From NCBI GenBank assembly GCA_903893925.1, contig CAITOC010000047.1:1-48492 (forward strand): DNA of 48,492 nucleotides. Direction: 5' to 3'. Origin of the DNA: Candidatus Moraniibacteriota bacterium (GTDB lineage: Bacteria; Patescibacteriota; Minisyncoccia; Moranbacterales; UBA1568). Both the position numbers and the translations under genes were made by a program. The notes beneath the pieces were generated by a model that did not search any database, was not told the origin of the DNA, and was given only the letters and a program-made list of their open reading frames with translations. This document shows, piece after piece, positions 1 to 48,492 of the stretch (the first letter of the stretch is position 1; the number at the start of each line of letters is the position of its first letter).

Positions 1-89
1 ATCGCTACTAGAGGAGTACTAGAGGAGTTCGACTCCCTATAGGGAGTCGAACTCCTGAACGTAACAGTGATGTAGTTCATTTGGTATAA
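1..89 (-). repeat. MITE-like palindromic element, copy 1 (cut by window edge)
   Basis: Read on the minus strand, this begins with TATACCAAATGAACT and runs through CACTGTTACGTTC into a near-perfect hairpin (AGGAGTTCGACTCCC / GGGAGTCGAACTCCT), then CTCTAG and AGCGAT at the window edge. It matches copies 3 and 5 over the left flank and hairpin. A short CTAGTACTCCT stretch is duplicated after the hairpin. The right end (ATACAA...GGTATAAT in other copies) lies outside the window. No ORF is present. Confidence 0.8.
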
Positions 90-107
90 GAAATTACTTC
101 CCTTCGC

Positions 108-204
108 CTTTGCGAGTCCGCAAACTGGCGGAGAAGCGGTCCAGGACTCTGGATTGCCACCCCGGCATACGCGGGGCAGGCTACCCGAGGACAGGCTCGC
201 AAAG
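108..204. ncRNA. Branched structured element, possible small RNA or palindromic repeat
   Basis: A 9-bp closing stem (CTTTGCGAG at 108-116, CTCGCAAAG at 196-204) encloses three further hairpins: TCCGC/GCGGA, TCCAG/CTGGA and CCCCG/CGGGG with a 7-nt loop. The last is extended by GCC/GGC. The arrangement resembles a four-way junction. It is not a tRNA: the 7-nt loop lacks a TTCRA motif and there is no anticodon arm of normal geometry. It could be an expressed structured RNA or a compound palindromic repeat. Only the pairing is seen; expression is unknown. Confidence 0.4.
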
Positions 205-378
205 ACAGACTATTTGATATGGTTTCAGTTGCTAACGTGACTGAGTATATATCGTAGTAAGGGAATGTAAACCGAGAAGACATGAATGTGGGGTCCTCAT
301 ATTTTCGCAGGATGAACCTCTTCGCTCCTGGCACGCCGTTCACTACCATGTAATAGTATATGGTAGTGTGGCTGTCCG

Positions 379-402
379 AAAAAAATACTCCCCGAAAGGG
401 GC
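379..402 (-). terminator. Rho-independent terminator after the ALG5-like gene
   Basis: On the minus strand the sequence reads GCCCC-TTTC-GGGG followed by AGTATTTTTTT. This is a short GC-rich stem, a tetraloop and a U-tract, about 60 nt downstream of the stop of the minus-strand gene at 460-1227. Confidence 0.65.
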
Positions 403-459
403 GTACGATGGCGCATGTCGGGTTATGTTCCGAGTATTCGGCGGTTATTTCGACGGCGG

Positions 460-1227
460 TTATTTTTTCGTGCGAATGCGTTTCTTGTCGTATCTGCCGG
501 CCAGATTGTTCCAGCGGATGCGGATAAGCGCGAACAGCATATTGATGGAATCGTGTACCACTCGCACGTTCGTATTGCGCGTGTCCTTGCGGATGAGTAC
601 CGGCAAGATGGCGACCCGATATTGACGTTTGCGGGCGATGAAGAGGAGTTCGGCGTCGAAGGCGAATCGACGGATCGTGATCTTTCCGAAGAGGTCCTTG
701 GCGACGGTGCGGTTGAAGAGTTTGAACCCGCATTGCGTATCCGAGAACTCGAATCCGCCGAGGATGAGGATTTGCAGGAGGTGAAATCCTCGGGCCGTGA
801 GGACTCGGTACCATGGTGACGGTTCCTCGAGTCGGGCGCCCGGAGCCAGGCGTGATGCGATGACGATATCGGATTCGGATTGGTTGAGGACGGACATGAA
901 CTCGTCGAGCTCGTCGATCGGGATGGTGAGGTCCGCGTCGATGAAGAGGATCGGATTGTCTTTGGCTGCCAAGACACCCGCTTTGACCGCGGCGCCTTTG
1001 CCGCGGTTCACCGCGAAACGAATGTGGGTGAGTGACACTTCCGGATGGTCCTTGATGAATTGTTCGACGATGTCCGGCGTGCCGTCCGGACTGCCATCGG
1101 TCACGACGATAATCTCGTACCGTTCGAAGCGCTCGAGCAAATAGCGATGAACCGTCATGATGTTCGCCGCGATAACCTCAGACTCCTTGTAGCAGGGGAT
1201 GACGACGGATATTTCCTGATATTTCAT
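460..1227 (-). CDS. GT2 glycosyltransferase, ALG5/DPM1-like (polyprenyl-phosphate glucosyltransferase)
   Basis: A 255-aa GT-A fold enzyme predicted to transfer a sugar, probably glucose, from a nucleotide sugar to polyprenyl phosphate on the cytoplasmic face. Visible: SVVIPCYKE at the N-terminus, VTDGSPDGT, NRGKGAAVKAG, the metal-binding DAD in LFIDADLTIP, and SDTQCGFKLF then RRFAFDAELLFIA. The last two closely resemble the ALG5 signatures DTQCGFKLF and RWAFDVELL. No membrane segments are obvious, unlike the ArnC/GtrB-type paralogues at 1951 and 45829. ATG 1227 is the first Met and fits the start of the domain; only a weak GGAAG-like site precedes it. A TATACT -10 box lies upstream and a terminator downstream, so it looks monocistronic. 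The ALG5-like class is well supported; the sugar is inferred. Its product would be the natural donor for the ALG10-like enzyme at 9359. Confidence 0.88.
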   Translation of the reverse strand: MKYQEISVVIPCYKESEVIAANIMTVHRYLLERFERYEIIVVTDGSPDGTPDIVEQFIKDHPEVSLTHIRFAVNRGKGAAVKAGVLAAKDNPILFIDADLTIPIDELDEFMSVLNQSESDIVIASRLAPGARLEEPSPWYRVLTARGFHLLQILILGGFEFSDTQCGFKLFNRTVAKDLFGKITIRRFAFDAELLFIARKRQYRVAILPVLIRKDTRNTNVRVVHDSINMLFALIRIRWNNLAGRYDKKRIRTKK

Positions 1228-1268
1228 ATCACAAGTCTTCCGGCCGGACCGGGTGATTTATTGATGAT

Positions 1269-1297
1269 AGTATAGCAAAAAAACGGGATTCGCGAAA
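1269..1297 (-). promoter_or_regulatory. Probable promoter of the ALG5-like gene
   Basis: On the minus strand, TATACT (1274-1269) is preceded 17 nt upstream by a weak -35 (TTTCGC). It lies about 42 nt upstream of the ATG at 1227. The -10 is good and the -35 poor. Confidence 0.4.
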
Positions 1298-1301
1298 CGG
1301 C

Positions 1302-1396
1302 ATAAAATGAGCTTATGTATTCAGGGGTTCGGCCCCGTGAATGCCGGGCGAGCTCCTCTGGTAGTGATATACAACACATCAAGTTATTTCAATATA
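1302..1396 (+). repeat. MITE-like palindromic element, copy 2 (diverged)
   Basis: The right half (CTCCTCTGGTAG, GATATACAACACATCAAG, TTATTTCAATATA) matches copies 3 and 5. The hairpin core (AGGGGTTCGGCCCC / GGGCGAGCTCCT) is imperfect. The left flank is shortened: AAATGAGCT runs directly into TATTCAGG, so the GAATCACTG block is missing. It appears to be a decayed or internally deleted copy. Confidence 0.65.
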
Positions 1397-1451
1397 AGCA
1401 TCTATTCTAGGTGAAAAAAAGCCATTTCAAGGCGGAAAAACGTATAAAAAG

Positions 1452-1544
1452 AGCCGCCAGTGAGTGGAGAAGAAAGAGATGTTCATGATTGTCATGAAGG
1501 TTCGGAAGTGTACCGAACATCTTTTTCTACACTGTATGGCGGCT
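1452..1544. repeat. Long imperfect hairpin (~30-bp arms)
   Basis: The left arm starts AGCCGCCAGTGAGTGGAGAA and runs to GATGTTC. The right arm runs GAACATC to ATGGCGGCT. Reverse-complementing the right arm gives AGCCGCCATACAGTGTAGAA..GATGTTC, a close match to the left arm. Inside the loop, GTTCGG/CCGAAC can form a competing 6-bp hairpin that shares the GAAC of the right arm. It could be a structured RNA, a decayed MITE or an attenuator-like leader. No U-tract follows. Confidence 0.5.
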
Positions 1545-1865
1545 AGTTTTGGGAGGGAGGCGGTACCGGATTTCGGATAAGACGATTTCGAGGCGATGAA
1601 GCTGTCAATATCATCAACGGCATTCATACGGCAGATTATTCTCGCGGTAGGAAGCCGGGTCTTGTGACCTTCCAAAATCCAGAGAGTCTATTCTCAAGTT
1701 ATCAAATAACGGTCGGGATAGTACACATGCGATCATCCTCCCTCATGCCTCAAACATAGCTTAAAACAATGAGGCTGTCAAGCATGACTACTCCTGGCCC
1801 GTGGATGGTGAAGATAGGGCTCGAATCTCCTGTTCGGACCCGACTGAGAACGGTCTGTTTCTGGT

Positions 1866-1894
1866 TTGCCGGAACGGGAAAAACGTTCTAAAAT
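1866..1894 (+). promoter_or_regulatory. Probable sigma70-type promoter of the ugd operon
   Basis: TTGCCG (1866-1871), a 17-nt spacer and TAAAAT (1889-1894). The start codon lies about 57-72 nt downstream. The leader contains the hairpin CGGTCC-GAGA-GGACCG at 1913-1928. Confidence 0.5.
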
Positions 1895-1950
1895 AGGAAA
1901 AGAAAGACCTGTCGGTCCGAGAGGACCGTAACGGGTCGCATAGCTTATTC

Positions 1951-2904
1951 GTGAGTATTTCGAATATGGAAGACCAGAAGATCTCCTTGTCGGTCGTGGT
2001 GCCTCTCTATAACGAGGAAGGGAACGTGAAGGAACTGCATGAACGGATCGTGAAGGCGTGCCGTGAGCTTGGAAAGCCGTTCGAGATCATTTTCGTGGAC
2101 GACGGATCCAAGGACGATACCGTCAAGAATTGCGAGAGCCTTTCGCCGCTGACACTGATCAAATTCCGTAAAAATTTCGGCCAGACGGCTTCCTTCGATG
2201 CCGGGATCAAACAATCGAAAGGAGATGTCATCGTCATGATGGATGGCGATCTGCAGAATGATCCGGCGGACATAGGACTTTTGCTGGAAAAAATGGAAGA
2301 GGGTTTCGACGTGGTCACCGGATGGCGATTCAAGCGCAAGGACAGTCTCGGGAAAAAGATTTTCTCGCGCACGGCCAATCTGTTGCGCAAGGTATTGATC
2401 CAAGACAAGATCCATGACAGCGGTTGTTCGCTCAAGGCTTACAAGCGAAGCTGTTTCGAGGATTTGGATCTTTTCGGCGAGATGCACCGGTTCATCCCGG
2501 CGATACTCGAAATGCAGGGATACAGCGTCGGTGAGGTCAAGGTGAGTCATCATCCTCGCGTGTCGGGCGTGACGAAATACAATTGGAAGCGGGGGATGAA
2601 GGGGTTTGTCGACATGATCTCGATCTGGTTCTGGCGCAAGTATTCCAACCGACCATTGCATCTCTTCGGCGGTACGGGTATCGTTTTCTCCGCCTCCGGT
2701 TTCGTGATCCTCGTCTGGATGGGGATCGAGAAAATCCAAGGCCAGGCGATCGCTGCGAGAAATTGGCCGCTCGTCGGAGTGTTCTTCGTGCTCGTCGGCA
2801 TACAGCTGTTCGTGTTCGGGCTCCTGGCCGATATCATGCTGAAGAACTATTACAAGGTTCAGGGGAAGATGAATTACAGCATCAAGGAAATCATCAATTC
2901 ATAG
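1951..2904 (+). CDS. GT2 polyprenyl-phosphate glycosyltransferase with two C-terminal TM helices (ArnC/GtrB-like)
   Basis: A 317-aa enzyme predicted to make an undecaprenyl-phosphate-linked sugar, the donor for periplasmic GT-C enzymes. The GT-A domain shows LSVVVPLYNEEGN, FVDDGSKDDT, FRKNFGQTASFDAG, the DXD-type MMDGDLQNDP and the acceptor-loop signature HDSGCSLKAYK. Two hydrophobic helices follow near residues 235-300 (GIVFSASGFVILVWMG and WPLVGVFFVLVGIQLF), as in ArnC and GtrB. The track starts at GTG 1951. ATG 1966, opening METDQ-like MEDQKISLSVV, is equally good and neither has a strong ribosome site. It is the first gene of the plus-strand operon; ugd follows after 11 nt. The family is clear, the sugar unknown. 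Confidence 0.88.
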   Translation: MSISNMEDQKISLSVVVPLYNEEGNVKELHERIVKACRELGKPFEIIFVDDGSKDDTVKNCESLSPLTLIKFRKNFGQTASFDAGIKQSKGDVIVMMDGDLQNDPADIGLLLEKMEEGFDVVTGWRFKRKDSLGKKIFSRTANLLRKVLIQDKIHDSGCSLKAYKRSCFEDLDLFGEMHRFIPAILEMQGYSVGEVKVSHHPRVSGVTKYNWKRGMKGFVDMISIWFWRKYSNRPLHLFGGTGIVFSASGFVILVWMGIEKIQGQAIAARNWPLVGVFFVLVGIQLFVFGLLADIMLKNYYKVQGKMNYSIKEIINS

Positions 2905-2915
2905 ACTACGGGCAT

Positions 2916-4241
2916 ATGAGAATAGCGGTAATCGGGACGGGATATGTGGGTTCGGTCACGGGCGCATGCTTCGCGGAAATGGGCAATACGGTCGTCTGTG
3001 TCGACAAGGACCGGAATAAGATCGCGCAGTTCGAGTCCGGAAAAGCGCCTTTGCATGAAAAAGGTCTGGACGAACTCGTACTTCGGAACCTGAAGAATGA
3101 GACGCTTTCGTTCACGACGGATTTCGAGGATGCCGTCAAAAAAAGCGACATCATCTTCATCGCGGTGGGAACCCCGCCCAACGAGGACGGGAGTGCCGAT
3201 CTCTCCCATGTGCTGGGAGTGGCGATCGACCTCGGGCGATGTATGGATCACGAGATTATCGTCGTCGACAAATCGACGGTACCGGTCGGCACCGCTCAGT
3301 CGGTGTCGGAGAAAATTGCCGAACAGTTGCAGACGCGCGGTGTCGAGATCCCATTCCAGGTGGTGAGCAATCCGGAATTTTTGGCACAGGGGACGGCCGT
3401 GAAGGATTTCCTCGAGCCGAGCCGGATAGTCGTCGGTTCCGACGATCCAAAGGCAATCGAGACGATGCGGGAACTCTATGCGCCGTTCACGCGTCGGGAG
3501 GGCCGATTCTTCGCGATGGACGCCAAGACCGCTGAGATCGTGAAATATGCCTCGAATTGTTTTCTCGCAGTCAAGATCTCGGCATCGAACGAGTTGGCTA
3601 ATATCTGTTCGAAGGCGGGTGCGGATTATGAGAATGTCCGGAAGGCAATGGGAGCGGATCCGCGCATCGGTGAAGCGTTCTTGTATGCGAGCGCCGGCTT
3701 CGGCGGTTCGTGTTTTCCGAAGGATGTGAAAGCGCTCGTGAAGACGGCCGGCGATTTCGGATACGATGCCAGAATGCTCAGGCAGACGCTCGATACCAAT
3801 GAGAAGCAGAAGCTCGTCTTGGCACAGATGGTGACGGACCGATTCGGAGAGGATTTGAAGGGTAAGACATTCGGTGTGTGGGGGCTGGCATTCAAGGCCG
3901 GTACGGACGATATGCGTGAATCGCCTGCGATTACGCTCGTCAATACGCTTGTCGGGTTGGGAGCGACTATCCGGGCACATGATCCGGAGGCTATGAAGAT
4001 GGCACGGACGCCGGAATATTTCGGGGAAAATCCGTCCATCTCGTACTTCGAGGACAAGTACGAGGCGCTTGACGGGGCGGATGCGATGCTCGTTATCACC
4101 GAATGGAAGGAATTCCGTACGCCGGACTTCGATCGTATCAGGAAGTCATTGAGGGAACCCATCATATTCGATGGTCGTCTGCTCTATGAGCCAAAAAAAT
4201 TGAAGGAACTCGGTTTCGAGTACCATTCCATTGGAAGATAG
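2916..4241 (+). CDS. ugd: UDP-glucose 6-dehydrogenase
   Basis: Oxidises UDP-glucose to UDP-glucuronate with two NAD+, in the cytoplasm, supplying uronic acid for glycan synthesis. At 441 aa it is normal family length. It begins with the Rossmann motif MRIAVIGTGYVGSVTG, then VGTPPNEDGSAD, DKSTVPVGTA, NPEFLAQGTAV and the catalytic cysteine in GFGGSCFPKDVKAL (Cys266). GLAFKAGTDDMRESPA marks the C-terminal NAD-binding domain. The ORF track extends upstream to 2583, but that extension lies in the GT2 gene in another frame. ATG 2916 opens exactly at the Rossmann motif and is chosen. The GT4 gene follows at once. Confidence 0.96.
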   Translation: MRIAVIGTGYVGSVTGACFAEMGNTVVCVDKDRNKIAQFESGKAPLHEKGLDELVLRNLKNETLSFTTDFEDAVKKSDIIFIAVGTPPNEDGSADLSHVLGVAIDLGRCMDHEIIVVDKSTVPVGTAQSVSEKIAEQLQTRGVEIPFQVVSNPEFLAQGTAVKDFLEPSRIVVGSDDPKAIETMRELYAPFTRREGRFFAMDAKTAEIVKYASNCFLAVKISASNELANICSKAGADYENVRKAMGADPRIGEAFLYASAGFGGSCFPKDVKALVKTAGDFGYDARMLRQTLDTNEKQKLVLAQMVTDRFGEDLKGKTFGVWGLAFKAGTDDMRESPAITLVNTLVGLGATIRAHDPEAMKMARTPEYFGENPSISYFEDKYEALDGADAMLVITEWKEFRTPDFDRIRKSLREPIIFDGRLLYEPKKLKELGFEYHSIGR

Positions 4242-4242
4242 T

Positions 4243-5388
4243 ATGAAAATACTGTTTCTCAACTATGAGTATCCTCCGCTCGGAGGCGGGGCGGGGAATG
4301 CGACCGCGTATCTTTTGCGTGAATATGCGAAGGTGCCCGGTCTTGAAGTGCATCTCGTCACGTCGGCCGTCGGCACCGAATATGTCCGAGAGACGGTCGG
4401 CGATCGGATCGTCATTCATCGTTTGCCAATCGGCAAGGATCCCAATCGCCTGTCCTATCAGTCTAGGAACAATCTCTTGGCATATTCGTGGAAGGCGTAT
4501 TTTTTCTCGGAGAACCTGATCGGGAAGGAAGGGGGATTTGACCTTATTCATGCGTTCTTTACCGTTCCATGTGGATTTCTGGCATTGATACTTGGCTTAC
4601 AATACCGTCTGCCGTATATCATCTCCCTGCGCGGGGCGGACGTCCCTGGATACAGCGAACGCTTCAGGGCGCTCTATGGGTTCCTTCGCCCGCTCGTCCG
4701 GGTCATCTGGCGTCATGCGGTCCGGGTCATCTCGAACAGTGCGGGACTGCGAGACTTGGCAAGGAAAACCGATTCCGGTCTGGAAATACCGATCATCCCA
4801 AATGGCGTCTCCATGGACGAATTCTCGCTCACGAACCGACAGACGTCTGACGGCGTGGTCCGTGTCCTTACCGTATCGCGACTCACCCCTCGCAAAGGGA
4901 TACGTTTCTTGATCCGTGCGATGGTAGGGCTTCCGAAGCATATCAGGCTCATAATCGTCGGAGAAGGGGATGAACGCCACACGCTCGAATCAATTGCTGA
5001 TTCGGCTGGCGTCTCGGACCGTGTCGAATTTCGAGGGCTCATTCCGCATGAGGAACTGCCGGCCATTTATCGCGAGGCTGACATCTTCTGCCTGCCATCA
5101 CTCAACGAAGGGATGAGCAATACCATGCTCGAAGCGATCGCTTCGGGACTCCCTATCGTCGCGACGATCACCGGTGGTACGGAGGAGCTCGTGACGAACG
5201 GACGGAACGGATACTTCGTACAGACATCGTCCTCTGACGACCTGGCGGACAAACTCGGGATACTTGCGGCCGACCCGGTTCTTCGCGCCCGTATGGGTGA
5301 AGTAAGTCGTGCCAAGGCCGAATCGATGAGCTGGCACGCCGTCGCCTCGGACTATGTGGACGAGTATCACCGATCCATCTCGCGCTGA
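4243..5388 (+). CDS. GT4 family glycosyltransferase
   Basis: A 381-aa GT-B enzyme that probably adds a sugar to the growing lipid-linked oligosaccharide on the cytoplasmic side. It opens MKILFLNYEYPPLGGGAGN, typical of GT4. The C-terminal donor-binding domain includes SRLTPRKGIRFLIRAM, VGEGDERHTLE and EADIFCLPSLNEGMSNTMLE, the E-x7-E region, followed by ASGLPIVAT. The track start is TTG 4231, inside the end of ugd. ATG 4243, one base after the ugd stop and preceded by GGAAG, is preferred. It is translationally linked to ugd. Donor and acceptor cannot be read from sequence. Confidence 0.9.
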   Translation: MKILFLNYEYPPLGGGAGNATAYLLREYAKVPGLEVHLVTSAVGTEYVRETVGDRIVIHRLPIGKDPNRLSYQSRNNLLAYSWKAYFFSENLIGKEGGFDLIHAFFTVPCGFLALILGLQYRLPYIISLRGADVPGYSERFRALYGFLRPLVRVIWRHAVRVISNSAGLRDLARKTDSGLEIPIIPNGVSMDEFSLTNRQTSDGVVRVLTVSRLTPRKGIRFLIRAMVGLPKHIRLIIVGEGDERHTLESIADSAGVSDRVEFRGLIPHEELPAIYREADIFCLPSLNEGMSNTMLEAIASGLPIVATITGGTEELVTNGRNGYFVQTSSSDDLADKLGILAADPVLRARMGEVSRAKAESMSWHAVASDYVDEYHRSISR

Positions 5389-5420
5389 GAGTTTGTTTAT
5401 TTACACGGAGAAATCATGTT

Positions 5421-6374
5421 ATGACAGAGAAACGCCTCAAGAGGCAAATACTATTCGCTTTCAAGGCGATTATGGCGGTCGTGCTGATCGTTTTGTTGAT
5501 CCGCGAAGTGGACTGGCTGAAGATCTGGAGCGAGGTATCGCAGGCGTCGATCCCCCTGCTTTTTGTAGCACTCCTGCTCTATATCATCGGGATTTTCATG
5601 TGTATCGAGCGGTGGTGGCGGGCTGCTCAGTTCAAGAAGTTCGCCATGACGTTCCGGAATGCGATGGAGTTCTATTTCGCAGGGCTCTTTCTGAACAATT
5701 TCCTCCCGTCGTTTCTCGGTGGGGATGCGTACCAGAGTTATATCCTCGGGAAGTCTGAGAAGCGCTATCCGGCAGCGATCTCGACGGTCATGTTCACGCG
5801 ATTCATCGGGTTGTGGACGACGATCGTCTTGTTCCTCATTTTCGGTCTCCTTGGCTATTCCGAGGTCTTCGCCCAACCGCTCTTCGCCTGGTTCGGCATC
5901 CTGTCGATTCTTTTCATGGTCGCAAACGTCGCGATCACGCTCGTCTACTCACATCCGAAGTGTCAGAGTCTCTTCGACCGGTTCCCTGGCAAGATACGAA
6001 AATTTTTTAAGGAGATCGACCGGTATGCGAAATGGCATTTCCTGCGGGATAACTTCGTATTGTCGGCGGCATTCGCGATTGTCGGAGTAGGACTGTTCAA
6101 CCTCGTGCTTTTCTACGCGCTCGGCGAGCATGTGCCGATCTTCCCGTACCTCGCGACCGTGTTCTTGATCAGTCTCGTGTCGAGCCTGCCGGTATCGATC
6201 AACAATATCGGATTCAAGGAATGGGCGTACTATGCCTTCTTCCCGCTTATCGGGATCCGGCCGGAGGCGGCGCTCGCCGTAGCACTGCTGGTACGGTTCA
6301 TCCAGGTATTGGTCAGTATCGCAGGTGCGCCGTTCTTCTTCAAGGAGAAGAAGACGTATGGGACGGAAGGATGA
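5421..6374 (+). CDS. Flippase-like integral membrane protein (LPG synthase TM/UPF0104 family), copy 1
   Basis: A 317-aa polytopic protein with roughly 8 hydrophobic helices and the family signature NNFLPSFLGGDAYQSY near the first third, as well as SLPVSINNIGFKEWAYY near the end. The family includes the membrane half of MprF (lysylphosphatidylglycerol flippase) and YbhN-type proteins. Here the aminoacyl-transferase domain is absent. In glycan loci such proteins are thought to move or flip lipids or lipid-linked sugars; that role is inferred here. ATG 5421 has GGAG about 10 nt upstream. The paralogue at 8322 shares the same motifs, and the two bracket the AsnB-like gene. Confidence 0.85.
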   Translation: MTEKRLKRQILFAFKAIMAVVLIVLLIREVDWLKIWSEVSQASIPLLFVALLLYIIGIFMCIERWWRAAQFKKFAMTFRNAMEFYFAGLFLNNFLPSFLGGDAYQSYILGKSEKRYPAAISTVMFTRFIGLWTTIVLFLIFGLLGYSEVFAQPLFAWFGILSILFMVANVAITLVYSHPKCQSLFDRFPGKIRKFFKEIDRYAKWHFLRDNFVLSAAFAIVGVGLFNLVLFYALGEHVPIFPYLATVFLISLVSSLPVSINNIGFKEWAYYAFFPLIGIRPEAALAVALLVRFIQVLVSIAGAPFFFKEKKTYGTEG

Positions 6375-6423
6375 TGAGCTCTTGACTTCTCTGCTCCCCG
6401 TTATCTGTTAATTGTTATCTGCT

Positions 6424-8325
6424 ATGTGCGGAATTACCGGAAAACTCTCTTTCATCGACAAACCGGTCTCCCGAAGCGAGATCGAGGCTATGAACGGCGC
6501 CATCGTTCATCGCGGACCCGATGATGGCGGGACCTACGTGTCTCCCGACGGCAAAGTCGGACTCGGACACCGACGACTTTCGATCATCGATCTGTCGCCA
6601 CTCGGTCATCAGCCGATGCGGTATCTGGACCGCTATGAGATCGTTTTCAATGGCGAGATCTACAATTTTCAGGAAAAGCGGGAGATGCTCGAGAAGGATG
6701 GCTATACCTTCGCTTCACATTCCGATACCGAGGTGATACTGGCTCTCTACGACAAGTACGGCAAGGACTGCCTGCAACACCTGCGTGGTATGTTCGCGTT
6801 CGCGATTTATGACAAACGGGAACAGACGCTTTTCTGTGCACGTGATCGGGTGGGCAAGAAACCGTTCAAGTACTATGTCGATGACAACGTGTTCCTGTTC
6901 GCGTCGGAGCTCAAGGCGATTTTGACACAGTCGGAGTATCATCGTGAGCCGGACTCTCTGGCGCTTCATCACTATTTGACGCTGCGATACGTCCCGGCGC
7001 CTCTGACCGGTTTTGTCGGGATAAAAAAGCTCGAACCCGCACACTTCCTCCTCGTCGATTTGAAAACCGGGAAGATCGAGAAAGAACGATATTGGAAACT
7101 CGATTATTCTGAAAAACTTGATTTGTCGGAAGGGGAGTGGAAGCAAAAAATCATGGAGAAGCTCGAGGAAGCGGTAAAAATCCGCATGGTGTCGGACGTG
7201 CCGATCGGCGCGTTTCTTTCGGGCGGTATCGATTCGAGTGCGGTGGTCGGACTGATGAGCCGGCACAGCACGGCTCCGGTCAAGACTTTTTCCATCGGAT
7301 TCAACGAAGAGAAATACAATGAGCTTCCGTATGCCAAGACCGTATCAGAACTCTTCAAGACGGAACATACGGAATTCATTGTCGAGCCCAAAGCGATGGA
7401 AGTCATGCCTCTTTTGGTCAGGCATTTCGAGGAACCGTTCGCGGACAAGAGCATGATCCCGACCTATTATGTGAGTAAGCTGACGCGTGAACGCGTGACG
7501 GTGGCGCTCTCGGGCGACGGTGGGGACGAAAACTTCGCGGGATACGCCCAACATGGCATATTCCGCTTCTCGCTCATATATGATCGGGTTCGTTTTCTGC
7601 ACACGTTGATCGTCCTGCCGGTCGTCAGGTTTTTGGCGGAGCATATCGAGACGACATTTTTCCTGCGCGCGTACCAGTTCGCCAAGACGATGGCGGAACC
7701 GCCGGCACATCGGTATGCGAACTATATGTGCTACTTCACCGACGAGGAGAAGCGCGATGTCTATACCGACGATTTCCGACGACGATTTGCCGACGTCGAT
7801 TCGCTCGGTATTATCGCCGAGACATTTTCCGACAGTGGTTCGGAGGACCGGTTGGACCAAGCGCTTTTCGCCGACTTCACGACCTATCTGCCGGATGATC
7901 TTATGGTCAAGGCGGATATCACCACGATGGCTGCCTCACTCGAATCGCGAAGTCCGTTCCTCGATCATGAGTTTCTCGAACTGACGGCCAAGATCCCGAG
8001 CCGACTCAAGATTCGAGGCATCAATAATCGGAAGTACATCCTCAAGAAGGCGCTCGAGGGATTTTTGCCCGATGGTATACTCTATCGCAAGAAGATGGGA
8101 TTTGCCTCGCCGATCGATGTCTGGTTCAAGACGGATTTGCGAGACTATGCCCGGGAACTTCTCCTGTCGGAAAAAGCCCTCGCACGGGGGATATTTCGCA
8201 AGGAGGCGATCGAAAAAATGCTCGACGATCATGTCACGACCGATATCAATTACGCTCGCCATATCCTGGCGCTTGTGGTGCTTGAATCGTGGTTCCTTGA
8301 GTTTTTCGATGAGAAAACGGTATGA
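6424..8325 (+). CDS. asnB: Glutamine-dependent asparagine synthase-like amidotransferase
   Basis: A 633-aa two-domain enzyme. The N-terminal class-II glutaminase domain begins MCGITGKLSF with Cys2 as nucleophile and contains HRGPDDGG and FNGEIYNF. The C-terminal ATP-pyrophosphatase domain has the P-loop LSGGIDSSAV (residues 265-273), LSGDGGDE and SPFLDH. Start: the track uses TTG 6412, but ATG 6424 puts Cys at position 2 and must be right. No ribosome site is obvious. It overlaps the next gene by ATGA. AsnB makes asparagine, but AsnB-like proteins in O-antigen loci (for example WbpS) amidate uronic acids. With two UDP-sugar dehydrogenases in this window that is a credible alternative role. 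Family certain; substrate open. Confidence 0.92.
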   Translation: MCGITGKLSFIDKPVSRSEIEAMNGAIVHRGPDDGGTYVSPDGKVGLGHRRLSIIDLSPLGHQPMRYLDRYEIVFNGEIYNFQEKREMLEKDGYTFASHSDTEVILALYDKYGKDCLQHLRGMFAFAIYDKREQTLFCARDRVGKKPFKYYVDDNVFLFASELKAILTQSEYHREPDSLALHHYLTLRYVPAPLTGFVGIKKLEPAHFLLVDLKTGKIEKERYWKLDYSEKLDLSEGEWKQKIMEKLEEAVKIRMVSDVPIGAFLSGGIDSSAVVGLMSRHSTAPVKTFSIGFNEEKYNELPYAKTVSELFKTEHTEFIVEPKAMEVMPLLVRHFEEPFADKSMIPTYYVSKLTRERVTVALSGDGGDENFAGYAQHGIFRFSLIYDRVRFLHTLIVLPVVRFLAEHIETTFFLRAYQFAKTMAEPPAHRYANYMCYFTDEEKRDVYTDDFRRRFADVDSLGIIAETFSDSGSEDRLDQALFADFTTYLPDDLMVKADITTMAASLESRSPFLDHEFLELTAKIPSRLKIRGINNRKYILKKALEGFLPDGILYRKKMGFASPIDVWFKTDLRDYARELLLSEKALARGIFRKEAIEKMLDDHVTTDINYARHILALVVLESWFLEFFDEKTV

Positions 8326-9257
8326 TTATCGACCGAAAAAAAATCGTCCTGTTCGTGCTGAAGCTCCTTGTGAGCGGAGGGTTGTTGGCGTGGCTTATCG
8401 TGAAGGTGAACTGGGCCGACGTGTGGTCGCAGTTGGAACGACTTTCGCTCCGGCAGATCTTTCTCTATATCGCGGTGCTGCTTGTCGGCATGACGGTCTC
8501 GTCGTACAAGTGGAGGGCCCTTGCCGGATTCAAGGGATTGCAGGTAACCGTAGCGGACTGTTTCCGACTCTACCTGACCGGTTCATTCCTGAACAACTTC
8601 TTCCCGTCATTTATCGGCGGAGATACCTATCGGGCGTATCAGCTCGGCAAACGGGACGGGCGATATTCGGATGCGGCCGCGAGCGTGGTGATGGACCGGT
8701 TGACCGGACTCATCGGGGCTATGATATTGTCGGTGTTGTTTGCCATGTTGAATTGGCGTGTCATCGTTTCTCATCAGGTGTTGCTTGGTATCGTCTCAAT
8801 GGTCGCGCTGGCACTCGTCGGGATCGCGGCGCTTGGGCCGATCATGACGCTTCCACTGTGGGAGAGACTGACGCGCTTCATTCCGAAAAAAGCGTTGGAA
8901 TTTCTCCTGGCTTTGCATGAGTATTATGCCCACAAGGGGATGTTTTTCCGTGCGCTCGGATTAGCGGTCTTGTTCAGTCTGATCGGACTCGGATTGCAGA
9001 ATGCGGTCATTTTTTGGGCACTCGGCATCCATGTCGGGGTGCTTGATTACCTGTCGGTGATTTTCCTTATCAGTATCGTGTCTTCCGCTCCGGTGAGTAT
9101 CAATAATATCGGCGTGCAGGAATGGGCCTATGTCACGTTCTTCGGCTTTTTCGGTATCGCATCGTCTTCGGTCATCGCGGTCTCGATCGTTATCCGAGTC
9201 TTACAGATGCTGGTAAGTTTCACGGCGCTCCCGATGTATCTGAAGGGGAAGAAGTAG
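8322..9257 (+). CDS. Flippase-like integral membrane protein (LPG synthase TM/UPF0104 family), copy 2
   Basis: A 311-aa paralogue of the protein at 5421, with the signature NNFFPSFIGGDTYRAYQ and the late motif APVSINNIGVQEWAYV. It has about 8 membrane helices and no soluble domain. It starts at ATG 8322 inside the asnB stop (ATGA overlap), so it is translationally coupled and last in this operon. Like copy 1 it probably moves a lipid or lipid-linked substrate across the membrane; neither substrate nor direction is shown by the sequence. Confidence 0.85.
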   Translation: MIIDRKKIVLFVLKLLVSGGLLAWLIVKVNWADVWSQLERLSLRQIFLYIAVLLVGMTVSSYKWRALAGFKGLQVTVADCFRLYLTGSFLNNFFPSFIGGDTYRAYQLGKRDGRYSDAAASVVMDRLTGLIGAMILSVLFAMLNWRVIVSHQVLLGIVSMVALALVGIAALGPIMTLPLWERLTRFIPKKALEFLLALHEYYAHKGMFFRALGLAVLFSLIGLGLQNAVIFWALGIHVGVLDYLSVIFLISIVSSAPVSINNIGVQEWAYVTFFGFFGIASSSVIAVSIVIRVLQMLVSFTALPMYLKGKK

Positions 9258-9313
9258 ACGGAACGAGGAAATCAAGAACGTAGAGGAAAAGAGCTGAAAA
9301 AACTGAATCGTTG

Positions 9314-9332
9314 CCGAAGGCTAAACCTTCGG
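9314..9332. terminator. Hairpin between convergent genes, possible bidirectional terminator
   Basis: CCGAAGG-CTAAA-CCTTCGG lies in the 101-nt gap between the converging flippase-like and ALG10-like genes. The 7-bp stem is perfect but there is no U-tract on either side, so intrinsic termination is uncertain. Confidence 0.35.
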
Positions 9333-9358
9333 AGATATCGAGTATCGATTGTATTCGG

Positions 9359-10615
9359 TCAGAAAAACAAGTCTAGCCGGAGGAGCATGAAGGTCAGTCC
9401 GAGTGACATCGCGAGCCAGTAGAGGACGAGAAACCGTTCCGCGCGATCGGAGCCCTCTTCTCGGAAGAGGAGGAGGAAAATCAACGGTACGATCGCATAG
9501 CGCTGTTCGATGAGAAGCGACGGAAGCAAACTCAAAATCGCGAACGGGACGATCAAGAGACGGTCACCTTTCAGTCGCATCGACCACAGTGTGACACCGC
9601 CGAGCGCAATCAGGAGGATATAGAGCCAGCCAAAATCGCCATACGCGACTCCAAGCGCGCGATTGCGGAGGAAATGCATATCCAAGTTGTAGACGTGCAG
9701 TGCCGGATGCAACAAGAAAAATGAAAGGCCGACCAGGAGGCTAATCGATAGTACGGACAGGAGAATCCGATTTTTTGTTACTGAAAGGATGTTCTTGAGA
9801 GTAGTTACGGTGACCGGCAGGAAGAGCAGTCCGGTCATGGCGAGGAAGAAATAGATATTTCCCGGATAGAGCCCGAAGACATGGTGTTCCTGATCGCCGA
9901 GTGCGATGCCACCGTTTTGCCAGACAAAGACGAGGAAGACTGTTGCGATCATCACATAGCCGAAAGTCTTTTTTAGGTGGGCCAAAACGGATGCGACGGA
10001 GAAGTCGGATCCGTATTCGGTGATGAACGTGTATAACCAGAGGAACGCAACCCAGACGATCGCATCTTGGCGGACGAGGATGGAAAGGAACGATACGAAG
10101 GCTGAAATCCGATATCGTTTGGACAGTGCGAACAAGAATGCCGTAAGAAGCAGGAGAAGCGAGAAGATATCGGTATAGACGAGCGGGAAATAGAGGAAGG
10201 TGATGGGAAAAACCGCGTACTGCAGGGTACGCCGGTACGGATCGCCAAGGTGCAGACGCGAAGAGATAAGGAAAAAGACTATAAGCGATAGTGACGCGAA
10301 TGCCAGACTGGTCAGGCGAACTTCTCGAAGAGAGGGCTGTTTTTCCCATGGGAAAGTGATTGAAGACACGAAGGCGACCGTTATGTGGTAACCGGGGATA
10401 TTGGTCAGATCGCCCAAGATGGCATAATTGTCCTTGGTATAGCGCTGCACCTGTCTCACATGAGTGCCTTCGTCGATGAAGGTCTTGTCACCGAGGGAAA
10501 TGATACTCATCCATATCGAAAACACTGCAATCAAAAGCGCTATGAAAACCGTTCGTTTGTGGTTTGTGATGAGGTCGTTCATGGGGTTGTCGTATGTGGA
10601 TCGTTTACATTTCAA
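9359..10615 (-). CDS. ALG10/DIE2-like (GT59) polyprenyl-P-glucose-dependent membrane glucosyltransferase
   Basis: A 418-aa polytopic GT-C protein with many hydrophobic helices. It matches eukaryotic ALG10 (alpha-1,2-glucosyltransferase using dolichyl-P-glucose) in order along its length: FIDEGTHVRQVQRY (47-60; ALG10 has IDE-x-FH-x-x-Q), TNIPGYH, LVYTDIFSLLLLL (145-157), SILVRQDAIVW (178-188; ALG10 LFRQTNIIW), WQNGGIALGDQEHH (232-245; ALG10 WN..ITLGD..SH), HPALHVYN (303-310; ALG10 HPFLLADN) and PSLLIEQRYAIVP (365-377; ALG10 PLFEPRYYILP). The acidic DE at 48-49 is the likely catalytic or metal site. Track start TTG 10615 overlaps the GH28 stop by 4 nt; ATG 10582 is an alternative. These resemblances are from memory of ALG10, not a search. 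Predicted role: add a terminal glucose outside the membrane. Confidence 0.8.
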   Translation of the reverse strand: MKCKRSTYDNPMNDLITNHKRTVFIALLIAVFSIWMSIISLGDKTFIDEGTHVRQVQRYTKDNYAILGDLTNIPGYHITVAFVSSITFPWEKQPSLREVRLTSLAFASLSLIVFFLISSRLHLGDPYRRTLQYAVFPITFLYFPLVYTDIFSLLLLLTAFLFALSKRYRISAFVSFLSILVRQDAIVWVAFLWLYTFITEYGSDFSVASVLAHLKKTFGYVMIATVFLVFVWQNGGIALGDQEHHVFGLYPGNIYFFLAMTGLLFLPVTVTTLKNILSVTKNRILLSVLSISLLVGLSFFLLHPALHVYNLDMHFLRNRALGVAYGDFGWLYILLIALGGVTLWSMRLKGDRLLIVPFAILSLLPSLLIEQRYAIVPLIFLLLFREEGSDRAERFLVLYWLAMSLGLTFMLLRLDLFF

Positions 10616-12228
10616 TAAGATACCTGTTCGGTGGGTACGTCACTTCCTATCAGGACCCGGTTCTTGTTTAACGCGGTTCCTTGTGCTGGTATGAGAGAAA
10701 TATTGTGTGTCGTGCTACCGTCGATCGATGCACATACCTTGTTTGATGCGACACAACCGAGGTCGTTGATAGCGACGTTTTGGCCGTTCGTGATGCTGAA
10801 GAGCGGATCGTATTTTGATTGGACGGCGATCGATTGTAGCGTGATGCCGTCAACATTTTTCATGACGACGCCGGTGCCTGATCCGATGACCGTATGCTCC
10901 ATTGTTACGTTTTTGATCGGACTGCTTTCGATCGCGTCAAACTCGATCGCTCTGCGGGTGCGTGGGGACGATATGTCCGAAAAATGGATACCGTCGAAGG
11001 TCGGCACGCCGGTCGGTTCACCCTCTGCTTGATCAGAGCCATAGTGCATGGTCATCTGAACCGCATCGAAGAGCATCTTGTCCACTGCGATGTTTTGGAA
11101 CCAAAGATCGCTCGCCCATACCCGTTCGGTCTCGAGTGCCTTCAGTCGGATGCCATATTGCCCGCCATGCATTTTGAGACCGTATGCGAACACGTTTCGA
11201 ACACCGCCAGCGATCTCACTGCCGATGGCGATGCCGGCATGTCCGTTTTCGACGGTATTATTTCGTATGATGACATTCTCGGTGGGGATATTTTCGGTCA
11301 GACCGTCACGTGCCTTCCCGGATTTGAGAGCGATAGCGTCGTCATTGGTGTCGAAATATGAGTTCTCGACAAGCACATTTTGTGAAGAGTCGATGTCCAG
11401 TCCGTCGTTGTTCTGGCCATTCGTCCGTACGGAGACGTTTCTCACGATGATATCATGGCTATAGGTCGGGTGTAGGGTCCACATCGGACCGCTTTCGATC
11501 GAGAAGTCCTGCAAGAGAATGGCGTCACAATGGACGAATTCGACGAAGGCAGGCCGGAGCATTTTCTCTTGGGAACCGAAGACACGGTCCGGAATCGGGA
11601 CACCGCGATCTCCCATGGCGTAAAGCTCGTGGGTGACGGTGACATCGCCGAGGTCCAGCCATCGTTTGCCGTTGCCGATGAGGGTTCCGGTTCCGGTGAT
11701 TGCGATATTGTGCTTGCCGTAGGCGTAGATGAGAGGAGAATAATTGTAGACATCGGTACCTTCGTAGCGCGACAAGACGACGGGGAGATAGTCATTCGAA
11801 TCCGCGCTGAAGGAGAGGATGGCTCCCGGGTCCAAGTGAAGATCAATGGCGTTTTCAAGATGGATGGCTCCGGTGAGCCAGGAACCTTTCGGAACAATGA
11901 CGTGCCCACCGCCTTGTCGTGAACAGTCGGCAATAGCGTCGGCAATAGCCACCATATTATTATTGGTCGGTCCGGGTACCGCTCCATAGTCGGTGATGGC
12001 ACAGATGCGATCGGGGAAAATGGGCTGTGCGATTGCGGGCATCGGAAACGGAGGTGTCACGCCGTCGGCGTTTGCAAACGGATCGACGAGGGTTGTTTCA
12101 TAGACGGGCGATGGTGGATCGGAGAGCATCTTGATACCGAGTCCGAAGACGGCACAAAAGAAGAGACCTAGACAAAGGCTCTTGGTGAGGGCATGGAAAC
12201 CGATTGTTCGCGGGATCAGTGTGTGCAT
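10612..12228 (-). CDS. Membrane-anchored GH28 family glycoside hydrolase (polygalacturonase-like)
   Basis: A 538-aa exported protein. A hydrophobic segment near residues 14-35 (SLCLGLFFCAVFGLGI) looks like an uncleaved signal anchor. The catalytic right-handed beta-helix begins around TDYGAVPG (79-86). All four GH28 motifs are visible: NNDGLDIDS (273-281, family NTD), NDDAIALKSG (295-304, DD), GHAGIAIGSE (329-338, GHG region) and IRLK (360-363, RIK). Parallel-beta-helix repeats (for example ITGTGTLIGNG) fill the rest. GH28 cleaves alpha-galacturonosyl or rhamnogalacturonan-type bonds, so a uronate-containing surface glycan is a plausible substrate. It lies between two GT-C genes (4-nt overlap below, 10-nt gap above), which favours trimming the cell's own polymer over feeding on plant pectin. 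Family call strong; substrate inferred. Confidence 0.9.
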   Translation of the reverse strand: MHTLIPRTIGFHALTKSLCLGLFFCAVFGLGIKMLSDPPSPVYETTLVDPFANADGVTPPFPMPAIAQPIFPDRICAITDYGAVPGPTNNNMVAIADAIADCSRQGGGHVIVPKGSWLTGAIHLENAIDLHLDPGAILSFSADSNDYLPVVLSRYEGTDVYNYSPLIYAYGKHNIAITGTGTLIGNGKRWLDLGDVTVTHELYAMGDRGVPIPDRVFGSQEKMLRPAFVEFVHCDAILLQDFSIESGPMWTLHPTYSHDIIVRNVSVRTNGQNNDGLDIDSSQNVLVENSYFDTNDDAIALKSGKARDGLTENIPTENVIIRNNTVENGHAGIAIGSEIAGGVRNVFAYGLKMHGGQYGIRLKALETERVWASDLWFQNIAVDKMLFDAVQMTMHYGSDQAEGEPTGVPTFDGIHFSDISSPRTRRAIEFDAIESSPIKNVTMEHTVIGSGTGVVMKNVDGITLQSIAVQSKYDPLFSITNGQNVAINDLGCVASNKVCASIDGSTTHNISLIPAQGTALNKNRVLIGSDVPTEQVSY

Positions 12229-12238
12229 ACCACGGATA

Positions 12239-13975
12239 TCATCTGAACAATGAGCGCCAGGTGCGCAGTTTCGAGATGTCGGACATCACTACGGACCGCT
12301 TCTGGTCCGCATCGGACTGGCGTGTCCCGACGATCACTTTTTCGAGCGGTTTGAAAAAAGTCACGGTCAGTGCGCCGAAAGGTCTCTGTTCGAGAATCGT
12401 GAACTTCGAATCCGTGCCGAAGGAATCGTCGGCATAGCGGATATCGAAATAGTTTCCTTCGACGTAGAGCGACGAATCGCGTATCTCGTCGTGGTACCGG
12501 ATGCCACGGCGTTCCAGGAGAGCCCAGAATACGGGTTCGTATTCTGGCTTCGCGTTTATATAGACCGGATAGCCGTTCGCATCGTGTTTCGACGCGATGT
12601 AATCGACAATGAGTCGTTGCTCCCCAAACGTGATGCGGTTCGTGTTCGGGAAGATATCGCCCATCTCGATCTCGCCACGCGTCGTCGGGGCGGTGTCGTC
12701 TTGGAGTCGGGAAAACACTGGGAAAATGGCCTGCATATTAAGACCGACCAGAGTCAGTATGACGATACTGAACGCTACGAGGCGTACGCGACTCTTTTCG
12801 GGACCGACAAGCGTCAGGACAAATCCGTACAGCAGGATCGAAAGCGGGGCGATCAGGAGGAAGAATCTCGGATACATCCGGTAGCCGTCCGCGATGGTGT
12901 AGATGAGATAAAAGGAAACCGCAAGCCACAACAGAATTAAAATGAGAAAATTCTTTCGGTCGGCATCATGCTCTCTGAAAATCCGTACGATCAAGATAAC
13001 TGATCCGGAAAGAACCAGCGCGAGTGCGAGGATTTTCAGACCGAAGCTGTCGCCGTACGCTCCGGGTTCGAACCCATAATCTTTCAGTTTTATCCCGTTG
13101 ATGAGGTCTCTTCCGGTATTGATGAAAAAGGATTCGTAAGCGCCGTACTCGACGGTCTGGACCAGGGTGTCCGGCATGATGAAACTTCCCGGACTCGTCT
13201 TGGCGAACTTCTCTTTCAGGTAGTGGAGATTCTCGCGGTTCGTAACGATATCGTTCGCGATGACGGGGGAATAGATGATGAGGACGATTGCCAGGGCTGC
13301 GACCCAGACCTTCCAATGGAATCGTGGCCGACTGATTGCCGTGAATATGACCGCGACGAGTGGCACCACGAGAAACGAATTGAAATGAATCTGTGACGTG
13401 AGAGTGACTGCACCGACGGAAAAGAGAAACCATCTTGCGGAATATCGCTCTTTTCGGGAAACGCCCCGGAGGAGTGTATAGAAGGAGAGGAGGATCAAAA
13501 ACGGGAGTACGTTCGGACTCCAAGAGAACCGTGAGTACATGACGAGGTAGAGCGAGGAGGAGAAGACAGCCAGAAGGCCGACTGATTCGGTCCGGGAGAA
13601 ATACCGTCTGCAAAAAAGATAGAAGAGTGGCATCGACAGGATCGACAGGATAAGGACATTCATCGCATGTCCGGTCGGCGTATTGCCGAAGACGGTTGCG
13701 GCGACATACTCCATATAATAGAACGCCGGACCAAGCCGCAGGAGGCCACCACCGACATTCGGGCCGAGAAGCGGTAGATCGAGTGGGGAATGGCCGACCG
13801 CGGGAGAGACGAGATCGTAGTCAAATGCCTGGTCCAGTTCGAAATGGAGCCAGTCGGAAAAGTGATAGGTACGTAAAAACACTCCCGCACACACGACGAG
13901 TGAGATGACGAGTACATCTCGCCAGTTTGCGTTTATGTTTCGGAACAGTCTTTCTCGGACCGATGAGAGAGGCAT
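12239..13975 (-). CDS. GT39/PMT-like GT-C glycosyltransferase, array family member A (divergent)
   Basis: A 578-aa membrane protein of the same family as the plus-strand array (16951-31037). Shared features: GVFLRTYHFSDWLHF (31-45), LGPAFYYMEY, LYLVMYSRFSWSPNVLPF and the C-terminal domain opening ITFGEQRLIVDYIASKH. The active-site segment is DQAFDYD (48-54), so the Arg of the D-Q-x-R-D signature is Phe here. The exoplasmic loop lacks the Cys pair seen in most relatives. It is predicted to transfer a sugar from a polyprenyl-P donor outside the membrane. It is upstream of GH28 by 10 nt and downstream of the gene at 13980 by 4 nt. This is the most divergent member and sits apart from the array on the opposite strand. 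Confidence 0.8.
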   Translation of the reverse strand: MPLSSVRERLFRNINANWRDVLVISLVVCAGVFLRTYHFSDWLHFELDQAFDYDLVSPAVGHSPLDLPLLGPNVGGGLLRLGPAFYYMEYVAATVFGNTPTGHAMNVLILSILSMPLFYLFCRRYFSRTESVGLLAVFSSSLYLVMYSRFSWSPNVLPFLILLSFYTLLRGVSRKERYSARWFLFSVGAVTLTSQIHFNSFLVVPLVAVIFTAISRPRFHWKVWVAALAIVLIIYSPVIANDIVTNRENLHYLKEKFAKTSPGSFIMPDTLVQTVEYGAYESFFINTGRDLINGIKLKDYGFEPGAYGDSFGLKILALALVLSGSVILIVRIFREHDADRKNFLILILLWLAVSFYLIYTIADGYRMYPRFFLLIAPLSILLYGFVLTLVGPEKSRVRLVAFSIVILTLVGLNMQAIFPVFSRLQDDTAPTTRGEIEMGDIFPNTNRITFGEQRLIVDYIASKHDANGYPVYINAKPEYEPVFWALLERRGIRYHDEIRDSSLYVEGNYFDIRYADDSFGTDSKFTILEQRPFGALTVTFFKPLEKVIVGTRQSDADQKRSVVMSDISKLRTWRSLFR

Positions 13976-13979
13976 ACGT

Positions 13980-15824
13980 TTACTCGTTGGCGATGGCGGA
14001 TGCCCGGATGATCTTCACGAAATTATTCGGTCGCCCACCAATGACGACCTCATGTTCGTAAGCAATCGTGTCACTGTACACTTTCTTGAAGTTGATGATA
14101 CTGCTTACCGAGCCGGAGAGTTTCAGCGAGCGACCTTGTCGGCCGATCGAGACGACGAAATAATCGTACGTTTTTCCTTCGAGGTCCTTTTTGCTGAATC
14201 CGATATTACAGGTCCCGACGAATTCGGTGCAGACCGCTCCCTTGTCCGACCAGACGACCAGATTACGGGCATTCGGAAGCGAATTGAGATACGCTGCGGC
14301 CTCGAAGCTCCCGTCGCCCATATCCTTGGTATTGAGGAGGTATTGTGTGGGAAGGAATGCCGAGGCGTATGCGAAATAGAACGGTCGGAGGTAGAGCAGT
14401 GATGCAGCGAGGATAATGATACACGCGAGTGTCGCCGGCAGAGGCTTGACGAAGCGCTTGACCCGATCAATGGACAATACCTCGGCGGCTCCTATCGCTG
14501 CGATGATGAACGCCAGCGGATAGAGGATAATTTGGTAGCGGACGGTCGCGACCACGTCGTTGACGGTAGACGCCAGGTAGTAGAGGAGTATGAAGAGTGA
14601 GAAGGAGATGACCGTTCTCGTTTTCAATGTCATGGGGGTACCGCGGCGGACAGCGGTGAGGAGTCCGACGATGAAGAGAATGAGGAGTATCGGGTGTAGG
14701 CCGAATATCAGGCTGTATGCATTCGCTGTCAGCGCACCGAGAAAGGCAAGCAGGACACCGTGATCATTTATGCCGATGCCTTTCGGGGACGAGAGGATGC
14801 CTTCGAGGTCGAACGGCTTCATACCGAGATAGGTGTCGGCCATGGCAAATAAGATGAGCCCGATAAGGACGGATATCAGTGTTGTTGCCAGCACCCGTTT
14901 GTACTTCGAGAAGAACCGGAGTATCGGACCGATGATTTGGGCGCCGAGGGCGGTGACATCGAGGGCGATGAAGGCGACTAAGCCGGCAAAAATCGGCCAC
15001 GTCTTTTGGAAGGCCTTGCTTCCGAAGGTACCGTCGAGCAAAACATTTGGGTGCGCCCAGGTGGCCGGATAGAGCGCATAGAAGGTCACCATGGAAATCG
15101 CGATGATGGCGAGGTAATTCACGAATGATTTTTTCAGGTACGCTTTCAATTCCGGTTTTTCATCAGCGAGGATATAGTCGAGGAACGGAAGGATGAGGAA
15201 GAAGACATAGAGGATGTTTGCGACATACTTCGTCAGAAGCGAGAGACCGAGGAATACGCCGGTCGTGACGAGAAAAATATTTTCACCCTTCTTCTGGAAG
15301 GTGAGATAACTGAGGAGGGACAAGGGGAGAAATATCCAGAGGAGTGAATCGGGATTGATAATGAGCGAGATTCCGAGCAGGATCGGCGACAGGCCGATGA
15401 ACACGAACCCGAGGAGTGCCGTCTTTTTTCCGAAGAGTTTGTTGAGGAAAAAGGAGAAGGCGGGGAGCATGAACGTGCAGAAGAGGAAAATCGGGAGACG
15501 GAAAGAATAATTGATTCCGTCGATATCGGCGAGTTGGGCGTCCGTCTTGATGCCACCGCGTATATCCTTGGAAAGCATCGGATCGTACTTCAGCAGGCCG
15601 AACCCGGACAAGAGCGCGACGGTGATACCAGGCTTGTCATTGATATTGGTCGATCGCCATTTCTGTTCGGCGACGGCGGTCCAGAATTTCGAGGTCCGCC
15701 CGTAGGTCCAATAGGGCTCGTCGACCGCCGAATAGGTGCTGAGTCGGGGAATGCCGAGGAACAGGTTCAATCCGATGACGAAGAAAATGACGGTTGGTGC
15801 GAAATACTTTCTGAACGTTTTCAT
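13980..15824 (-). CDS. ArnT/PMT-type (GT39) membrane glycosyltransferase, distinct from the array
   Basis: A 614-aa polytopic enzyme with the classic first-loop acidic pair in STYSAVDEPYW (D35-E36), then NINDKPGITVALLSGFG, PDSLLWIFLPLSLLSYL and LLTKYVANILYVFF, all typical of phospholipid-carrier-dependent PMT_2 glycosyltransferases. The C-terminal ~130 residues form a soluble domain after the last helices (LLNTKDMGDGSFEAAAYL). It lacks the FLRTY-DWL signature of the eight array paralogues, so it is a separate subfamily. ATG 15824 is first in the minus-strand run ALG10-GH28-GT39, behind a good promoter at 15870-15897. Donor and acceptor unknown. Confidence 0.82.
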   Translation of the reverse strand: MKTFRKYFAPTVIFFVIGLNLFLGIPRLSTYSAVDEPYWTYGRTSKFWTAVAEQKWRSTNINDKPGITVALLSGFGLLKYDPMLSKDIRGGIKTDAQLADIDGINYSFRLPIFLFCTFMLPAFSFFLNKLFGKKTALLGFVFIGLSPILLGISLIINPDSLLWIFLPLSLLSYLTFQKKGENIFLVTTGVFLGLSLLTKYVANILYVFFLILPFLDYILADEKPELKAYLKKSFVNYLAIIAISMVTFYALYPATWAHPNVLLDGTFGSKAFQKTWPIFAGLVAFIALDVTALGAQIIGPILRFFSKYKRVLATTLISVLIGLILFAMADTYLGMKPFDLEGILSSPKGIGINDHGVLLAFLGALTANAYSLIFGLHPILLILFIVGLLTAVRRGTPMTLKTRTVISFSLFILLYYLASTVNDVVATVRYQIILYPLAFIIAAIGAAEVLSIDRVKRFVKPLPATLACIIILAASLLYLRPFYFAYASAFLPTQYLLNTKDMGDGSFEAAAYLNSLPNARNLVVWSDKGAVCTEFVGTCNIGFSKKDLEGKTYDYFVVSIGRQGRSLKLSGSVSSIINFKKVYSDTIAYEHEVVIGGRPNNFVKIIRASAIANE

Positions 15825-15869
15825 GATGAAGCGTTAAGGATAAATTCACATGAGACCGATATCATATAT

Positions 15870-15897
15870 AATATACCGAAATTGGACCCTATTGCAA
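15870..15897 (-). promoter_or_regulatory. Promoter of the minus-strand GT39-GH28-ALG10 operon
   Basis: On the minus strand: TTGCAA, a 16-nt spacer, then TATATT. The context CAATTTCGGTATATT closely resembles the right end of the MITE-like element (ATTTCGGTATAAT), so the -10 could derive from a relic of that element. The 140-nt divergent gap (15825-15964) also serves the plus-strand phosphoesterase gene; an AT-rich GATAATAATA stretch near 15950 may act as its -10. Confidence 0.5.
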
Positions 15898-15964
15898 ACA
15901 AAATATCTGTAAAGAAGCCAAAAAATGACTTTACGGTACGATAATAATAAGGTACTATTCCAGT

Positions 15965-16918
15965 GTGGAAAAGAATACCCTAAAAATGTGGGAAACGGTC
16001 AAACGATCGTGTATCGTTGGCTTTCAAAAATATCGGGCCACACTCTTCGTCGTGGTGTTTTTGTTTTGCACATTCTTCGTTCGGATATATCACATTGCCG
16101 GTCAGTGGTCTGTTGAGATGGGCAACCCGAAGGATTCTTTGGTCGTTCTTGATTCGACAGATTTCCTGAAACGGTATGTCCCCGGTTTCAGGGTCGAAGG
16201 ATATGCGCGGGAGGGAGAGAAAATCGGTTGGATCACGGATATCCATGCGGATCGATTCAAACGACGGACCGTCGAAAGCGGAACGATATATCCCAGGCAG
16301 TATGAAGAGTATGTGCCGAAGGTTTTTGATGCCCTGCGTTCGCAGGGGATAGATACGGTTGTCACGACGGGTGACAATGTCAATTCCGGCGATTCCAATT
16401 ACAGCCGTGCCTTGGAGAAGATTGCTGAGGAAAAACACATGCGGGTGATCTGGACGATCGGAAACCATGACCGCGAGTCGACGATGGCTGATTTTGGCGT
16501 AACCGGGAAGATGTATTATTATACCGACTATGGGAACACGAGGATTATTTCGATTGATGACGTTGACTTTAATAGGGAATCATGGGATTACGTGGGCGGG
16601 ATAGACAGTGAACAGTTGTCGTGGCTTCAGGAGGCGCTTCAGACTGACAAGCGCGTCATTATCGCCATGCATATCCCGATATTTCCGTCATCGCTCGAAT
16701 CTGTGGTGGTAGATCGCTATGCCGCATTCGAGAATCTTGTCCGTGAAAGCGGTGCCGTGAAATTGGTGCTCTCCGGACATTTCCATATTCCATGGCAGAA
16801 GGAGTTTGACGGGATTCCGTATTATGGTGAGGCAGCGCTGTCACGTGACGAGTATAAGGGAGCATACGGAGTGATCGATCTTGGAAAGGATACGGTTCAG
16901 TACCTTTTTGCGAAATAG
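15965..16918 (+). CDS. Membrane-anchored calcineurin-like metallophosphoesterase
   Basis: A 317-aa protein with one N-terminal membrane helix (LFVVVFLFCTFFVRIYHI, about residues 27-44), so the catalytic domain probably faces outside. All five metal-binding motifs are intact: D-x-H in ITDIHAD (90-96), GDN (136-138), GNHD (166-169), MHIP near 235, and GHFH (271-274). Such enzymes hydrolyse phosphodiester or pyrophosphate bonds. At the head of a GT-C operon it may recycle polyprenyl phosphate or cleave lipid-linked intermediates (inference). The track starts at GTG 15965. ATG 15986 (MWETVK), preceded by GGAAAAG, is an alternative. Divergently transcribed from the GT39-GH28-ALG10 operon. Confidence 0.87.
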   Translation: MEKNTLKMWETVKRSCIVGFQKYRATLFVVVFLFCTFFVRIYHIAGQWSVEMGNPKDSLVVLDSTDFLKRYVPGFRVEGYAREGEKIGWITDIHADRFKRRTVESGTIYPRQYEEYVPKVFDALRSQGIDTVVTTGDNVNSGDSNYSRALEKIAEEKHMRVIWTIGNHDRESTMADFGVTGKMYYYTDYGNTRIISIDDVDFNRESWDYVGGIDSEQLSWLQEALQTDKRVIIAMHIPIFPSSLESVVVDRYAAFENLVRESGAVKLVLSGHFHIPWQKEFDGIPYYGEAALSRDEYKGAYGVIDLGKDTVQYLFAK

Positions 16919-17016
16919 AACGAGCACTTGGGGAACATCACTTCGATTTTTTGTTTGCGATCTGGAAAAATGGTTCAGGGCGTTTATCGTATAAAGAAGA
17001 TGTAAAGCCGACTGCT

Positions 17017-18768
17017 ATGCGAAAAGTACTCAAATGGTTTGCTAACAACTACGCATTGCTCGTACTCACCGTCATTGTCGGCGTTTCGATATTCGTGCGC
17101 ACGTATCATTTCGACGACTGGCTGTATTTCAAGATGGATCAGTCTCGCGATGCGATTCTGATGAGCAATGCGGTGGAAAACGGTCCGCAGTACCTCCCAC
17201 TTCTCGGTGCACGCGCCGGTGCGGTCAAGCTCAAACACGGATTTCTCCGCCTCGGCCCGATTTTTTATTATTTCCAGTATCTGTCCGGCGTCATCTTCCA
17301 TTCGACACAGCCGTACGTGTACGCATATCCGGATCTACTGTTCTCCATCCTCGCGATACCGCTCCTCTATCTTCTCGTGCGGTTGTATTTCAGTAAGAGA
17401 AACGCTCTTTTGGTGACGGCGATGTATGCGTTCTCGTTCATCATCATCCAGTATTCGCGGTTCGCGTGGAATCCGAACTCGTTGCAATTTTTCCAGTTGG
17501 TGAGTTTCTATGGGCTACTCCGATTTCTGAACGAACCAATCGAGAAACGGAAAAAATGGTGGATGGCGATGTGGGCGACCGGCATGACGATCGGTTCGCA
17601 GCTACACTTCTTTGGCTTCTTCAGTCTCGTCGGGATTTCGGGGCTTCTCTTTATCTTTCATTTCGAGTTGTGGAAGAAGGAGCATATTCAGGCCTGTTTG
17701 CATAAGGACGCACTGAAAAAGATTGCGATCTATGCCGGCATCGCCGTATTGGTCTTCTCATTCTTCTATGCCCCTGTTTTCATCAGTGAGTCCATGCGCG
17801 GTGGGCAAAACTCAAAAAATTTTATTGAGGCACTCGGTTCGAAGCCTGCAGCCAAACCGCTTTCCGACAAGCTCGTGAAGACGGTGACGGAAAACATCAA
17901 ATACTACTGCCTGGTTACGACCTCACAGTGCTATGGGAGTAGCATGAAAAACGAGCTTCCCGCCCTGTCCGTGACGGCGCTCATACTCCTTGCCGGCGCG
18001 TTCCTGGCCATCCGGTCGCTCCGTGACAAGACGAGGTCCGTCGTCGCGCGGGACTTCCTTTTTCTACTCATTGCCTGGGTGGCGGTGTTCACCATATTGA
18101 CCGTGCCGGTCTCTTTTCAACTCCGTCCACGGTTTTTTATCGTCGTGTTTGCGATTCCATTCATTTTCGTCGGCCTGATAGCGGAGTATCTCGATTCTCG
18201 ACTCAAGCGTGGTTCGGCACTCGCGATCGCCTTGTTGCTCGCCGGTGGCATCGTCGGGTGGAATACGCACGGGACCTCCGCGTGGTTCAAGGAGCAGGAA
18301 AAATCGCAGAAGAGCGCGTTAATCGTGAAGCGGACGCTCATCCTCAAGGCCAAGGACGGGGTGACTTTGGGGGAACTGCAGGGCGTGACCGATTGGATGT
18401 ATGCGAGGCATGAATCAGGGAAGACACTTTACTACTATGTGAAGCCGGAACACGTGCGACCGATCGACTATCTGCTTTCTTCCAAACATGATGCCGGACT
18501 CTCTTTCGCTACCATGACGAACAAGACCGACTCGGAGGCTCAGTTTTTCGCGGTGACGCCGACCAAAAGCGGACTCGCTCCCGTGACGAAGAAATTTGGT
18601 GTCAACATAACCGCTCTCAGCTCGCAGCAGTTCGGTCAATTGACAGTATATGAGCTCAGTTTTCCGGATCGTATCATCGAATCGAGTTCTAAGGTCAAAA
18701 AGACGAATGCAGAGCCGGACAGGGTTTTTTGGAAGGATGTGTTCACTTTCAAATCTGCCAAGAAATGA
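17017..18768 (+). CDS. GT39/PMT-like GT-C glycosyltransferase, array family member B
   Basis: A 583-aa polytopic enzyme, first of the plus-strand array. Signature: FVRTYHFDDWLYFKMDQSRDA, with D41-Q42 and R44-D45 in the predicted active-site loop. Then HGFLRLGPIFYYFQYLSG, YAYPDLLFSILAIPLLY, IQYSRFAWNPNSLQFF and GSQLHFFGFF. The Cys pair in the exoplasmic loop is present but close-spaced (YYCLVTTSQCYG) compared with the other members. The C-terminal soluble domain begins TLGELQGVTDWMY and is longer than in its relatives. The track starts at TTG 16951; ATG 17017 (MRKVLKWF) matches its relatives and is chosen. It overlaps the next gene by ATGA. Donor is probably a polyprenyl-P-sugar. Confidence 0.83.
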   Translation: MRKVLKWFANNYALLVLTVIVGVSIFVRTYHFDDWLYFKMDQSRDAILMSNAVENGPQYLPLLGARAGAVKLKHGFLRLGPIFYYFQYLSGVIFHSTQPYVYAYPDLLFSILAIPLLYLLVRLYFSKRNALLVTAMYAFSFIIIQYSRFAWNPNSLQFFQLVSFYGLLRFLNEPIEKRKKWWMAMWATGMTIGSQLHFFGFFSLVGISGLLFIFHFELWKKEHIQACLHKDALKKIAIYAGIAVLVFSFFYAPVFISESMRGGQNSKNFIEALGSKPAAKPLSDKLVKTVTENIKYYCLVTTSQCYGSSMKNELPALSVTALILLAGAFLAIRSLRDKTRSVVARDFLFLLIAWVAVFTILTVPVSFQLRPRFFIVVFAIPFIFVGLIAEYLDSRLKRGSALAIALLLAGGIVGWNTHGTSAWFKEQEKSQKSALIVKRTLILKAKDGVTLGELQGVTDWMYARHESGKTLYYYVKPEHVRPIDYLLSSKHDAGLSFATMTNKTDSEAQFFAVTPTKSGLAPVTKKFGVNITALSSQQFGQLTVYELSFPDRIIESSSKVKKTNAEPDRVFWKDVFTFKSAKK

Positions 18769-20933
18769 TGAACCTGAATATGGTATCAAAGCGATTCAAG
18801 AGTCTCCCTCTTCATCACCCGACGAGTATCTCGGTGTTTTTGTATCTGATAATTACGCTCGTATTCACGTATCCGTTGATTGGGAACATCGGCAGTGAAA
18901 TCCCGCAAGGAAGAGGCGACGTTTATCAGGCCATGGCGAATATAGAGAGTCGTGTGGTAAGCGTGACGACGCTCAGCACGCCCGACAAGCTCGTTTTTTT
19001 CGCAAAAAATATCGGCGTTCATCTACCGTACGTGATTCTGAACCTGTTTTTCAACAAATACGTTTCCTATAATCTCCTGTTTCTCTCGAGTTTTGTCTTG
19101 AGTGCGTTGGGAGCGTATCTTCTCGCTTTTTATTTCACGAAAAACAGGTATGCCGCCTTTCTTGCGGGACTGATATACGCATTCTCGCCGTTTCACTTCT
19201 ATCAATCGACGGTGGTCAATCTCGGTACGATGCACCAGGAATGGATTCCCTTTCTCGTCTTGGTGTTTTTCAGGTTTTTCGAGAAGTTGGAAATCAGGTA
19301 TTTCGTGGCGGTTTCGATTTTCGCGTTCCTGATCGCTCTGAATGAACATCAGATGCTCGCTTTCTCCGTGTTGTTCATGGTTATGATAGCGGCATATAAG
19401 ATCTGGATCGATCGGAGCATCCTGAAAAACCGTAGATTTTGGGCATACGTGACTTGCTCCATCGTGCTCCTCGCCACCGTCGCTATTGGAATGTTCGGTG
19501 GGATGCTGAAAGTGGCTACTTCCGACAATAACTATCTGGATGCCGGAGAAAATGCCGCGAACAAATATTCCATCAAAGTGCTCGATCCGATCATGCCACC
19601 GGTCTTCCATTCGATCTGGGGCACTCTGAGCGTGAACATTCAGGAGGCTGTCCTCGGTGATTCCAACAGGGGGTCATACTTCATTGGACTATCGGTATTG
19701 GTGACGATCGTTTACTTCGCTTTCCGGGCACGGAAGAAACTCGTACCGGAAGCAGACGAGGTCACCTATCGCCATGATGTCGCGTTTTGGAGCATATCGT
19801 CACTCCTTTTTTATCTTTTTTCGCTCGGGAACTCGATTTCGATAGGGACATTCGTCATATATCTTCCTTACTATCTGATCTATCGGTTCCTTCCATTCTA
19901 TGAGAACATCCGTACGACCGGACGAATGTTCGTGTTCGTGATGTTGGGAATCTCGGTCCTGTTTTCCTACGGATTCATACAGTTGTTGAAAGAATTTCCG
20001 AAGAAAAAACTAGTGCTGACGGGAATTTTCTCTTTCGTCATACTTCTTGAATTTTGGGCCGCTCCCATAGCCATCATGTCCGTGTCGTATTCGCCCTTTT
20101 ACGATACGATCGCCAAGGATGCCGAACCGTACTCCCTGATCGAGATACCCGGCTCCACCAGCTATGAGTTCGCAAGCTATGCGATGATGACCGACGTCGT
20201 TCACAAGAAGGCGGTCCTCAACGGCATGCCGCTCGCCCGCAAGATCAGCGGTCAGTTCGATATGCAACAGGAGACCCCGATCATTAAACAGCTCCTGTAT
20301 ACGATTCCGAAAGGGAACGATCCGGATACGAAAGACATGACCGATATCCTGAAAGGATTCGACTGGTCACAGGCAAACGATATCCTGAATTATCACCATG
20401 TGCGCTATATCACGGTGAGCAAGCTCTACGCCACCGCGAAGGTACGCTCGCTTGCCGAAACATTCATCACGAATCATATCGCCGTCATGAGCCGGTATGA
20501 GGACCGGTACCTGATCGCCTACGAGGTCGTGAACACGGATCCGAAGGGATACTTCTTCTCGCTCGGAGTGAAGAATGATCAGATTTCGACCATGTTTTTG
20601 GGCGATGATTTGCAAAACTATCGCGAGATCGGGAACGGTGCCGGACTCAAGATCGTCGATATGGGATCCACACCCGAGACGCTGACGATACGGGTTCGCC
20701 TCAAGGGGGCCGTACCGGGACTGACGTTTGGGTCGGTGGGCGATACCGGTCAGACGGTTCTTCCGCTTGACTCGGACCTGAAGGAATATTCCTTCGTGAA
20801 AACGGTGCAACCAGGGGAGAATATCATTCCGTTTTCGGTCCACGATGCGTCTGGAACGCCGGTTTCGATCTCCACTACCAAAAAGAAACATCAGGCTGCG
20901 CTGGTCACCAATATCACCATTGAATCGAAATGA
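18765..20933 (+). CDS. Large GT-C-like membrane protein with C-terminal extracytoplasmic domain (YfhO-like architecture)
   Basis: A 722-aa protein that I cannot assign to a named family with certainty. About 12 hydrophobic helices fill residues 22-440. The first exoplasmic loop contains an acidic segment (GRGDVYQAMANIE, D52) where GT-C enzymes carry their catalytic acid. AGLIYAFSPFHFYQ and HQEWIPFLVLVFFRFFE follow, and then a soluble beta-rich C-terminus. This layout resembles YfhO-type and other GT-C proteins. It lacks the FLRTY/DWL signature of its neighbours. The track starts at TTG 18729; ATG 18765 overlaps the upstream stop by ATGA and is preferred. It is coupled to the following gene by another ATGA. 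It probably adds a different sugar or acts as an acceptor-side partner (inference). Confidence 0.65.
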   Translation: MMNLNMVSKRFKSLPLHHPTSISVFLYLIITLVFTYPLIGNIGSEIPQGRGDVYQAMANIESRVVSVTTLSTPDKLVFFAKNIGVHLPYVILNLFFNKYVSYNLLFLSSFVLSALGAYLLAFYFTKNRYAAFLAGLIYAFSPFHFYQSTVVNLGTMHQEWIPFLVLVFFRFFEKLEIRYFVAVSIFAFLIALNEHQMLAFSVLFMVMIAAYKIWIDRSILKNRRFWAYVTCSIVLLATVAIGMFGGMLKVATSDNNYLDAGENAANKYSIKVLDPIMPPVFHSIWGTLSVNIQEAVLGDSNRGSYFIGLSVLVTIVYFAFRARKKLVPEADEVTYRHDVAFWSISSLLFYLFSLGNSISIGTFVIYLPYYLIYRFLPFYENIRTTGRMFVFVMLGISVLFSYGFIQLLKEFPKKKLVLTGIFSFVILLEFWAAPIAIMSVSYSPFYDTIAKDAEPYSLIEIPGSTSYEFASYAMMTDVVHKKAVLNGMPLARKISGQFDMQQETPIIKQLLYTIPKGNDPDTKDMTDILKGFDWSQANDILNYHHVRYITVSKLYATAKVRSLAETFITNHIAVMSRYEDRYLIAYEVVNTDPKGYFFSLGVKNDQISTMFLGDDLQNYREIGNGAGLKIVDMGSTPETLTIRVRLKGAVPGLTFGSVGDTGQTVLPLDSDLKEYSFVKTVQPGENIIPFSVHDASGTPVSISTTKKKHQAALVTNITIESK

Positions 20934-22585
20934 TCGGATCATCAAACCGTATGCCAGAACCGAAACCGTCTTCCGTCCGTCCGACCACAAAAACCCTCCT
21001 GATCCTGCTCGTCATCGTGGCGGTGGGCGTGTTCTTCCGGACCTATCATTTCCATGATTGGTTGCAGTTCAGTCCGGATGAGGCTCGCGATGCCACGTAT
21101 ATCAGTGATGCACTCACCGGGAAGGCTCCGCTTCCGAAGCTCGGTCCGCAGGCCGGAAACACGCAGTTCTATCTCGGTCCGCTCTACTATCAGGCCGAAT
21201 ACGTCGCGGGTCGCGTGTTTGGGAACGCTCCGGACAAGATAGCCTACTTCGATTTGCTCTTCTCGATCCTCGCGATTCCGATGTTGTTTTTCTTCCTGCG
21301 GAAATGCTTCTCTGACCGGATTTCGCTCTTTTTGACCGGGGTCATGAGCGTCTCGTTTTTTGCCATCCAGATTTCACGCTTCGCTTCCAATCCGAACACT
21401 ATTCCATTCTTCGTCCCGCTTTTCCTGTATGGATTGCTCGGGTTGATGGGGGAGGAGAGAACGAAAAAATGGGCATACGCTGTCGCGGTCGGTATCGGGA
21501 TGGGTGTCGGCATCCAGCTTCATACTCTGTTATTTCTGATCATGCCCTGTGTCGGGGTCTGCGTCGCCGTGTTCCTTTTCGTGAAGCGAAGCCTGTCCAT
21601 GAGAGATCTTCTCATCGCGCTCTTCTTTTTCCTTCTCATGAATTTTGGACAGATCGGTTTCGAGATACAAAGCAACGGGGCGAACATCAGTCAGCTCTTC
21701 AAGGGAGCCGGGAGCGAATCGAGTGTCGGGGCCAGCACGCTCGTGCGCAATATTTCACTCATCGCATCATGCCAGGCGCAGGCGAATGTGAACATCGTCT
21801 TCTCGGTCATCGATGTACAGAAGTGTGGTGGGATATTCAATATCGCGAAATCGTTTCGGGCGAATAAGTATCTACCAGGAACCGCTATCTTGAACGGTAT
21901 CGTGTTCATCGTGGAAGGGATCGTGACGCTTCTCTTCTCGATGGTCGGATATATGTTCGTTCTCCGCTCATTCCGAAACGAACCCGATCGGTCGAAGCGG
22001 GATTTCTTGGGACTCGTATTTTTCTTCAACGCCGTCTCATTCATTGCGCTTGTGCCGGTCGCTTCACAGATAGAAGTGCGTTATTTCAGTATTCTTTCCG
22101 TCGTCCCATTCGTCTTGCTCGGAATCATCCTCTCGGCGCTTCCTAAAGGTCGCTCCGGTATTTCTTTTGGTACCGGCTTCATGCTGGCGCTGCTTGTGGC
22201 AAATGTCTTGACGCTTGTAGTATTGGCCCAACCGTATTTGAATGGGAACGCAAGCAATGTCGACAATAGCATTCTCGGTGAGACGGAATCGATGGCCACC
22301 TATCTCGAAACGCATACCGAAACTCGCGGCGCAGTCTTTCTCGACGGACAGACATTTTATCTGAAGCGCTTTCTTAAACCATTCGAGTATCTCGCTTTAC
22401 AACAAGGCATCTCCATCACTCGTCCAGGAAGCAATGAGCCGTTTCCTTCCGGCACGGCATACTTCTTTATAGACGGAGTCCGCTCGAAACCGTATGCACT
22501 CGGCGATAAACTCTCCGGAGACGTCATTCTCGGGTACGAGCGGTTCGGGAACATCATGATCTATTCCTTAGTAAAAACACGATGA
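20930..22585 (+). CDS. GT39/PMT-like GT-C glycosyltransferase, array family member C (DE variant)
   Basis: A 551-aa paralogue. The signature reads FFRTYHFHDWLQFSPDEARDA: it has D50-E51 where the other members have D-Q, restoring the DE pair of canonical PMT enzymes. It also contains FYLGPLYYQAEYVAG, YFDLLFSILAIPMLF, ISRFASNPNTIPFF and GIQLHTLLF. The exoplasmic loop has the long-spaced Cys pair (ASCQAQANVN ... VQKCGG). The C-terminal domain opens ILGETESMATYLETH. ATG 20930 overlaps the upstream stop (ATGA), as does its own stop with the next start. The DE/DQ difference may mark a different donor or metal use. Confidence 0.85.
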   Translation: MIGSSNRMPEPKPSSVRPTTKTLLILLVIVAVGVFFRTYHFHDWLQFSPDEARDATYISDALTGKAPLPKLGPQAGNTQFYLGPLYYQAEYVAGRVFGNAPDKIAYFDLLFSILAIPMLFFFLRKCFSDRISLFLTGVMSVSFFAIQISRFASNPNTIPFFVPLFLYGLLGLMGEERTKKWAYAVAVGIGMGVGIQLHTLLFLIMPCVGVCVAVFLFVKRSLSMRDLLIALFFFLLMNFGQIGFEIQSNGANISQLFKGAGSESSVGASTLVRNISLIASCQAQANVNIVFSVIDVQKCGGIFNIAKSFRANKYLPGTAILNGIVFIVEGIVTLLFSMVGYMFVLRSFRNEPDRSKRDFLGLVFFFNAVSFIALVPVASQIEVRYFSILSVVPFVLLGIILSALPKGRSGISFGTGFMLALLVANVLTLVVLAQPYLNGNASNVDNSILGETESMATYLETHTETRGAVFLDGQTFYLKRFLKPFEYLALQQGISITRPGSNEPFPSGTAYFFIDGVRSKPYALGDKLSGDVILGYERFGNIMIYSLVKTR

Positions 22586-24201
22586 ACGAACGAATACAAC
22601 GGATACTTCGATCGAAGCAGGCTCTGTGGTGTGTCGTCATCGTCGTGTTCGCGCTGGCAGTCTTCCTTCGTACGTACCGGTTCCATGACTGGCTCCATTT
22701 CGGTAACGATCAGGCTCGTGACGCCGCCTTGGTCGAGAACGTAGTAAAGAATAATGCTTCCTGGCCTCAGCTTGGGTCTTCGATGGGGAACACCGGCTTT
22801 CTCCTCGGTCCGTTCTACTATTATTTCCAGATCATCTCCGTGAAGCTCTTCGGGATCGGTCCCGATAAGTTAGCGTATCCCGACCTCCTCTTCAATTTGC
22901 TCTCCATCCCACTCCTCTATTTCTTCCTGAAACGGTATTTCAACAAAGGAATCGCCTTGTCTTTGACGGGGCTCTACGGCGTCTCGTATTATGCGATCGA
23001 ATATTCCCGGTTCGCCTGGAATCCGAATCCGATCCCATTCTTCGTCATCTTGTTCTTGTGGGCGCTCTGGGAATTCCTTCTCGACTTGGAGAAAACACGA
23101 TGGGTTTGGGTGATTGCGCTCGGTATCGCTCTTGGTATCGGTTCCCAGCTCCACGCCATATTGCTTCTGACGATGTTTGGCACGCTCGGGCCAGCCTTCT
23201 TGTTTTCTTTGAGGAAAAGCCGGAAGACAGCGAGTCGGTGGGCGGTAGTGTTTCTCATAGTTTTGGTAGCGAATACCGGGCAAATCATTCATGAGTATCA
23301 GCACGACTACGAGAACACGAAAATCTTCCTGAATTCGTTTTCCGACAAGTCTGATAATGGCGGAAACAAGCGATTTATTCGGAATTTTGAACTCGATACC
23401 GCTTGCACTGCTCAGGCCAATACGTTGATTCTTTCCTCGATGGGAAACAAGGAAAACTGCGACTTCCTTTATTCCAAGGCGCGTAATACTCGACCGGGAG
23501 CGAAATTACAGTTGCCAAGCAATACGCTTTCGCTTCTCGGCATCACTGGAAGTGCGTTGTTCTCCGTCTTCGGATATGGGATGCTCGCGTTTTTGACCTG
23601 GACGGAGACCGACCGGAAGCGAAGATTTTTCACCGGCATCATCCTTCTGTATTCGGTCGTATCCTTTTCAGTGATGCTGCCGATCATCGATCAGGCGCCG
23701 ATGCGCTATTTCATCCACGTGACATTCCTGCCGTTCGTTTTCCTCGGAGTGCTCTTCGAGAGTATGAGACGGAAGCATCCCAAGCGATTTATGGTGCCGG
23801 CGCTTCTTCTTTTGGCCGTACTTGCTGTTACGAACCTTTTTTCGATCCGCGACGAGGCGATAGCTCTCGCAAATAAGAACCGTGCCGACTCCGGATACCT
23901 CGTGCTCGATGAGGCACAGACTCTTGTCGACTTTATCGTCTCTCGTGCCGGAGGATCAAAGGAAGCGTACTTGTTCGGTGGGACGCGGTATTATTCGCCG
24001 TACAACAAAACGCTCGTCTATCTGGCCGCGAAGCAGGGATTGACGCTGAAACGGGGGATCGATATCGGTGCGGTCCCGGCTGACGTACATGCATTCTATG
24101 TGGGATCGAGCCTTGGGAAGAGCGCAGCGACAGAGATCGGTGGGATGGGATTTTCCGATCATCTCGATGTCGGACAAGTGGGGATGTATCAGGTCCGGTA
24201 A
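22582..24201 (+). CDS. GT39/PMT-like GT-C glycosyltransferase, array family member D
   Basis: A 539-aa paralogue. Signature FLRTYRFHDWLHFGNDQARDA (D43-Q44, R46-D47), FLLGPFYYYFQIISVKLFG, LAYPDLLFNLLSIPLLYFF, IEYSRFAWNPNPIPFF and GSQLHAILL. Cys pair: TACTAQANTL ... NKENCDF. The C-terminal domain opens LVLDEAQTLVDFIVS. ATG 22582 overlaps the previous stop (ATGA). The next gene follows after 11 nt. Predicted exoplasmic sugar transfer from a polyprenyl-P donor. The two ends are conserved with its neighbours and the C-terminal tail is the most variable part. Confidence 0.85.
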   Translation: MNERIQRILRSKQALWCVVIVVFALAVFLRTYRFHDWLHFGNDQARDAALVENVVKNNASWPQLGSSMGNTGFLLGPFYYYFQIISVKLFGIGPDKLAYPDLLFNLLSIPLLYFFLKRYFNKGIALSLTGLYGVSYYAIEYSRFAWNPNPIPFFVILFLWALWEFLLDLEKTRWVWVIALGIALGIGSQLHAILLLTMFGTLGPAFLFSLRKSRKTASRWAVVFLIVLVANTGQIIHEYQHDYENTKIFLNSFSDKSDNGGNKRFIRNFELDTACTAQANTLILSSMGNKENCDFLYSKARNTRPGAKLQLPSNTLSLLGITGSALFSVFGYGMLAFLTWTETDRKRRFFTGIILLYSVVSFSVMLPIIDQAPMRYFIHVTFLPFVFLGVLFESMRRKHPKRFMVPALLLLAVLAVTNLFSIRDEAIALANKNRADSGYLVLDEAQTLVDFIVSRAGGSKEAYLFGGTRYYSPYNKTLVYLAAKQGLTLKRGIDIGAVPADVHAFYVGSSLGKSAATEIGGMGFSDHLDVGQVGMYQVR

Positions 24202-24212
24202 ACGATACAGTT

Positions 24213-25844
24213 ATGAAGCCGTTATCGAAAAATACAACGTGGCCGTATCGTCACGTACTCATTCTGTTAGTCATCATCTTAGGAGGCGCTTTTCTTCGTA
24301 CCTACCGTCTCCACGACTGGCTGGAATTTCGGGGTGATCAGACGAGGGATGCGACCATCGTTGATACGGTGGTGAACGAAGGTTCGAAGTGGCCTCTCCT
24401 TGGTCCGAACATGAATCATACCGGGGATACCGAAGAAACCCGTTTCCATCTCGGTCCGATCTATTATGATTTTCAAATCATGTCGGCCAAGATTTTCGGA
24501 AGCAACCCGGATGTGTTAGCCTATCCCGATGTCATGTTCTGCATCCTGTCTATCCCGCTCCTGTACGCCGTCCTCAGGATATTGTTCGGGGCCAATCTCT
24601 CTCTCGGTCTCACGGGATTATATATGATTTCCCCATATATCGTCCATTATTCCCGTTATGCATGGAGTTCAAACTCGGTCCCGTTTCTCGTACTGCTCTT
24701 CCTTTATTCACTTTACAAATTTCAAAACGACGATGAAAAAACGGATTGGGTCTGGATCATCGGGCTTGGCTTCGCGTGGGGGGTCGGTTTTCAGATCCAT
24801 GCCATACTGATGGTTCTCTTTTCAACGGTTTCTCTCTTCGCATTTATCAGTTCGATGCAAAAGAATCCTGCAGTGTGGAGGCGATGGGCCGTAATAGGAA
24901 CTCTTTTCCTCATCTTGAACATGGGCCAGATCGCCTATGAGATGAAAACGAACTTTGGAAACACGAGGATATTTATCAATTATTTTTATCGTGACAAGAG
25001 TACTGAGATCCCGGTGAGCAAGTTGACGTTGTTGGAGAACGACCTCTCCTGCCATTTTGCGGCGAATTTCTTTTTTCTGACCTCGGCCGGTGAGGGCAAA
25101 TGCTTGTATGATTATTCGGAAATATTTTCGAGGGACCAAAAAATCGGTTTTGGACGGATGTTCAAAGCGGAATCCGGCAGGTTCGTCCTGATCATAAGCC
25201 TCCTGTTTTCCGTTATCGGGTATTCCTTGTTGATATGCCGTGCCAAAAATGAGGCTGTTGATGAAAAGAGGCGGTTTCTACGGCTTATGGTCTTGTACGC
25301 CGGTCTCGGATTTGTCATCATGGCGCCCCTTAGCAACGATGTTTTCAGCGATCTTCGATACTTCACCTTCGTCATATTCATGCCGTACCTTTTTCTCGGA
25401 TTCATCGTGAACGGTCTGTCTGAATGGTCTGCGAAATGGTATTCTGTCGTTGTCGTCGGCATAGTCTTCATCCTAATCGCATGGTTCGATATTTTTGGAA
25501 TTATAGAAGAAGCATCTGTGCTGAATGATGGGAATGGAATTTGTTCCCGTACGGCTATACTCGGTGAGTTGGAGCCGATAGCAGACTACGTCTCTTCGCA
25601 TGCGAATGGACGGACCTCTGTCTATTTGGATGGAGACTATATGATGATCAATTATATCATTTTTCCAATGAAGTTCCTGTTAGCGGAGCGGCACATCGAT
25701 GCGATCAAGTCCGGCGAAGAAAGCGGTGTCACAGCTTCTTCGGATACGCCGACGTTCTATGTGAGTTGCAAAGTATCGCCACAGCATATAAATGAGACCC
25801 AGAAGATCGGGCGCGCGTACGTGTATCCAATAGAGAATCGATGA
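24213..25844 (+). CDS. GT39/PMT-like GT-C glycosyltransferase, array family member E
   Basis: A 543-aa paralogue. Signature FLRTYRLHDWLEFRGDQTRDA (D42-Q43, R45-D46), RFHLGPIYYDFQIMSAKIFG, LAYPDVMFCILSIPLLY, VHYSRYAWSSNSVPFL and GFQIHAILM. Cys pair: DLSCHFAANFF ... EGKCLYDY. The C-terminal domain opens ILGELEPIADYVSSH. It ends just before repeat copy 3, which breaks the chain of overlapping genes. By motif it lies between member D and the closely related F/G pair. Confidence 0.85.
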   Translation: MKPLSKNTTWPYRHVLILLVIILGGAFLRTYRLHDWLEFRGDQTRDATIVDTVVNEGSKWPLLGPNMNHTGDTEETRFHLGPIYYDFQIMSAKIFGSNPDVLAYPDVMFCILSIPLLYAVLRILFGANLSLGLTGLYMISPYIVHYSRYAWSSNSVPFLVLLFLYSLYKFQNDDEKTDWVWIIGLGFAWGVGFQIHAILMVLFSTVSLFAFISSMQKNPAVWRRWAVIGTLFLILNMGQIAYEMKTNFGNTRIFINYFYRDKSTEIPVSKLTLLENDLSCHFAANFFFLTSAGEGKCLYDYSEIFSRDQKIGFGRMFKAESGRFVLIISLLFSVIGYSLLICRAKNEAVDEKRRFLRLMVLYAGLGFVIMAPLSNDVFSDLRYFTFVIFMPYLFLGFIVNGLSEWSAKWYSVVVVGIVFILIAWFDIFGIIEEASVLNDGNGICSRTAILGELEPIADYVSSHANGRTSVYLDGDYMMINYIIFPMKFLLAERHIDAIKSGEESGVTASSDTPTFYVSCKVSPQHINETQKIGRAYVYPIENR

Positions 25845-25870
25845 TGACGATTGTTCGCGAGTGAGCTTCT

Positions 25871-25976
25871 TATACCAAATTAACTGAATCACTGTTACGT
25901 TCAGGAGTTCGACTCCCTCTAGGGAGTCGAACTCCTCTAGTAGCGATATACAAAAAATTACGTTATTTCGGTATTA
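25871..25976 (+). repeat. MITE-like palindromic element, copy 3 (complete)
   Basis: A complete 106-nt element: TATACCAAATTAACTGAATC, CACTGTTACGTTC, hairpin AGGAGTTCGACTCCC-TCTA-GGGAGTCGAACTCCT, then CTAGTAGCGATATACAA and TTATTTCGGTATTA. The ends form short imperfect terminal inverted repeats (ATACCAAAT against ATTTCGGTAT). It lies between array members E and F. Copy 4 is in the opposite orientation after member H, so the pair brackets F-G-H. Confidence 0.85.
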
Positions 25977-26000
25977 TGTCGAAAATAACTTGATCGTTGA

Positions 26001-26053
26001 ACATCGCTGCCGGAGAAGTTCGCCCCGAAAATGCTGGAGTAAACTCCCGATGT
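26001..26053. repeat. Bulged hairpin upstream of array member F
   Basis: ACATCG (26001-26006) pairs with CGATGT (26048-26053), and GGAG (26012-26015) with CTCC (26044-26047), leaving a 5-nt bulge on one side. The right arm abuts the -35 of the promoter for member F. The loop contains GTTCGCCCC, also seen in the hairpin core of repeat copy 5, so it may be a degenerate repeat relic. Confidence 0.35.
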
Positions 26054-26081
26054 GACAGTGTTTTCGTCAACGTGGTATTAT
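26052..26081 (+). promoter_or_regulatory. Promoter of the F-G-H cassette
   Basis: GTGACA (26052-26057), an 18-nt spacer and TATTAT (26076-26081), with AAGG just before ATG 26100. It gives the three-gene cassette its own transcription start after the operon break at repeat copy 3. The -35 overlaps the right arm of the preceding hairpin. Confidence 0.45.
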
Positions 26082-26099
26082 ACTGGTCCCAAGGTATGA

Positions 26100-27755
26100 A
26101 TGTCTATGAATACGAATGACTGTTCGAAGTTGAATATCCGGCGGATTCCGAAGCATATCTGGTTGCTCCTGTTGATTGTCTGCATCGGCGTGTTCTTGCG
26201 TACGTATCACTTCCACGACTGGCTGGAATTCAAGGGGGACCAGGCGCGCGACGCGAGCCTGGTCCAAGACGTGGTTGCGGGGAATGCCGAATGGCCCCTC
26301 ACGGGTCCCTTCATGTCCAATTCCGCCGCCAACAAGGACGAAACGTTCCATATCGGGCCTCTGTACTATTATTTTCAGATCGTTTCCGCACAAGTATTCG
26401 GCAATATCCCGGAATCATTGGCTTATCCCGATGTATTGTTCTCAATCCTTTCCTTACCGCTGTTCTACCTTTTCTTCAGGAAATACCTCGATCAGAAACT
26501 GTCTTTAGGCGTCACCTTCCTCTATGTGGTCTCCTTTTTTTTCGTGATGCATTCCCGGTTCGCGTGGAATTCCAATCTCATCCCGTGTTTCACCTTGCTC
26601 TTCCTCTTGTCCTTGTTCGAATTCGAATCGGGAGGAATCGCGGTCGGTTGGTTGTGGGCGGTCTTACTCGGTATCGCTCTTGGGGTCGGGGTGCAACTCC
26701 ATGCCATAACCATGATTATTTTTTCGGCCGTTACCGTCTTGTCAATCGGTCGTTCCATCTTCCGGAAACAATCGATCCCGTGGAAAAAATGGGCTGTGGT
26801 CTTCGCGGTGGCGCTCCTTTTGAATACGGGTCAGATTATCGGCGAAACGCAGACCGGCTTTTCCAATGCAAAGATATTCCTCGGTTACTTCACGAATACT
26901 CATCACGATACGTCCGCAAGCAATCAACCATGGAGCGACGCTCATGCGAGCCTCGTGAACGATATCGATTGCCATCTTGAGGCAAATCTCTATTTGTTTA
27001 CTTCCCTGGGTCAAGATCATTGTGTCTATTCCTTTGATGCCCTTTTGAGTGGGACGCGGAGAAATGCAATGAAAATTTTGTTTGAGACACCGCTGTTTTT
27101 CGGTGCCCTTTTCTCGATATTCGGTTTCGCCATGCTCGTGATCCGATGCGCTTCGGAAAAAGACGAGCGGAAGAGAATATGGCTTCGTATGATCGCCTGG
27201 TATATCGCTGTTTCGTTTTTGATCATGTTCCCCGTCGTCAAGGGGAGTCTGGAACTTCGGTATTTCAACTTTGCATTTTTTCTCCCATTCCTGTTCCTTG
27301 GGCTCCTTGCGGAACATGTGATGAGTCAAAAGAATACATGGCTTCTGTATACGGTTCTTTTGGCATTCCCGGCCATAGCCATGATCAATATCCTGTCATT
27401 GTCATCGGTGTATGACGAGCTCGTCCAAAAGGGCCGGATCTATTCACGCTCGGTCGTCCTCGATGAGATAGAACCGATAGCGACATACGTGGTCGCTCAT
27501 GCGGATGGACATACTACGATCTCTCTGTCAGGGAACTCCAAAATTTTGGATTATGCCTTTCATCCCCTAGTATATCTTGTCGCGCAATCCGGGAAGGAAC
27601 TCATCCGTGTCGGAGCCTCGAAAGTGGATGATGTGGCCCGTTCCGGACAGAAGGTATTCTTTGTGAGCACTACTCCTCCCGATCCGGCGGATGCTCCCGA
27701 GTATGGGGCGGTCGGAGAGAAGATATATGTATACGAGGTGAGAACGAACCAATGA
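26100..27755 (+). CDS. GT39/PMT-like GT-C glycosyltransferase, array family member F
   Basis: A 551-aa paralogue. Signature FLRTYHFHDWLEFKGDQARDA (D47-Q48, R50-D51), FHIGPLYYYFQIVSAQVFG, LAYPDVLFSILSLPLFY, HSRFAWNSNLIPCF and GVQLHAITM. Cys pair: IDCHLEANLYLF ... QDHCVYSF. The C-terminal domain opens VLDEIEPIATYVVAH. ATG 26100 has AAGG just upstream. It overlaps member G by ATGA. F and G are the most alike of the array by eye, including ASLVQDVV and the A-N/G-N..TSLG..C loop, consistent with a recent tandem duplication. Confidence 0.86.
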   Translation: MSMNTNDCSKLNIRRIPKHIWLLLLIVCIGVFLRTYHFHDWLEFKGDQARDASLVQDVVAGNAEWPLTGPFMSNSAANKDETFHIGPLYYYFQIVSAQVFGNIPESLAYPDVLFSILSLPLFYLFFRKYLDQKLSLGVTFLYVVSFFFVMHSRFAWNSNLIPCFTLLFLLSLFEFESGGIAVGWLWAVLLGIALGVGVQLHAITMIIFSAVTVLSIGRSIFRKQSIPWKKWAVVFAVALLLNTGQIIGETQTGFSNAKIFLGYFTNTHHDTSASNQPWSDAHASLVNDIDCHLEANLYLFTSLGQDHCVYSFDALLSGTRRNAMKILFETPLFFGALFSIFGFAMLVIRCASEKDERKRIWLRMIAWYIAVSFLIMFPVVKGSLELRYFNFAFFLPFLFLGLLAEHVMSQKNTWLLYTVLLAFPAIAMINILSLSSVYDELVQKGRIYSRSVVLDEIEPIATYVVAHADGHTTISLSGNSKILDYAFHPLVYLVAQSGKELIRVGASKVDDVARSGQKVFFVSTTPPDPADAPEYGAVGEKIYVYEVRTNQ

Positions 27756-29386
27756 ACGATCACAACACGAATACCGGCATACGATCTTGGGTGAGAAATA
27801 TCCCGAAAAGTGTCCTGATCCTGATCGGGATCATACTGGTCGGTATATTCCTGCGCACATACCGGTTCCACGACTGGCTGGAATTCAAGACCGACCAATC
27901 CCGGGATGCGAGCCTCGTCCAAGACGTGGTACGCCATGATGCGCCGTGGCCACTTTTGGGTCCGGCTATGGGGAATTATGCAACCGATGACGGTGCTCAT
28001 TTCCGGATCGGTCCGATATACTATTCTTTTCAGATCCTCTCCGCAAAGGTATTCGGCCCCACTCCCGACGCGTTGGCCTATCCCGATCTGTTCTTCTCGA
28101 TCCTGACGATCCCGCTCCTCTATTTTTTTCTCAGGAAAGCCTTTGCAGAGAAACTTTCTTTGTGGCTGACCGCTCTGTATACGGTTTCCTTTTTTGCCAT
28201 ACGGTATTCGCGGTTTGCCTGGAATTCCAACCTGATCCCGTTCTTCGTATTGCTCTTCCTTTTGTCCTTGTACGAATTTTGGATACGCCGGGAGCGGGTT
28301 TCGTGGTGGTGGGTCGGCGCACTCGGAGTAGCATTGGGTGTCGGAATCCAATTACATGTCATCACGCTCATACTCTTCTCGGGATTTTTTCTGTTCCTTG
28401 CCATCATCATGTCGATACGGTGGAAGGGGATTCGGTACAAGTTGCTTGCGGTTTGTACCCTGGCACTACTCCTCAACGCCGGTCAGATACGAAGCGAAGT
28501 AGAGACGAATTTCGCCAATGCGAGGATATTCCTTGGCTATTTTATGAAGAGCGACCAAATCGTCTCCCAAGACGAGACCGATGGTGGGCCGAGTATACTC
28601 AACGACGTCGACTGTCATATCCAGGGCAATTCCTATATGTTGACTTCGCTCGGAGAGGACAGTTGTTCGTATACGTTTGGGAGTCTACTCTCGGGAGAAA
28701 TGAACAAGAATGTTCGAAACTGGTTCTTTTGGGTGACGCTGGCGACGAGTCTCGCCTTCTCGGTTTTGGGATATGTCGTGCTTTTCAACCGAGCCCGCAA
28801 AGAGACGGATGCAGATAAGAGGGTCTGGTTCCTCCTTCTTGCCTCGTACCTGGCAGTCTCGTTTTTGGTCATGCTTCCCGTCATCAAGGGAAAAATCGAG
28901 CTTCGCTACTTCAGTTTTGCATTCTTTGCCCCCTTCCTTTTCCTCGGATTTTTGGTAGACTATCTGAAGTCGGCATTTCCGGGATCTTTCAAAGTCGTAG
29001 CGACTCTGCTCTTTTTGGTCATACTTTCGGCCAATACGGTTTCTCTGGTCGCGATGACTCAGGAACTTCTGGACAAGAACAGGCTGTTTTCGAACTCGGT
29101 CGTGCTCGATGAGATGGATCCGATTGTCAGTTACATGACGGAATATGCGTACGGAAATCATACCGTTTCCCTTGGTGGAGACTCCAGAATCGTGGATTTC
29201 GCATTCGCCCCGTTGCAGTACCTTTCGGAATCTCGGGGTATGACACTCGTGCGATCAGCAGATGAAGGCGTTGCATTTGCGTCTCGTAACGAGCGACCGT
29301 CGTTTTTCATCAATAACAAACAGAATTCGGCTACCGCTGTCGGATATCTGAAAATAGGCCAGAAACTCTATGTCCACCGATACTGA
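27752..29386 (+). CDS. GT39/PMT-like GT-C glycosyltransferase, array family member G
   Basis: A 544-aa paralogue, closest to member F. Signature FLRTYRFHDWLEFKTDQSRDA (D48-Q49, R51-D52), FRIGPIYYSFQILSAKVFG, LAYPDLFFSILTIPLLYFF, IRYSRFAWNSNLIPFF and GIQLHVITL. Cys pair: VDCHIQGNSYML ... EDSCSYTF. The C-terminal domain opens VLDEMDPIVSYMTEY. ATGA overlap upstream; it overlaps member H by 17 nt, so translation of the cassette is tightly linked. Confidence 0.86.
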   Translation: MNDHNTNTGIRSWVRNIPKSVLILIGIILVGIFLRTYRFHDWLEFKTDQSRDASLVQDVVRHDAPWPLLGPAMGNYATDDGAHFRIGPIYYSFQILSAKVFGPTPDALAYPDLFFSILTIPLLYFFLRKAFAEKLSLWLTALYTVSFFAIRYSRFAWNSNLIPFFVLLFLLSLYEFWIRRERVSWWWVGALGVALGVGIQLHVITLILFSGFFLFLAIIMSIRWKGIRYKLLAVCTLALLLNAGQIRSEVETNFANARIFLGYFMKSDQIVSQDETDGGPSILNDVDCHIQGNSYMLTSLGEDSCSYTFGSLLSGEMNKNVRNWFFWVTLATSLAFSVLGYVVLFNRARKETDADKRVWFLLLASYLAVSFLVMLPVIKGKIELRYFSFAFFAPFLFLGFLVDYLKSAFPGSFKVVATLLFLVILSANTVSLVAMTQELLDKNRLFSNSVVLDEMDPIVSYMTEYAYGNHTVSLGGDSRIVDFAFAPLQYLSESRGMTLVRSADEGVAFASRNERPSFFINNKQNSATAVGYLKIGQKLYVHRY

Positions 29387-31037
29387 ACATTCTCCGTCGG
29401 GACGCCTTGGCAGTCTCTGTGATTGGGTCCGGACGGTTCCGAAATTCATATGTATCCTCATCGGTATCGTGGCGGTCGGGATATTCCTCCGTGCCTACCA
29501 TTTCCACGACTGGCTACGATTCAATGCGGATCAGTCGCGTGATGCCGGAGTGGCGAGCGACTCTGTCCAGGGGACCGGCGCCTATCCCTTGCTTGGTCCG
29601 AAAGCCGGCGGAACCGAATTTAAGCTCGGCGGAGCGTTCTATTCGTTGCAGATCCTTTCCGCGCAGGTATTCGGAAACAGCCCCGACAAGATGGCCTATC
29701 CGGATCTGTTCGCGTCCATCGCGACGATCCCGCTCCTCTTCCTCCTCCTTCGTCGGGTATTCCGACAGCCGGTAGCGCTTCTTTTGACGGCCATTTTGTC
29801 CGTGAGCGTCTTCGCGATCAAATACGCCCGGTTTGCCTGGAATCCGAATTCCGGGCCATTTTATTCCATACTGTTCCTATATGCACTTCTCCTATTGGCC
29901 GAGGAACAGACAAAGCGGAGATGGCTCTGGGCGATAGTCGCCGGTGTCGGTCTTGGTATCGGTGTACAGTTACACACCCTGCTTCTGATCATCATGCCGG
30001 TCACCGTTTTTGGTTTTTTCATATTTATCGGGCGAAAGCGACCAACACTCTGGCGACAGGCCGGCATCGTCTTGCTCGTCGCGCTTGCGTTGAATACGGG
30101 ACAGATCGTGGAGATGAGACAGACGAACGGTTCGAATATCAAGGCGTTTTTCGGTGGAACCGCGAGTAAGACGGCCAAGGGACACTCTATTCTTGGGAAC
30201 GTTCTTGACGATGCGACTTGTCAGATACAAGGAGACACATTCATCGTGAGCGGACTCGGCAATGACGACCAGTGCGGTTCAGTCAGCATCTCCGACACGT
30301 ATCAGAAGACCAAAGGTATCGCGGGGAAACTCGCCTTCATGGCCGGGTTATTTTTGTCGGCGGTTTTCACCGTTGGTGGGGTGTGGCTATGGATAGTGGC
30401 TCTCAAGAACACGACCGAACCGAGGAGGAAACTCGCACTGCAACTCACCTTGTGGTACGCTCTGGTCGGATTCGTCCTACTCATCCCGCTTGCAAAAGAG
30501 ATCTCGCTTCGATTCTATCTGGCGATGCTCTTCGTCCCGTTTGTCTTGCTCGGACTCTGGGCGGAGGCCGTCATTTCGTGGGCGAAAGATCACCATACCT
30601 ATGCGTATATCGCTCTCGGTATCGTTACGCTCGTTTTTGTAGGGACGAACCTTTCTGCCGTCTCGATCGCGTTTTCCGATCATTCCGGCAGGAAACAGAT
30701 CGTCGGTTCGACCGATGCGGAGATCACCCTTGGGGAAGTCGAGGGGATGGCGAAGTATATAACAGAGCATTTCCAATCGGGTCAGACGATTTATGTCCGG
30801 GGAAAGCAGACCTATCTCTTCAAGTACCTGAAATCGATCGAATACGTCACTCTGAAGAGCGGTGTCGTCTTGAAGCCGTATTCCAAGAACATGATACCGT
30901 CAAAGGATGACCAGACCGTCCTCATCGCGAATGCCATAAACAAAGGCAAGCTTACGAAGTCGATGGCGGAGGCGTATGATCCCATCGATATCCGGATCTT
31001 CGGACGGTTCTCAATCGAACAAATCGTGCTTAAATAA
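29370..31037 (+). CDS. GT39/PMT-like GT-C glycosyltransferase, array family member H
   Basis: A 555-aa paralogue and the last of the array. Signature FLRAYHFHDWLRFNADQSRDA (D54-Q55, R57-D58), FKLGGAFYSLQILSAQVFG (LGG where the others have LGP), MAYPDLFASIATIPLLF, IKYARFAWNPNSGPFY and GVQLHTLLL. Cys pair: ATCQIQGDTFIV ... DDQCGSV. The C-terminal domain opens TLGEVEGMAKYITEH. The 17-nt overlap with member G supports ATG 29370. No clear terminator follows; repeat copy 4 does. Confidence 0.85.
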   Translation: MSTDTEHSPSGRLGSLCDWVRTVPKFICILIGIVAVGIFLRAYHFHDWLRFNADQSRDAGVASDSVQGTGAYPLLGPKAGGTEFKLGGAFYSLQILSAQVFGNSPDKMAYPDLFASIATIPLLFLLLRRVFRQPVALLLTAILSVSVFAIKYARFAWNPNSGPFYSILFLYALLLLAEEQTKRRWLWAIVAGVGLGIGVQLHTLLLIIMPVTVFGFFIFIGRKRPTLWRQAGIVLLVALALNTGQIVEMRQTNGSNIKAFFGGTASKTAKGHSILGNVLDDATCQIQGDTFIVSGLGNDDQCGSVSISDTYQKTKGIAGKLAFMAGLFLSAVFTVGGVWLWIVALKNTTEPRRKLALQLTLWYALVGFVLLIPLAKEISLRFYLAMLFVPFVLLGLWAEAVISWAKDHHTYAYIALGIVTLVFVGTNLSAVSIAFSDHSGRKQIVGSTDAEITLGEVEGMAKYITEHFQSGQTIYVRGKQTYLFKYLKSIEYVTLKSGVVLKPYSKNMIPSKDDQTVLIANAINKGKLTKSMAEAYDPIDIRIFGRFSIEQIVLK

Positions 31038-31072
31038 AGCACTTTTCGTCTGATTTTGGCTTCATTCGTCAG

Positions 31073-31170
31073 TTTGAAATGATGTGTTGTGTATATTGCA
31101 ACAGAAGGAGCTAGGCTCCGAATCGGATTTTAGCTCCTGAATGTAGGAGTGATTCAGTCAATTTGGTATC
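31073..31170 (-). repeat. MITE-like palindromic element, copy 4
   Basis: On the minus strand: GATACCAAATTGACTGAATC, ACTCCTACATTC, hairpin AGGAGCTA ... TAGCTCCT with inner TCCG/CGGA, then TGCAATATACACAACACATC and ATTTCAAA. The flanks match copies 2, 3 and 5. The hairpin core has changed on both arms (GTTCG to GCTA and CGAAC to TAGC) while pairing is kept. It lies inverted relative to copies 3 and 5. Confidence 0.78.
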
Positions 31171-31172
31171 AG

Positions 31173-31202
31173 TTGCCATGATTGGCGGATTTCGTATATA
31201 CT
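31173..31202 (+). promoter_or_regulatory. Promoter of the 197-aa hypothetical gene
   Basis: TTGCCA (31173-31178), an 18-nt spacer and TATACT (31197-31202), starting right at the outer edge of repeat copy 4. About 60 nt of leader follows before ATG 31266. Confidence 0.5.
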
Positions 31203-31265
31203 ATCGGTGAAAGAGACGGCTTTGCCCACCGCGGCGATTGCGGGAACACAACCGGAACCTTCACA

Positions 31266-31859
31266 ATGGCCAAGAAAAAGTTTTTTATCGGGGACATCCT
31301 GAACCTGCTGTTCTACGATGTCAATGACGAATGCGAATTATTTCTGGACGACGACCGCTCTGAGGGAATCGACGATCTCCTCGCATTCATGCTCGGCCTC
31401 AGTACTGATCCGCAGAAATCGCCAGAAAAGCTCAAGAAGATCGGTGTTTCGGAGGCAGCGGATTATTTCGAGGACAATCATCGTTTTTCACTCGCGATGC
31501 AAGTGTGTATTGAGAGTCTTCTTTGTCAGTTCGAATGCTTTACGGAACGGAGATTCAGGGATGAATTGAAGTCCATGAAGAAACGGGCGAATAAATCGAG
31601 CTTTGGCGAAGAGATAGAAACAAACTGGCTGACGCAACAAGCACGACTTTATGCGGAGGATCAGGCTACGTCAGGCACCTCGAGTCGTAGGGTAAGACGT
31701 GGCAGGAAAAATAAATCCGAATGCGTTGATGATGAGTATGATGTGACGATGCTTGAAGTCGAATCCATCGGATACCTTCATATCCCAGCTGGTCAGGAGC
31801 GATTCGAGCGGGTGTCGAGCTTTGAACTTTTCAATGATCGTCCCATGAACACGAACTAA
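31266..31859 (+). CDS. Hypothetical cytosolic protein
   Basis: A 197-aa soluble, mixed-charge protein that I do not recognise. It opens MAKKKFFIGDILNLLFYDV, followed by an acidic helix-rich region and Cys-bearing LAMQVCIESLLCQFECFTE. A basic linker (RRVRRGRKNKS, around residue 140) follows, then a beta-type tail YLHIPAGQERFERVSSFELF. No membrane segment or signal peptide. The track starts at TTG 31182, but ATG 31266 follows the promoter and is more likely; no strong ribosome site. It has its own promoter and a strong terminator, so it is not part of the GT operon. The basic linker could bind nucleic acid, but that is speculation. Confidence 0.6.
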   Translation: MAKKKFFIGDILNLLFYDVNDECELFLDDDRSEGIDDLLAFMLGLSTDPQKSPEKLKKIGVSEAADYFEDNHRFSLAMQVCIESLLCQFECFTERRFRDELKSMKKRANKSSFGEEIETNWLTQQARLYAEDQATSGTSSRRVRRGRKNKSECVDDEYDVTMLEVESIGYLHIPAGQERFERVSSFELFNDRPMNTN

Positions 31860-31871
31860 TCGTGGTAGAAC

Positions 31872-31902
31872 CCCTCCGGACAAATGTTGCGGAGGGTTTT
31901 TT
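31872..31902 (+). terminator. Strong rho-independent terminator
   Basis: CCCTCCG (31872-31878), an 11-nt loop and CGGAGGG (31890-31896), followed by six T. It lies 12 nt after the stop of the 197-aa hypothetical gene. Confidence 0.9.
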
Positions 31903-31943
31903 AGTGCTTCTTCGGCAAGTGCTTGAGAAAAGGTGGTGCCGTG

Positions 31944-31973
31944 TTGACAAAAACGCTATCGACGGGGTATGCT
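31944..31973 (+). promoter_or_regulatory. Promoter of the 263-aa hypothetical gene
   Basis: Consensus TTGACA (31944-31949), an 18-nt spacer and TATGCT (31968-31973), about 65 nt upstream of ATG 32039. One of the best promoter matches in the window. Confidence 0.65.
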
Positions 31974-32038
31974 CCCGGCAAGGATGTTCTGTAGTCTTAC
32001 CAACATAACCGCCGTAAAAAGTGGAAAAGGAGAGAAAA

Positions 32039-32830
32039 ATGGAAATTAGAAATACGACAGATTCGACACTGGAGCAATTCCGTGCGAATCGCTACTGGGA
32101 AAACCTGCTTGCCGTTACGCCGGGTCTTCCGAAAGAAAAAGATTATGAATTCGCGAAAAATTTCGCGAAGCAGATGAAAGCCGGTAACTCATACGGGATC
32201 ATGTTGTATACCCATACAGCGGTTCCTTTCCAGGTCTTTATTGCACGGGTGGCACGAGTCGATGGAAGCAGAATACCGACATTCGGATACCGCGGGGAGG
32301 ATGAAATCTGCGTCAGGCTTGATGCACCAAACGGAGCTGAATGGCGATTTCTCGACACTCGGAAGAGATTGGCAATGCTGAAAAATCAATCCAAAACACT
32401 CCACTCATATCATTTCCCCGGAGATCGCGCACTTCTGGATATGCTCGGAGTCACGTCTGATTTCCTCACAGGTATTTTCGAAATGGATGAATGGTGGAGA
32501 TGGAAAGAAGAGCTGGTTCGTACGGATTCCGGCGTCCTTGAACGGGCACGGAAATTCCTCATCGAACGCGAATTGGAACAACAACTCTTTTCCGCGGATT
32601 CGTGGAGTGTCTTTGTGCCGATTGGACAAAAGACGATACTCGTCCACTATGACGGACTTGGGAGTATGCCTCTGGACAAGGCGATGGCGTTCATGAATGT
32701 CCGGACACATAAAATCGTCGAAATCGAAAATATGCTCGAATCAAAATGGTTGATGAAGGACATCTGCAACGCTATAGGAGCATTGATTCATAAGGATGTT
32801 CGGTGTATGCACGCGACGTTCTGTTATTGA
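32039..32830 (+). CDS. Hypothetical cytosolic protein
   Basis: A 263-aa soluble protein of unknown function. No membrane helices, signal peptide or motif I recognise. Features: N-terminal helical part (DYEFAKNFAKQMKAG), central beta-type part (SYGIMLYTHTAVPFQVFIAR and GYRGEDEICVRLD), WWRWKEELV near residue 160, and a C-terminal region ending in Cys-containing KDVRCMHATFCY. The track starts at GTG 32021, but ATG 32039 sits 5 nt after GGAGAG, the clearest ribosome site in this region. It is a stand-alone unit with a consensus promoter and a terminator-like hairpin behind it. Confidence 0.65.
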   Translation: MEIRNTTDSTLEQFRANRYWENLLAVTPGLPKEKDYEFAKNFAKQMKAGNSYGIMLYTHTAVPFQVFIARVARVDGSRIPTFGYRGEDEICVRLDAPNGAEWRFLDTRKRLAMLKNQSKTLHSYHFPGDRALLDMLGVTSDFLTGIFEMDEWWRWKEELVRTDSGVLERARKFLIERELEQQLFSADSWSVFVPIGQKTILVHYDGLGSMPLDKAMAFMNVRTHKIVEIENMLESKWLMKDICNAIGALIHKDVRCMHATFCY

Positions 32831-32851
32831 TCGCCAACGATCATATGTATA

Positions 32852-32887
32852 AGACCTATCCGCACAAAACGGGTAGGTCTGTTTATT
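32852..32887 (+). terminator. Probable terminator after the 263-aa hypothetical gene
   Basis: AGACCTATCCG ... CGGGTAGGTCT pairs over 11 bp with one G-T pair and a 7-nt loop, followed by GTTTATT. The U-tract is short. Confidence 0.65.
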
Positions 32888-32921
32888 ATGTGCTGTCTCA
32901 AAAAGGTCCCGATACTGCGAT

Positions 32922-33034
32922 ATAATACCAAATGAACTGAATCACTGTGACGTTCAGGAGTTCGCCCCTTCGAATGACGGGGCGAACTCCTCTGGCAGCG
33001 CGATATACAAGAAATCAAGATATTTCGGTATAAT
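32922..33034 (+). repeat. MITE-like palindromic element, copy 5 (complete)
   Basis: TAATACCAAATGAACTGAAT, CACTGTGACGTTC, hairpin GGAGTTCGCCCC ... GGGGCGAACTCC, then TCTGGCAGCGCGATATACAA and ATATTTCGGTATAAT. Flanks are nearly identical to copy 3, while the hairpin has compensatory differences (GACTCCC/GGGAGTC becomes GCCCC/GGGGC). It lies between converging genes. Confidence 0.85.
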
Positions 33035-33088
33035 TTGGTAAGATTGCGGGGCATGTTTATCGGGCGTATCGTGTCTATCTTTTCCGGT

Positions 33089-34561
33089 TTATTTCGTTGG
33101 TTTTGTCGGGAGTAGCTTCAAGAGGGGATCGATGTCCGCGTTTTCCAATGCGCCGAAGAGCTTGAGAATACCGAAGTGAAGGAGAAAGAGAACGGCACCG
33201 GAAACGATGAAGGAGAATGATCCTTCTGGGAGCAATCGGGCGAGCAAGACGAGGACTGCCGAGGAGATGAAGGAAACGACCCAGAGCTTGAGCGGGATGT
33301 GGACCTTGAAATGCCGGTCGGTGAAGATGAGGATACCGGTCATCAGGATGAACGTGACGATGGTCGTGGCGATGGCCGAGCCGACAATGCCGAAGGGCGG
33401 GATGAGGGCATAGTTAAGTGCTGCGGAAGCGACGAGACCGACGCCGGAGACGTACATTGGGATCATGACCAGTCCCGCGCCGGAAACGGCAAAAGCGAGG
33501 ACATAGAATACCGTCAAAAACCCGTTACCGATGGCGAAAACGCTCATTGAGGCGGTCGCACCAGCATAGGCGTGTCCGTAGAAGAGCGAGATGATCGGGC
33601 CGGAATAGGCTGACAGGAGTGTAACGGTGGGAAAGAGGACAAGCGCAAGCAGGCGAAGGGATTTGTTCACGAGCGAGCGGGTTTCGGCTTCGTCGCGATT
33701 CGACGATGTATTGGATATCGCGGGGAGCAAGATAATTGTCAGGGCATAGAAGAGATAATAGGGGATGTTCCCGACGGTGATTACCGCATTGTAGAGTCCG
33801 GTCCAGTAATCATTTCGTAGAAGCGCTTTGACGAGGAAAAGGTCGAGCGAGGTGATGAGTTGATAGAAGAGCATGAAGAGCGTGAGTGGCCAGGCATAGT
33901 CGAGCAGTTTTTTCGTCGGGAAATCCTGCGATTCTCTTTTTTTGGTCGCCGGGAAATACTTTCCGGTCCAGATGAGGTCGAGAATGACGGCGACTCCGAA
34001 GACGACGAGCGGAGAGACGATGTAGCCGGCGACCGCTCCCTTGACCCCGAAATACCAGGCCAGGAGTATGATGAAGACCATCCGGGTGACCGAGCGGGTC
34101 GTTTTGAGAGCGGCCTGCAAACGGAAGAAATGCAGTCCGGTAAAGTAGGAAAAATAAAACGAGGCGGCGGCGAACGAAGGGATGATGAGCGAGGAAAGTC
34201 GGAAGAGCGGAGTGAGTGTCGGGTCGCCTAGGAGTGAGGCGATGAATGGGGAAGCCAGGAAAAAAAGCACCGTGACCACTGCCATGATACCCGTTTGGAG
34301 AATGACCGATGTGCGCTTGATGCCCCTGATCCGGTCGGGATGTGTCTCGAAAATCTCACTCAGATATTTCGACATGGCGGTCGGGATGCCATTACCGATG
34401 AGGATGATGACAGTCGTCGTCAGGTTCACGATGAGGCCGTATCTCCCGTAGTCGGCGGGTCCGAGTAATCGGCCCACGACGGAGTGGATGAAATATCCCG
34501 AAGCGTTGAAAATAATCTCGGAAACGGTGAGCCAGATAAGGGCGCGTGAGAAATTTTTCAT
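33089..34561 (-). CDS. Polysaccharide flippase of the MOP superfamily (Wzx-like)
   Basis: A 490-aa protein with about 12-14 helices. It begins NFSRALIWLTVSEIIFNASG, followed by GRLLGPADYGRYGLIVNL and GIPTAMSKYLSE, the typical N-terminal pattern of polysaccharide biosynthesis (Wzx/RfbX) proteins. PLTLFMLFYQLITSLDLFLVK begins the second half. It would flip the undecaprenyl-PP-linked repeat unit to the outside. The start ATG 34561 is 15 nt after the stop of the kinase gene on the same strand, so they form a two-gene operon. Substrate unknown. Its presence points to a Wzx/Wzy-type route together with the ligase/polymerase at 35409. Confidence 0.9.
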   Translation of the reverse strand: MKNFSRALIWLTVSEIIFNASGYFIHSVVGRLLGPADYGRYGLIVNLTTTVIILIGNGIPTAMSKYLSEIFETHPDRIRGIKRTSVILQTGIMAVVTVLFFLASPFIASLLGDPTLTPLFRLSSLIIPSFAAASFYFSYFTGLHFFRLQAALKTTRSVTRMVFIILLAWYFGVKGAVAGYIVSPLVVFGVAVILDLIWTGKYFPATKKRESQDFPTKKLLDYAWPLTLFMLFYQLITSLDLFLVKALLRNDYWTGLYNAVITVGNIPYYLFYALTIILLPAISNTSSNRDEAETRSLVNKSLRLLALVLFPTVTLLSAYSGPIISLFYGHAYAGATASMSVFAIGNGFLTVFYVLAFAVSGAGLVMIPMYVSGVGLVASAALNYALIPPFGIVGSAIATTIVTFILMTGILIFTDRHFKVHIPLKLWVVSFISSAVLVLLARLLPEGSFSFIVSGAVLFLLHFGILKLFGALENADIDPLLKLLPTKPTK

Positions 34562-34576
34562 GACGGTGAAAAAAAG

Positions 34577-35173
34577 TTACGTATCTATGACCTTTCGAAT
34601 GAGCGATACGACCTCGTTTTTTGATCCGTCCGCATCGATCCGTATGAGATTGAATCGCTCAGTGTCCGTAAGGAAGAGGGACCGTTTCTTCTTTGTATAT
34701 TCCAAACCTTGTTCCGGTATACGTTCCCGTTTCGTGATTTCTTCGGGAGAGACATCGAGAAAGAACGCGAAATCGGGTCGAACGATGGTCCTGTCGAGAC
34801 TACGGAAAGCCTTTGAACCGGAAAGATACTCGATATTCACGACCGAATCGAAAAAATATCGATCCGAGAGGAGGATATCGATCCCGTATCCTTTCAGGAT
34901 ATGTTTATACATCCTGAATGCGATAACGTCGACAGCGAGCGTGAGTTTGCGCAGACGGATCGAAAACGACGAGGCTGAAGTGACCGCCTTTTCTTTGCCG
35001 GGCTTGAAGTCACGGCGTCCGCGAAGAACTCGCCATGTCTTGTGAATGAGGGAGTGTTCGAGTGCGTGAAAGTAAGCGACCTTCTTGCCACTTTTTACGA
35101 AGGAGTCACGGAGGAGGGCAGTCTGTGTGGATTTCCCGGACCCGTCGGTGCCGGAAAGAGTTATGAAAATCAT
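34577..35173 (-). CDS. Thymidylate kinase-like P-loop kinase
   Basis: A 198-aa protein with the P-loop SGTDGSGKST (7-16), the DRY-type motif SDRYFFDS (103-110) and PDFAFFLDVSPEE, all in the order of dTMP kinases. The region between the P-loop and DRY is longer and more basic than usual (RVLRGRRDFKPGKEK), and the lid segment (KRERIPEQGLEYTKKKR) is unusual. It could be true Tmk or a related nucleoside- or sugar-phosphate kinase; Tmk-like proteins recur in polysaccharide loci. ATG 35173 opens directly at the first strand. It is first in an operon with Wzx. Substrate cannot be fixed from sequence. Confidence 0.75.
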   Translation of the reverse strand: MIFITLSGTDGSGKSTQTALLRDSFVKSGKKVAYFHALEHSLIHKTWRVLRGRRDFKPGKEKAVTSASSFSIRLRKLTLAVDVIAFRMYKHILKGYGIDILLSDRYFFDSVVNIEYLSGSKAFRSLDRTIVRPDFAFFLDVSPEEITKRERIPEQGLEYTKKKRSLFLTDTERFNLIRIDADGSKNEVVSLIRKVIDT

Positions 35174-35326
35174 GCGAAAGGAATCAAGAATAGGGAATCA
35201 AGCCTCTATGATCGACGATTTGAAATGAAAAAACGCTTGAAATAGGCAAAACCTGTTCATAGAGTATCAGAAAATGGTACAATAGGCAATAATGTTGACG
35301 TAAATGAAATCGGGGTTCGTTTTAAA

Positions 35327-35360
35327 AGAGGCTAAGCCTCCAATTGGAGGCTTAGCCTCT
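35327..35360. repeat. Perfect 34-nt palindrome
   Basis: AGAGGCTAAGCCTCC-AATT-GGAGGCTTAGCCTCT is a perfect inverted repeat in the 235-nt gap between the divergent kinase and ligase genes, about 50 nt before ATG 35409. It lacks the flanks of the MITE-like family. It could be a cruciform, an operator for a dimeric regulator, or a leader hairpin of the ligase transcript. A TTGACG hexamer lies at 35295-35300. The rest of the gap holds nothing clear. Confidence 0.7.
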
Positions 35361-35408
35361 AGCACCTTGCTAAAAGACTTGTTTCGTAAAAATGGCTAGT
35401 TACTCTTT

Positions 35409-36983
35409 ATGAATCGTTTGACGAGATATACCGACAACCTCTTTTTCGTATTTCTTTTCATCCTGCCGTTTCAAACGGTGTATTTGTGGCGTGAGCCGAT
35501 CATGAATGGTGCGAAGTGGCAGTATGGCACAATCGGTATATATCTGTCTTCCTTGATTGTAGCCGTTGCGATCATGCTCGGTGCCATTGTGAAAGCGAAC
35601 GCTTCAAAAAAGAAAACCATCATCGATATGATGACGACTCTGTGGCATGAACGGAAATCGGACATGTTCCTTCTCCTCTTCGTTCTCTGGTCGGGCTTGT
35701 CGATACTGTGGGCGCAGGACACGGCTTTAGCCCTATATACCTTCGTAAAGATCCTTCTTGCAGCGGATGTGTTCGTCATGACGCGAGACCTGGTTCGAAG
35801 AGGGAAGATGAAACGGATCGTCGTCGTACTTTTCGTTGCGGCCGCGATCCAGTCCGTCATCGGTATCGGACAGTTCCTGACGCAGGATAGCTTCTCCTCG
35901 AAGGTTCTCGGCATGAGCGCGTACGAATCGTGGCAGGCCGGAACATCAGTCTTGAAAAATGAAAGCGGGCGGTTCCTGCGTGCGTATGGTTCCTTTTCGC
36001 ATCCGAACGTATACGGATTATTCCTTGCAGTCGTTCTTATTCTTGTGGTATCGACAATTGGCGAAAAATCCCTCTTGTTCCCCCTTTTTCAAAGAGGGAA
36101 ACTGCTCAATGTCGTTCCATCTTCAAAGGCACGATTCCTTTTTATTAAAAATTGGAAGACGTCCTGTCTCCCATTTAAAAATGGGGTACCGAGTCTTCGA
36201 GGGGACTGCGTGTCGCCAATAGCTTTAGCGGTGGTGCAGGGATTTTGTAGTAGGACTGTTACATTTTTTGGTATCCTTATCATTCTTCTAGGTCTCATCA
36301 TGTCCTTTTCCCGTCTGGCATGGGGAGGGTTCGCACTCGGATTCATCTTTCTTGCGTGGCGATCAATTTCGGATATATATTTTTGTCATCCCGGGCTTGA
36401 CCCGGGATCCACGAAAAAAAATATTCTGGATTCCGGCTCAAAGGCCGGAATGACAGGGAGATATCCGCTTGCCATCTTCGCGACCATCGTCATTTCGACG
36501 GTGATTTTTACCGGCATATTGCACGAGACGGTTTTCCCGCGGTTCGACGGGGGTGTCGTCGATCGGGACGGTTCGGTCGTCGATCGGATGTCGACCTACC
36601 GTGACGCTTTCCAAATCGTCCGTGCTCATCCGCTCCTCGGAGTCGGTGCGGGAAACGAGACCGCAGAACTGATCCGTATCTCTCCTCATCGTCCAATATG
36701 GGACATTCAGCCGTCTCATGATGTTCCGCTCCTCATCCTTACCGAACTCGGTATACCTGGCCTCGTCCTCGCTTTGTGTTTTTTCTGGTTTTCTCTATTT
36801 CCGATAGTGAAAACAAAAACTCCCTTAGGCGATGGGAGGGCACCAGTCATCGTGATACTTCTCGTCCTCATTCCAAGCCTGCTCCTCGATCATTTCCTCT
36901 GGGACTCGAATTTCGGACTTATGTTCGTATTCATTCTCCTCGGACTGACATTCGATACAAATTATCGCTTAAAAAGGCCATAA
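35409..36983 (+). CDS. O-antigen ligase/polymerase family protein (WaaL/Wzy-like) with two in-frame repeat insertions
   Basis: A 524-aa polytopic protein with the Wzy_C signatures RAYGSFSHPNVYG (about residue 195-208), LLGVGAGNETAEL and QPSHDVPLLILTELGIPG. It would polymerise repeat units or ligate glycan to a carrier outside the membrane. Two stretches do not fit the family. Residues ~220-280 (SLLFPLFQRGKLL ... PFKNGVPSLRGD) lie between the helix LFLAVVLILVVS and the next helix FFGILIILLGLIMSFSRLAW. Residues ~326-349 are CHPGLDPGSTKKN ... DSGSKAGMTG. Both are translated palindromic repeats of widely known types. The frame stays open across both, so the protein is probably made, with extra loop sequence. 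ATG 35409 has no strong ribosome site. It is monocistronic. Confidence 0.87.
   Translation: MNRLTRYTDNLFFVFLFILPFQTVYLWREPIMNGAKWQYGTIGIYLSSLIVAVAIMLGAIVKANASKKKTIIDMMTTLWHERKSDMFLLLFVLWSGLSILWAQDTALALYTFVKILLAADVFVMTRDLVRRGKMKRIVVVLFVAAAIQSVIGIGQFLTQDSFSSKVLGMSAYESWQAGTSVLKNESGRFLRAYGSFSHPNVYGLFLAVVLILVVSTIGEKSLLFPLFQRGKLLNVVPSSKARFLFIKNWKTSCLPFKNGVPSLRGDCVSPIALAVVQGFCSRTVTFFGILIILLGLIMSFSRLAWGGFALGFIFLAWRSISDIYFCHPGLDPGSTKKNILDSGSKAGMTGRYPLAIFATIVISTVIFTGILHETVFPRFDGGVVDRDGSVVDRMSTYRDAFQIVRAHPLLGVGAGNETAELIRISPHRPIWDIQPSHDVPLLILTELGIPGLVLALCFFWFSLFPIVKTKTPLGDGRAPVIVILLVLIPSLLLDHFLWDSNFGLMFVFILLGLTFDTNYRLKRP
36064..36250 (+). repeat. In-frame repeat insertion 1 within the ligase/polymerase gene
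   Basis: Contains CCCTCTT ... AAGAGGG around a CCCCCTTTTTC core, then, about 90 nt on, CCCAT-TTAAAA-ATGGG. It encodes SLLFPLFQRGKLL and PFKNGVPSLRGD, peptides typical of a common intergenic palindromic repeat. The limits are approximate, set by where family-like membrane helices stop and resume. Confidence 0.6.
36385..36454 (+). repeat. In-frame palindromic repeat insertion 2 within the ligase/polymerase gene
   Basis: A 70-nt element starting GTCATCCCGGGCTTGACCCG and ending GGCTCAAAGGCCGGAATGAC. It has terminal inverted repeats (GTCATCCCGG / CCGGAATGAC) and an inner hairpin at each end. It encodes CHPGLDPGS ... SGSKAGMTG, a peptide known from palindromic repeats in many bacteria, comparable to Rickettsia RPEs. 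It is inserted in a predicted loop. Confidence 0.85.
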
Positions 36984-36998
36984 TTCATATCATTATAT

Positions 36999-37026
36999 TG
37001 ACAAAGTCGAGAAGGAACGTATGATA
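36999..37026 (+). promoter_or_regulatory. Promoter of the 181-aa hypothetical gene
   Basis: TTGACA (36999-37004), a 16-nt spacer and TATGAT (37021-37026), about 78 nt upstream of ATG 37105. Confidence 0.6.
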
Positions 37027-37104
37027 GAATATCGGACGTGCAAACGTTTGAGAGCCTCAATTCCTGGCATGAAAGGGAAATCGTTCACTTAACAGGAGAA
37101 AAAG

Positions 37105-37650
37105 ATGGAAACTGACAGAGTCGCAGCTTCGCTTCTTGATTATAAGGAAACGAGCTATATTGCACCGGTTGCATTGACATTCATTCCAGAGAGAGTCACG
37201 TCACATATTCCAATTGATTTTTATCAAACCCTTCATGATAATCATCTCTGCTTTCCTTTCCAGGATCGGTTTGATCTTGATGCATTGAGGATTCCGATAC
37301 TATCGACTACGGAACGTCCCTACGTTTGGTTTTTTCTCAAGAAGGTCCCGATGGTCAATGATATTCGTTTTATATTGCCAAAAGTTTTACGACAGAAATG
37401 CGTTTCACCTCTTGGAGATATAGAAGACCTTCTCAATTTGTATCCATATGGAGAGCCGGGATTTTTTACGCTGGATTATGGTAAAATAAAAATCTGGTTT
37501 TTTTACGAAGGAGTTGGCGGTGAGATCTTTGAAGCGTATTTCAGTTGGGATTATATTCTTCATCGTTGGCGAATTGATGATAGTCGGCAAAATCACAGCC
37601 CATTTCGGTTCAACGTAGGGAATTATATTCTTTCACCATGTTATGTGTGA
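37105..37650 (+). CDS. Hypothetical protein
   Basis: A 181-aa protein that I do not recognise. It is soluble and rich in aromatic residues (YVWFFLKKVP, IWFFYEGVGGEIFEAYFSWDY), suggesting a compact beta-rich fold. No signal peptide. ATG 37105 has AGGAGA 6 nt upstream. It is flanked by its own promoter and a strong terminator. Codon use looks more AT-rich than the glycosyltransferase genes around it, which may point to separate acquisition. It shares its stand-alone style (consensus promoter, AGGAGA-type site, terminator) with the genes at 31266 and 32039. Confidence 0.65.
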   Translation: METDRVAASLLDYKETSYIAPVALTFIPERVTSHIPIDFYQTLHDNHLCFPFQDRFDLDALRIPILSTTERPYVWFFLKKVPMVNDIRFILPKVLRQKCVSPLGDIEDLLNLYPYGEPGFFTLDYGKIKIWFFYEGVGGEIFEAYFSWDYILHRWRIDDSRQNHSPFRFNVGNYILSPCYV

Positions 37651-37671
37651 ATCGACGCATACCGAAAAAAA

Positions 37672-37708
37672 GCCCTTTGACTGCGAGTCAGAGGGCCTTT
37701 TTCTTTTT
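37672..37708 (+). terminator. Strong rho-independent terminator
   Basis: GCCCTTTGACT-GCG-AGTCAGAGGGC, an 11-bp stem with one mismatch, followed by CTTTTTCTTTTT. It lies 21 nt after the stop of the 181-aa gene. The A-run before it (CCGAAAAAAAGCCC) could let it act on the minus strand as well, but that strand's genes end at 37792. Confidence 0.92.
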
Positions 37709-37791
37709 CTGCATGATCCTATCCTGTTTCCGTGCCTTGTTTTACCAAATTTTCATTAGCTTTTGTATTCGTAATTCATTATTCCGAAAAT

Positions 37792-39297
37792 CTAGTACAT
37801 GATCACCGCCACCGGCTGCAGCTTGGCGACGGGATGGACGATATCATTACGTACGACGCTTTCGATGACGGCGTCGGCGTTCTTGTAGTGGGCGCTGTCC
37901 TGTTCGATGACCTTGGATGACCGGCCGTTGTAGAGGTGCACGCCACGGGTCGAAAGTTTGGCATCGAGCTCCTCACGGCTTGTGGGCACGACGGATTCGG
38001 CTGCCACCTTCGGCTTGCCAGCCCCATGGTTGCATGAGAAGAACGAGGATTCATTGCCGTCGGTACCCACGCAGAGGTACCCATCGGTCGACATGGAGGT
38101 CGGGATGAAAGCCGGCTCGCCGGTCTCACGGAAGGTTGGATGATCGGCCATTCGGGTCGGTCCGTACGCGCGGCTCGTGCCATTGCGATGGATCCAGGCG
38201 CTCTTGCCGTAGTGCTCCTCCTCGGAGACGAGGATATGCGGCATGTCATAGACAAGTTCGAAACCGGGATCACGGCCGAGGACCTCTTTGATCGTTTCGG
38301 ACACATTGTGTGCGATGATGGCACGGTTGGCGTGGGCGAAGTTCGAGCAGGCATTTCGAGCTTCCATATACATCTTCCCATCCTCTCCGTCGCCATCGAA
38401 GGTGAAGAGTTCTTCCTTGGCACCGAAATCGAAGTCTTTGATCTTTTGGGCGATGCCGTCGATGACATGCTGGCGCTTGGTGAAGAATGTCATCCGGCCG
38501 AGCCAGGCCATGAAGGCCTGTGAAAGGTGCTCACGTTTCTTGGCGGTATACATATACATCGTATACTGGCCGAGAATGCCGGAGCCGCAATGGACCATAA
38601 ACACATATTGGCCCTTCCGTATGCCAAGTTTCTCGGCAAGTACCGGATCCGGCAGATCGGACACTTTCATGAGGTCGAGGAAATGGTTGCCGGCGGCACC
38701 GAGGATACCGGAACGGAACTTTGCGAAGAACAGGAAGAGTCGCGGGATAACCTCGTAGATTTTTTGTTTGGAAACCTCTTCGCCGAAAAAGTTTCCGCGA
38801 TCAAGGGAGTTCTCTTTCTCGTACTTCGTCTCGATGCCGAGGTACTCGACAGCCGCGCCGATGCCTTTGCGACAAATATCGACGATGACATGATAGGGGA
38901 GTATCGTGCCGAGGAGTGCCTTGGTAGGGACTTTATTGACGAGCGCCTTGAAGAGTTTGTCGATATCTTCTGGTGAAAGATCGTCCTCGGTCATATTTGT
39001 CCGGACGAGACGCATGCCACAGGCGGGATCGGTATCATTCACTTGCGGGAGGATGTGCTTTTCGGTAGCGACCGTGGTCCCGGTCGCGTTTTTACGGCCA
39101 GGTTTGGAATGGACATCGGCCATCGCGGCGATATGACGGAACAGACCGCTGTTGCTTGCGACGCTTTCCAGTTGTGAAAGCGTGCTGTCTGCTGGTAAGA
39201 GCTCGTCTTGGACATGAAAGACGACCGGCACCTTCATGCGGTCGGTCTTCATCTCGCTTTTGAAATCGGTGAGTTTCGTGAATTTTTCCTTAGACAT
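37792..39297 (-). CDS. rtcB: RtcB-family RNA ligase (divergent)
   Basis: A 501-aa protein. RtcB joins 2',3'-cyclic-phosphate or 3'-phosphate RNA ends to 5'-OH using GTP and Mn2+. Key motifs are recognisable: MADVHSKPG (family PDVH), DPACGMRLVRT (metal-binding Cys), GAAGNHFLDL (GGGNH), MVHCGSGILG (HSGSRGLG), ANRAIIAHN, SEEEHYGKSAWIHRNGT and SFFSCNHGAGK, whose His would be the guanylylated residue. Several motifs differ from the usual wording, so it is a divergent branch. The track starts at GTG 39333; ATG 39297 (MSKEKFTKL) is preferred, though no ribosome site is clear. No archease gene is nearby. It follows a nucleotidyltransferase gene after ~120 nt and has no obvious link to glycan synthesis. 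Confidence 0.87.
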   Translation of the reverse strand: MSKEKFTKLTDFKSEMKTDRMKVPVVFHVQDELLPADSTLSQLESVASNSGLFRHIAAMADVHSKPGRKNATGTTVATEKHILPQVNDTDPACGMRLVRTNMTEDDLSPEDIDKLFKALVNKVPTKALLGTILPYHVIVDICRKGIGAAVEYLGIETKYEKENSLDRGNFFGEEVSKQKIYEVIPRLFLFFAKFRSGILGAAGNHFLDLMKVSDLPDPVLAEKLGIRKGQYVFMVHCGSGILGQYTMYMYTAKKREHLSQAFMAWLGRMTFFTKRQHVIDGIAQKIKDFDFGAKEELFTFDGDGEDGKMYMEARNACSNFAHANRAIIAHNVSETIKEVLGRDPGFELVYDMPHILVSEEEHYGKSAWIHRNGTSRAYGPTRMADHPTFRETGEPAFIPTSMSTDGYLCVGTDGNESSFFSCNHGAGKPKVAAESVVPTSREELDAKLSTRGVHLYNGRSSKVIEQDSAHYKNADAVIESVVRNDIVHPVAKLQPVAVIMY

Positions 39298-39419
39298 AGG
39301 CAATATCTGCAATAACAACGGAAAGATTAACACGTTTCCGTATCAAGAATACCGTAAAAATGGCATTTTGTCATGCCTTGTCATTCGTTTCGCCATGGTA
39401 CGAGCTGACGGCCGTCATT

Positions 39420-40160
39420 TCACGTCCCTTTGGTTGAAAAGTATTTTCGGTATTCTTTCAGGAATGATTCCAAAGTGACTTTGAAATCCATTCGTTGTTG
39501 TCGATCAAGATGAAGTATATTTTTAGATGACCTCAAAGCAAGTGCCTCTTCAAGAGAAGATATGCCTTTGAAATCCGGATGGTACGACTGTAACAGCTCC
39601 GGAAACAAATTTTTATTTCCGGTGACGCCTCCGCTTAGCAGAATGGCACCACTCATATTGATAATATAGTTGCACCAGTCCTGCGGTTCACGGACGAAGA
39701 TATTTTTTACCGGGTCCGGATCGGTGGCATGAGCATACTCCGCCCGCAATTCGGATCGAAGGTCTCTCTTGAGCAGCTCATGGACCTCAGGTATATCGTC
39801 GGCGATATTTTTTCCGTAGAGCAGACGGGCACGAAGCTTCAAATCAAGGAGATCAAGATTGCCGATAAATCGAGTCGCTCGGTCATTGCCAAGAATCCTG
39901 TTTTGCAGATCCGCGATCGGTCGGACTGTGCATTTGAGAGCGACGGAGTACTTTGCAGAAAGCTTTTCGAAGTTTATATTTTTCGGCGTTCGTGTCGGAT
40001 CCGCAACAAATGCGAGCAGATCGTAGTCGCTGTATCCGTCTACGATGTCATAGGTCGCATAGCTACCGACGACAAAGAGCGATACGAGAGCGTCACTGAA
40101 AGCAGACCGTACAGATCCGATAATCTCATCTTCCATCTGGCCAATCAATTCTTTGTCCAC
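39420..40160 (-). CDS. Nucleotidyltransferase-domain protein (Pol beta superfamily)
   Basis: A 246-aa protein. The N-terminal domain has the Pol beta-type signature GSYATYDIVDGYSDYDLLAF (32-51), with D45 and D47 as metal ligands. A helical C-terminal domain follows, containing EPQDWCNYIINMSGAILLSGG. Layout and length resemble aminoglycoside/MNT-type nucleotidyltransferases or standalone NTases that modify small molecules or proteins. The target is unknown. Track start GTG 40160; ATG 40136 (MEDEIIGS) is an alternative. A 42-nt gap separates it from the ACT-like gene upstream. Confidence 0.75.
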   Translation of the reverse strand: MDKELIGQMEDEIIGSVRSAFSDALVSLFVVGSYATYDIVDGYSDYDLLAFVADPTRTPKNINFEKLSAKYSVALKCTVRPIADLQNRILGNDRATRFIGNLDLLDLKLRARLLYGKNIADDIPEVHELLKRDLRSELRAEYAHATDPDPVKNIFVREPQDWCNYIINMSGAILLSGGVTGNKNLFPELLQSYHPDFKGISSLEEALALRSSKNILHLDRQQRMDFKVTLESFLKEYRKYFSTKGT

Positions 40161-40202
40161 AGTGAAAAAGAAAATTCGCGAAACGATTTTTGCTGACCCA
40201 GG

Positions 40203-40472
40203 CTAGTCCAAAATGCTCGTCTTGGCGACAATGCCGTAGAGGGTGTCGAGCTCGTCGGTAAGCGTATTGATGTCCGCAGCAGTACCTTCAACTATGACGG
40301 TAATGAGTCCGCCGTAGGGCGTGATACCGGCGCGTTCCAGGTGTACACCGAGCCGAGCGATGATGCGGTCGCCGTGGCGAGTCAGGATGTCATTAACTTC
40401 CTTGGCATGAGTTCCTCGTTCCTTCACGAGGATCGATACCGTCGCGATGTGGACCTTTTGTTCTTCTATCAT
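40203..40472 (-). CDS. Small ACT-like regulator (TM1266-type)
   Basis: An 89-aa protein with an alternating beta-alpha-beta pattern. It opens KVHIATVSILVKERGTHAKE, has DRIIARLGVHLERAGI mid-protein, GGLITVIVEGTAADINTLTD, and ends YGIVAKTSIL. This fits the ACT-like fold of the TM1266 family, often annotated as an iron-only hydrogenase system regulator. No hydrogenase or maturation genes are in the window, so that name may mislead. It starts 2 nt after the Nudix stop on the same strand, so probably co-translated. Fold assignment is reasonable, ligand unknown. Confidence 0.6.
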   Translation of the reverse strand: MIEEQKVHIATVSILVKERGTHAKEVNDILTRHGDRIIARLGVHLERAGITPYGGLITVIVEGTAADINTLTDELDTLYGIVAKTSILD

Positions 40473-40474
40473 AC

Positions 40475-41065
40475 TTATTTTGTTATGTATTTACCTAAAA
40501 ATGAGTCGTCTGTATTTGACTGGAGTCGTTTCCGAATTTCTGAAAATGCGCGTTCCCAGTACCCCTCGCCCTCAAAGGAAAATAACTCTGGTCGTTCCCG
40601 ATACGATGCTTCCAACTGATCGATGGTGACATATTTTGCTTCGCTGACCTCGGACTCCTGAAGCACGACATTTTCAATGTTCATGCGATGTTTGATGAAA
40701 TAGATATATTTGAATTCAGCATTTCTGATTCCATTCGGATACCGTATGAGAGCGCTCGATAACAGGGGTTCCCCAAGTTGAGTTTCATGAAGGTGTATCC
40801 CGATTTCCTCATCTGTTTCCCGGATGACAGTCGATGAGATCGATTCTCCGGCAGTAACGTGGCCCGCAGCCGCAGGACTCCATCGATTCGGGTTTACGTC
40901 CTTGTCCGCGTTTCGAAGTTGTAACAGTACGAGTCCTTCATTGTCAAAGAGGAAAATATGTACGGTTCGGTGCCAGAGTCCGTCACGATGTGCCTCACTC
41001 TTCATTCTCGTGATGCCGAGTGCCGTATTGTTCTCGTCGTAGATGTCGATCAGTTCGTCGGCCAT
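40475..41065 (-). CDS. Nudix hydrolase (YfcD/IDI-like)
   Basis: A 196-aa protein with a complete Nudix box, GHVTAGESISSTVIRETDEE (68-87) followed by IGI. The G-x5-E-x7-RE-x2-EE spacing is met. The N-terminus (DELIDIYDENNTALGITRMK ... HRDGLWHRTVHIFLF) is like YfcD and type-1 isopentenyl-diphosphate isomerase-type Nudix proteins. It would hydrolyse a nucleoside-diphosphate-linked compound. ATG 41065 is 8 nt after the stop of the upstream GT4 gene. Substrate not determinable. A link to polyprenyl metabolism is possible, but this is only suggested by the IDI-like N-terminus. Confidence 0.82.
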   Translation of the reverse strand: MADELIDIYDENNTALGITRMKSEAHRDGLWHRTVHIFLFDNEGLVLLQLRNADKDVNPNRWSPAAAGHVTAGESISSTVIRETDEEIGIHLHETQLGEPLLSSALIRYPNGIRNAEFKYIYFIKHRMNIENVVLQESEVSEAKYVTIDQLEASYRERPELFSFEGEGYWERAFSEIRKRLQSNTDDSFLGKYITK

Positions 41066-41073
41066 ACATTTCG

Positions 41074-42195
41074 TTATATGATTTCATATACTTCCGCATA
41101 GCGTTGCGCCGTGATGCGCAGGTCGAAGTTTCGTTCGACGTATGTTCGCGCGGAACGACCCATCTCGGCGAGCTTCTCGCGATCTTTTTCAAGACCGTCG
41201 ACCGCGGCGAGGAACGAGTCACCGTCTCCTCGGGGGACCGTGACGGAAATCGAATCATTCGAGAACTCGCTGAAGAGAGGGATGTCCGAGAGAATGACCG
41301 GCTTGCCGCAGGCGTAGGCCTCGATGATGATGAGTGGCACGTCGAACTTGCCCTTCATGTCGACGACCGGGAACGCGATGACATCGGAGAGGTTGTACAC
41401 GCCGGGCATGTCCGCGAACGTGTCGGAGCAGTAGAATCGGTCCTCAAGTCCGGCTTCCGCGAACTTTCGCATGACGTCTCGTTTTTTCTCCTTGTCGGAC
41501 TCGTTCTTGAGACGGACGGCCCAAAAAAACCTGACGGGCGAATCGGGATAATCGCGATGATAGCGGATAATCGCGTCGGCTAGCATATCGGTCGCACCGA
41601 GTCGGGCATATTCGCCGATATAGGATACGATGAAATCACCCTCCTTGAAATCGAACCGTTTCAGCAAGGCGGGATCTTTCGGTTGCGGACTGAAATGGGT
41701 CAGATCGATACCGGGATAGATGCGTTCCACACCGGAAAAGCCCATCGTCTCGAGTCGGGCCTTCGATCGGTCGGTATAGGTGACGATCCGGTCTGCGAAC
41801 AACATCTTTTTCAGATCCGTCTCGGAATAGAGATCCTCACGCAAGGTAGCGACGGTCTGTATGGTTTTGCCACGCGTCGGCTTGAGAAATGATTTTATCG
41901 CGAAGGCATTGAGTTTCGCCGGGGTGAAGAGATAGTGCGTGATATCGAAGCGACCGCGGAATCGGAACAGGGCGAAGAAGAGCTGTATTTTGGACAGCCA
42001 ATTGAAATCTCCGGAACTGAAAACCGGTTCCTGTACGATCGATTCCGAGAGGTCGTCCAGATGGCCATGAGTCAAGATGGAGATCGGGAGCGTGGGAAGT
42101 GACTTGGCCAGGAAATAGGCGAAAATTTTGGATGCTTCGTCCCATGGGGGACAGAGCGGTCTGGTCACGAGAAGGATTCTTTTCTTGTTGATCAT
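41074..42195 (-). CDS. GT4 family glycosyltransferase
   Basis: A 373-aa GT-B protein. It opens MINKKRILLVTRPLCPPWDE. The C-terminal Rossmann domain includes VSYIGEYARLGATDML, FYCSDTFADMPGVYNLSDV and DVPLIIIEAYACGKPVILSD, the donor-binding Glu region. A GT4 enzyme acting on the cytosolic side is likely, though the first domain is atypical (SKIFAYFLAKSLPTLP). The track starts at TTG 42210; ATG 42195 is preferred. It lies 80 nt downstream of the small membrane protein gene on the same strand. Donor and acceptor unknown. Confidence 0.85.
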   Translation of the reverse strand: MINKKRILLVTRPLCPPWDEASKIFAYFLAKSLPTLPISILTHGHLDDLSESIVQEPVFSSGDFNWLSKIQLFFALFRFRGRFDITHYLFTPAKLNAFAIKSFLKPTRGKTIQTVATLREDLYSETDLKKMLFADRIVTYTDRSKARLETMGFSGVERIYPGIDLTHFSPQPKDPALLKRFDFKEGDFIVSYIGEYARLGATDMLADAIIRYHRDYPDSPVRFFWAVRLKNESDKEKKRDVMRKFAEAGLEDRFYCSDTFADMPGVYNLSDVIAFPVVDMKGKFDVPLIIIEAYACGKPVILSDIPLFSEFSNDSISVTVPRGDGDSFLAAVDGLEKDREKLAEMGRSARTYVERNFDLRITAQRYAEVYEII

Positions 42196-42275
42196 AGGAA
42201 ATTCATTCAAATCGGTTTTTCAGCTCTTTCATGTTCCGTATTTCGTCTTTTGCAATTCTCAATTCTTATTTCCAT

Positions 42276-42701
42276 CTATCGCTCCCGATAAATCTCTTTT
42301 TTCGTGCCGTCATCGGCGGAGACGGAAATGGTCGTGCGGCCTGGATCGGCCGGAATGGCCAATCGTACCGTTTCGCTTTGTCCTTTGCTAAGCGAGATGG
42401 GTGCAGTATTGAGCTCGGTGTCGTCGTGGGAAACGGTATAGGTGAATCGCGTAATGGAGGAGTGGTTGTCAATCGTGAAATCGGATGATGATGGATCTCG
42501 GGTCTCGAAGGAAAGCGTCCACCAGTTCTTCCCGAGATTCGGATCGAGGTCACGGTCTATCCGGACAAAAAGCACTCCGGAAGCGATAGCGAAGAAAAAG
42601 AGTACTATCAAAACCGTCGGGATATCTCCCGTAGCGCGTCTTTGTATGCCGGCAAGCGGTCGCTCGGATTTTTTTTCGACGGTCTTAGCGGTTTCGTTCA
42701 T
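42276..42701 (-). CDS. Small single-pass membrane protein with extracytoplasmic beta domain
   Basis: A 141-aa protein with a charged N-terminus, one helix (IPTVLIVLFFFAIASGVLFV, about residues 26-45) and a C-terminal beta-sandwich-like part (TRFTYTVSHDDTELNTAPI, GQSETVRLAIP, GRTTISVSADD) that looks Ig/CARDB-like. No enzyme motif. The track starts at 42833 inside the neighbouring gene; ATG 42701 (MNETAKTVEKK) overlaps that gene's stop by 17 nt and is preferred. Tight coupling to the large GT-C-like gene suggests an accessory subunit (inference). Confidence 0.65.
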   Translation of the reverse strand: MNETAKTVEKKSERPLAGIQRRATGDIPTVLIVLFFFAIASGVLFVRIDRDLDPNLGKNWWTLSFETRDPSSSDFTIDNHSSITRFTYTVSHDDTELNTAPISLSKGQSETVRLAIPADPGRTTISVSADDGTKKEIYRER

Positions 42702-44664
42702 AGATTTGGATGGTCGTTCCGGAATAAATGCGCGAGAAGTCGTGGGAACTCTCGAATTGTGCGGCGTCGAAGGCCGGGTTGACCGCCAGGAGATTGACAC
42801 CGACTTCGTCGAAACACGCGCGTCCTCCGTCAAGGTTTGGCATGGAAATCATCCGAAGCGTGCACTGTTCACGAGGATTCGTCTCGTCCACGTAGCGCTT
42901 GAACAGTCCGCGGGAAAGCGGATAGGCATATCCGCGCATGAAAGAGAGCTTCATCCAGGAATCCGCAGCGAGGTAGTTATGGTCTTTCAAGAAGAGATCG
43001 CCTGGTTCGGTCCGGTCGGCGAGGTATCGCGAGGCGGTGAAGACCTCGACAGCATCCTGTGCTTTCCCGGTGGAATTCGGAAGGGATGACTGGTTGTCCT
43101 GCGAACCGTTCCATGTCGCGAAAGAGAAAAGGATAAGTGCGGCGAAGAGGAAGATATTTCCTGGGAGGAACACGCTGCCAGGCTTTCCATCGGTCTTGCG
43201 GAATATGAGTGGGAACGTGGCGAGGAAGAGGCCTGCAAGGACAGAAAACGGAAAGGAAAGATAAGTCCCGATGCGGTCCGACGGAATATTGAGAAAGAGC
43301 CAGGTCGGACGGAGCGCCATGACGAGCAGAATGCCACCCCATCCGAGAACGAACGGGAAAGCAGGGGAACGACGTATCGGACGGATCGAAACGGCAATCA
43401 ACAGTGCAGCGAGGCCGAGTGCCATACGGGCGGGGCCTGTCGAGGAGGATGTTTGCAGGAAGGAGAGTCCGGTCCGGGTCGCTTTGACTGCGGTACCGAC
43501 GGCGGTCGTCACGGCGTTCGTCTCGATATAGGTCGGTTTGGCGACAAGAAAGAAAAACGCCGCGGCGAATCCGAGCGCGAGGAGCGGATATGGGGAAAGG
43601 ACGAGCCTTCCGATCTTTTGGGCCAGGCCCGGAAGCTGTCGGAAAGAAATCGCGATGAGTGAAAGGAATATGCCGGCGATGATGAAGACGAGAACAAATG
43701 TCGAGAGGTGATGCGTATAGGCGAGCGTGAGTGAGATGAGGATACCGAGTCCGAGGAAACGCGAGTCTTCTTCTATGAATGCGCGGAGGAGGGAAAGGAG
43801 AACGAGCGGAATCATCAGGTTTCCGAAGAGATTTCCGACAACGCCACCCGAGACGAATTTCGCTTCGGGAGAAGAAAGCGCAAACAGCGGTCCGGCAAAG
43901 AACAGCACGGCGAGGCCTACGGACACCGGAGAAATCGGTTCTTTGGGAAACAGGAACGAGCCAAGTCGGACGGCGAGGATGAAGGTCGAGATGACGGAGA
44001 GGATATTTATCAGGAGGAGGAAGGAGATCGGGAACCCCGAAATAAACGACACGCCGGAAAGGGTAGCGATCGCGGCGAAGGGAAGATGCTCGCCGATGAT
44101 GAAGTCGGAAATGGGCTCGGGACCCGAAAGGGCGGACTGTCCGTTTCCGACATCGATGATTTCGCGCTTGGAATAATCAGGAAGACGGCCCGTATCGGTG
44201 ATGACCTTGGACCAGTACATGTGATGTCCGAGATCGGTGGCCGTCGGGAGACCGATGTCCGCAAGGTAGAGGGTCTTGAGAAAAATCGTCAAGCCGATCA
44301 GTAGGAGAAACAACGCCCGCTCAGTCGGTGAGAATCGGATCTCTCTGTGACCGACAGCAACGGATGCCTTTTCTCTCGGGCGTCTCCATGTCTCTGGTGC
44401 GTAGCGTCCGTATGCCTGTCGAAGCAGTACGGATGTGATTGGAATGGCGAAGAATGATACGAAAAGGAACGGCGCGGAGAGTATCACGCCGGCCTTTCCG
44501 AGCGCGATCATCGAGAAGTCGAGCGATCCGATGCCGAGTACGAACGAGAACACGAACCGTTCGAGCGATAAAACCTCGAATGATCGACCGAATAATCCCC
44601 GAAACAGGATGTATCCGGAGAGAGGAATGCAACTTGCGATGAGAAGAAAGAGGAGAAACATCAT
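42685..44664 (-). CDS. Large polytopic membrane protein, probable GT-C glycosyltransferase
   Basis: A 659-aa protein with about 13 hydrophobic helices and a soluble C-terminal part (VEVFTASRYLADRTEPGDLF onward). An exoplasmic loop after the helix around residue 125-140 reads TATDLGHHMYWSKVITDTG, where an Asp and two His could form a catalytic or metal site like the first acidic loop of GT-C enzymes. A second acidic stretch (SGPEPISDFIIGEHLPF) follows. It lacks the WWDYG motif of STT3/PglB oligosaccharyltransferases. No named family is assigned. It is in the minus-strand operon between a GT4 gene and the small membrane protein it overlaps. Confidence 0.6.
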   Translation of the reverse strand: MMFLLFLLIASCIPLSGYILFRGLFGRSFEVLSLERFVFSFVLGIGSLDFSMIALGKAGVILSAPFLFVSFFAIPITSVLLRQAYGRYAPETWRRPREKASVAVGHREIRFSPTERALFLLLIGLTIFLKTLYLADIGLPTATDLGHHMYWSKVITDTGRLPDYSKREIIDVGNGQSALSGPEPISDFIIGEHLPFAAIATLSGVSFISGFPISFLLLINILSVISTFILAVRLGSFLFPKEPISPVSVGLAVLFFAGPLFALSSPEAKFVSGGVVGNLFGNLMIPLVLLSLLRAFIEEDSRFLGLGILISLTLAYTHHLSTFVLVFIIAGIFLSLIAISFRQLPGLAQKIGRLVLSPYPLLALGFAAAFFFLVAKPTYIETNAVTTAVGTAVKATRTGLSFLQTSSSTGPARMALGLAALLIAVSIRPIRRSPAFPFVLGWGGILLVMALRPTWLFLNIPSDRIGTYLSFPFSVLAGLFLATFPLIFRKTDGKPGSVFLPGNIFLFAALILFSFATWNGSQDNQSSLPNSTGKAQDAVEVFTASRYLADRTEPGDLFLKDHNYLAADSWMKLSFMRGYAYPLSRGLFKRYVDETNPREQCTLRMISMPNLDGGRACFDEVGVNLLAVNPAFDAAQFESSHDFSRIYSGTTIQIYERNR

Positions 44665-44704
44665 ACGGACAGTATACGGGAAAGCATGCGGAATTCCAAC
44701 CAGG

Positions 44705-45820
44705 TCAGCGGGAGAGGTCGGCTTCGAGGGTTTCGACGTAGCGGTCCGAGAGAGTGCTCCACAGATAGTGTTTTTGGGCGAAATCCTTCGCTTTGACGCC
44801 TTCAGTCGTACGAAGAGACGGATTTCCGATCATCCGGACAATCTCGTCGACAAAGGCATCTGCATTTCCGGGATCAAGAAGGAAACCGTTTTCTCCCGGC
44901 TGTATCGCCTCGGTCAGTCCCTCGAGGTCGGAAGCGATGACAGAAAGTCCGCAGGCGTTCGCTTCGATCACATTGATACCGAATCCTTCCATCGTGCCGG
45001 GGACCTTGATGTTCGGCGACACGGCCAGGTCTGCATTGTTGAGGAGCGTGAGGATGTCTGGTCGGGAAAGATTTTTCAGGAGCCTCACATTTCCTTCGAG
45101 ACCGAGTTCCGAGACGGCTCGTTCGCAGAGCGGGAAGTAATCTTCATCGCCAGCGGTGTTGGCGGAGACGACCGCTCCGGCTGCGACGAAAAAAACTTCG
45201 TCCGGCAGACGTGGCACGACGTTTCGGATGAACCATTCGACGCCCTTATGCTTCACATATCGGCCTATCCGAACGATGACGAAGTGCTTTGACGATTCGA
45301 TGCCGAGGAGCGCGTCGAGCGCGACACGGTCGTGCGGGACGACAAGTGCGTCCGGATCGATACCGTTTTGGATGACCGTTATGCGTTCCGGGTCGATGCC
45401 GGCGAAAACGGCTTCTTGTTTCGTGAATGAACTGACGGCGAAAATCCGATCCATCGATTTCAGGGAAGGTAGGTTCAGTCCGGCATAGAGACGAGAAAGG
45501 AAGCTATGCTTCGATCCGTATGTGAGGTCGAGACCGTGGACGACGCAGGCGGTCAGTATTTTGGGACGGAACCATGAGAGGACGAATGCGATCGGCGCCA
45601 GCACTCCGTCTCCGATGAGTATGACGTCGTTCCGATACAGTCCAAAGAGTGCTTTGATGAATGCATACGGGAGGAAAAGTGGAAGAAATCCCTTGCCACG
45701 ACGGTTCGCGATGAGTGTCAGGTCGGTCTTCTTGCCGAGCCAGAACGCGAGGTCGCGATTGTGATTCTCGATGCCACCTATGATCGGCGGGTAGGCGCGC
45801 GAGATGAAGAGTATTCTCAT
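44705..45820 (-). CDS. GT4 family glycosyltransferase
   Basis: A 371-aa GT-B enzyme. It opens MRILFISRAYPPIIGGIENH, a textbook GT4 start. Then DRIFAVSSFTKQE, VIQNGIDPDAL, RIGRYVKHKGVEWFIR and MEGFGINVIEANACGLSVIA, the E-x7-E donor motif. It acts on the cytosolic face on a lipid-linked acceptor. The track starts at GTG 45832, which overlaps the upstream stop (GTGA); ATG 45820 is the natural start of the domain and has GTGAG upstream. Translationally coupled to the GT2 gene above. Sugar unknown. Confidence 0.9.
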   Translation of the reverse strand: MRILFISRAYPPIIGGIENHNRDLAFWLGKKTDLTLIANRRGKGFLPLFLPYAFIKALFGLYRNDVILIGDGVLAPIAFVLSWFRPKILTACVVHGLDLTYGSKHSFLSRLYAGLNLPSLKSMDRIFAVSSFTKQEAVFAGIDPERITVIQNGIDPDALVVPHDRVALDALLGIESSKHFVIVRIGRYVKHKGVEWFIRNVVPRLPDEVFFVAAGAVVSANTAGDEDYFPLCERAVSELGLEGNVRLLKNLSRPDILTLLNNADLAVSPNIKVPGTMEGFGINVIEANACGLSVIASDLEGLTEAIQPGENGFLLDPGNADAFVDEIVRMIGNPSLRTTEGVKAKDFAQKHYLWSTLSDRYVETLEADLSR

Positions 45821-45828
45821 AATTTCGC

Positions 45829-46815
45829 TCACTTTCCTTTGTAGAGTCGCTTTTTGGTGAGGTACAGCTGTTCCTCAACCAGAAGTCTGCTGGATCTCAC
45901 CATATCGGCGAGCAACGCGAAGACGACGAACTGTAAGCCGACGACAAAAAAAATCGCGGAAAAGGAGAGGTAATTCCGATACGGAGATATTTTGAAATCC
46001 CGAAAATAAAAGAAAAGGAAGATGACAAAAAGGATGATTGAAAGACCGATCATGAACAGTCCTGGAATGCCGAAAAATTTCATGGGTCGGACATCGCGAA
46101 CCGCCTTCAGTATTATCTTGAAACCGTTCGATACGAATTTCGAAACCGACTTCGTGATTTTCGGTTTCCGGTCCGAATGATAGGTGACATTGATCGGAAT
46201 CCAGTGGAGCTTGAGATTCTTCCCTATCGCGTCGATGATCGTTTCCTGCGTATACGTGAAATTCACATTGACGAGATTGAGCCGTAAGAGCGTCTCGCGA
46301 CTATGCGCACGAAATCCGCAAGTGAGATCGTTGGTTTTCGTATTCAGAAAGAAACCGACCATCGAAGCGGCAAACCGATTCAGGAAACTGCGAATCCACG
46401 GAATGTCTTTCGCGGTGATGTTTCCGAAGCGATTTGCTATGGTCATATCACATGTTCCTTCGACCACCGGCTGAAGAAGTTCCGGAATATCCTTCGGGTC
46501 GAACTGCCCGTCGGCATCGATGTTAACCATGAAATCCGCGCCGTTCTCCAAGGAACTTTCGACGGCACGTTTGAATGCGTATGCGAGCTTCCTATTTTGC
46601 TTGTAAGAAATGATGATATCGGCACCAGCTTCCTTGGCACGGATTGCAGTCGAATCGGTAGAGCCGTCATCAACGACCTGTATCAGCTTTTCAGTAAGAA
46701 TATTTCCCGATCCGTTCCGATAAAAATCGGCCTCGAAACTTTTTCTTATCCGACCGATGGTTTCTGCAATCTTTTCTTCCTCGTTGTAGGCGGGGATATT
46801 TACGATGAGTTTCAT
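45829..46815 (-). CDS. GT2 glycosyltransferase with two C-terminal TM helices (DPM1/ArnC-like)
   Basis: A 328-aa enzyme. The GT-A domain opens KLIVNIPAYNEEEKI, then VVDDGSTDSTA, the DXD-type VNIDADGQFDP, TIANRFGN and DLTCGFRAHSRE. Two helices close the protein (FFGIPGLFMIGLSIILFVIF and YLSFSAIFFVVGLQFVVFAL). This is the layout of polyprenyl-P-sugar synthases, a second donor maker beside those at 460 and 1951. The N-terminal domain carries a short insertion (FEADFYRNGSGNILTEKL). ATG 46815 is clear. It overlaps the GT4 gene downstream and follows the small Cys-rich gene after 23 nt. Confidence 0.88.
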   Translation of the reverse strand: MKLIVNIPAYNEEEKIAETIGRIRKSFEADFYRNGSGNILTEKLIQVVDDGSTDSTAIRAKEAGADIIISYKQNRKLAYAFKRAVESSLENGADFMVNIDADGQFDPKDIPELLQPVVEGTCDMTIANRFGNITAKDIPWIRSFLNRFAASMVGFFLNTKTNDLTCGFRAHSRETLLRLNLVNVNFTYTQETIIDAIGKNLKLHWIPINVTYHSDRKPKITKSVSKFVSNGFKIILKAVRDVRPMKFFGIPGLFMIGLSIILFVIFLFFYFRDFKISPYRNYLSFSAIFFVVGLQFVVFALLADMVRSSRLLVEEQLYLTKKRLYKGK

Positions 46816-46838
46816 ATCGTGCGGATGTTAGCGGCGAG

Positions 46839-47075
46839 TTATCGTTTTTTGATCAGGAGTCCGAAATCGACGCAATTCCACTGGCATTGTGAGGCCGCCC
46901 CGTCCGTTCCCGTGCGAACAAGGGTGTCGCGACACTGCATAGCCATGCTGGAGCAGTGCTCTTTCTGTGAATTCCAATAATTCCAATTCGGTTCATACCC
47001 GAAATAGCCGAGTACGAATATGACTACGGTGAACGCCCCTACGATCCAGATGACGGTACGAAACAACGAAAACAT
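46839..47075 (-). CDS. Small membrane protein with Cys-rich extracytoplasmic tail
   Basis: A 78-aa protein: one N-terminal helix (VIWIVGAFTVVIFVLGYFGY, residues 8-27), then a short tail with four cysteines (HCSSMAMQCRD and SQCQWNC), spaced so that two disulfides could form. No family recognised. It starts 10 nt after the dehydrogenase stop and ends 23 nt before the GT2 start on the same strand, so the operon context supports it as real. Possibly a small accessory or sensor protein. Confidence 0.6.
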   Translation of the reverse strand: MFSLFRTVIWIVGAFTVVIFVLGYFGYEPNWNYWNSQKEHCSSMAMQCRDTLVRTGTDGAASQCQWNCVDFGLLIKKR

Positions 47076-47085
47076 ACTCTATGCG

Positions 47086-48390
47086 TTATCGTCCGATTCC
47101 CTTGTATGCGATGCCGGCCTCTGTTATGGCTTGGCGGTCGAAAGTGTTCTGTCCGTCGATAAATACCCTGACTCCATGCTTTGCGAGCAGCTCTGGCGTA
47201 ATCGAATCCAGGAACTCGCGATGTGCGGTGACAAGGATGACCGCGTCGGAACGATCGAGTATCGCCTCGAGCGTCTTTTCCGAAGAGAGGCGTAAGATAT
47301 GCGGGTCGAAGGTCGCGATATCGGCGCCGTATCGTTCCAGTTCCGCAATGACATCTTCTGCGGGGGATTCCCGAAGATCGTCCACGTTCGGCTTGTAGGC
47401 GAGTCCGAGTACACCGACCTTGGTCCCGTTGAGCGGTAGACGGATCGAGTTCAGCTCGTCTTGCAACAGTTCGACCGCATAGGCCGGCATGGAGTTATTG
47501 ATTTCGCGAGCGATTTTGAGGAACCGGTGGTCGAAACCGGACTGTTTGGCCCGCTCGATGAGATAGTACGGGTCGACCGGGATGCAGTGTCCGCCTACGC
47601 CACACGACGGATAGTGCGCCATAAACGCGAACGGCTTGGTAGCCGCACCGCGAATCACGTCTTTCACGTCGATACCGAGCTTGTCGAACGAACGTGCGAG
47701 TTCATTGACGAATGCGATGTTGATGTCACGAAAAGAGTTCTCGACAATCTTGACTGCCTCGGCTTCCCGTATGGACTTCATCGGACGAATCTCTCCATCG
47801 ACGATACTTCCGTAGAAGGCGAGTGCCCGCTCCAGCCCCTCGGGACTCGTCGAACCGACGACGCGCGGGATGTTCTTGACCGACCACTTCGTGTCCCCGG
47901 GATTGATCCGTTCGGGACAATGTGCCAGATGGATATCCTGGCCTACGACGAAGCCGGCTTTTTCAAGTATCGGCTTGACCACTTCCTCGGACACTCCCGG
48001 ATTTACGGTCGATTCCAAAACAACGAGAGCACCCTTTTTCGCATACTTGGCGACAAGGTCGGTCGCTCCTTTGACCGGAGCGAGGTCGGGGAAATGCACG
48101 TCGTCGACGGGTGTCGGTACACAGATAAGGATGATATCGGCATCGGACAGTATTGACGGGTTGGTCGAGGCCGTGAACGGATACTTCGGCAGTTCTTCCG
48201 ACAAACCCGCATCCTCGATCGGGGACTTCCCATCGTTGATGAGAGTCACTTTGCGCTCATCGAGATCGAGTCCTGTGACGGAATATCCTCGCTCCACGGC
48301 TCGCACTGCGATCGGGAGGCCGACATAACCGAGACCGATAACGCACACGGATCGATCTTTCCCGGAAACCTTATTCATTGTTTCGGCCAT
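47086..48390 (-). CDS. UDP-N-acetylhexosamine 6-dehydrogenase (WbpA/WecC-like)
   Basis: A 434-aa nucleotide-sugar dehydrogenase. Rossmann motif VCVIGLGYVGLPIA (15-28), PTPVD, ESTVNPGVSEEVV, HCPERINPGD (typical of UDP-GlcNAc/ManNAc rather than UDP-Glc dehydrogenases), catalytic Cys269 in GVGGHCIPVDPYYL, and GLAYKPNVDDLRESPA. It should make UDP-GlcNAcA or UDP-ManNAcA in the cytosol. It differs from the Ugd at 2916, which has NPEFLAQG and GGSCFPKD, so the locus can make two kinds of uronic acid. ATG 48390 starts the minus-strand operon behind a good promoter (48417-48445). Confidence 0.92.
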   Translation of the reverse strand: MAETMNKVSGKDRSVCVIGLGYVGLPIAVRAVERGYSVTGLDLDERKVTLINDGKSPIEDAGLSEELPKYPFTASTNPSILSDADIILICVPTPVDDVHFPDLAPVKGATDLVAKYAKKGALVVLESTVNPGVSEEVVKPILEKAGFVVGQDIHLAHCPERINPGDTKWSVKNIPRVVGSTSPEGLERALAFYGSIVDGEIRPMKSIREAEAVKIVENSFRDINIAFVNELARSFDKLGIDVKDVIRGAATKPFAFMAHYPSCGVGGHCIPVDPYYLIERAKQSGFDHRFLKIAREINNSMPAYAVELLQDELNSIRLPLNGTKVGVLGLAYKPNVDDLRESPAEDVIAELERYGADIATFDPHILRLSSEKTLEAILDRSDAVILVTAHREFLDSITPELLAKHGVRVFIDGQNTFDRQAITEAGIAYKGIGR

Positions 48391-48416
48391 AATTCATCAT
48401 TACATGTTTCAGTGAC

Positions 48417-48445
48417 AGTATACGGAAAAGAAGCGAATAAATCAA
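48417..48445 (-). promoter_or_regulatory. Promoter of the minus-strand glycan operon
   Basis: On the minus strand: TTGATT, a 17-nt spacer and TATACT, about 27 nt before ATG 48390. It probably drives the run from the dehydrogenase through the GT genes. The last 47 nt of the window hold nothing further that I can identify. Confidence 0.55.
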
Positions 48446-48492
48446 TCAATGATGATAGATTGCCATTATATTATTGTTTCTTTCCCATTTCG

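Follow-up and report, generated by a model that had tools for sequence, protein, structure and literature searches.

In the ALG pathway of the ER lumen, a series of GT-C enzymes (ALG3, 9, 12, 6, 8 and 10) each add one residue from a polyprenyl-phosphate-sugar, and the GT83 enzyme ArnT acts on a glycolipid. Extracytoplasmic glycosylation systems, including GT136 pentofuranose systems, have a GT2 synthase, a flippase and a GT-C enzyme as their parts (PMC11127046). The catalytic aspartate of ArnT (D55), Pmt1 (D77) and PimE (D58) is in the loop after TM1 (PMC7801869, PMC12041525). The locus described here resembles the GtrA/GtrB/Gtr and GT136 systems (PMC11127046) in bringing together a GT2 synthase, flippase candidates and GT-C enzymes. 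It differs in its number of GT-C enzymes, with eight paralogues of ordered subtypes where those systems have one. By similarity, the GT2 polyprenyl-phosphate-sugar synthase of this three-component arrangement has a candidate at 1951, whose matches to ArnC and GtrB-like structures are near full length. We consider it reasonably likely that lineages exchange this locus horizontally as an ordered cassette of GT-C genes, whose products build or decorate a surface glycan outside the cytoplasm.

The window, namely the whole stretch of 48,492 nucleotides that was analysed, belongs to a Moranbacteria genome of 1.18 Mb (98% complete, 88 contigs; referred to as G000); the placement of the family in Candidatus Moranbacteria comes from named relatives. 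All eight open reading frames that an earlier note had grouped as homologues are present, at 12239 on the reverse strand and at 17017, 20930, 22582, 24213, 26100, 27752 and 29370 (Table 1); 17017 is the first ATG in a frame that opens at 16951. The eight proteins align end to end with 24–38% identity to 22582, and all eight pass PMT_2 (PF13231) at the curated cut-off in a Pfam scan. Their Pfam E-values, which are independent of the family profile, range from 7e-6 to 9e-12, and their within-genome profile E-values are at most 1e-179, with a profile itself built from these members. Judged by these profile and Pfam E-values, chance likeness among the eight is excluded. Four further members outside the window (two on C26 and one each on C10 and C12) bring the genome total to 12. 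A tandem run of six genes, also proposed in the note, is real (20930–31037); of its five junctions, three have the overlaps ascribed to the run (4, 4 and 17 bp) and two are gaps of 11 and 255 bp. The 255-bp gap contains a dispersed palindromic repeat found ten times in the genome. The gene at 17017 is set apart from this run by a different membrane protein, which had no match in Pfam, NCBIfam or PDB, is present in 7 of the 25 genomes searched and gave a low-confidence model (pLDDT 60).

Table 1. Features of the locus, in window coordinates. G003 is a genome of the same genus and G078 a genome of another family; percentages are identities to these genomes.
Coordinates	Strand	Feature	Basis and remarks
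1951..2904	+	GT2 polyprenyl-phosphate-sugar synthase candidate (ArnC/GtrB-like)	ArnC 9bhc E 1e-43; GtrB-like 5eke E 1e-28
5421..6374	+	LPG_synthase_TM / flippase-like; left border of variable slot	PF03706 1e-30
8322..9257	+	LPG_synthase_TM / flippase-like	PF03706 2.5e-36; TIGR00374 over cut-off
9359..10615	-	DIE2/ALG10-like GT-C enzyme, beside array	PF04922 1.5e-34
10612..12228	-	GH28-like right-handed beta-helix protein	PF00295 3e-28; 68% G003, 61% G078; travels with cassette
12239..13975	-	GT-C paralogue, subtype A (SDWLHFELDQAFD)	PF13231 4e-7; clade A; diverges from array genes
13980..15824	-	Other PMT/PMT_2 GT-C enzyme	PF02366 2e-9; 67% G003, 68% G078; in cassette, outside DQxRD family
15965..16918	+	Calcineurin-like metallophosphoesterase, upstream of array	PF00149 1.5e-16; 56% G078
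17017..18768	+	GT-C paralogue, subtype B (DDWLYFKMDQSRD)	PF02366 5e-11; opens run
18768..20933	+	Large multi-helix membrane protein, between B and C	No recognised family
20930..22585	+	GT-C paralogue, subtype C (HDWLQFSPDEARD)	Pfam, alignment, tree
22582..24201	+	GT-C paralogue, subtype D (HDWLHFGNDQARD)	Member with structure model
24213..25844	+	GT-C paralogue, subtype E (DQTRD)	Pfam, alignment, tree
26100..27755	+	GT-C paralogue, subtype E (DQARD)	Tree: outside the pair of 27752 and its G003 orthologue
27752..29386	+	GT-C paralogue, subtype E (DQSRD)	Pfam, alignment, tree
29370..31037	+	GT-C paralogue, subtype F (HDWLRFNADQSRD)	Pfam, alignment, tree; closes run
33089..34561	-	MOP-type polysaccharide flippase; right border of variable slot	PF01943 8e-26
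35409..36983	+	Wzy_C O-antigen ligase/polymerase-like	PF04932 1.4e-16
45829..46815	-	GT2 polyprenyl-phosphate-sugar synthase candidate (AglJ/DPM-like)	TIGR04182 1.6e-32 (below cut-off); 5mlz DPM synthase 9e-10

An AlphaFold2 model of 22582, made from 97 homologues, reached a pLDDT of 93.7 and a pTM of 0.93. Its best PDB match was ArnT 5ezm (E 3e-7, probability 1.00), with ArnT 5f15 also among the best. At E ≤0.001 the PDB search gave 18 matches, every one of them a GT-C enzyme: ArnT, oligosaccharyltransferases, AftA/AftB, ALG12 and PMTs. The model and ArnT are of equal length (whole-chain TM-score ∼0.53) and have in common a C-terminal outer domain and a catalytic aspartate in the first outer loop (PMC7801869), the latter predicted here. 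They differ in sequence (∼14% identity), in the D-E of ArnT that is D-Q in the array family, and in copy number, ArnT having one copy per genome and the array family many. The modelled fold and the first-outer-loop aspartate place the family in the GT-C superfamily (GT-C_A class), with enzyme activity as a prediction. The polyprenyl-phosphate-sugar GT-C architecture that had been proposed is borne out by the fold, and putative donor synthases are present at the locus. The GT39 label was too specific, the fold being nearest to ArnT and the PMT-defining domains missing. By sequence and model the family belongs to GT-C, and an assignment to GT39 is not demonstrated, because six of the eight match only PMT_2 over the cut-off and fail PF02366, because no Pfam match to the MIR or PMT C-terminal membrane domains was found in any of the eight, and because the glutamate of the loop-1 D-E of GT39 enzymes (D77/E78 in 6p25) is replaced by glutamine in seven, with D-E in 20930 only. 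What the family shares with Pmt1/Pmt2 is the GT-C clan; PF02366 is passed by 17017 and 20930 and by their cassette neighbour 13980, and a profile from the eight members reaches Pmt2 at E 0.009. The ArnT equivalog model was unmatched in the NCBIfam scan, in which only TIGR03663 and NF047440 appeared, weakly and far below cut-off.

The motifs listed in the earlier note do mark one family with many invariant residues, but two of them are less general than claimed. D-Q-x-R-D is literal in six of the eight, the exceptions being 20930 (D-E-A-R-D) and 12239 (D-Q-A-F-D), and SRFAWNPN is literal in 17017 and 22582 only. Residues invariant in all eight (22582 numbering) are R30, Y32, D36-W37-L38, F40, D43, D47, G65, G76, Y80, R143, N149, Q189, H191, R375 and E444. 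D43, D47, G65 and H191 are also invariant across the 97 homologues of 22582, in which position 44 is glutamine in 96% and glutamate in 4%. By sequence, D43 falls in the loop that follows TM1; its position and invariance suggest that it serves as the catalytic base. The columns that best separate the subtypes, being conserved inside each of them but not among them, are 41 and 39, followed closely by 42, all three adjoining D43; further such columns lie at 192–195 (after QxH) and 371–376 (around R375). This distribution would fit divergence in substrate choice.

A tree covering 136 members on 38 DNA stretches confirmed a single paralogous family, with the window genes grouping beside orthologues found elsewhere. 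Subtypes A, B, C, D and F of the window each join orthologues from G003 and G078 in starred clades, and every subtype has orthologues in other genera and families. As read from the tree, the subtypes are anciently diverged, the E copies included. That the three E copies arose by tandem duplication in recent times was rejected because 27752 groups nearer to a gene of G003 than to its neighbour 26100. The idea of a set of distinct enzymes is supported by the age of the subtypes and by the subtype-specific residues beside the presumed catalytic aspartate, with activity predicted from sequence. Gene order was analysed in 23 arrays with at least three genes, using 20,000 within-array permutations. 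Of the 19 arrays holding subtype B, 16 begin with it (permutation mean 4.4, maximum 13), and of the 19 holding subtype F, 16 end with it (mean 4.5, maximum 12); the test takes arrays as independent and many are related, so that these figures measure conservation and not a clean probability. Shared ancestry of the operon, and not an order of action, may account for the constancy of gene order. Subtype A lies on the strand opposite to the B-led run in eight genomes.

Comparison with the two reference genomes revealed a phylogenetic conflict between the cassette and the genome that carries it. By rpoB, a single marker gene for genome distance, the window is 95.2% identical to G003 and 75.6% to G078. 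The array genes are nearly equidistant from the two: 74.7 versus 75.0% for B, 62.6 versus 59.7% for C, 70.6 versus 68.8% for D and 62.9 versus 61.0% for F; the equidistance is weaker for A (67.9 versus 59.7%). The accompanying genes at 8322, 10612, 13980, 15965 and 18729 have 56–68% identity to G078, and the genes from 33089 rightwards only 33–56%. In the subtype B tree, the window and G003 group with G078 and not with the rest of their family, and forcing family monophyly costs 50 log-likelihood units (p-AU 0.0001). Three other genomes of the genus (G002, G004 and G005) carry, in place of the array found in G000 and G003, different GT-C genes bordered by homologues of 33089 and 5421, so that conserved flanks enclose alternative contents; a 33089 homologue stands at the slot edge in G002, G003, G004 and G005 and a 5421 homologue in G002, G004 and G005. 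The ALG10-family protein at 9359 is present in G000 and G003 and absent from four other congeners, and the metallophosphoesterase at 15965 has no match at the G003 locus. The distances, the subtype B tree and the differing slot contents together are good evidence for a replaceable cassette at one chromosomal slot, which appears to move between lineages. O-antigen and capsule loci are likewise polymorphic, with a replaceable glycan cassette between conserved flanks and a MOP flippase and Wzy_C protein nearby; unlike in those loci, the variable part here is mainly outward-acting GT-C enzymes and not cytoplasmic glycosyltransferases.

Many related copies at one place, with a palindromic repeat inside the array, could instead form the recombination reservoir entertained in the earlier note, here with gene conversion, deletion or promoter switching varying the surface of a single strain. 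Small phylogenetic shifts within genes point the same way; for example, the first ∼150 residues of subtype B are nearest to G078 and most of the rest to G003. Against this, the window paralogues share only 40–57% DNA identity, and the longest stretch that aligns without mismatch measures 24 nt and falls on the conserved catalytic motif; repeat finding among the paralogues likewise detected similarity centred on that motif only. The highest-scoring 150-nt windows differ little from the permuted range, apart from a modest excess in a few pairs at protein-conserved segments. In sliding scans with 100-residue windows, every segment of A, B, C, D and F is nearest to an orthologue from another genome and never to a window paralogue. 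Identical-run and window permutations, repeat finding and the sliding scans found no gene-conversion tract, and no invertible promoters were seen. Pairwise dN/dS is 0.05–0.17 in eleven close pairs and 0.11–0.15 in the window–G003 pairs, for which dS is 1.6–2.4 and near saturation; pairwise values this far below 1 speak against positive selection, and the array genes are kept by purifying selection. Within-genome shuffling is thus unsupported, because of the low dN/dS and the lack of a conversion tract, and we hold it to be quite improbable. Diversification appears to proceed by horizontal exchange of the whole cassette and not by shuffling between copies.

Copy number differs widely among relatives. 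Counting members at E ≤1e-30 in 131 genomes of the order, we found at least one in 112 and a range of 0–12, which bears out variable copy number and rules out a fixed one; 67 genomes have one or two members and 16 have six or more, G000 being highest with 12. The genomes are draft metagenome assemblies in which single contigs may be mis-binned, and these numbers are approximate, since contig ends truncate some copies and others are broken. When the class was sampled, the family occurred in 18 of 20 genomes of the order and in 8 of 266 outside it. On this sample the family hardly occurs beyond the order, and separately widespread families are ruled out. Such patchiness, together with broken-looking copies in two genomes (G053 and G118) and loss of the catalytic aspartate in one copy of a third (G099), might be read as a redundant or decaying expansion of dosage duplicates or drifting, non-functional remnants. 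We judge this very improbable: the window holds eight full-length open frames, dN/dS in close pairs is low, active-site residues are invariant, and the subtypes stay separate across families.

Genes around the array bear on the likely product. Similarity suggests GT2 synthases, flippases and a ligase (Table 1), the flippase candidates for a charged lipid near the array being the MOP protein at 33089 and the two LPG_synthase_TM proteins; other neighbours of polysaccharide type are GT4 enzymes and UDP-sugar dehydrogenases. The genome encodes five Wzy_C domains and no STT3 oligosaccharyltransferase, which favours a polysaccharide or a Wzy_C-ligated glycan over N-glycosylation. A PMT-like set in which each enzyme modifies particular surface proteins, such as S-layer proteins or pilins, by O-glycosylation would accord with the Pfam family names, which are those of protein mannosyltransferases, and with the PMT structures among the fold matches; a Wzy_C-type ligase for O-linked protein glycosylation is conceivable. 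We think such a set unlikely, given the missing MIR and other PMT C-terminal domains, a glycolipid-modifying enzyme as top fold match, the polysaccharide-type neighbours (MOP flippase, Wzy_C, GT4 and UDP-sugar dehydrogenases) and the lack of STT3.

For the favoured surface-glycan cassette, we propose the following scheme as probable. Sugars would be loaded onto polyprenyl phosphate by the GT2 synthases at 1951 and 45829 and possibly by 460, and the flippase-like proteins would carry the loaded lipids to the outside of the cytoplasmic membrane. There, each GT-C paralogue would use its invariant first-outer-loop aspartate (D43 in 22582) as base and pass one sugar to a growing glycan, probably a surface polysaccharide. 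Ancient divergence, purifying selection and conserved order (B first, F last) make it most likely that the subtypes act as a fixed set, with different acceptors or linkages; variation between bacteria would then come from gain, loss and swap of whole cassettes at one slot. A bolder version, which is rather doubtful, is a line like that of the ER lumen: up to a dozen GT-C subtypes would add one sugar each in rough gene order from B to F, an ALG10-like enzyme would cap the product, and the line would be traded between Moranbacteria families, altering surface identity towards hosts or phages. The array shares with the ALG pathway and the mycobacterial arabinan GT-C enzymes a series of GT-C enzymes, and an ALG10-family protein adjoins it. 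Unlike the ALG pathway, the array is bacterial, with clustered genes exchanged as a unit in a genome without STT3, and sequential action here is conjectural.

The components of the locus are of known kinds. In the open-licence literature, consulted partly as titles and abstracts, we found no description of such an array in Patescibacteria; so far as this literature shows, the novelty lies in a GT-C array of a reduced genome being ordered, rich in subtypes and horizontally exchanged. Some 20 kb of a ∼1.2-Mb genome is spent on full-length enzymes of predicted outward-acting sugar transfer that are under purifying selection. Subtype-diverged enzymes of this kind form a natural series that may help in learning how the GT-C fold selects its substrates. 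Host attachment and phage exposure of Patescibacteria are poorly understood; should the surface glycan be determined by the cassette, these uncultured bacteria would have a genome-readable 'serotype'.

The GH28-like β-helix gene moves together with the cassette, the GT-C array and accompanying genes apparently exchanged horizontally between lineages at one chromosomal slot; its product has an apparent membrane anchor at the N-terminal end. The bacterium also encodes a DIE2/ALG10-family protein. A survey of 124 genomes from the order found this protein in 13 of them, and a search of 14 control genomes found no copy; within the order, its gene often shares a contig with a GT-C array. The membrane protein of 721 residues matched no family and was present in 7 of the 25 genomes searched.

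Features discussed (window positions unless a stretch, L, or contig, C, is named)
Feature	Location	Strand	Remark
DIE2/ALG10-family protein	9359-10615	-	PF04922, 1.5e-34
GH28-like β-helix protein	10612-12228	-	
Membrane protein, 721 residues	18768-20933	+	between subtypes B and C
GT2 synthase	45829-46815	-	
34-bp palindrome	25903-25936; 23-56; C10, C41, C50, C66, C82, C84		contigs of genome G000, which holds the window
D-F-G-R-I-Q-A-R-D member	L092:6191-7822		genome G099
D-A-F-R-D members	L077:6847-8556; L080:6907-8688; L103:7933-9210; L113:4839-6662		subtype B2

Outside the window, genome G000 also carries a second, partial array of subtypes N and Y, as well as a shortened D-like copy (L094 on contig C26; L096 on C12), and a similar second D-Y pair was found in G078, a genome of another family. 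The signature itself varies among family members. The glutamine is replaced in four subtype B2 members; in the G099 member, isoleucine replaces the elsewhere invariant aspartate at the catalytic position, a substitution from which the enzyme is possibly inactive.

Ten copies of a 34-bp palindrome, AGGAGTTCGACTCCCT..AGGGAGTCGAACTCCT, occur in the genome, several at contig ends, and one fills the 255-bp gap of the array. Most are embedded in a longer common element of about 100-150 bp with inverted TTATACCRAA-like ends, which resembles a MITE.

Like the array genes, the GT2 synthase is nearly equidistant from its counterparts in the same-genus genome G003 (54% identity) and in G078 (52%), unlike the neighbouring genes. 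Because of this pattern, donor synthases may have been swapped too, and the exchange may extend to them.
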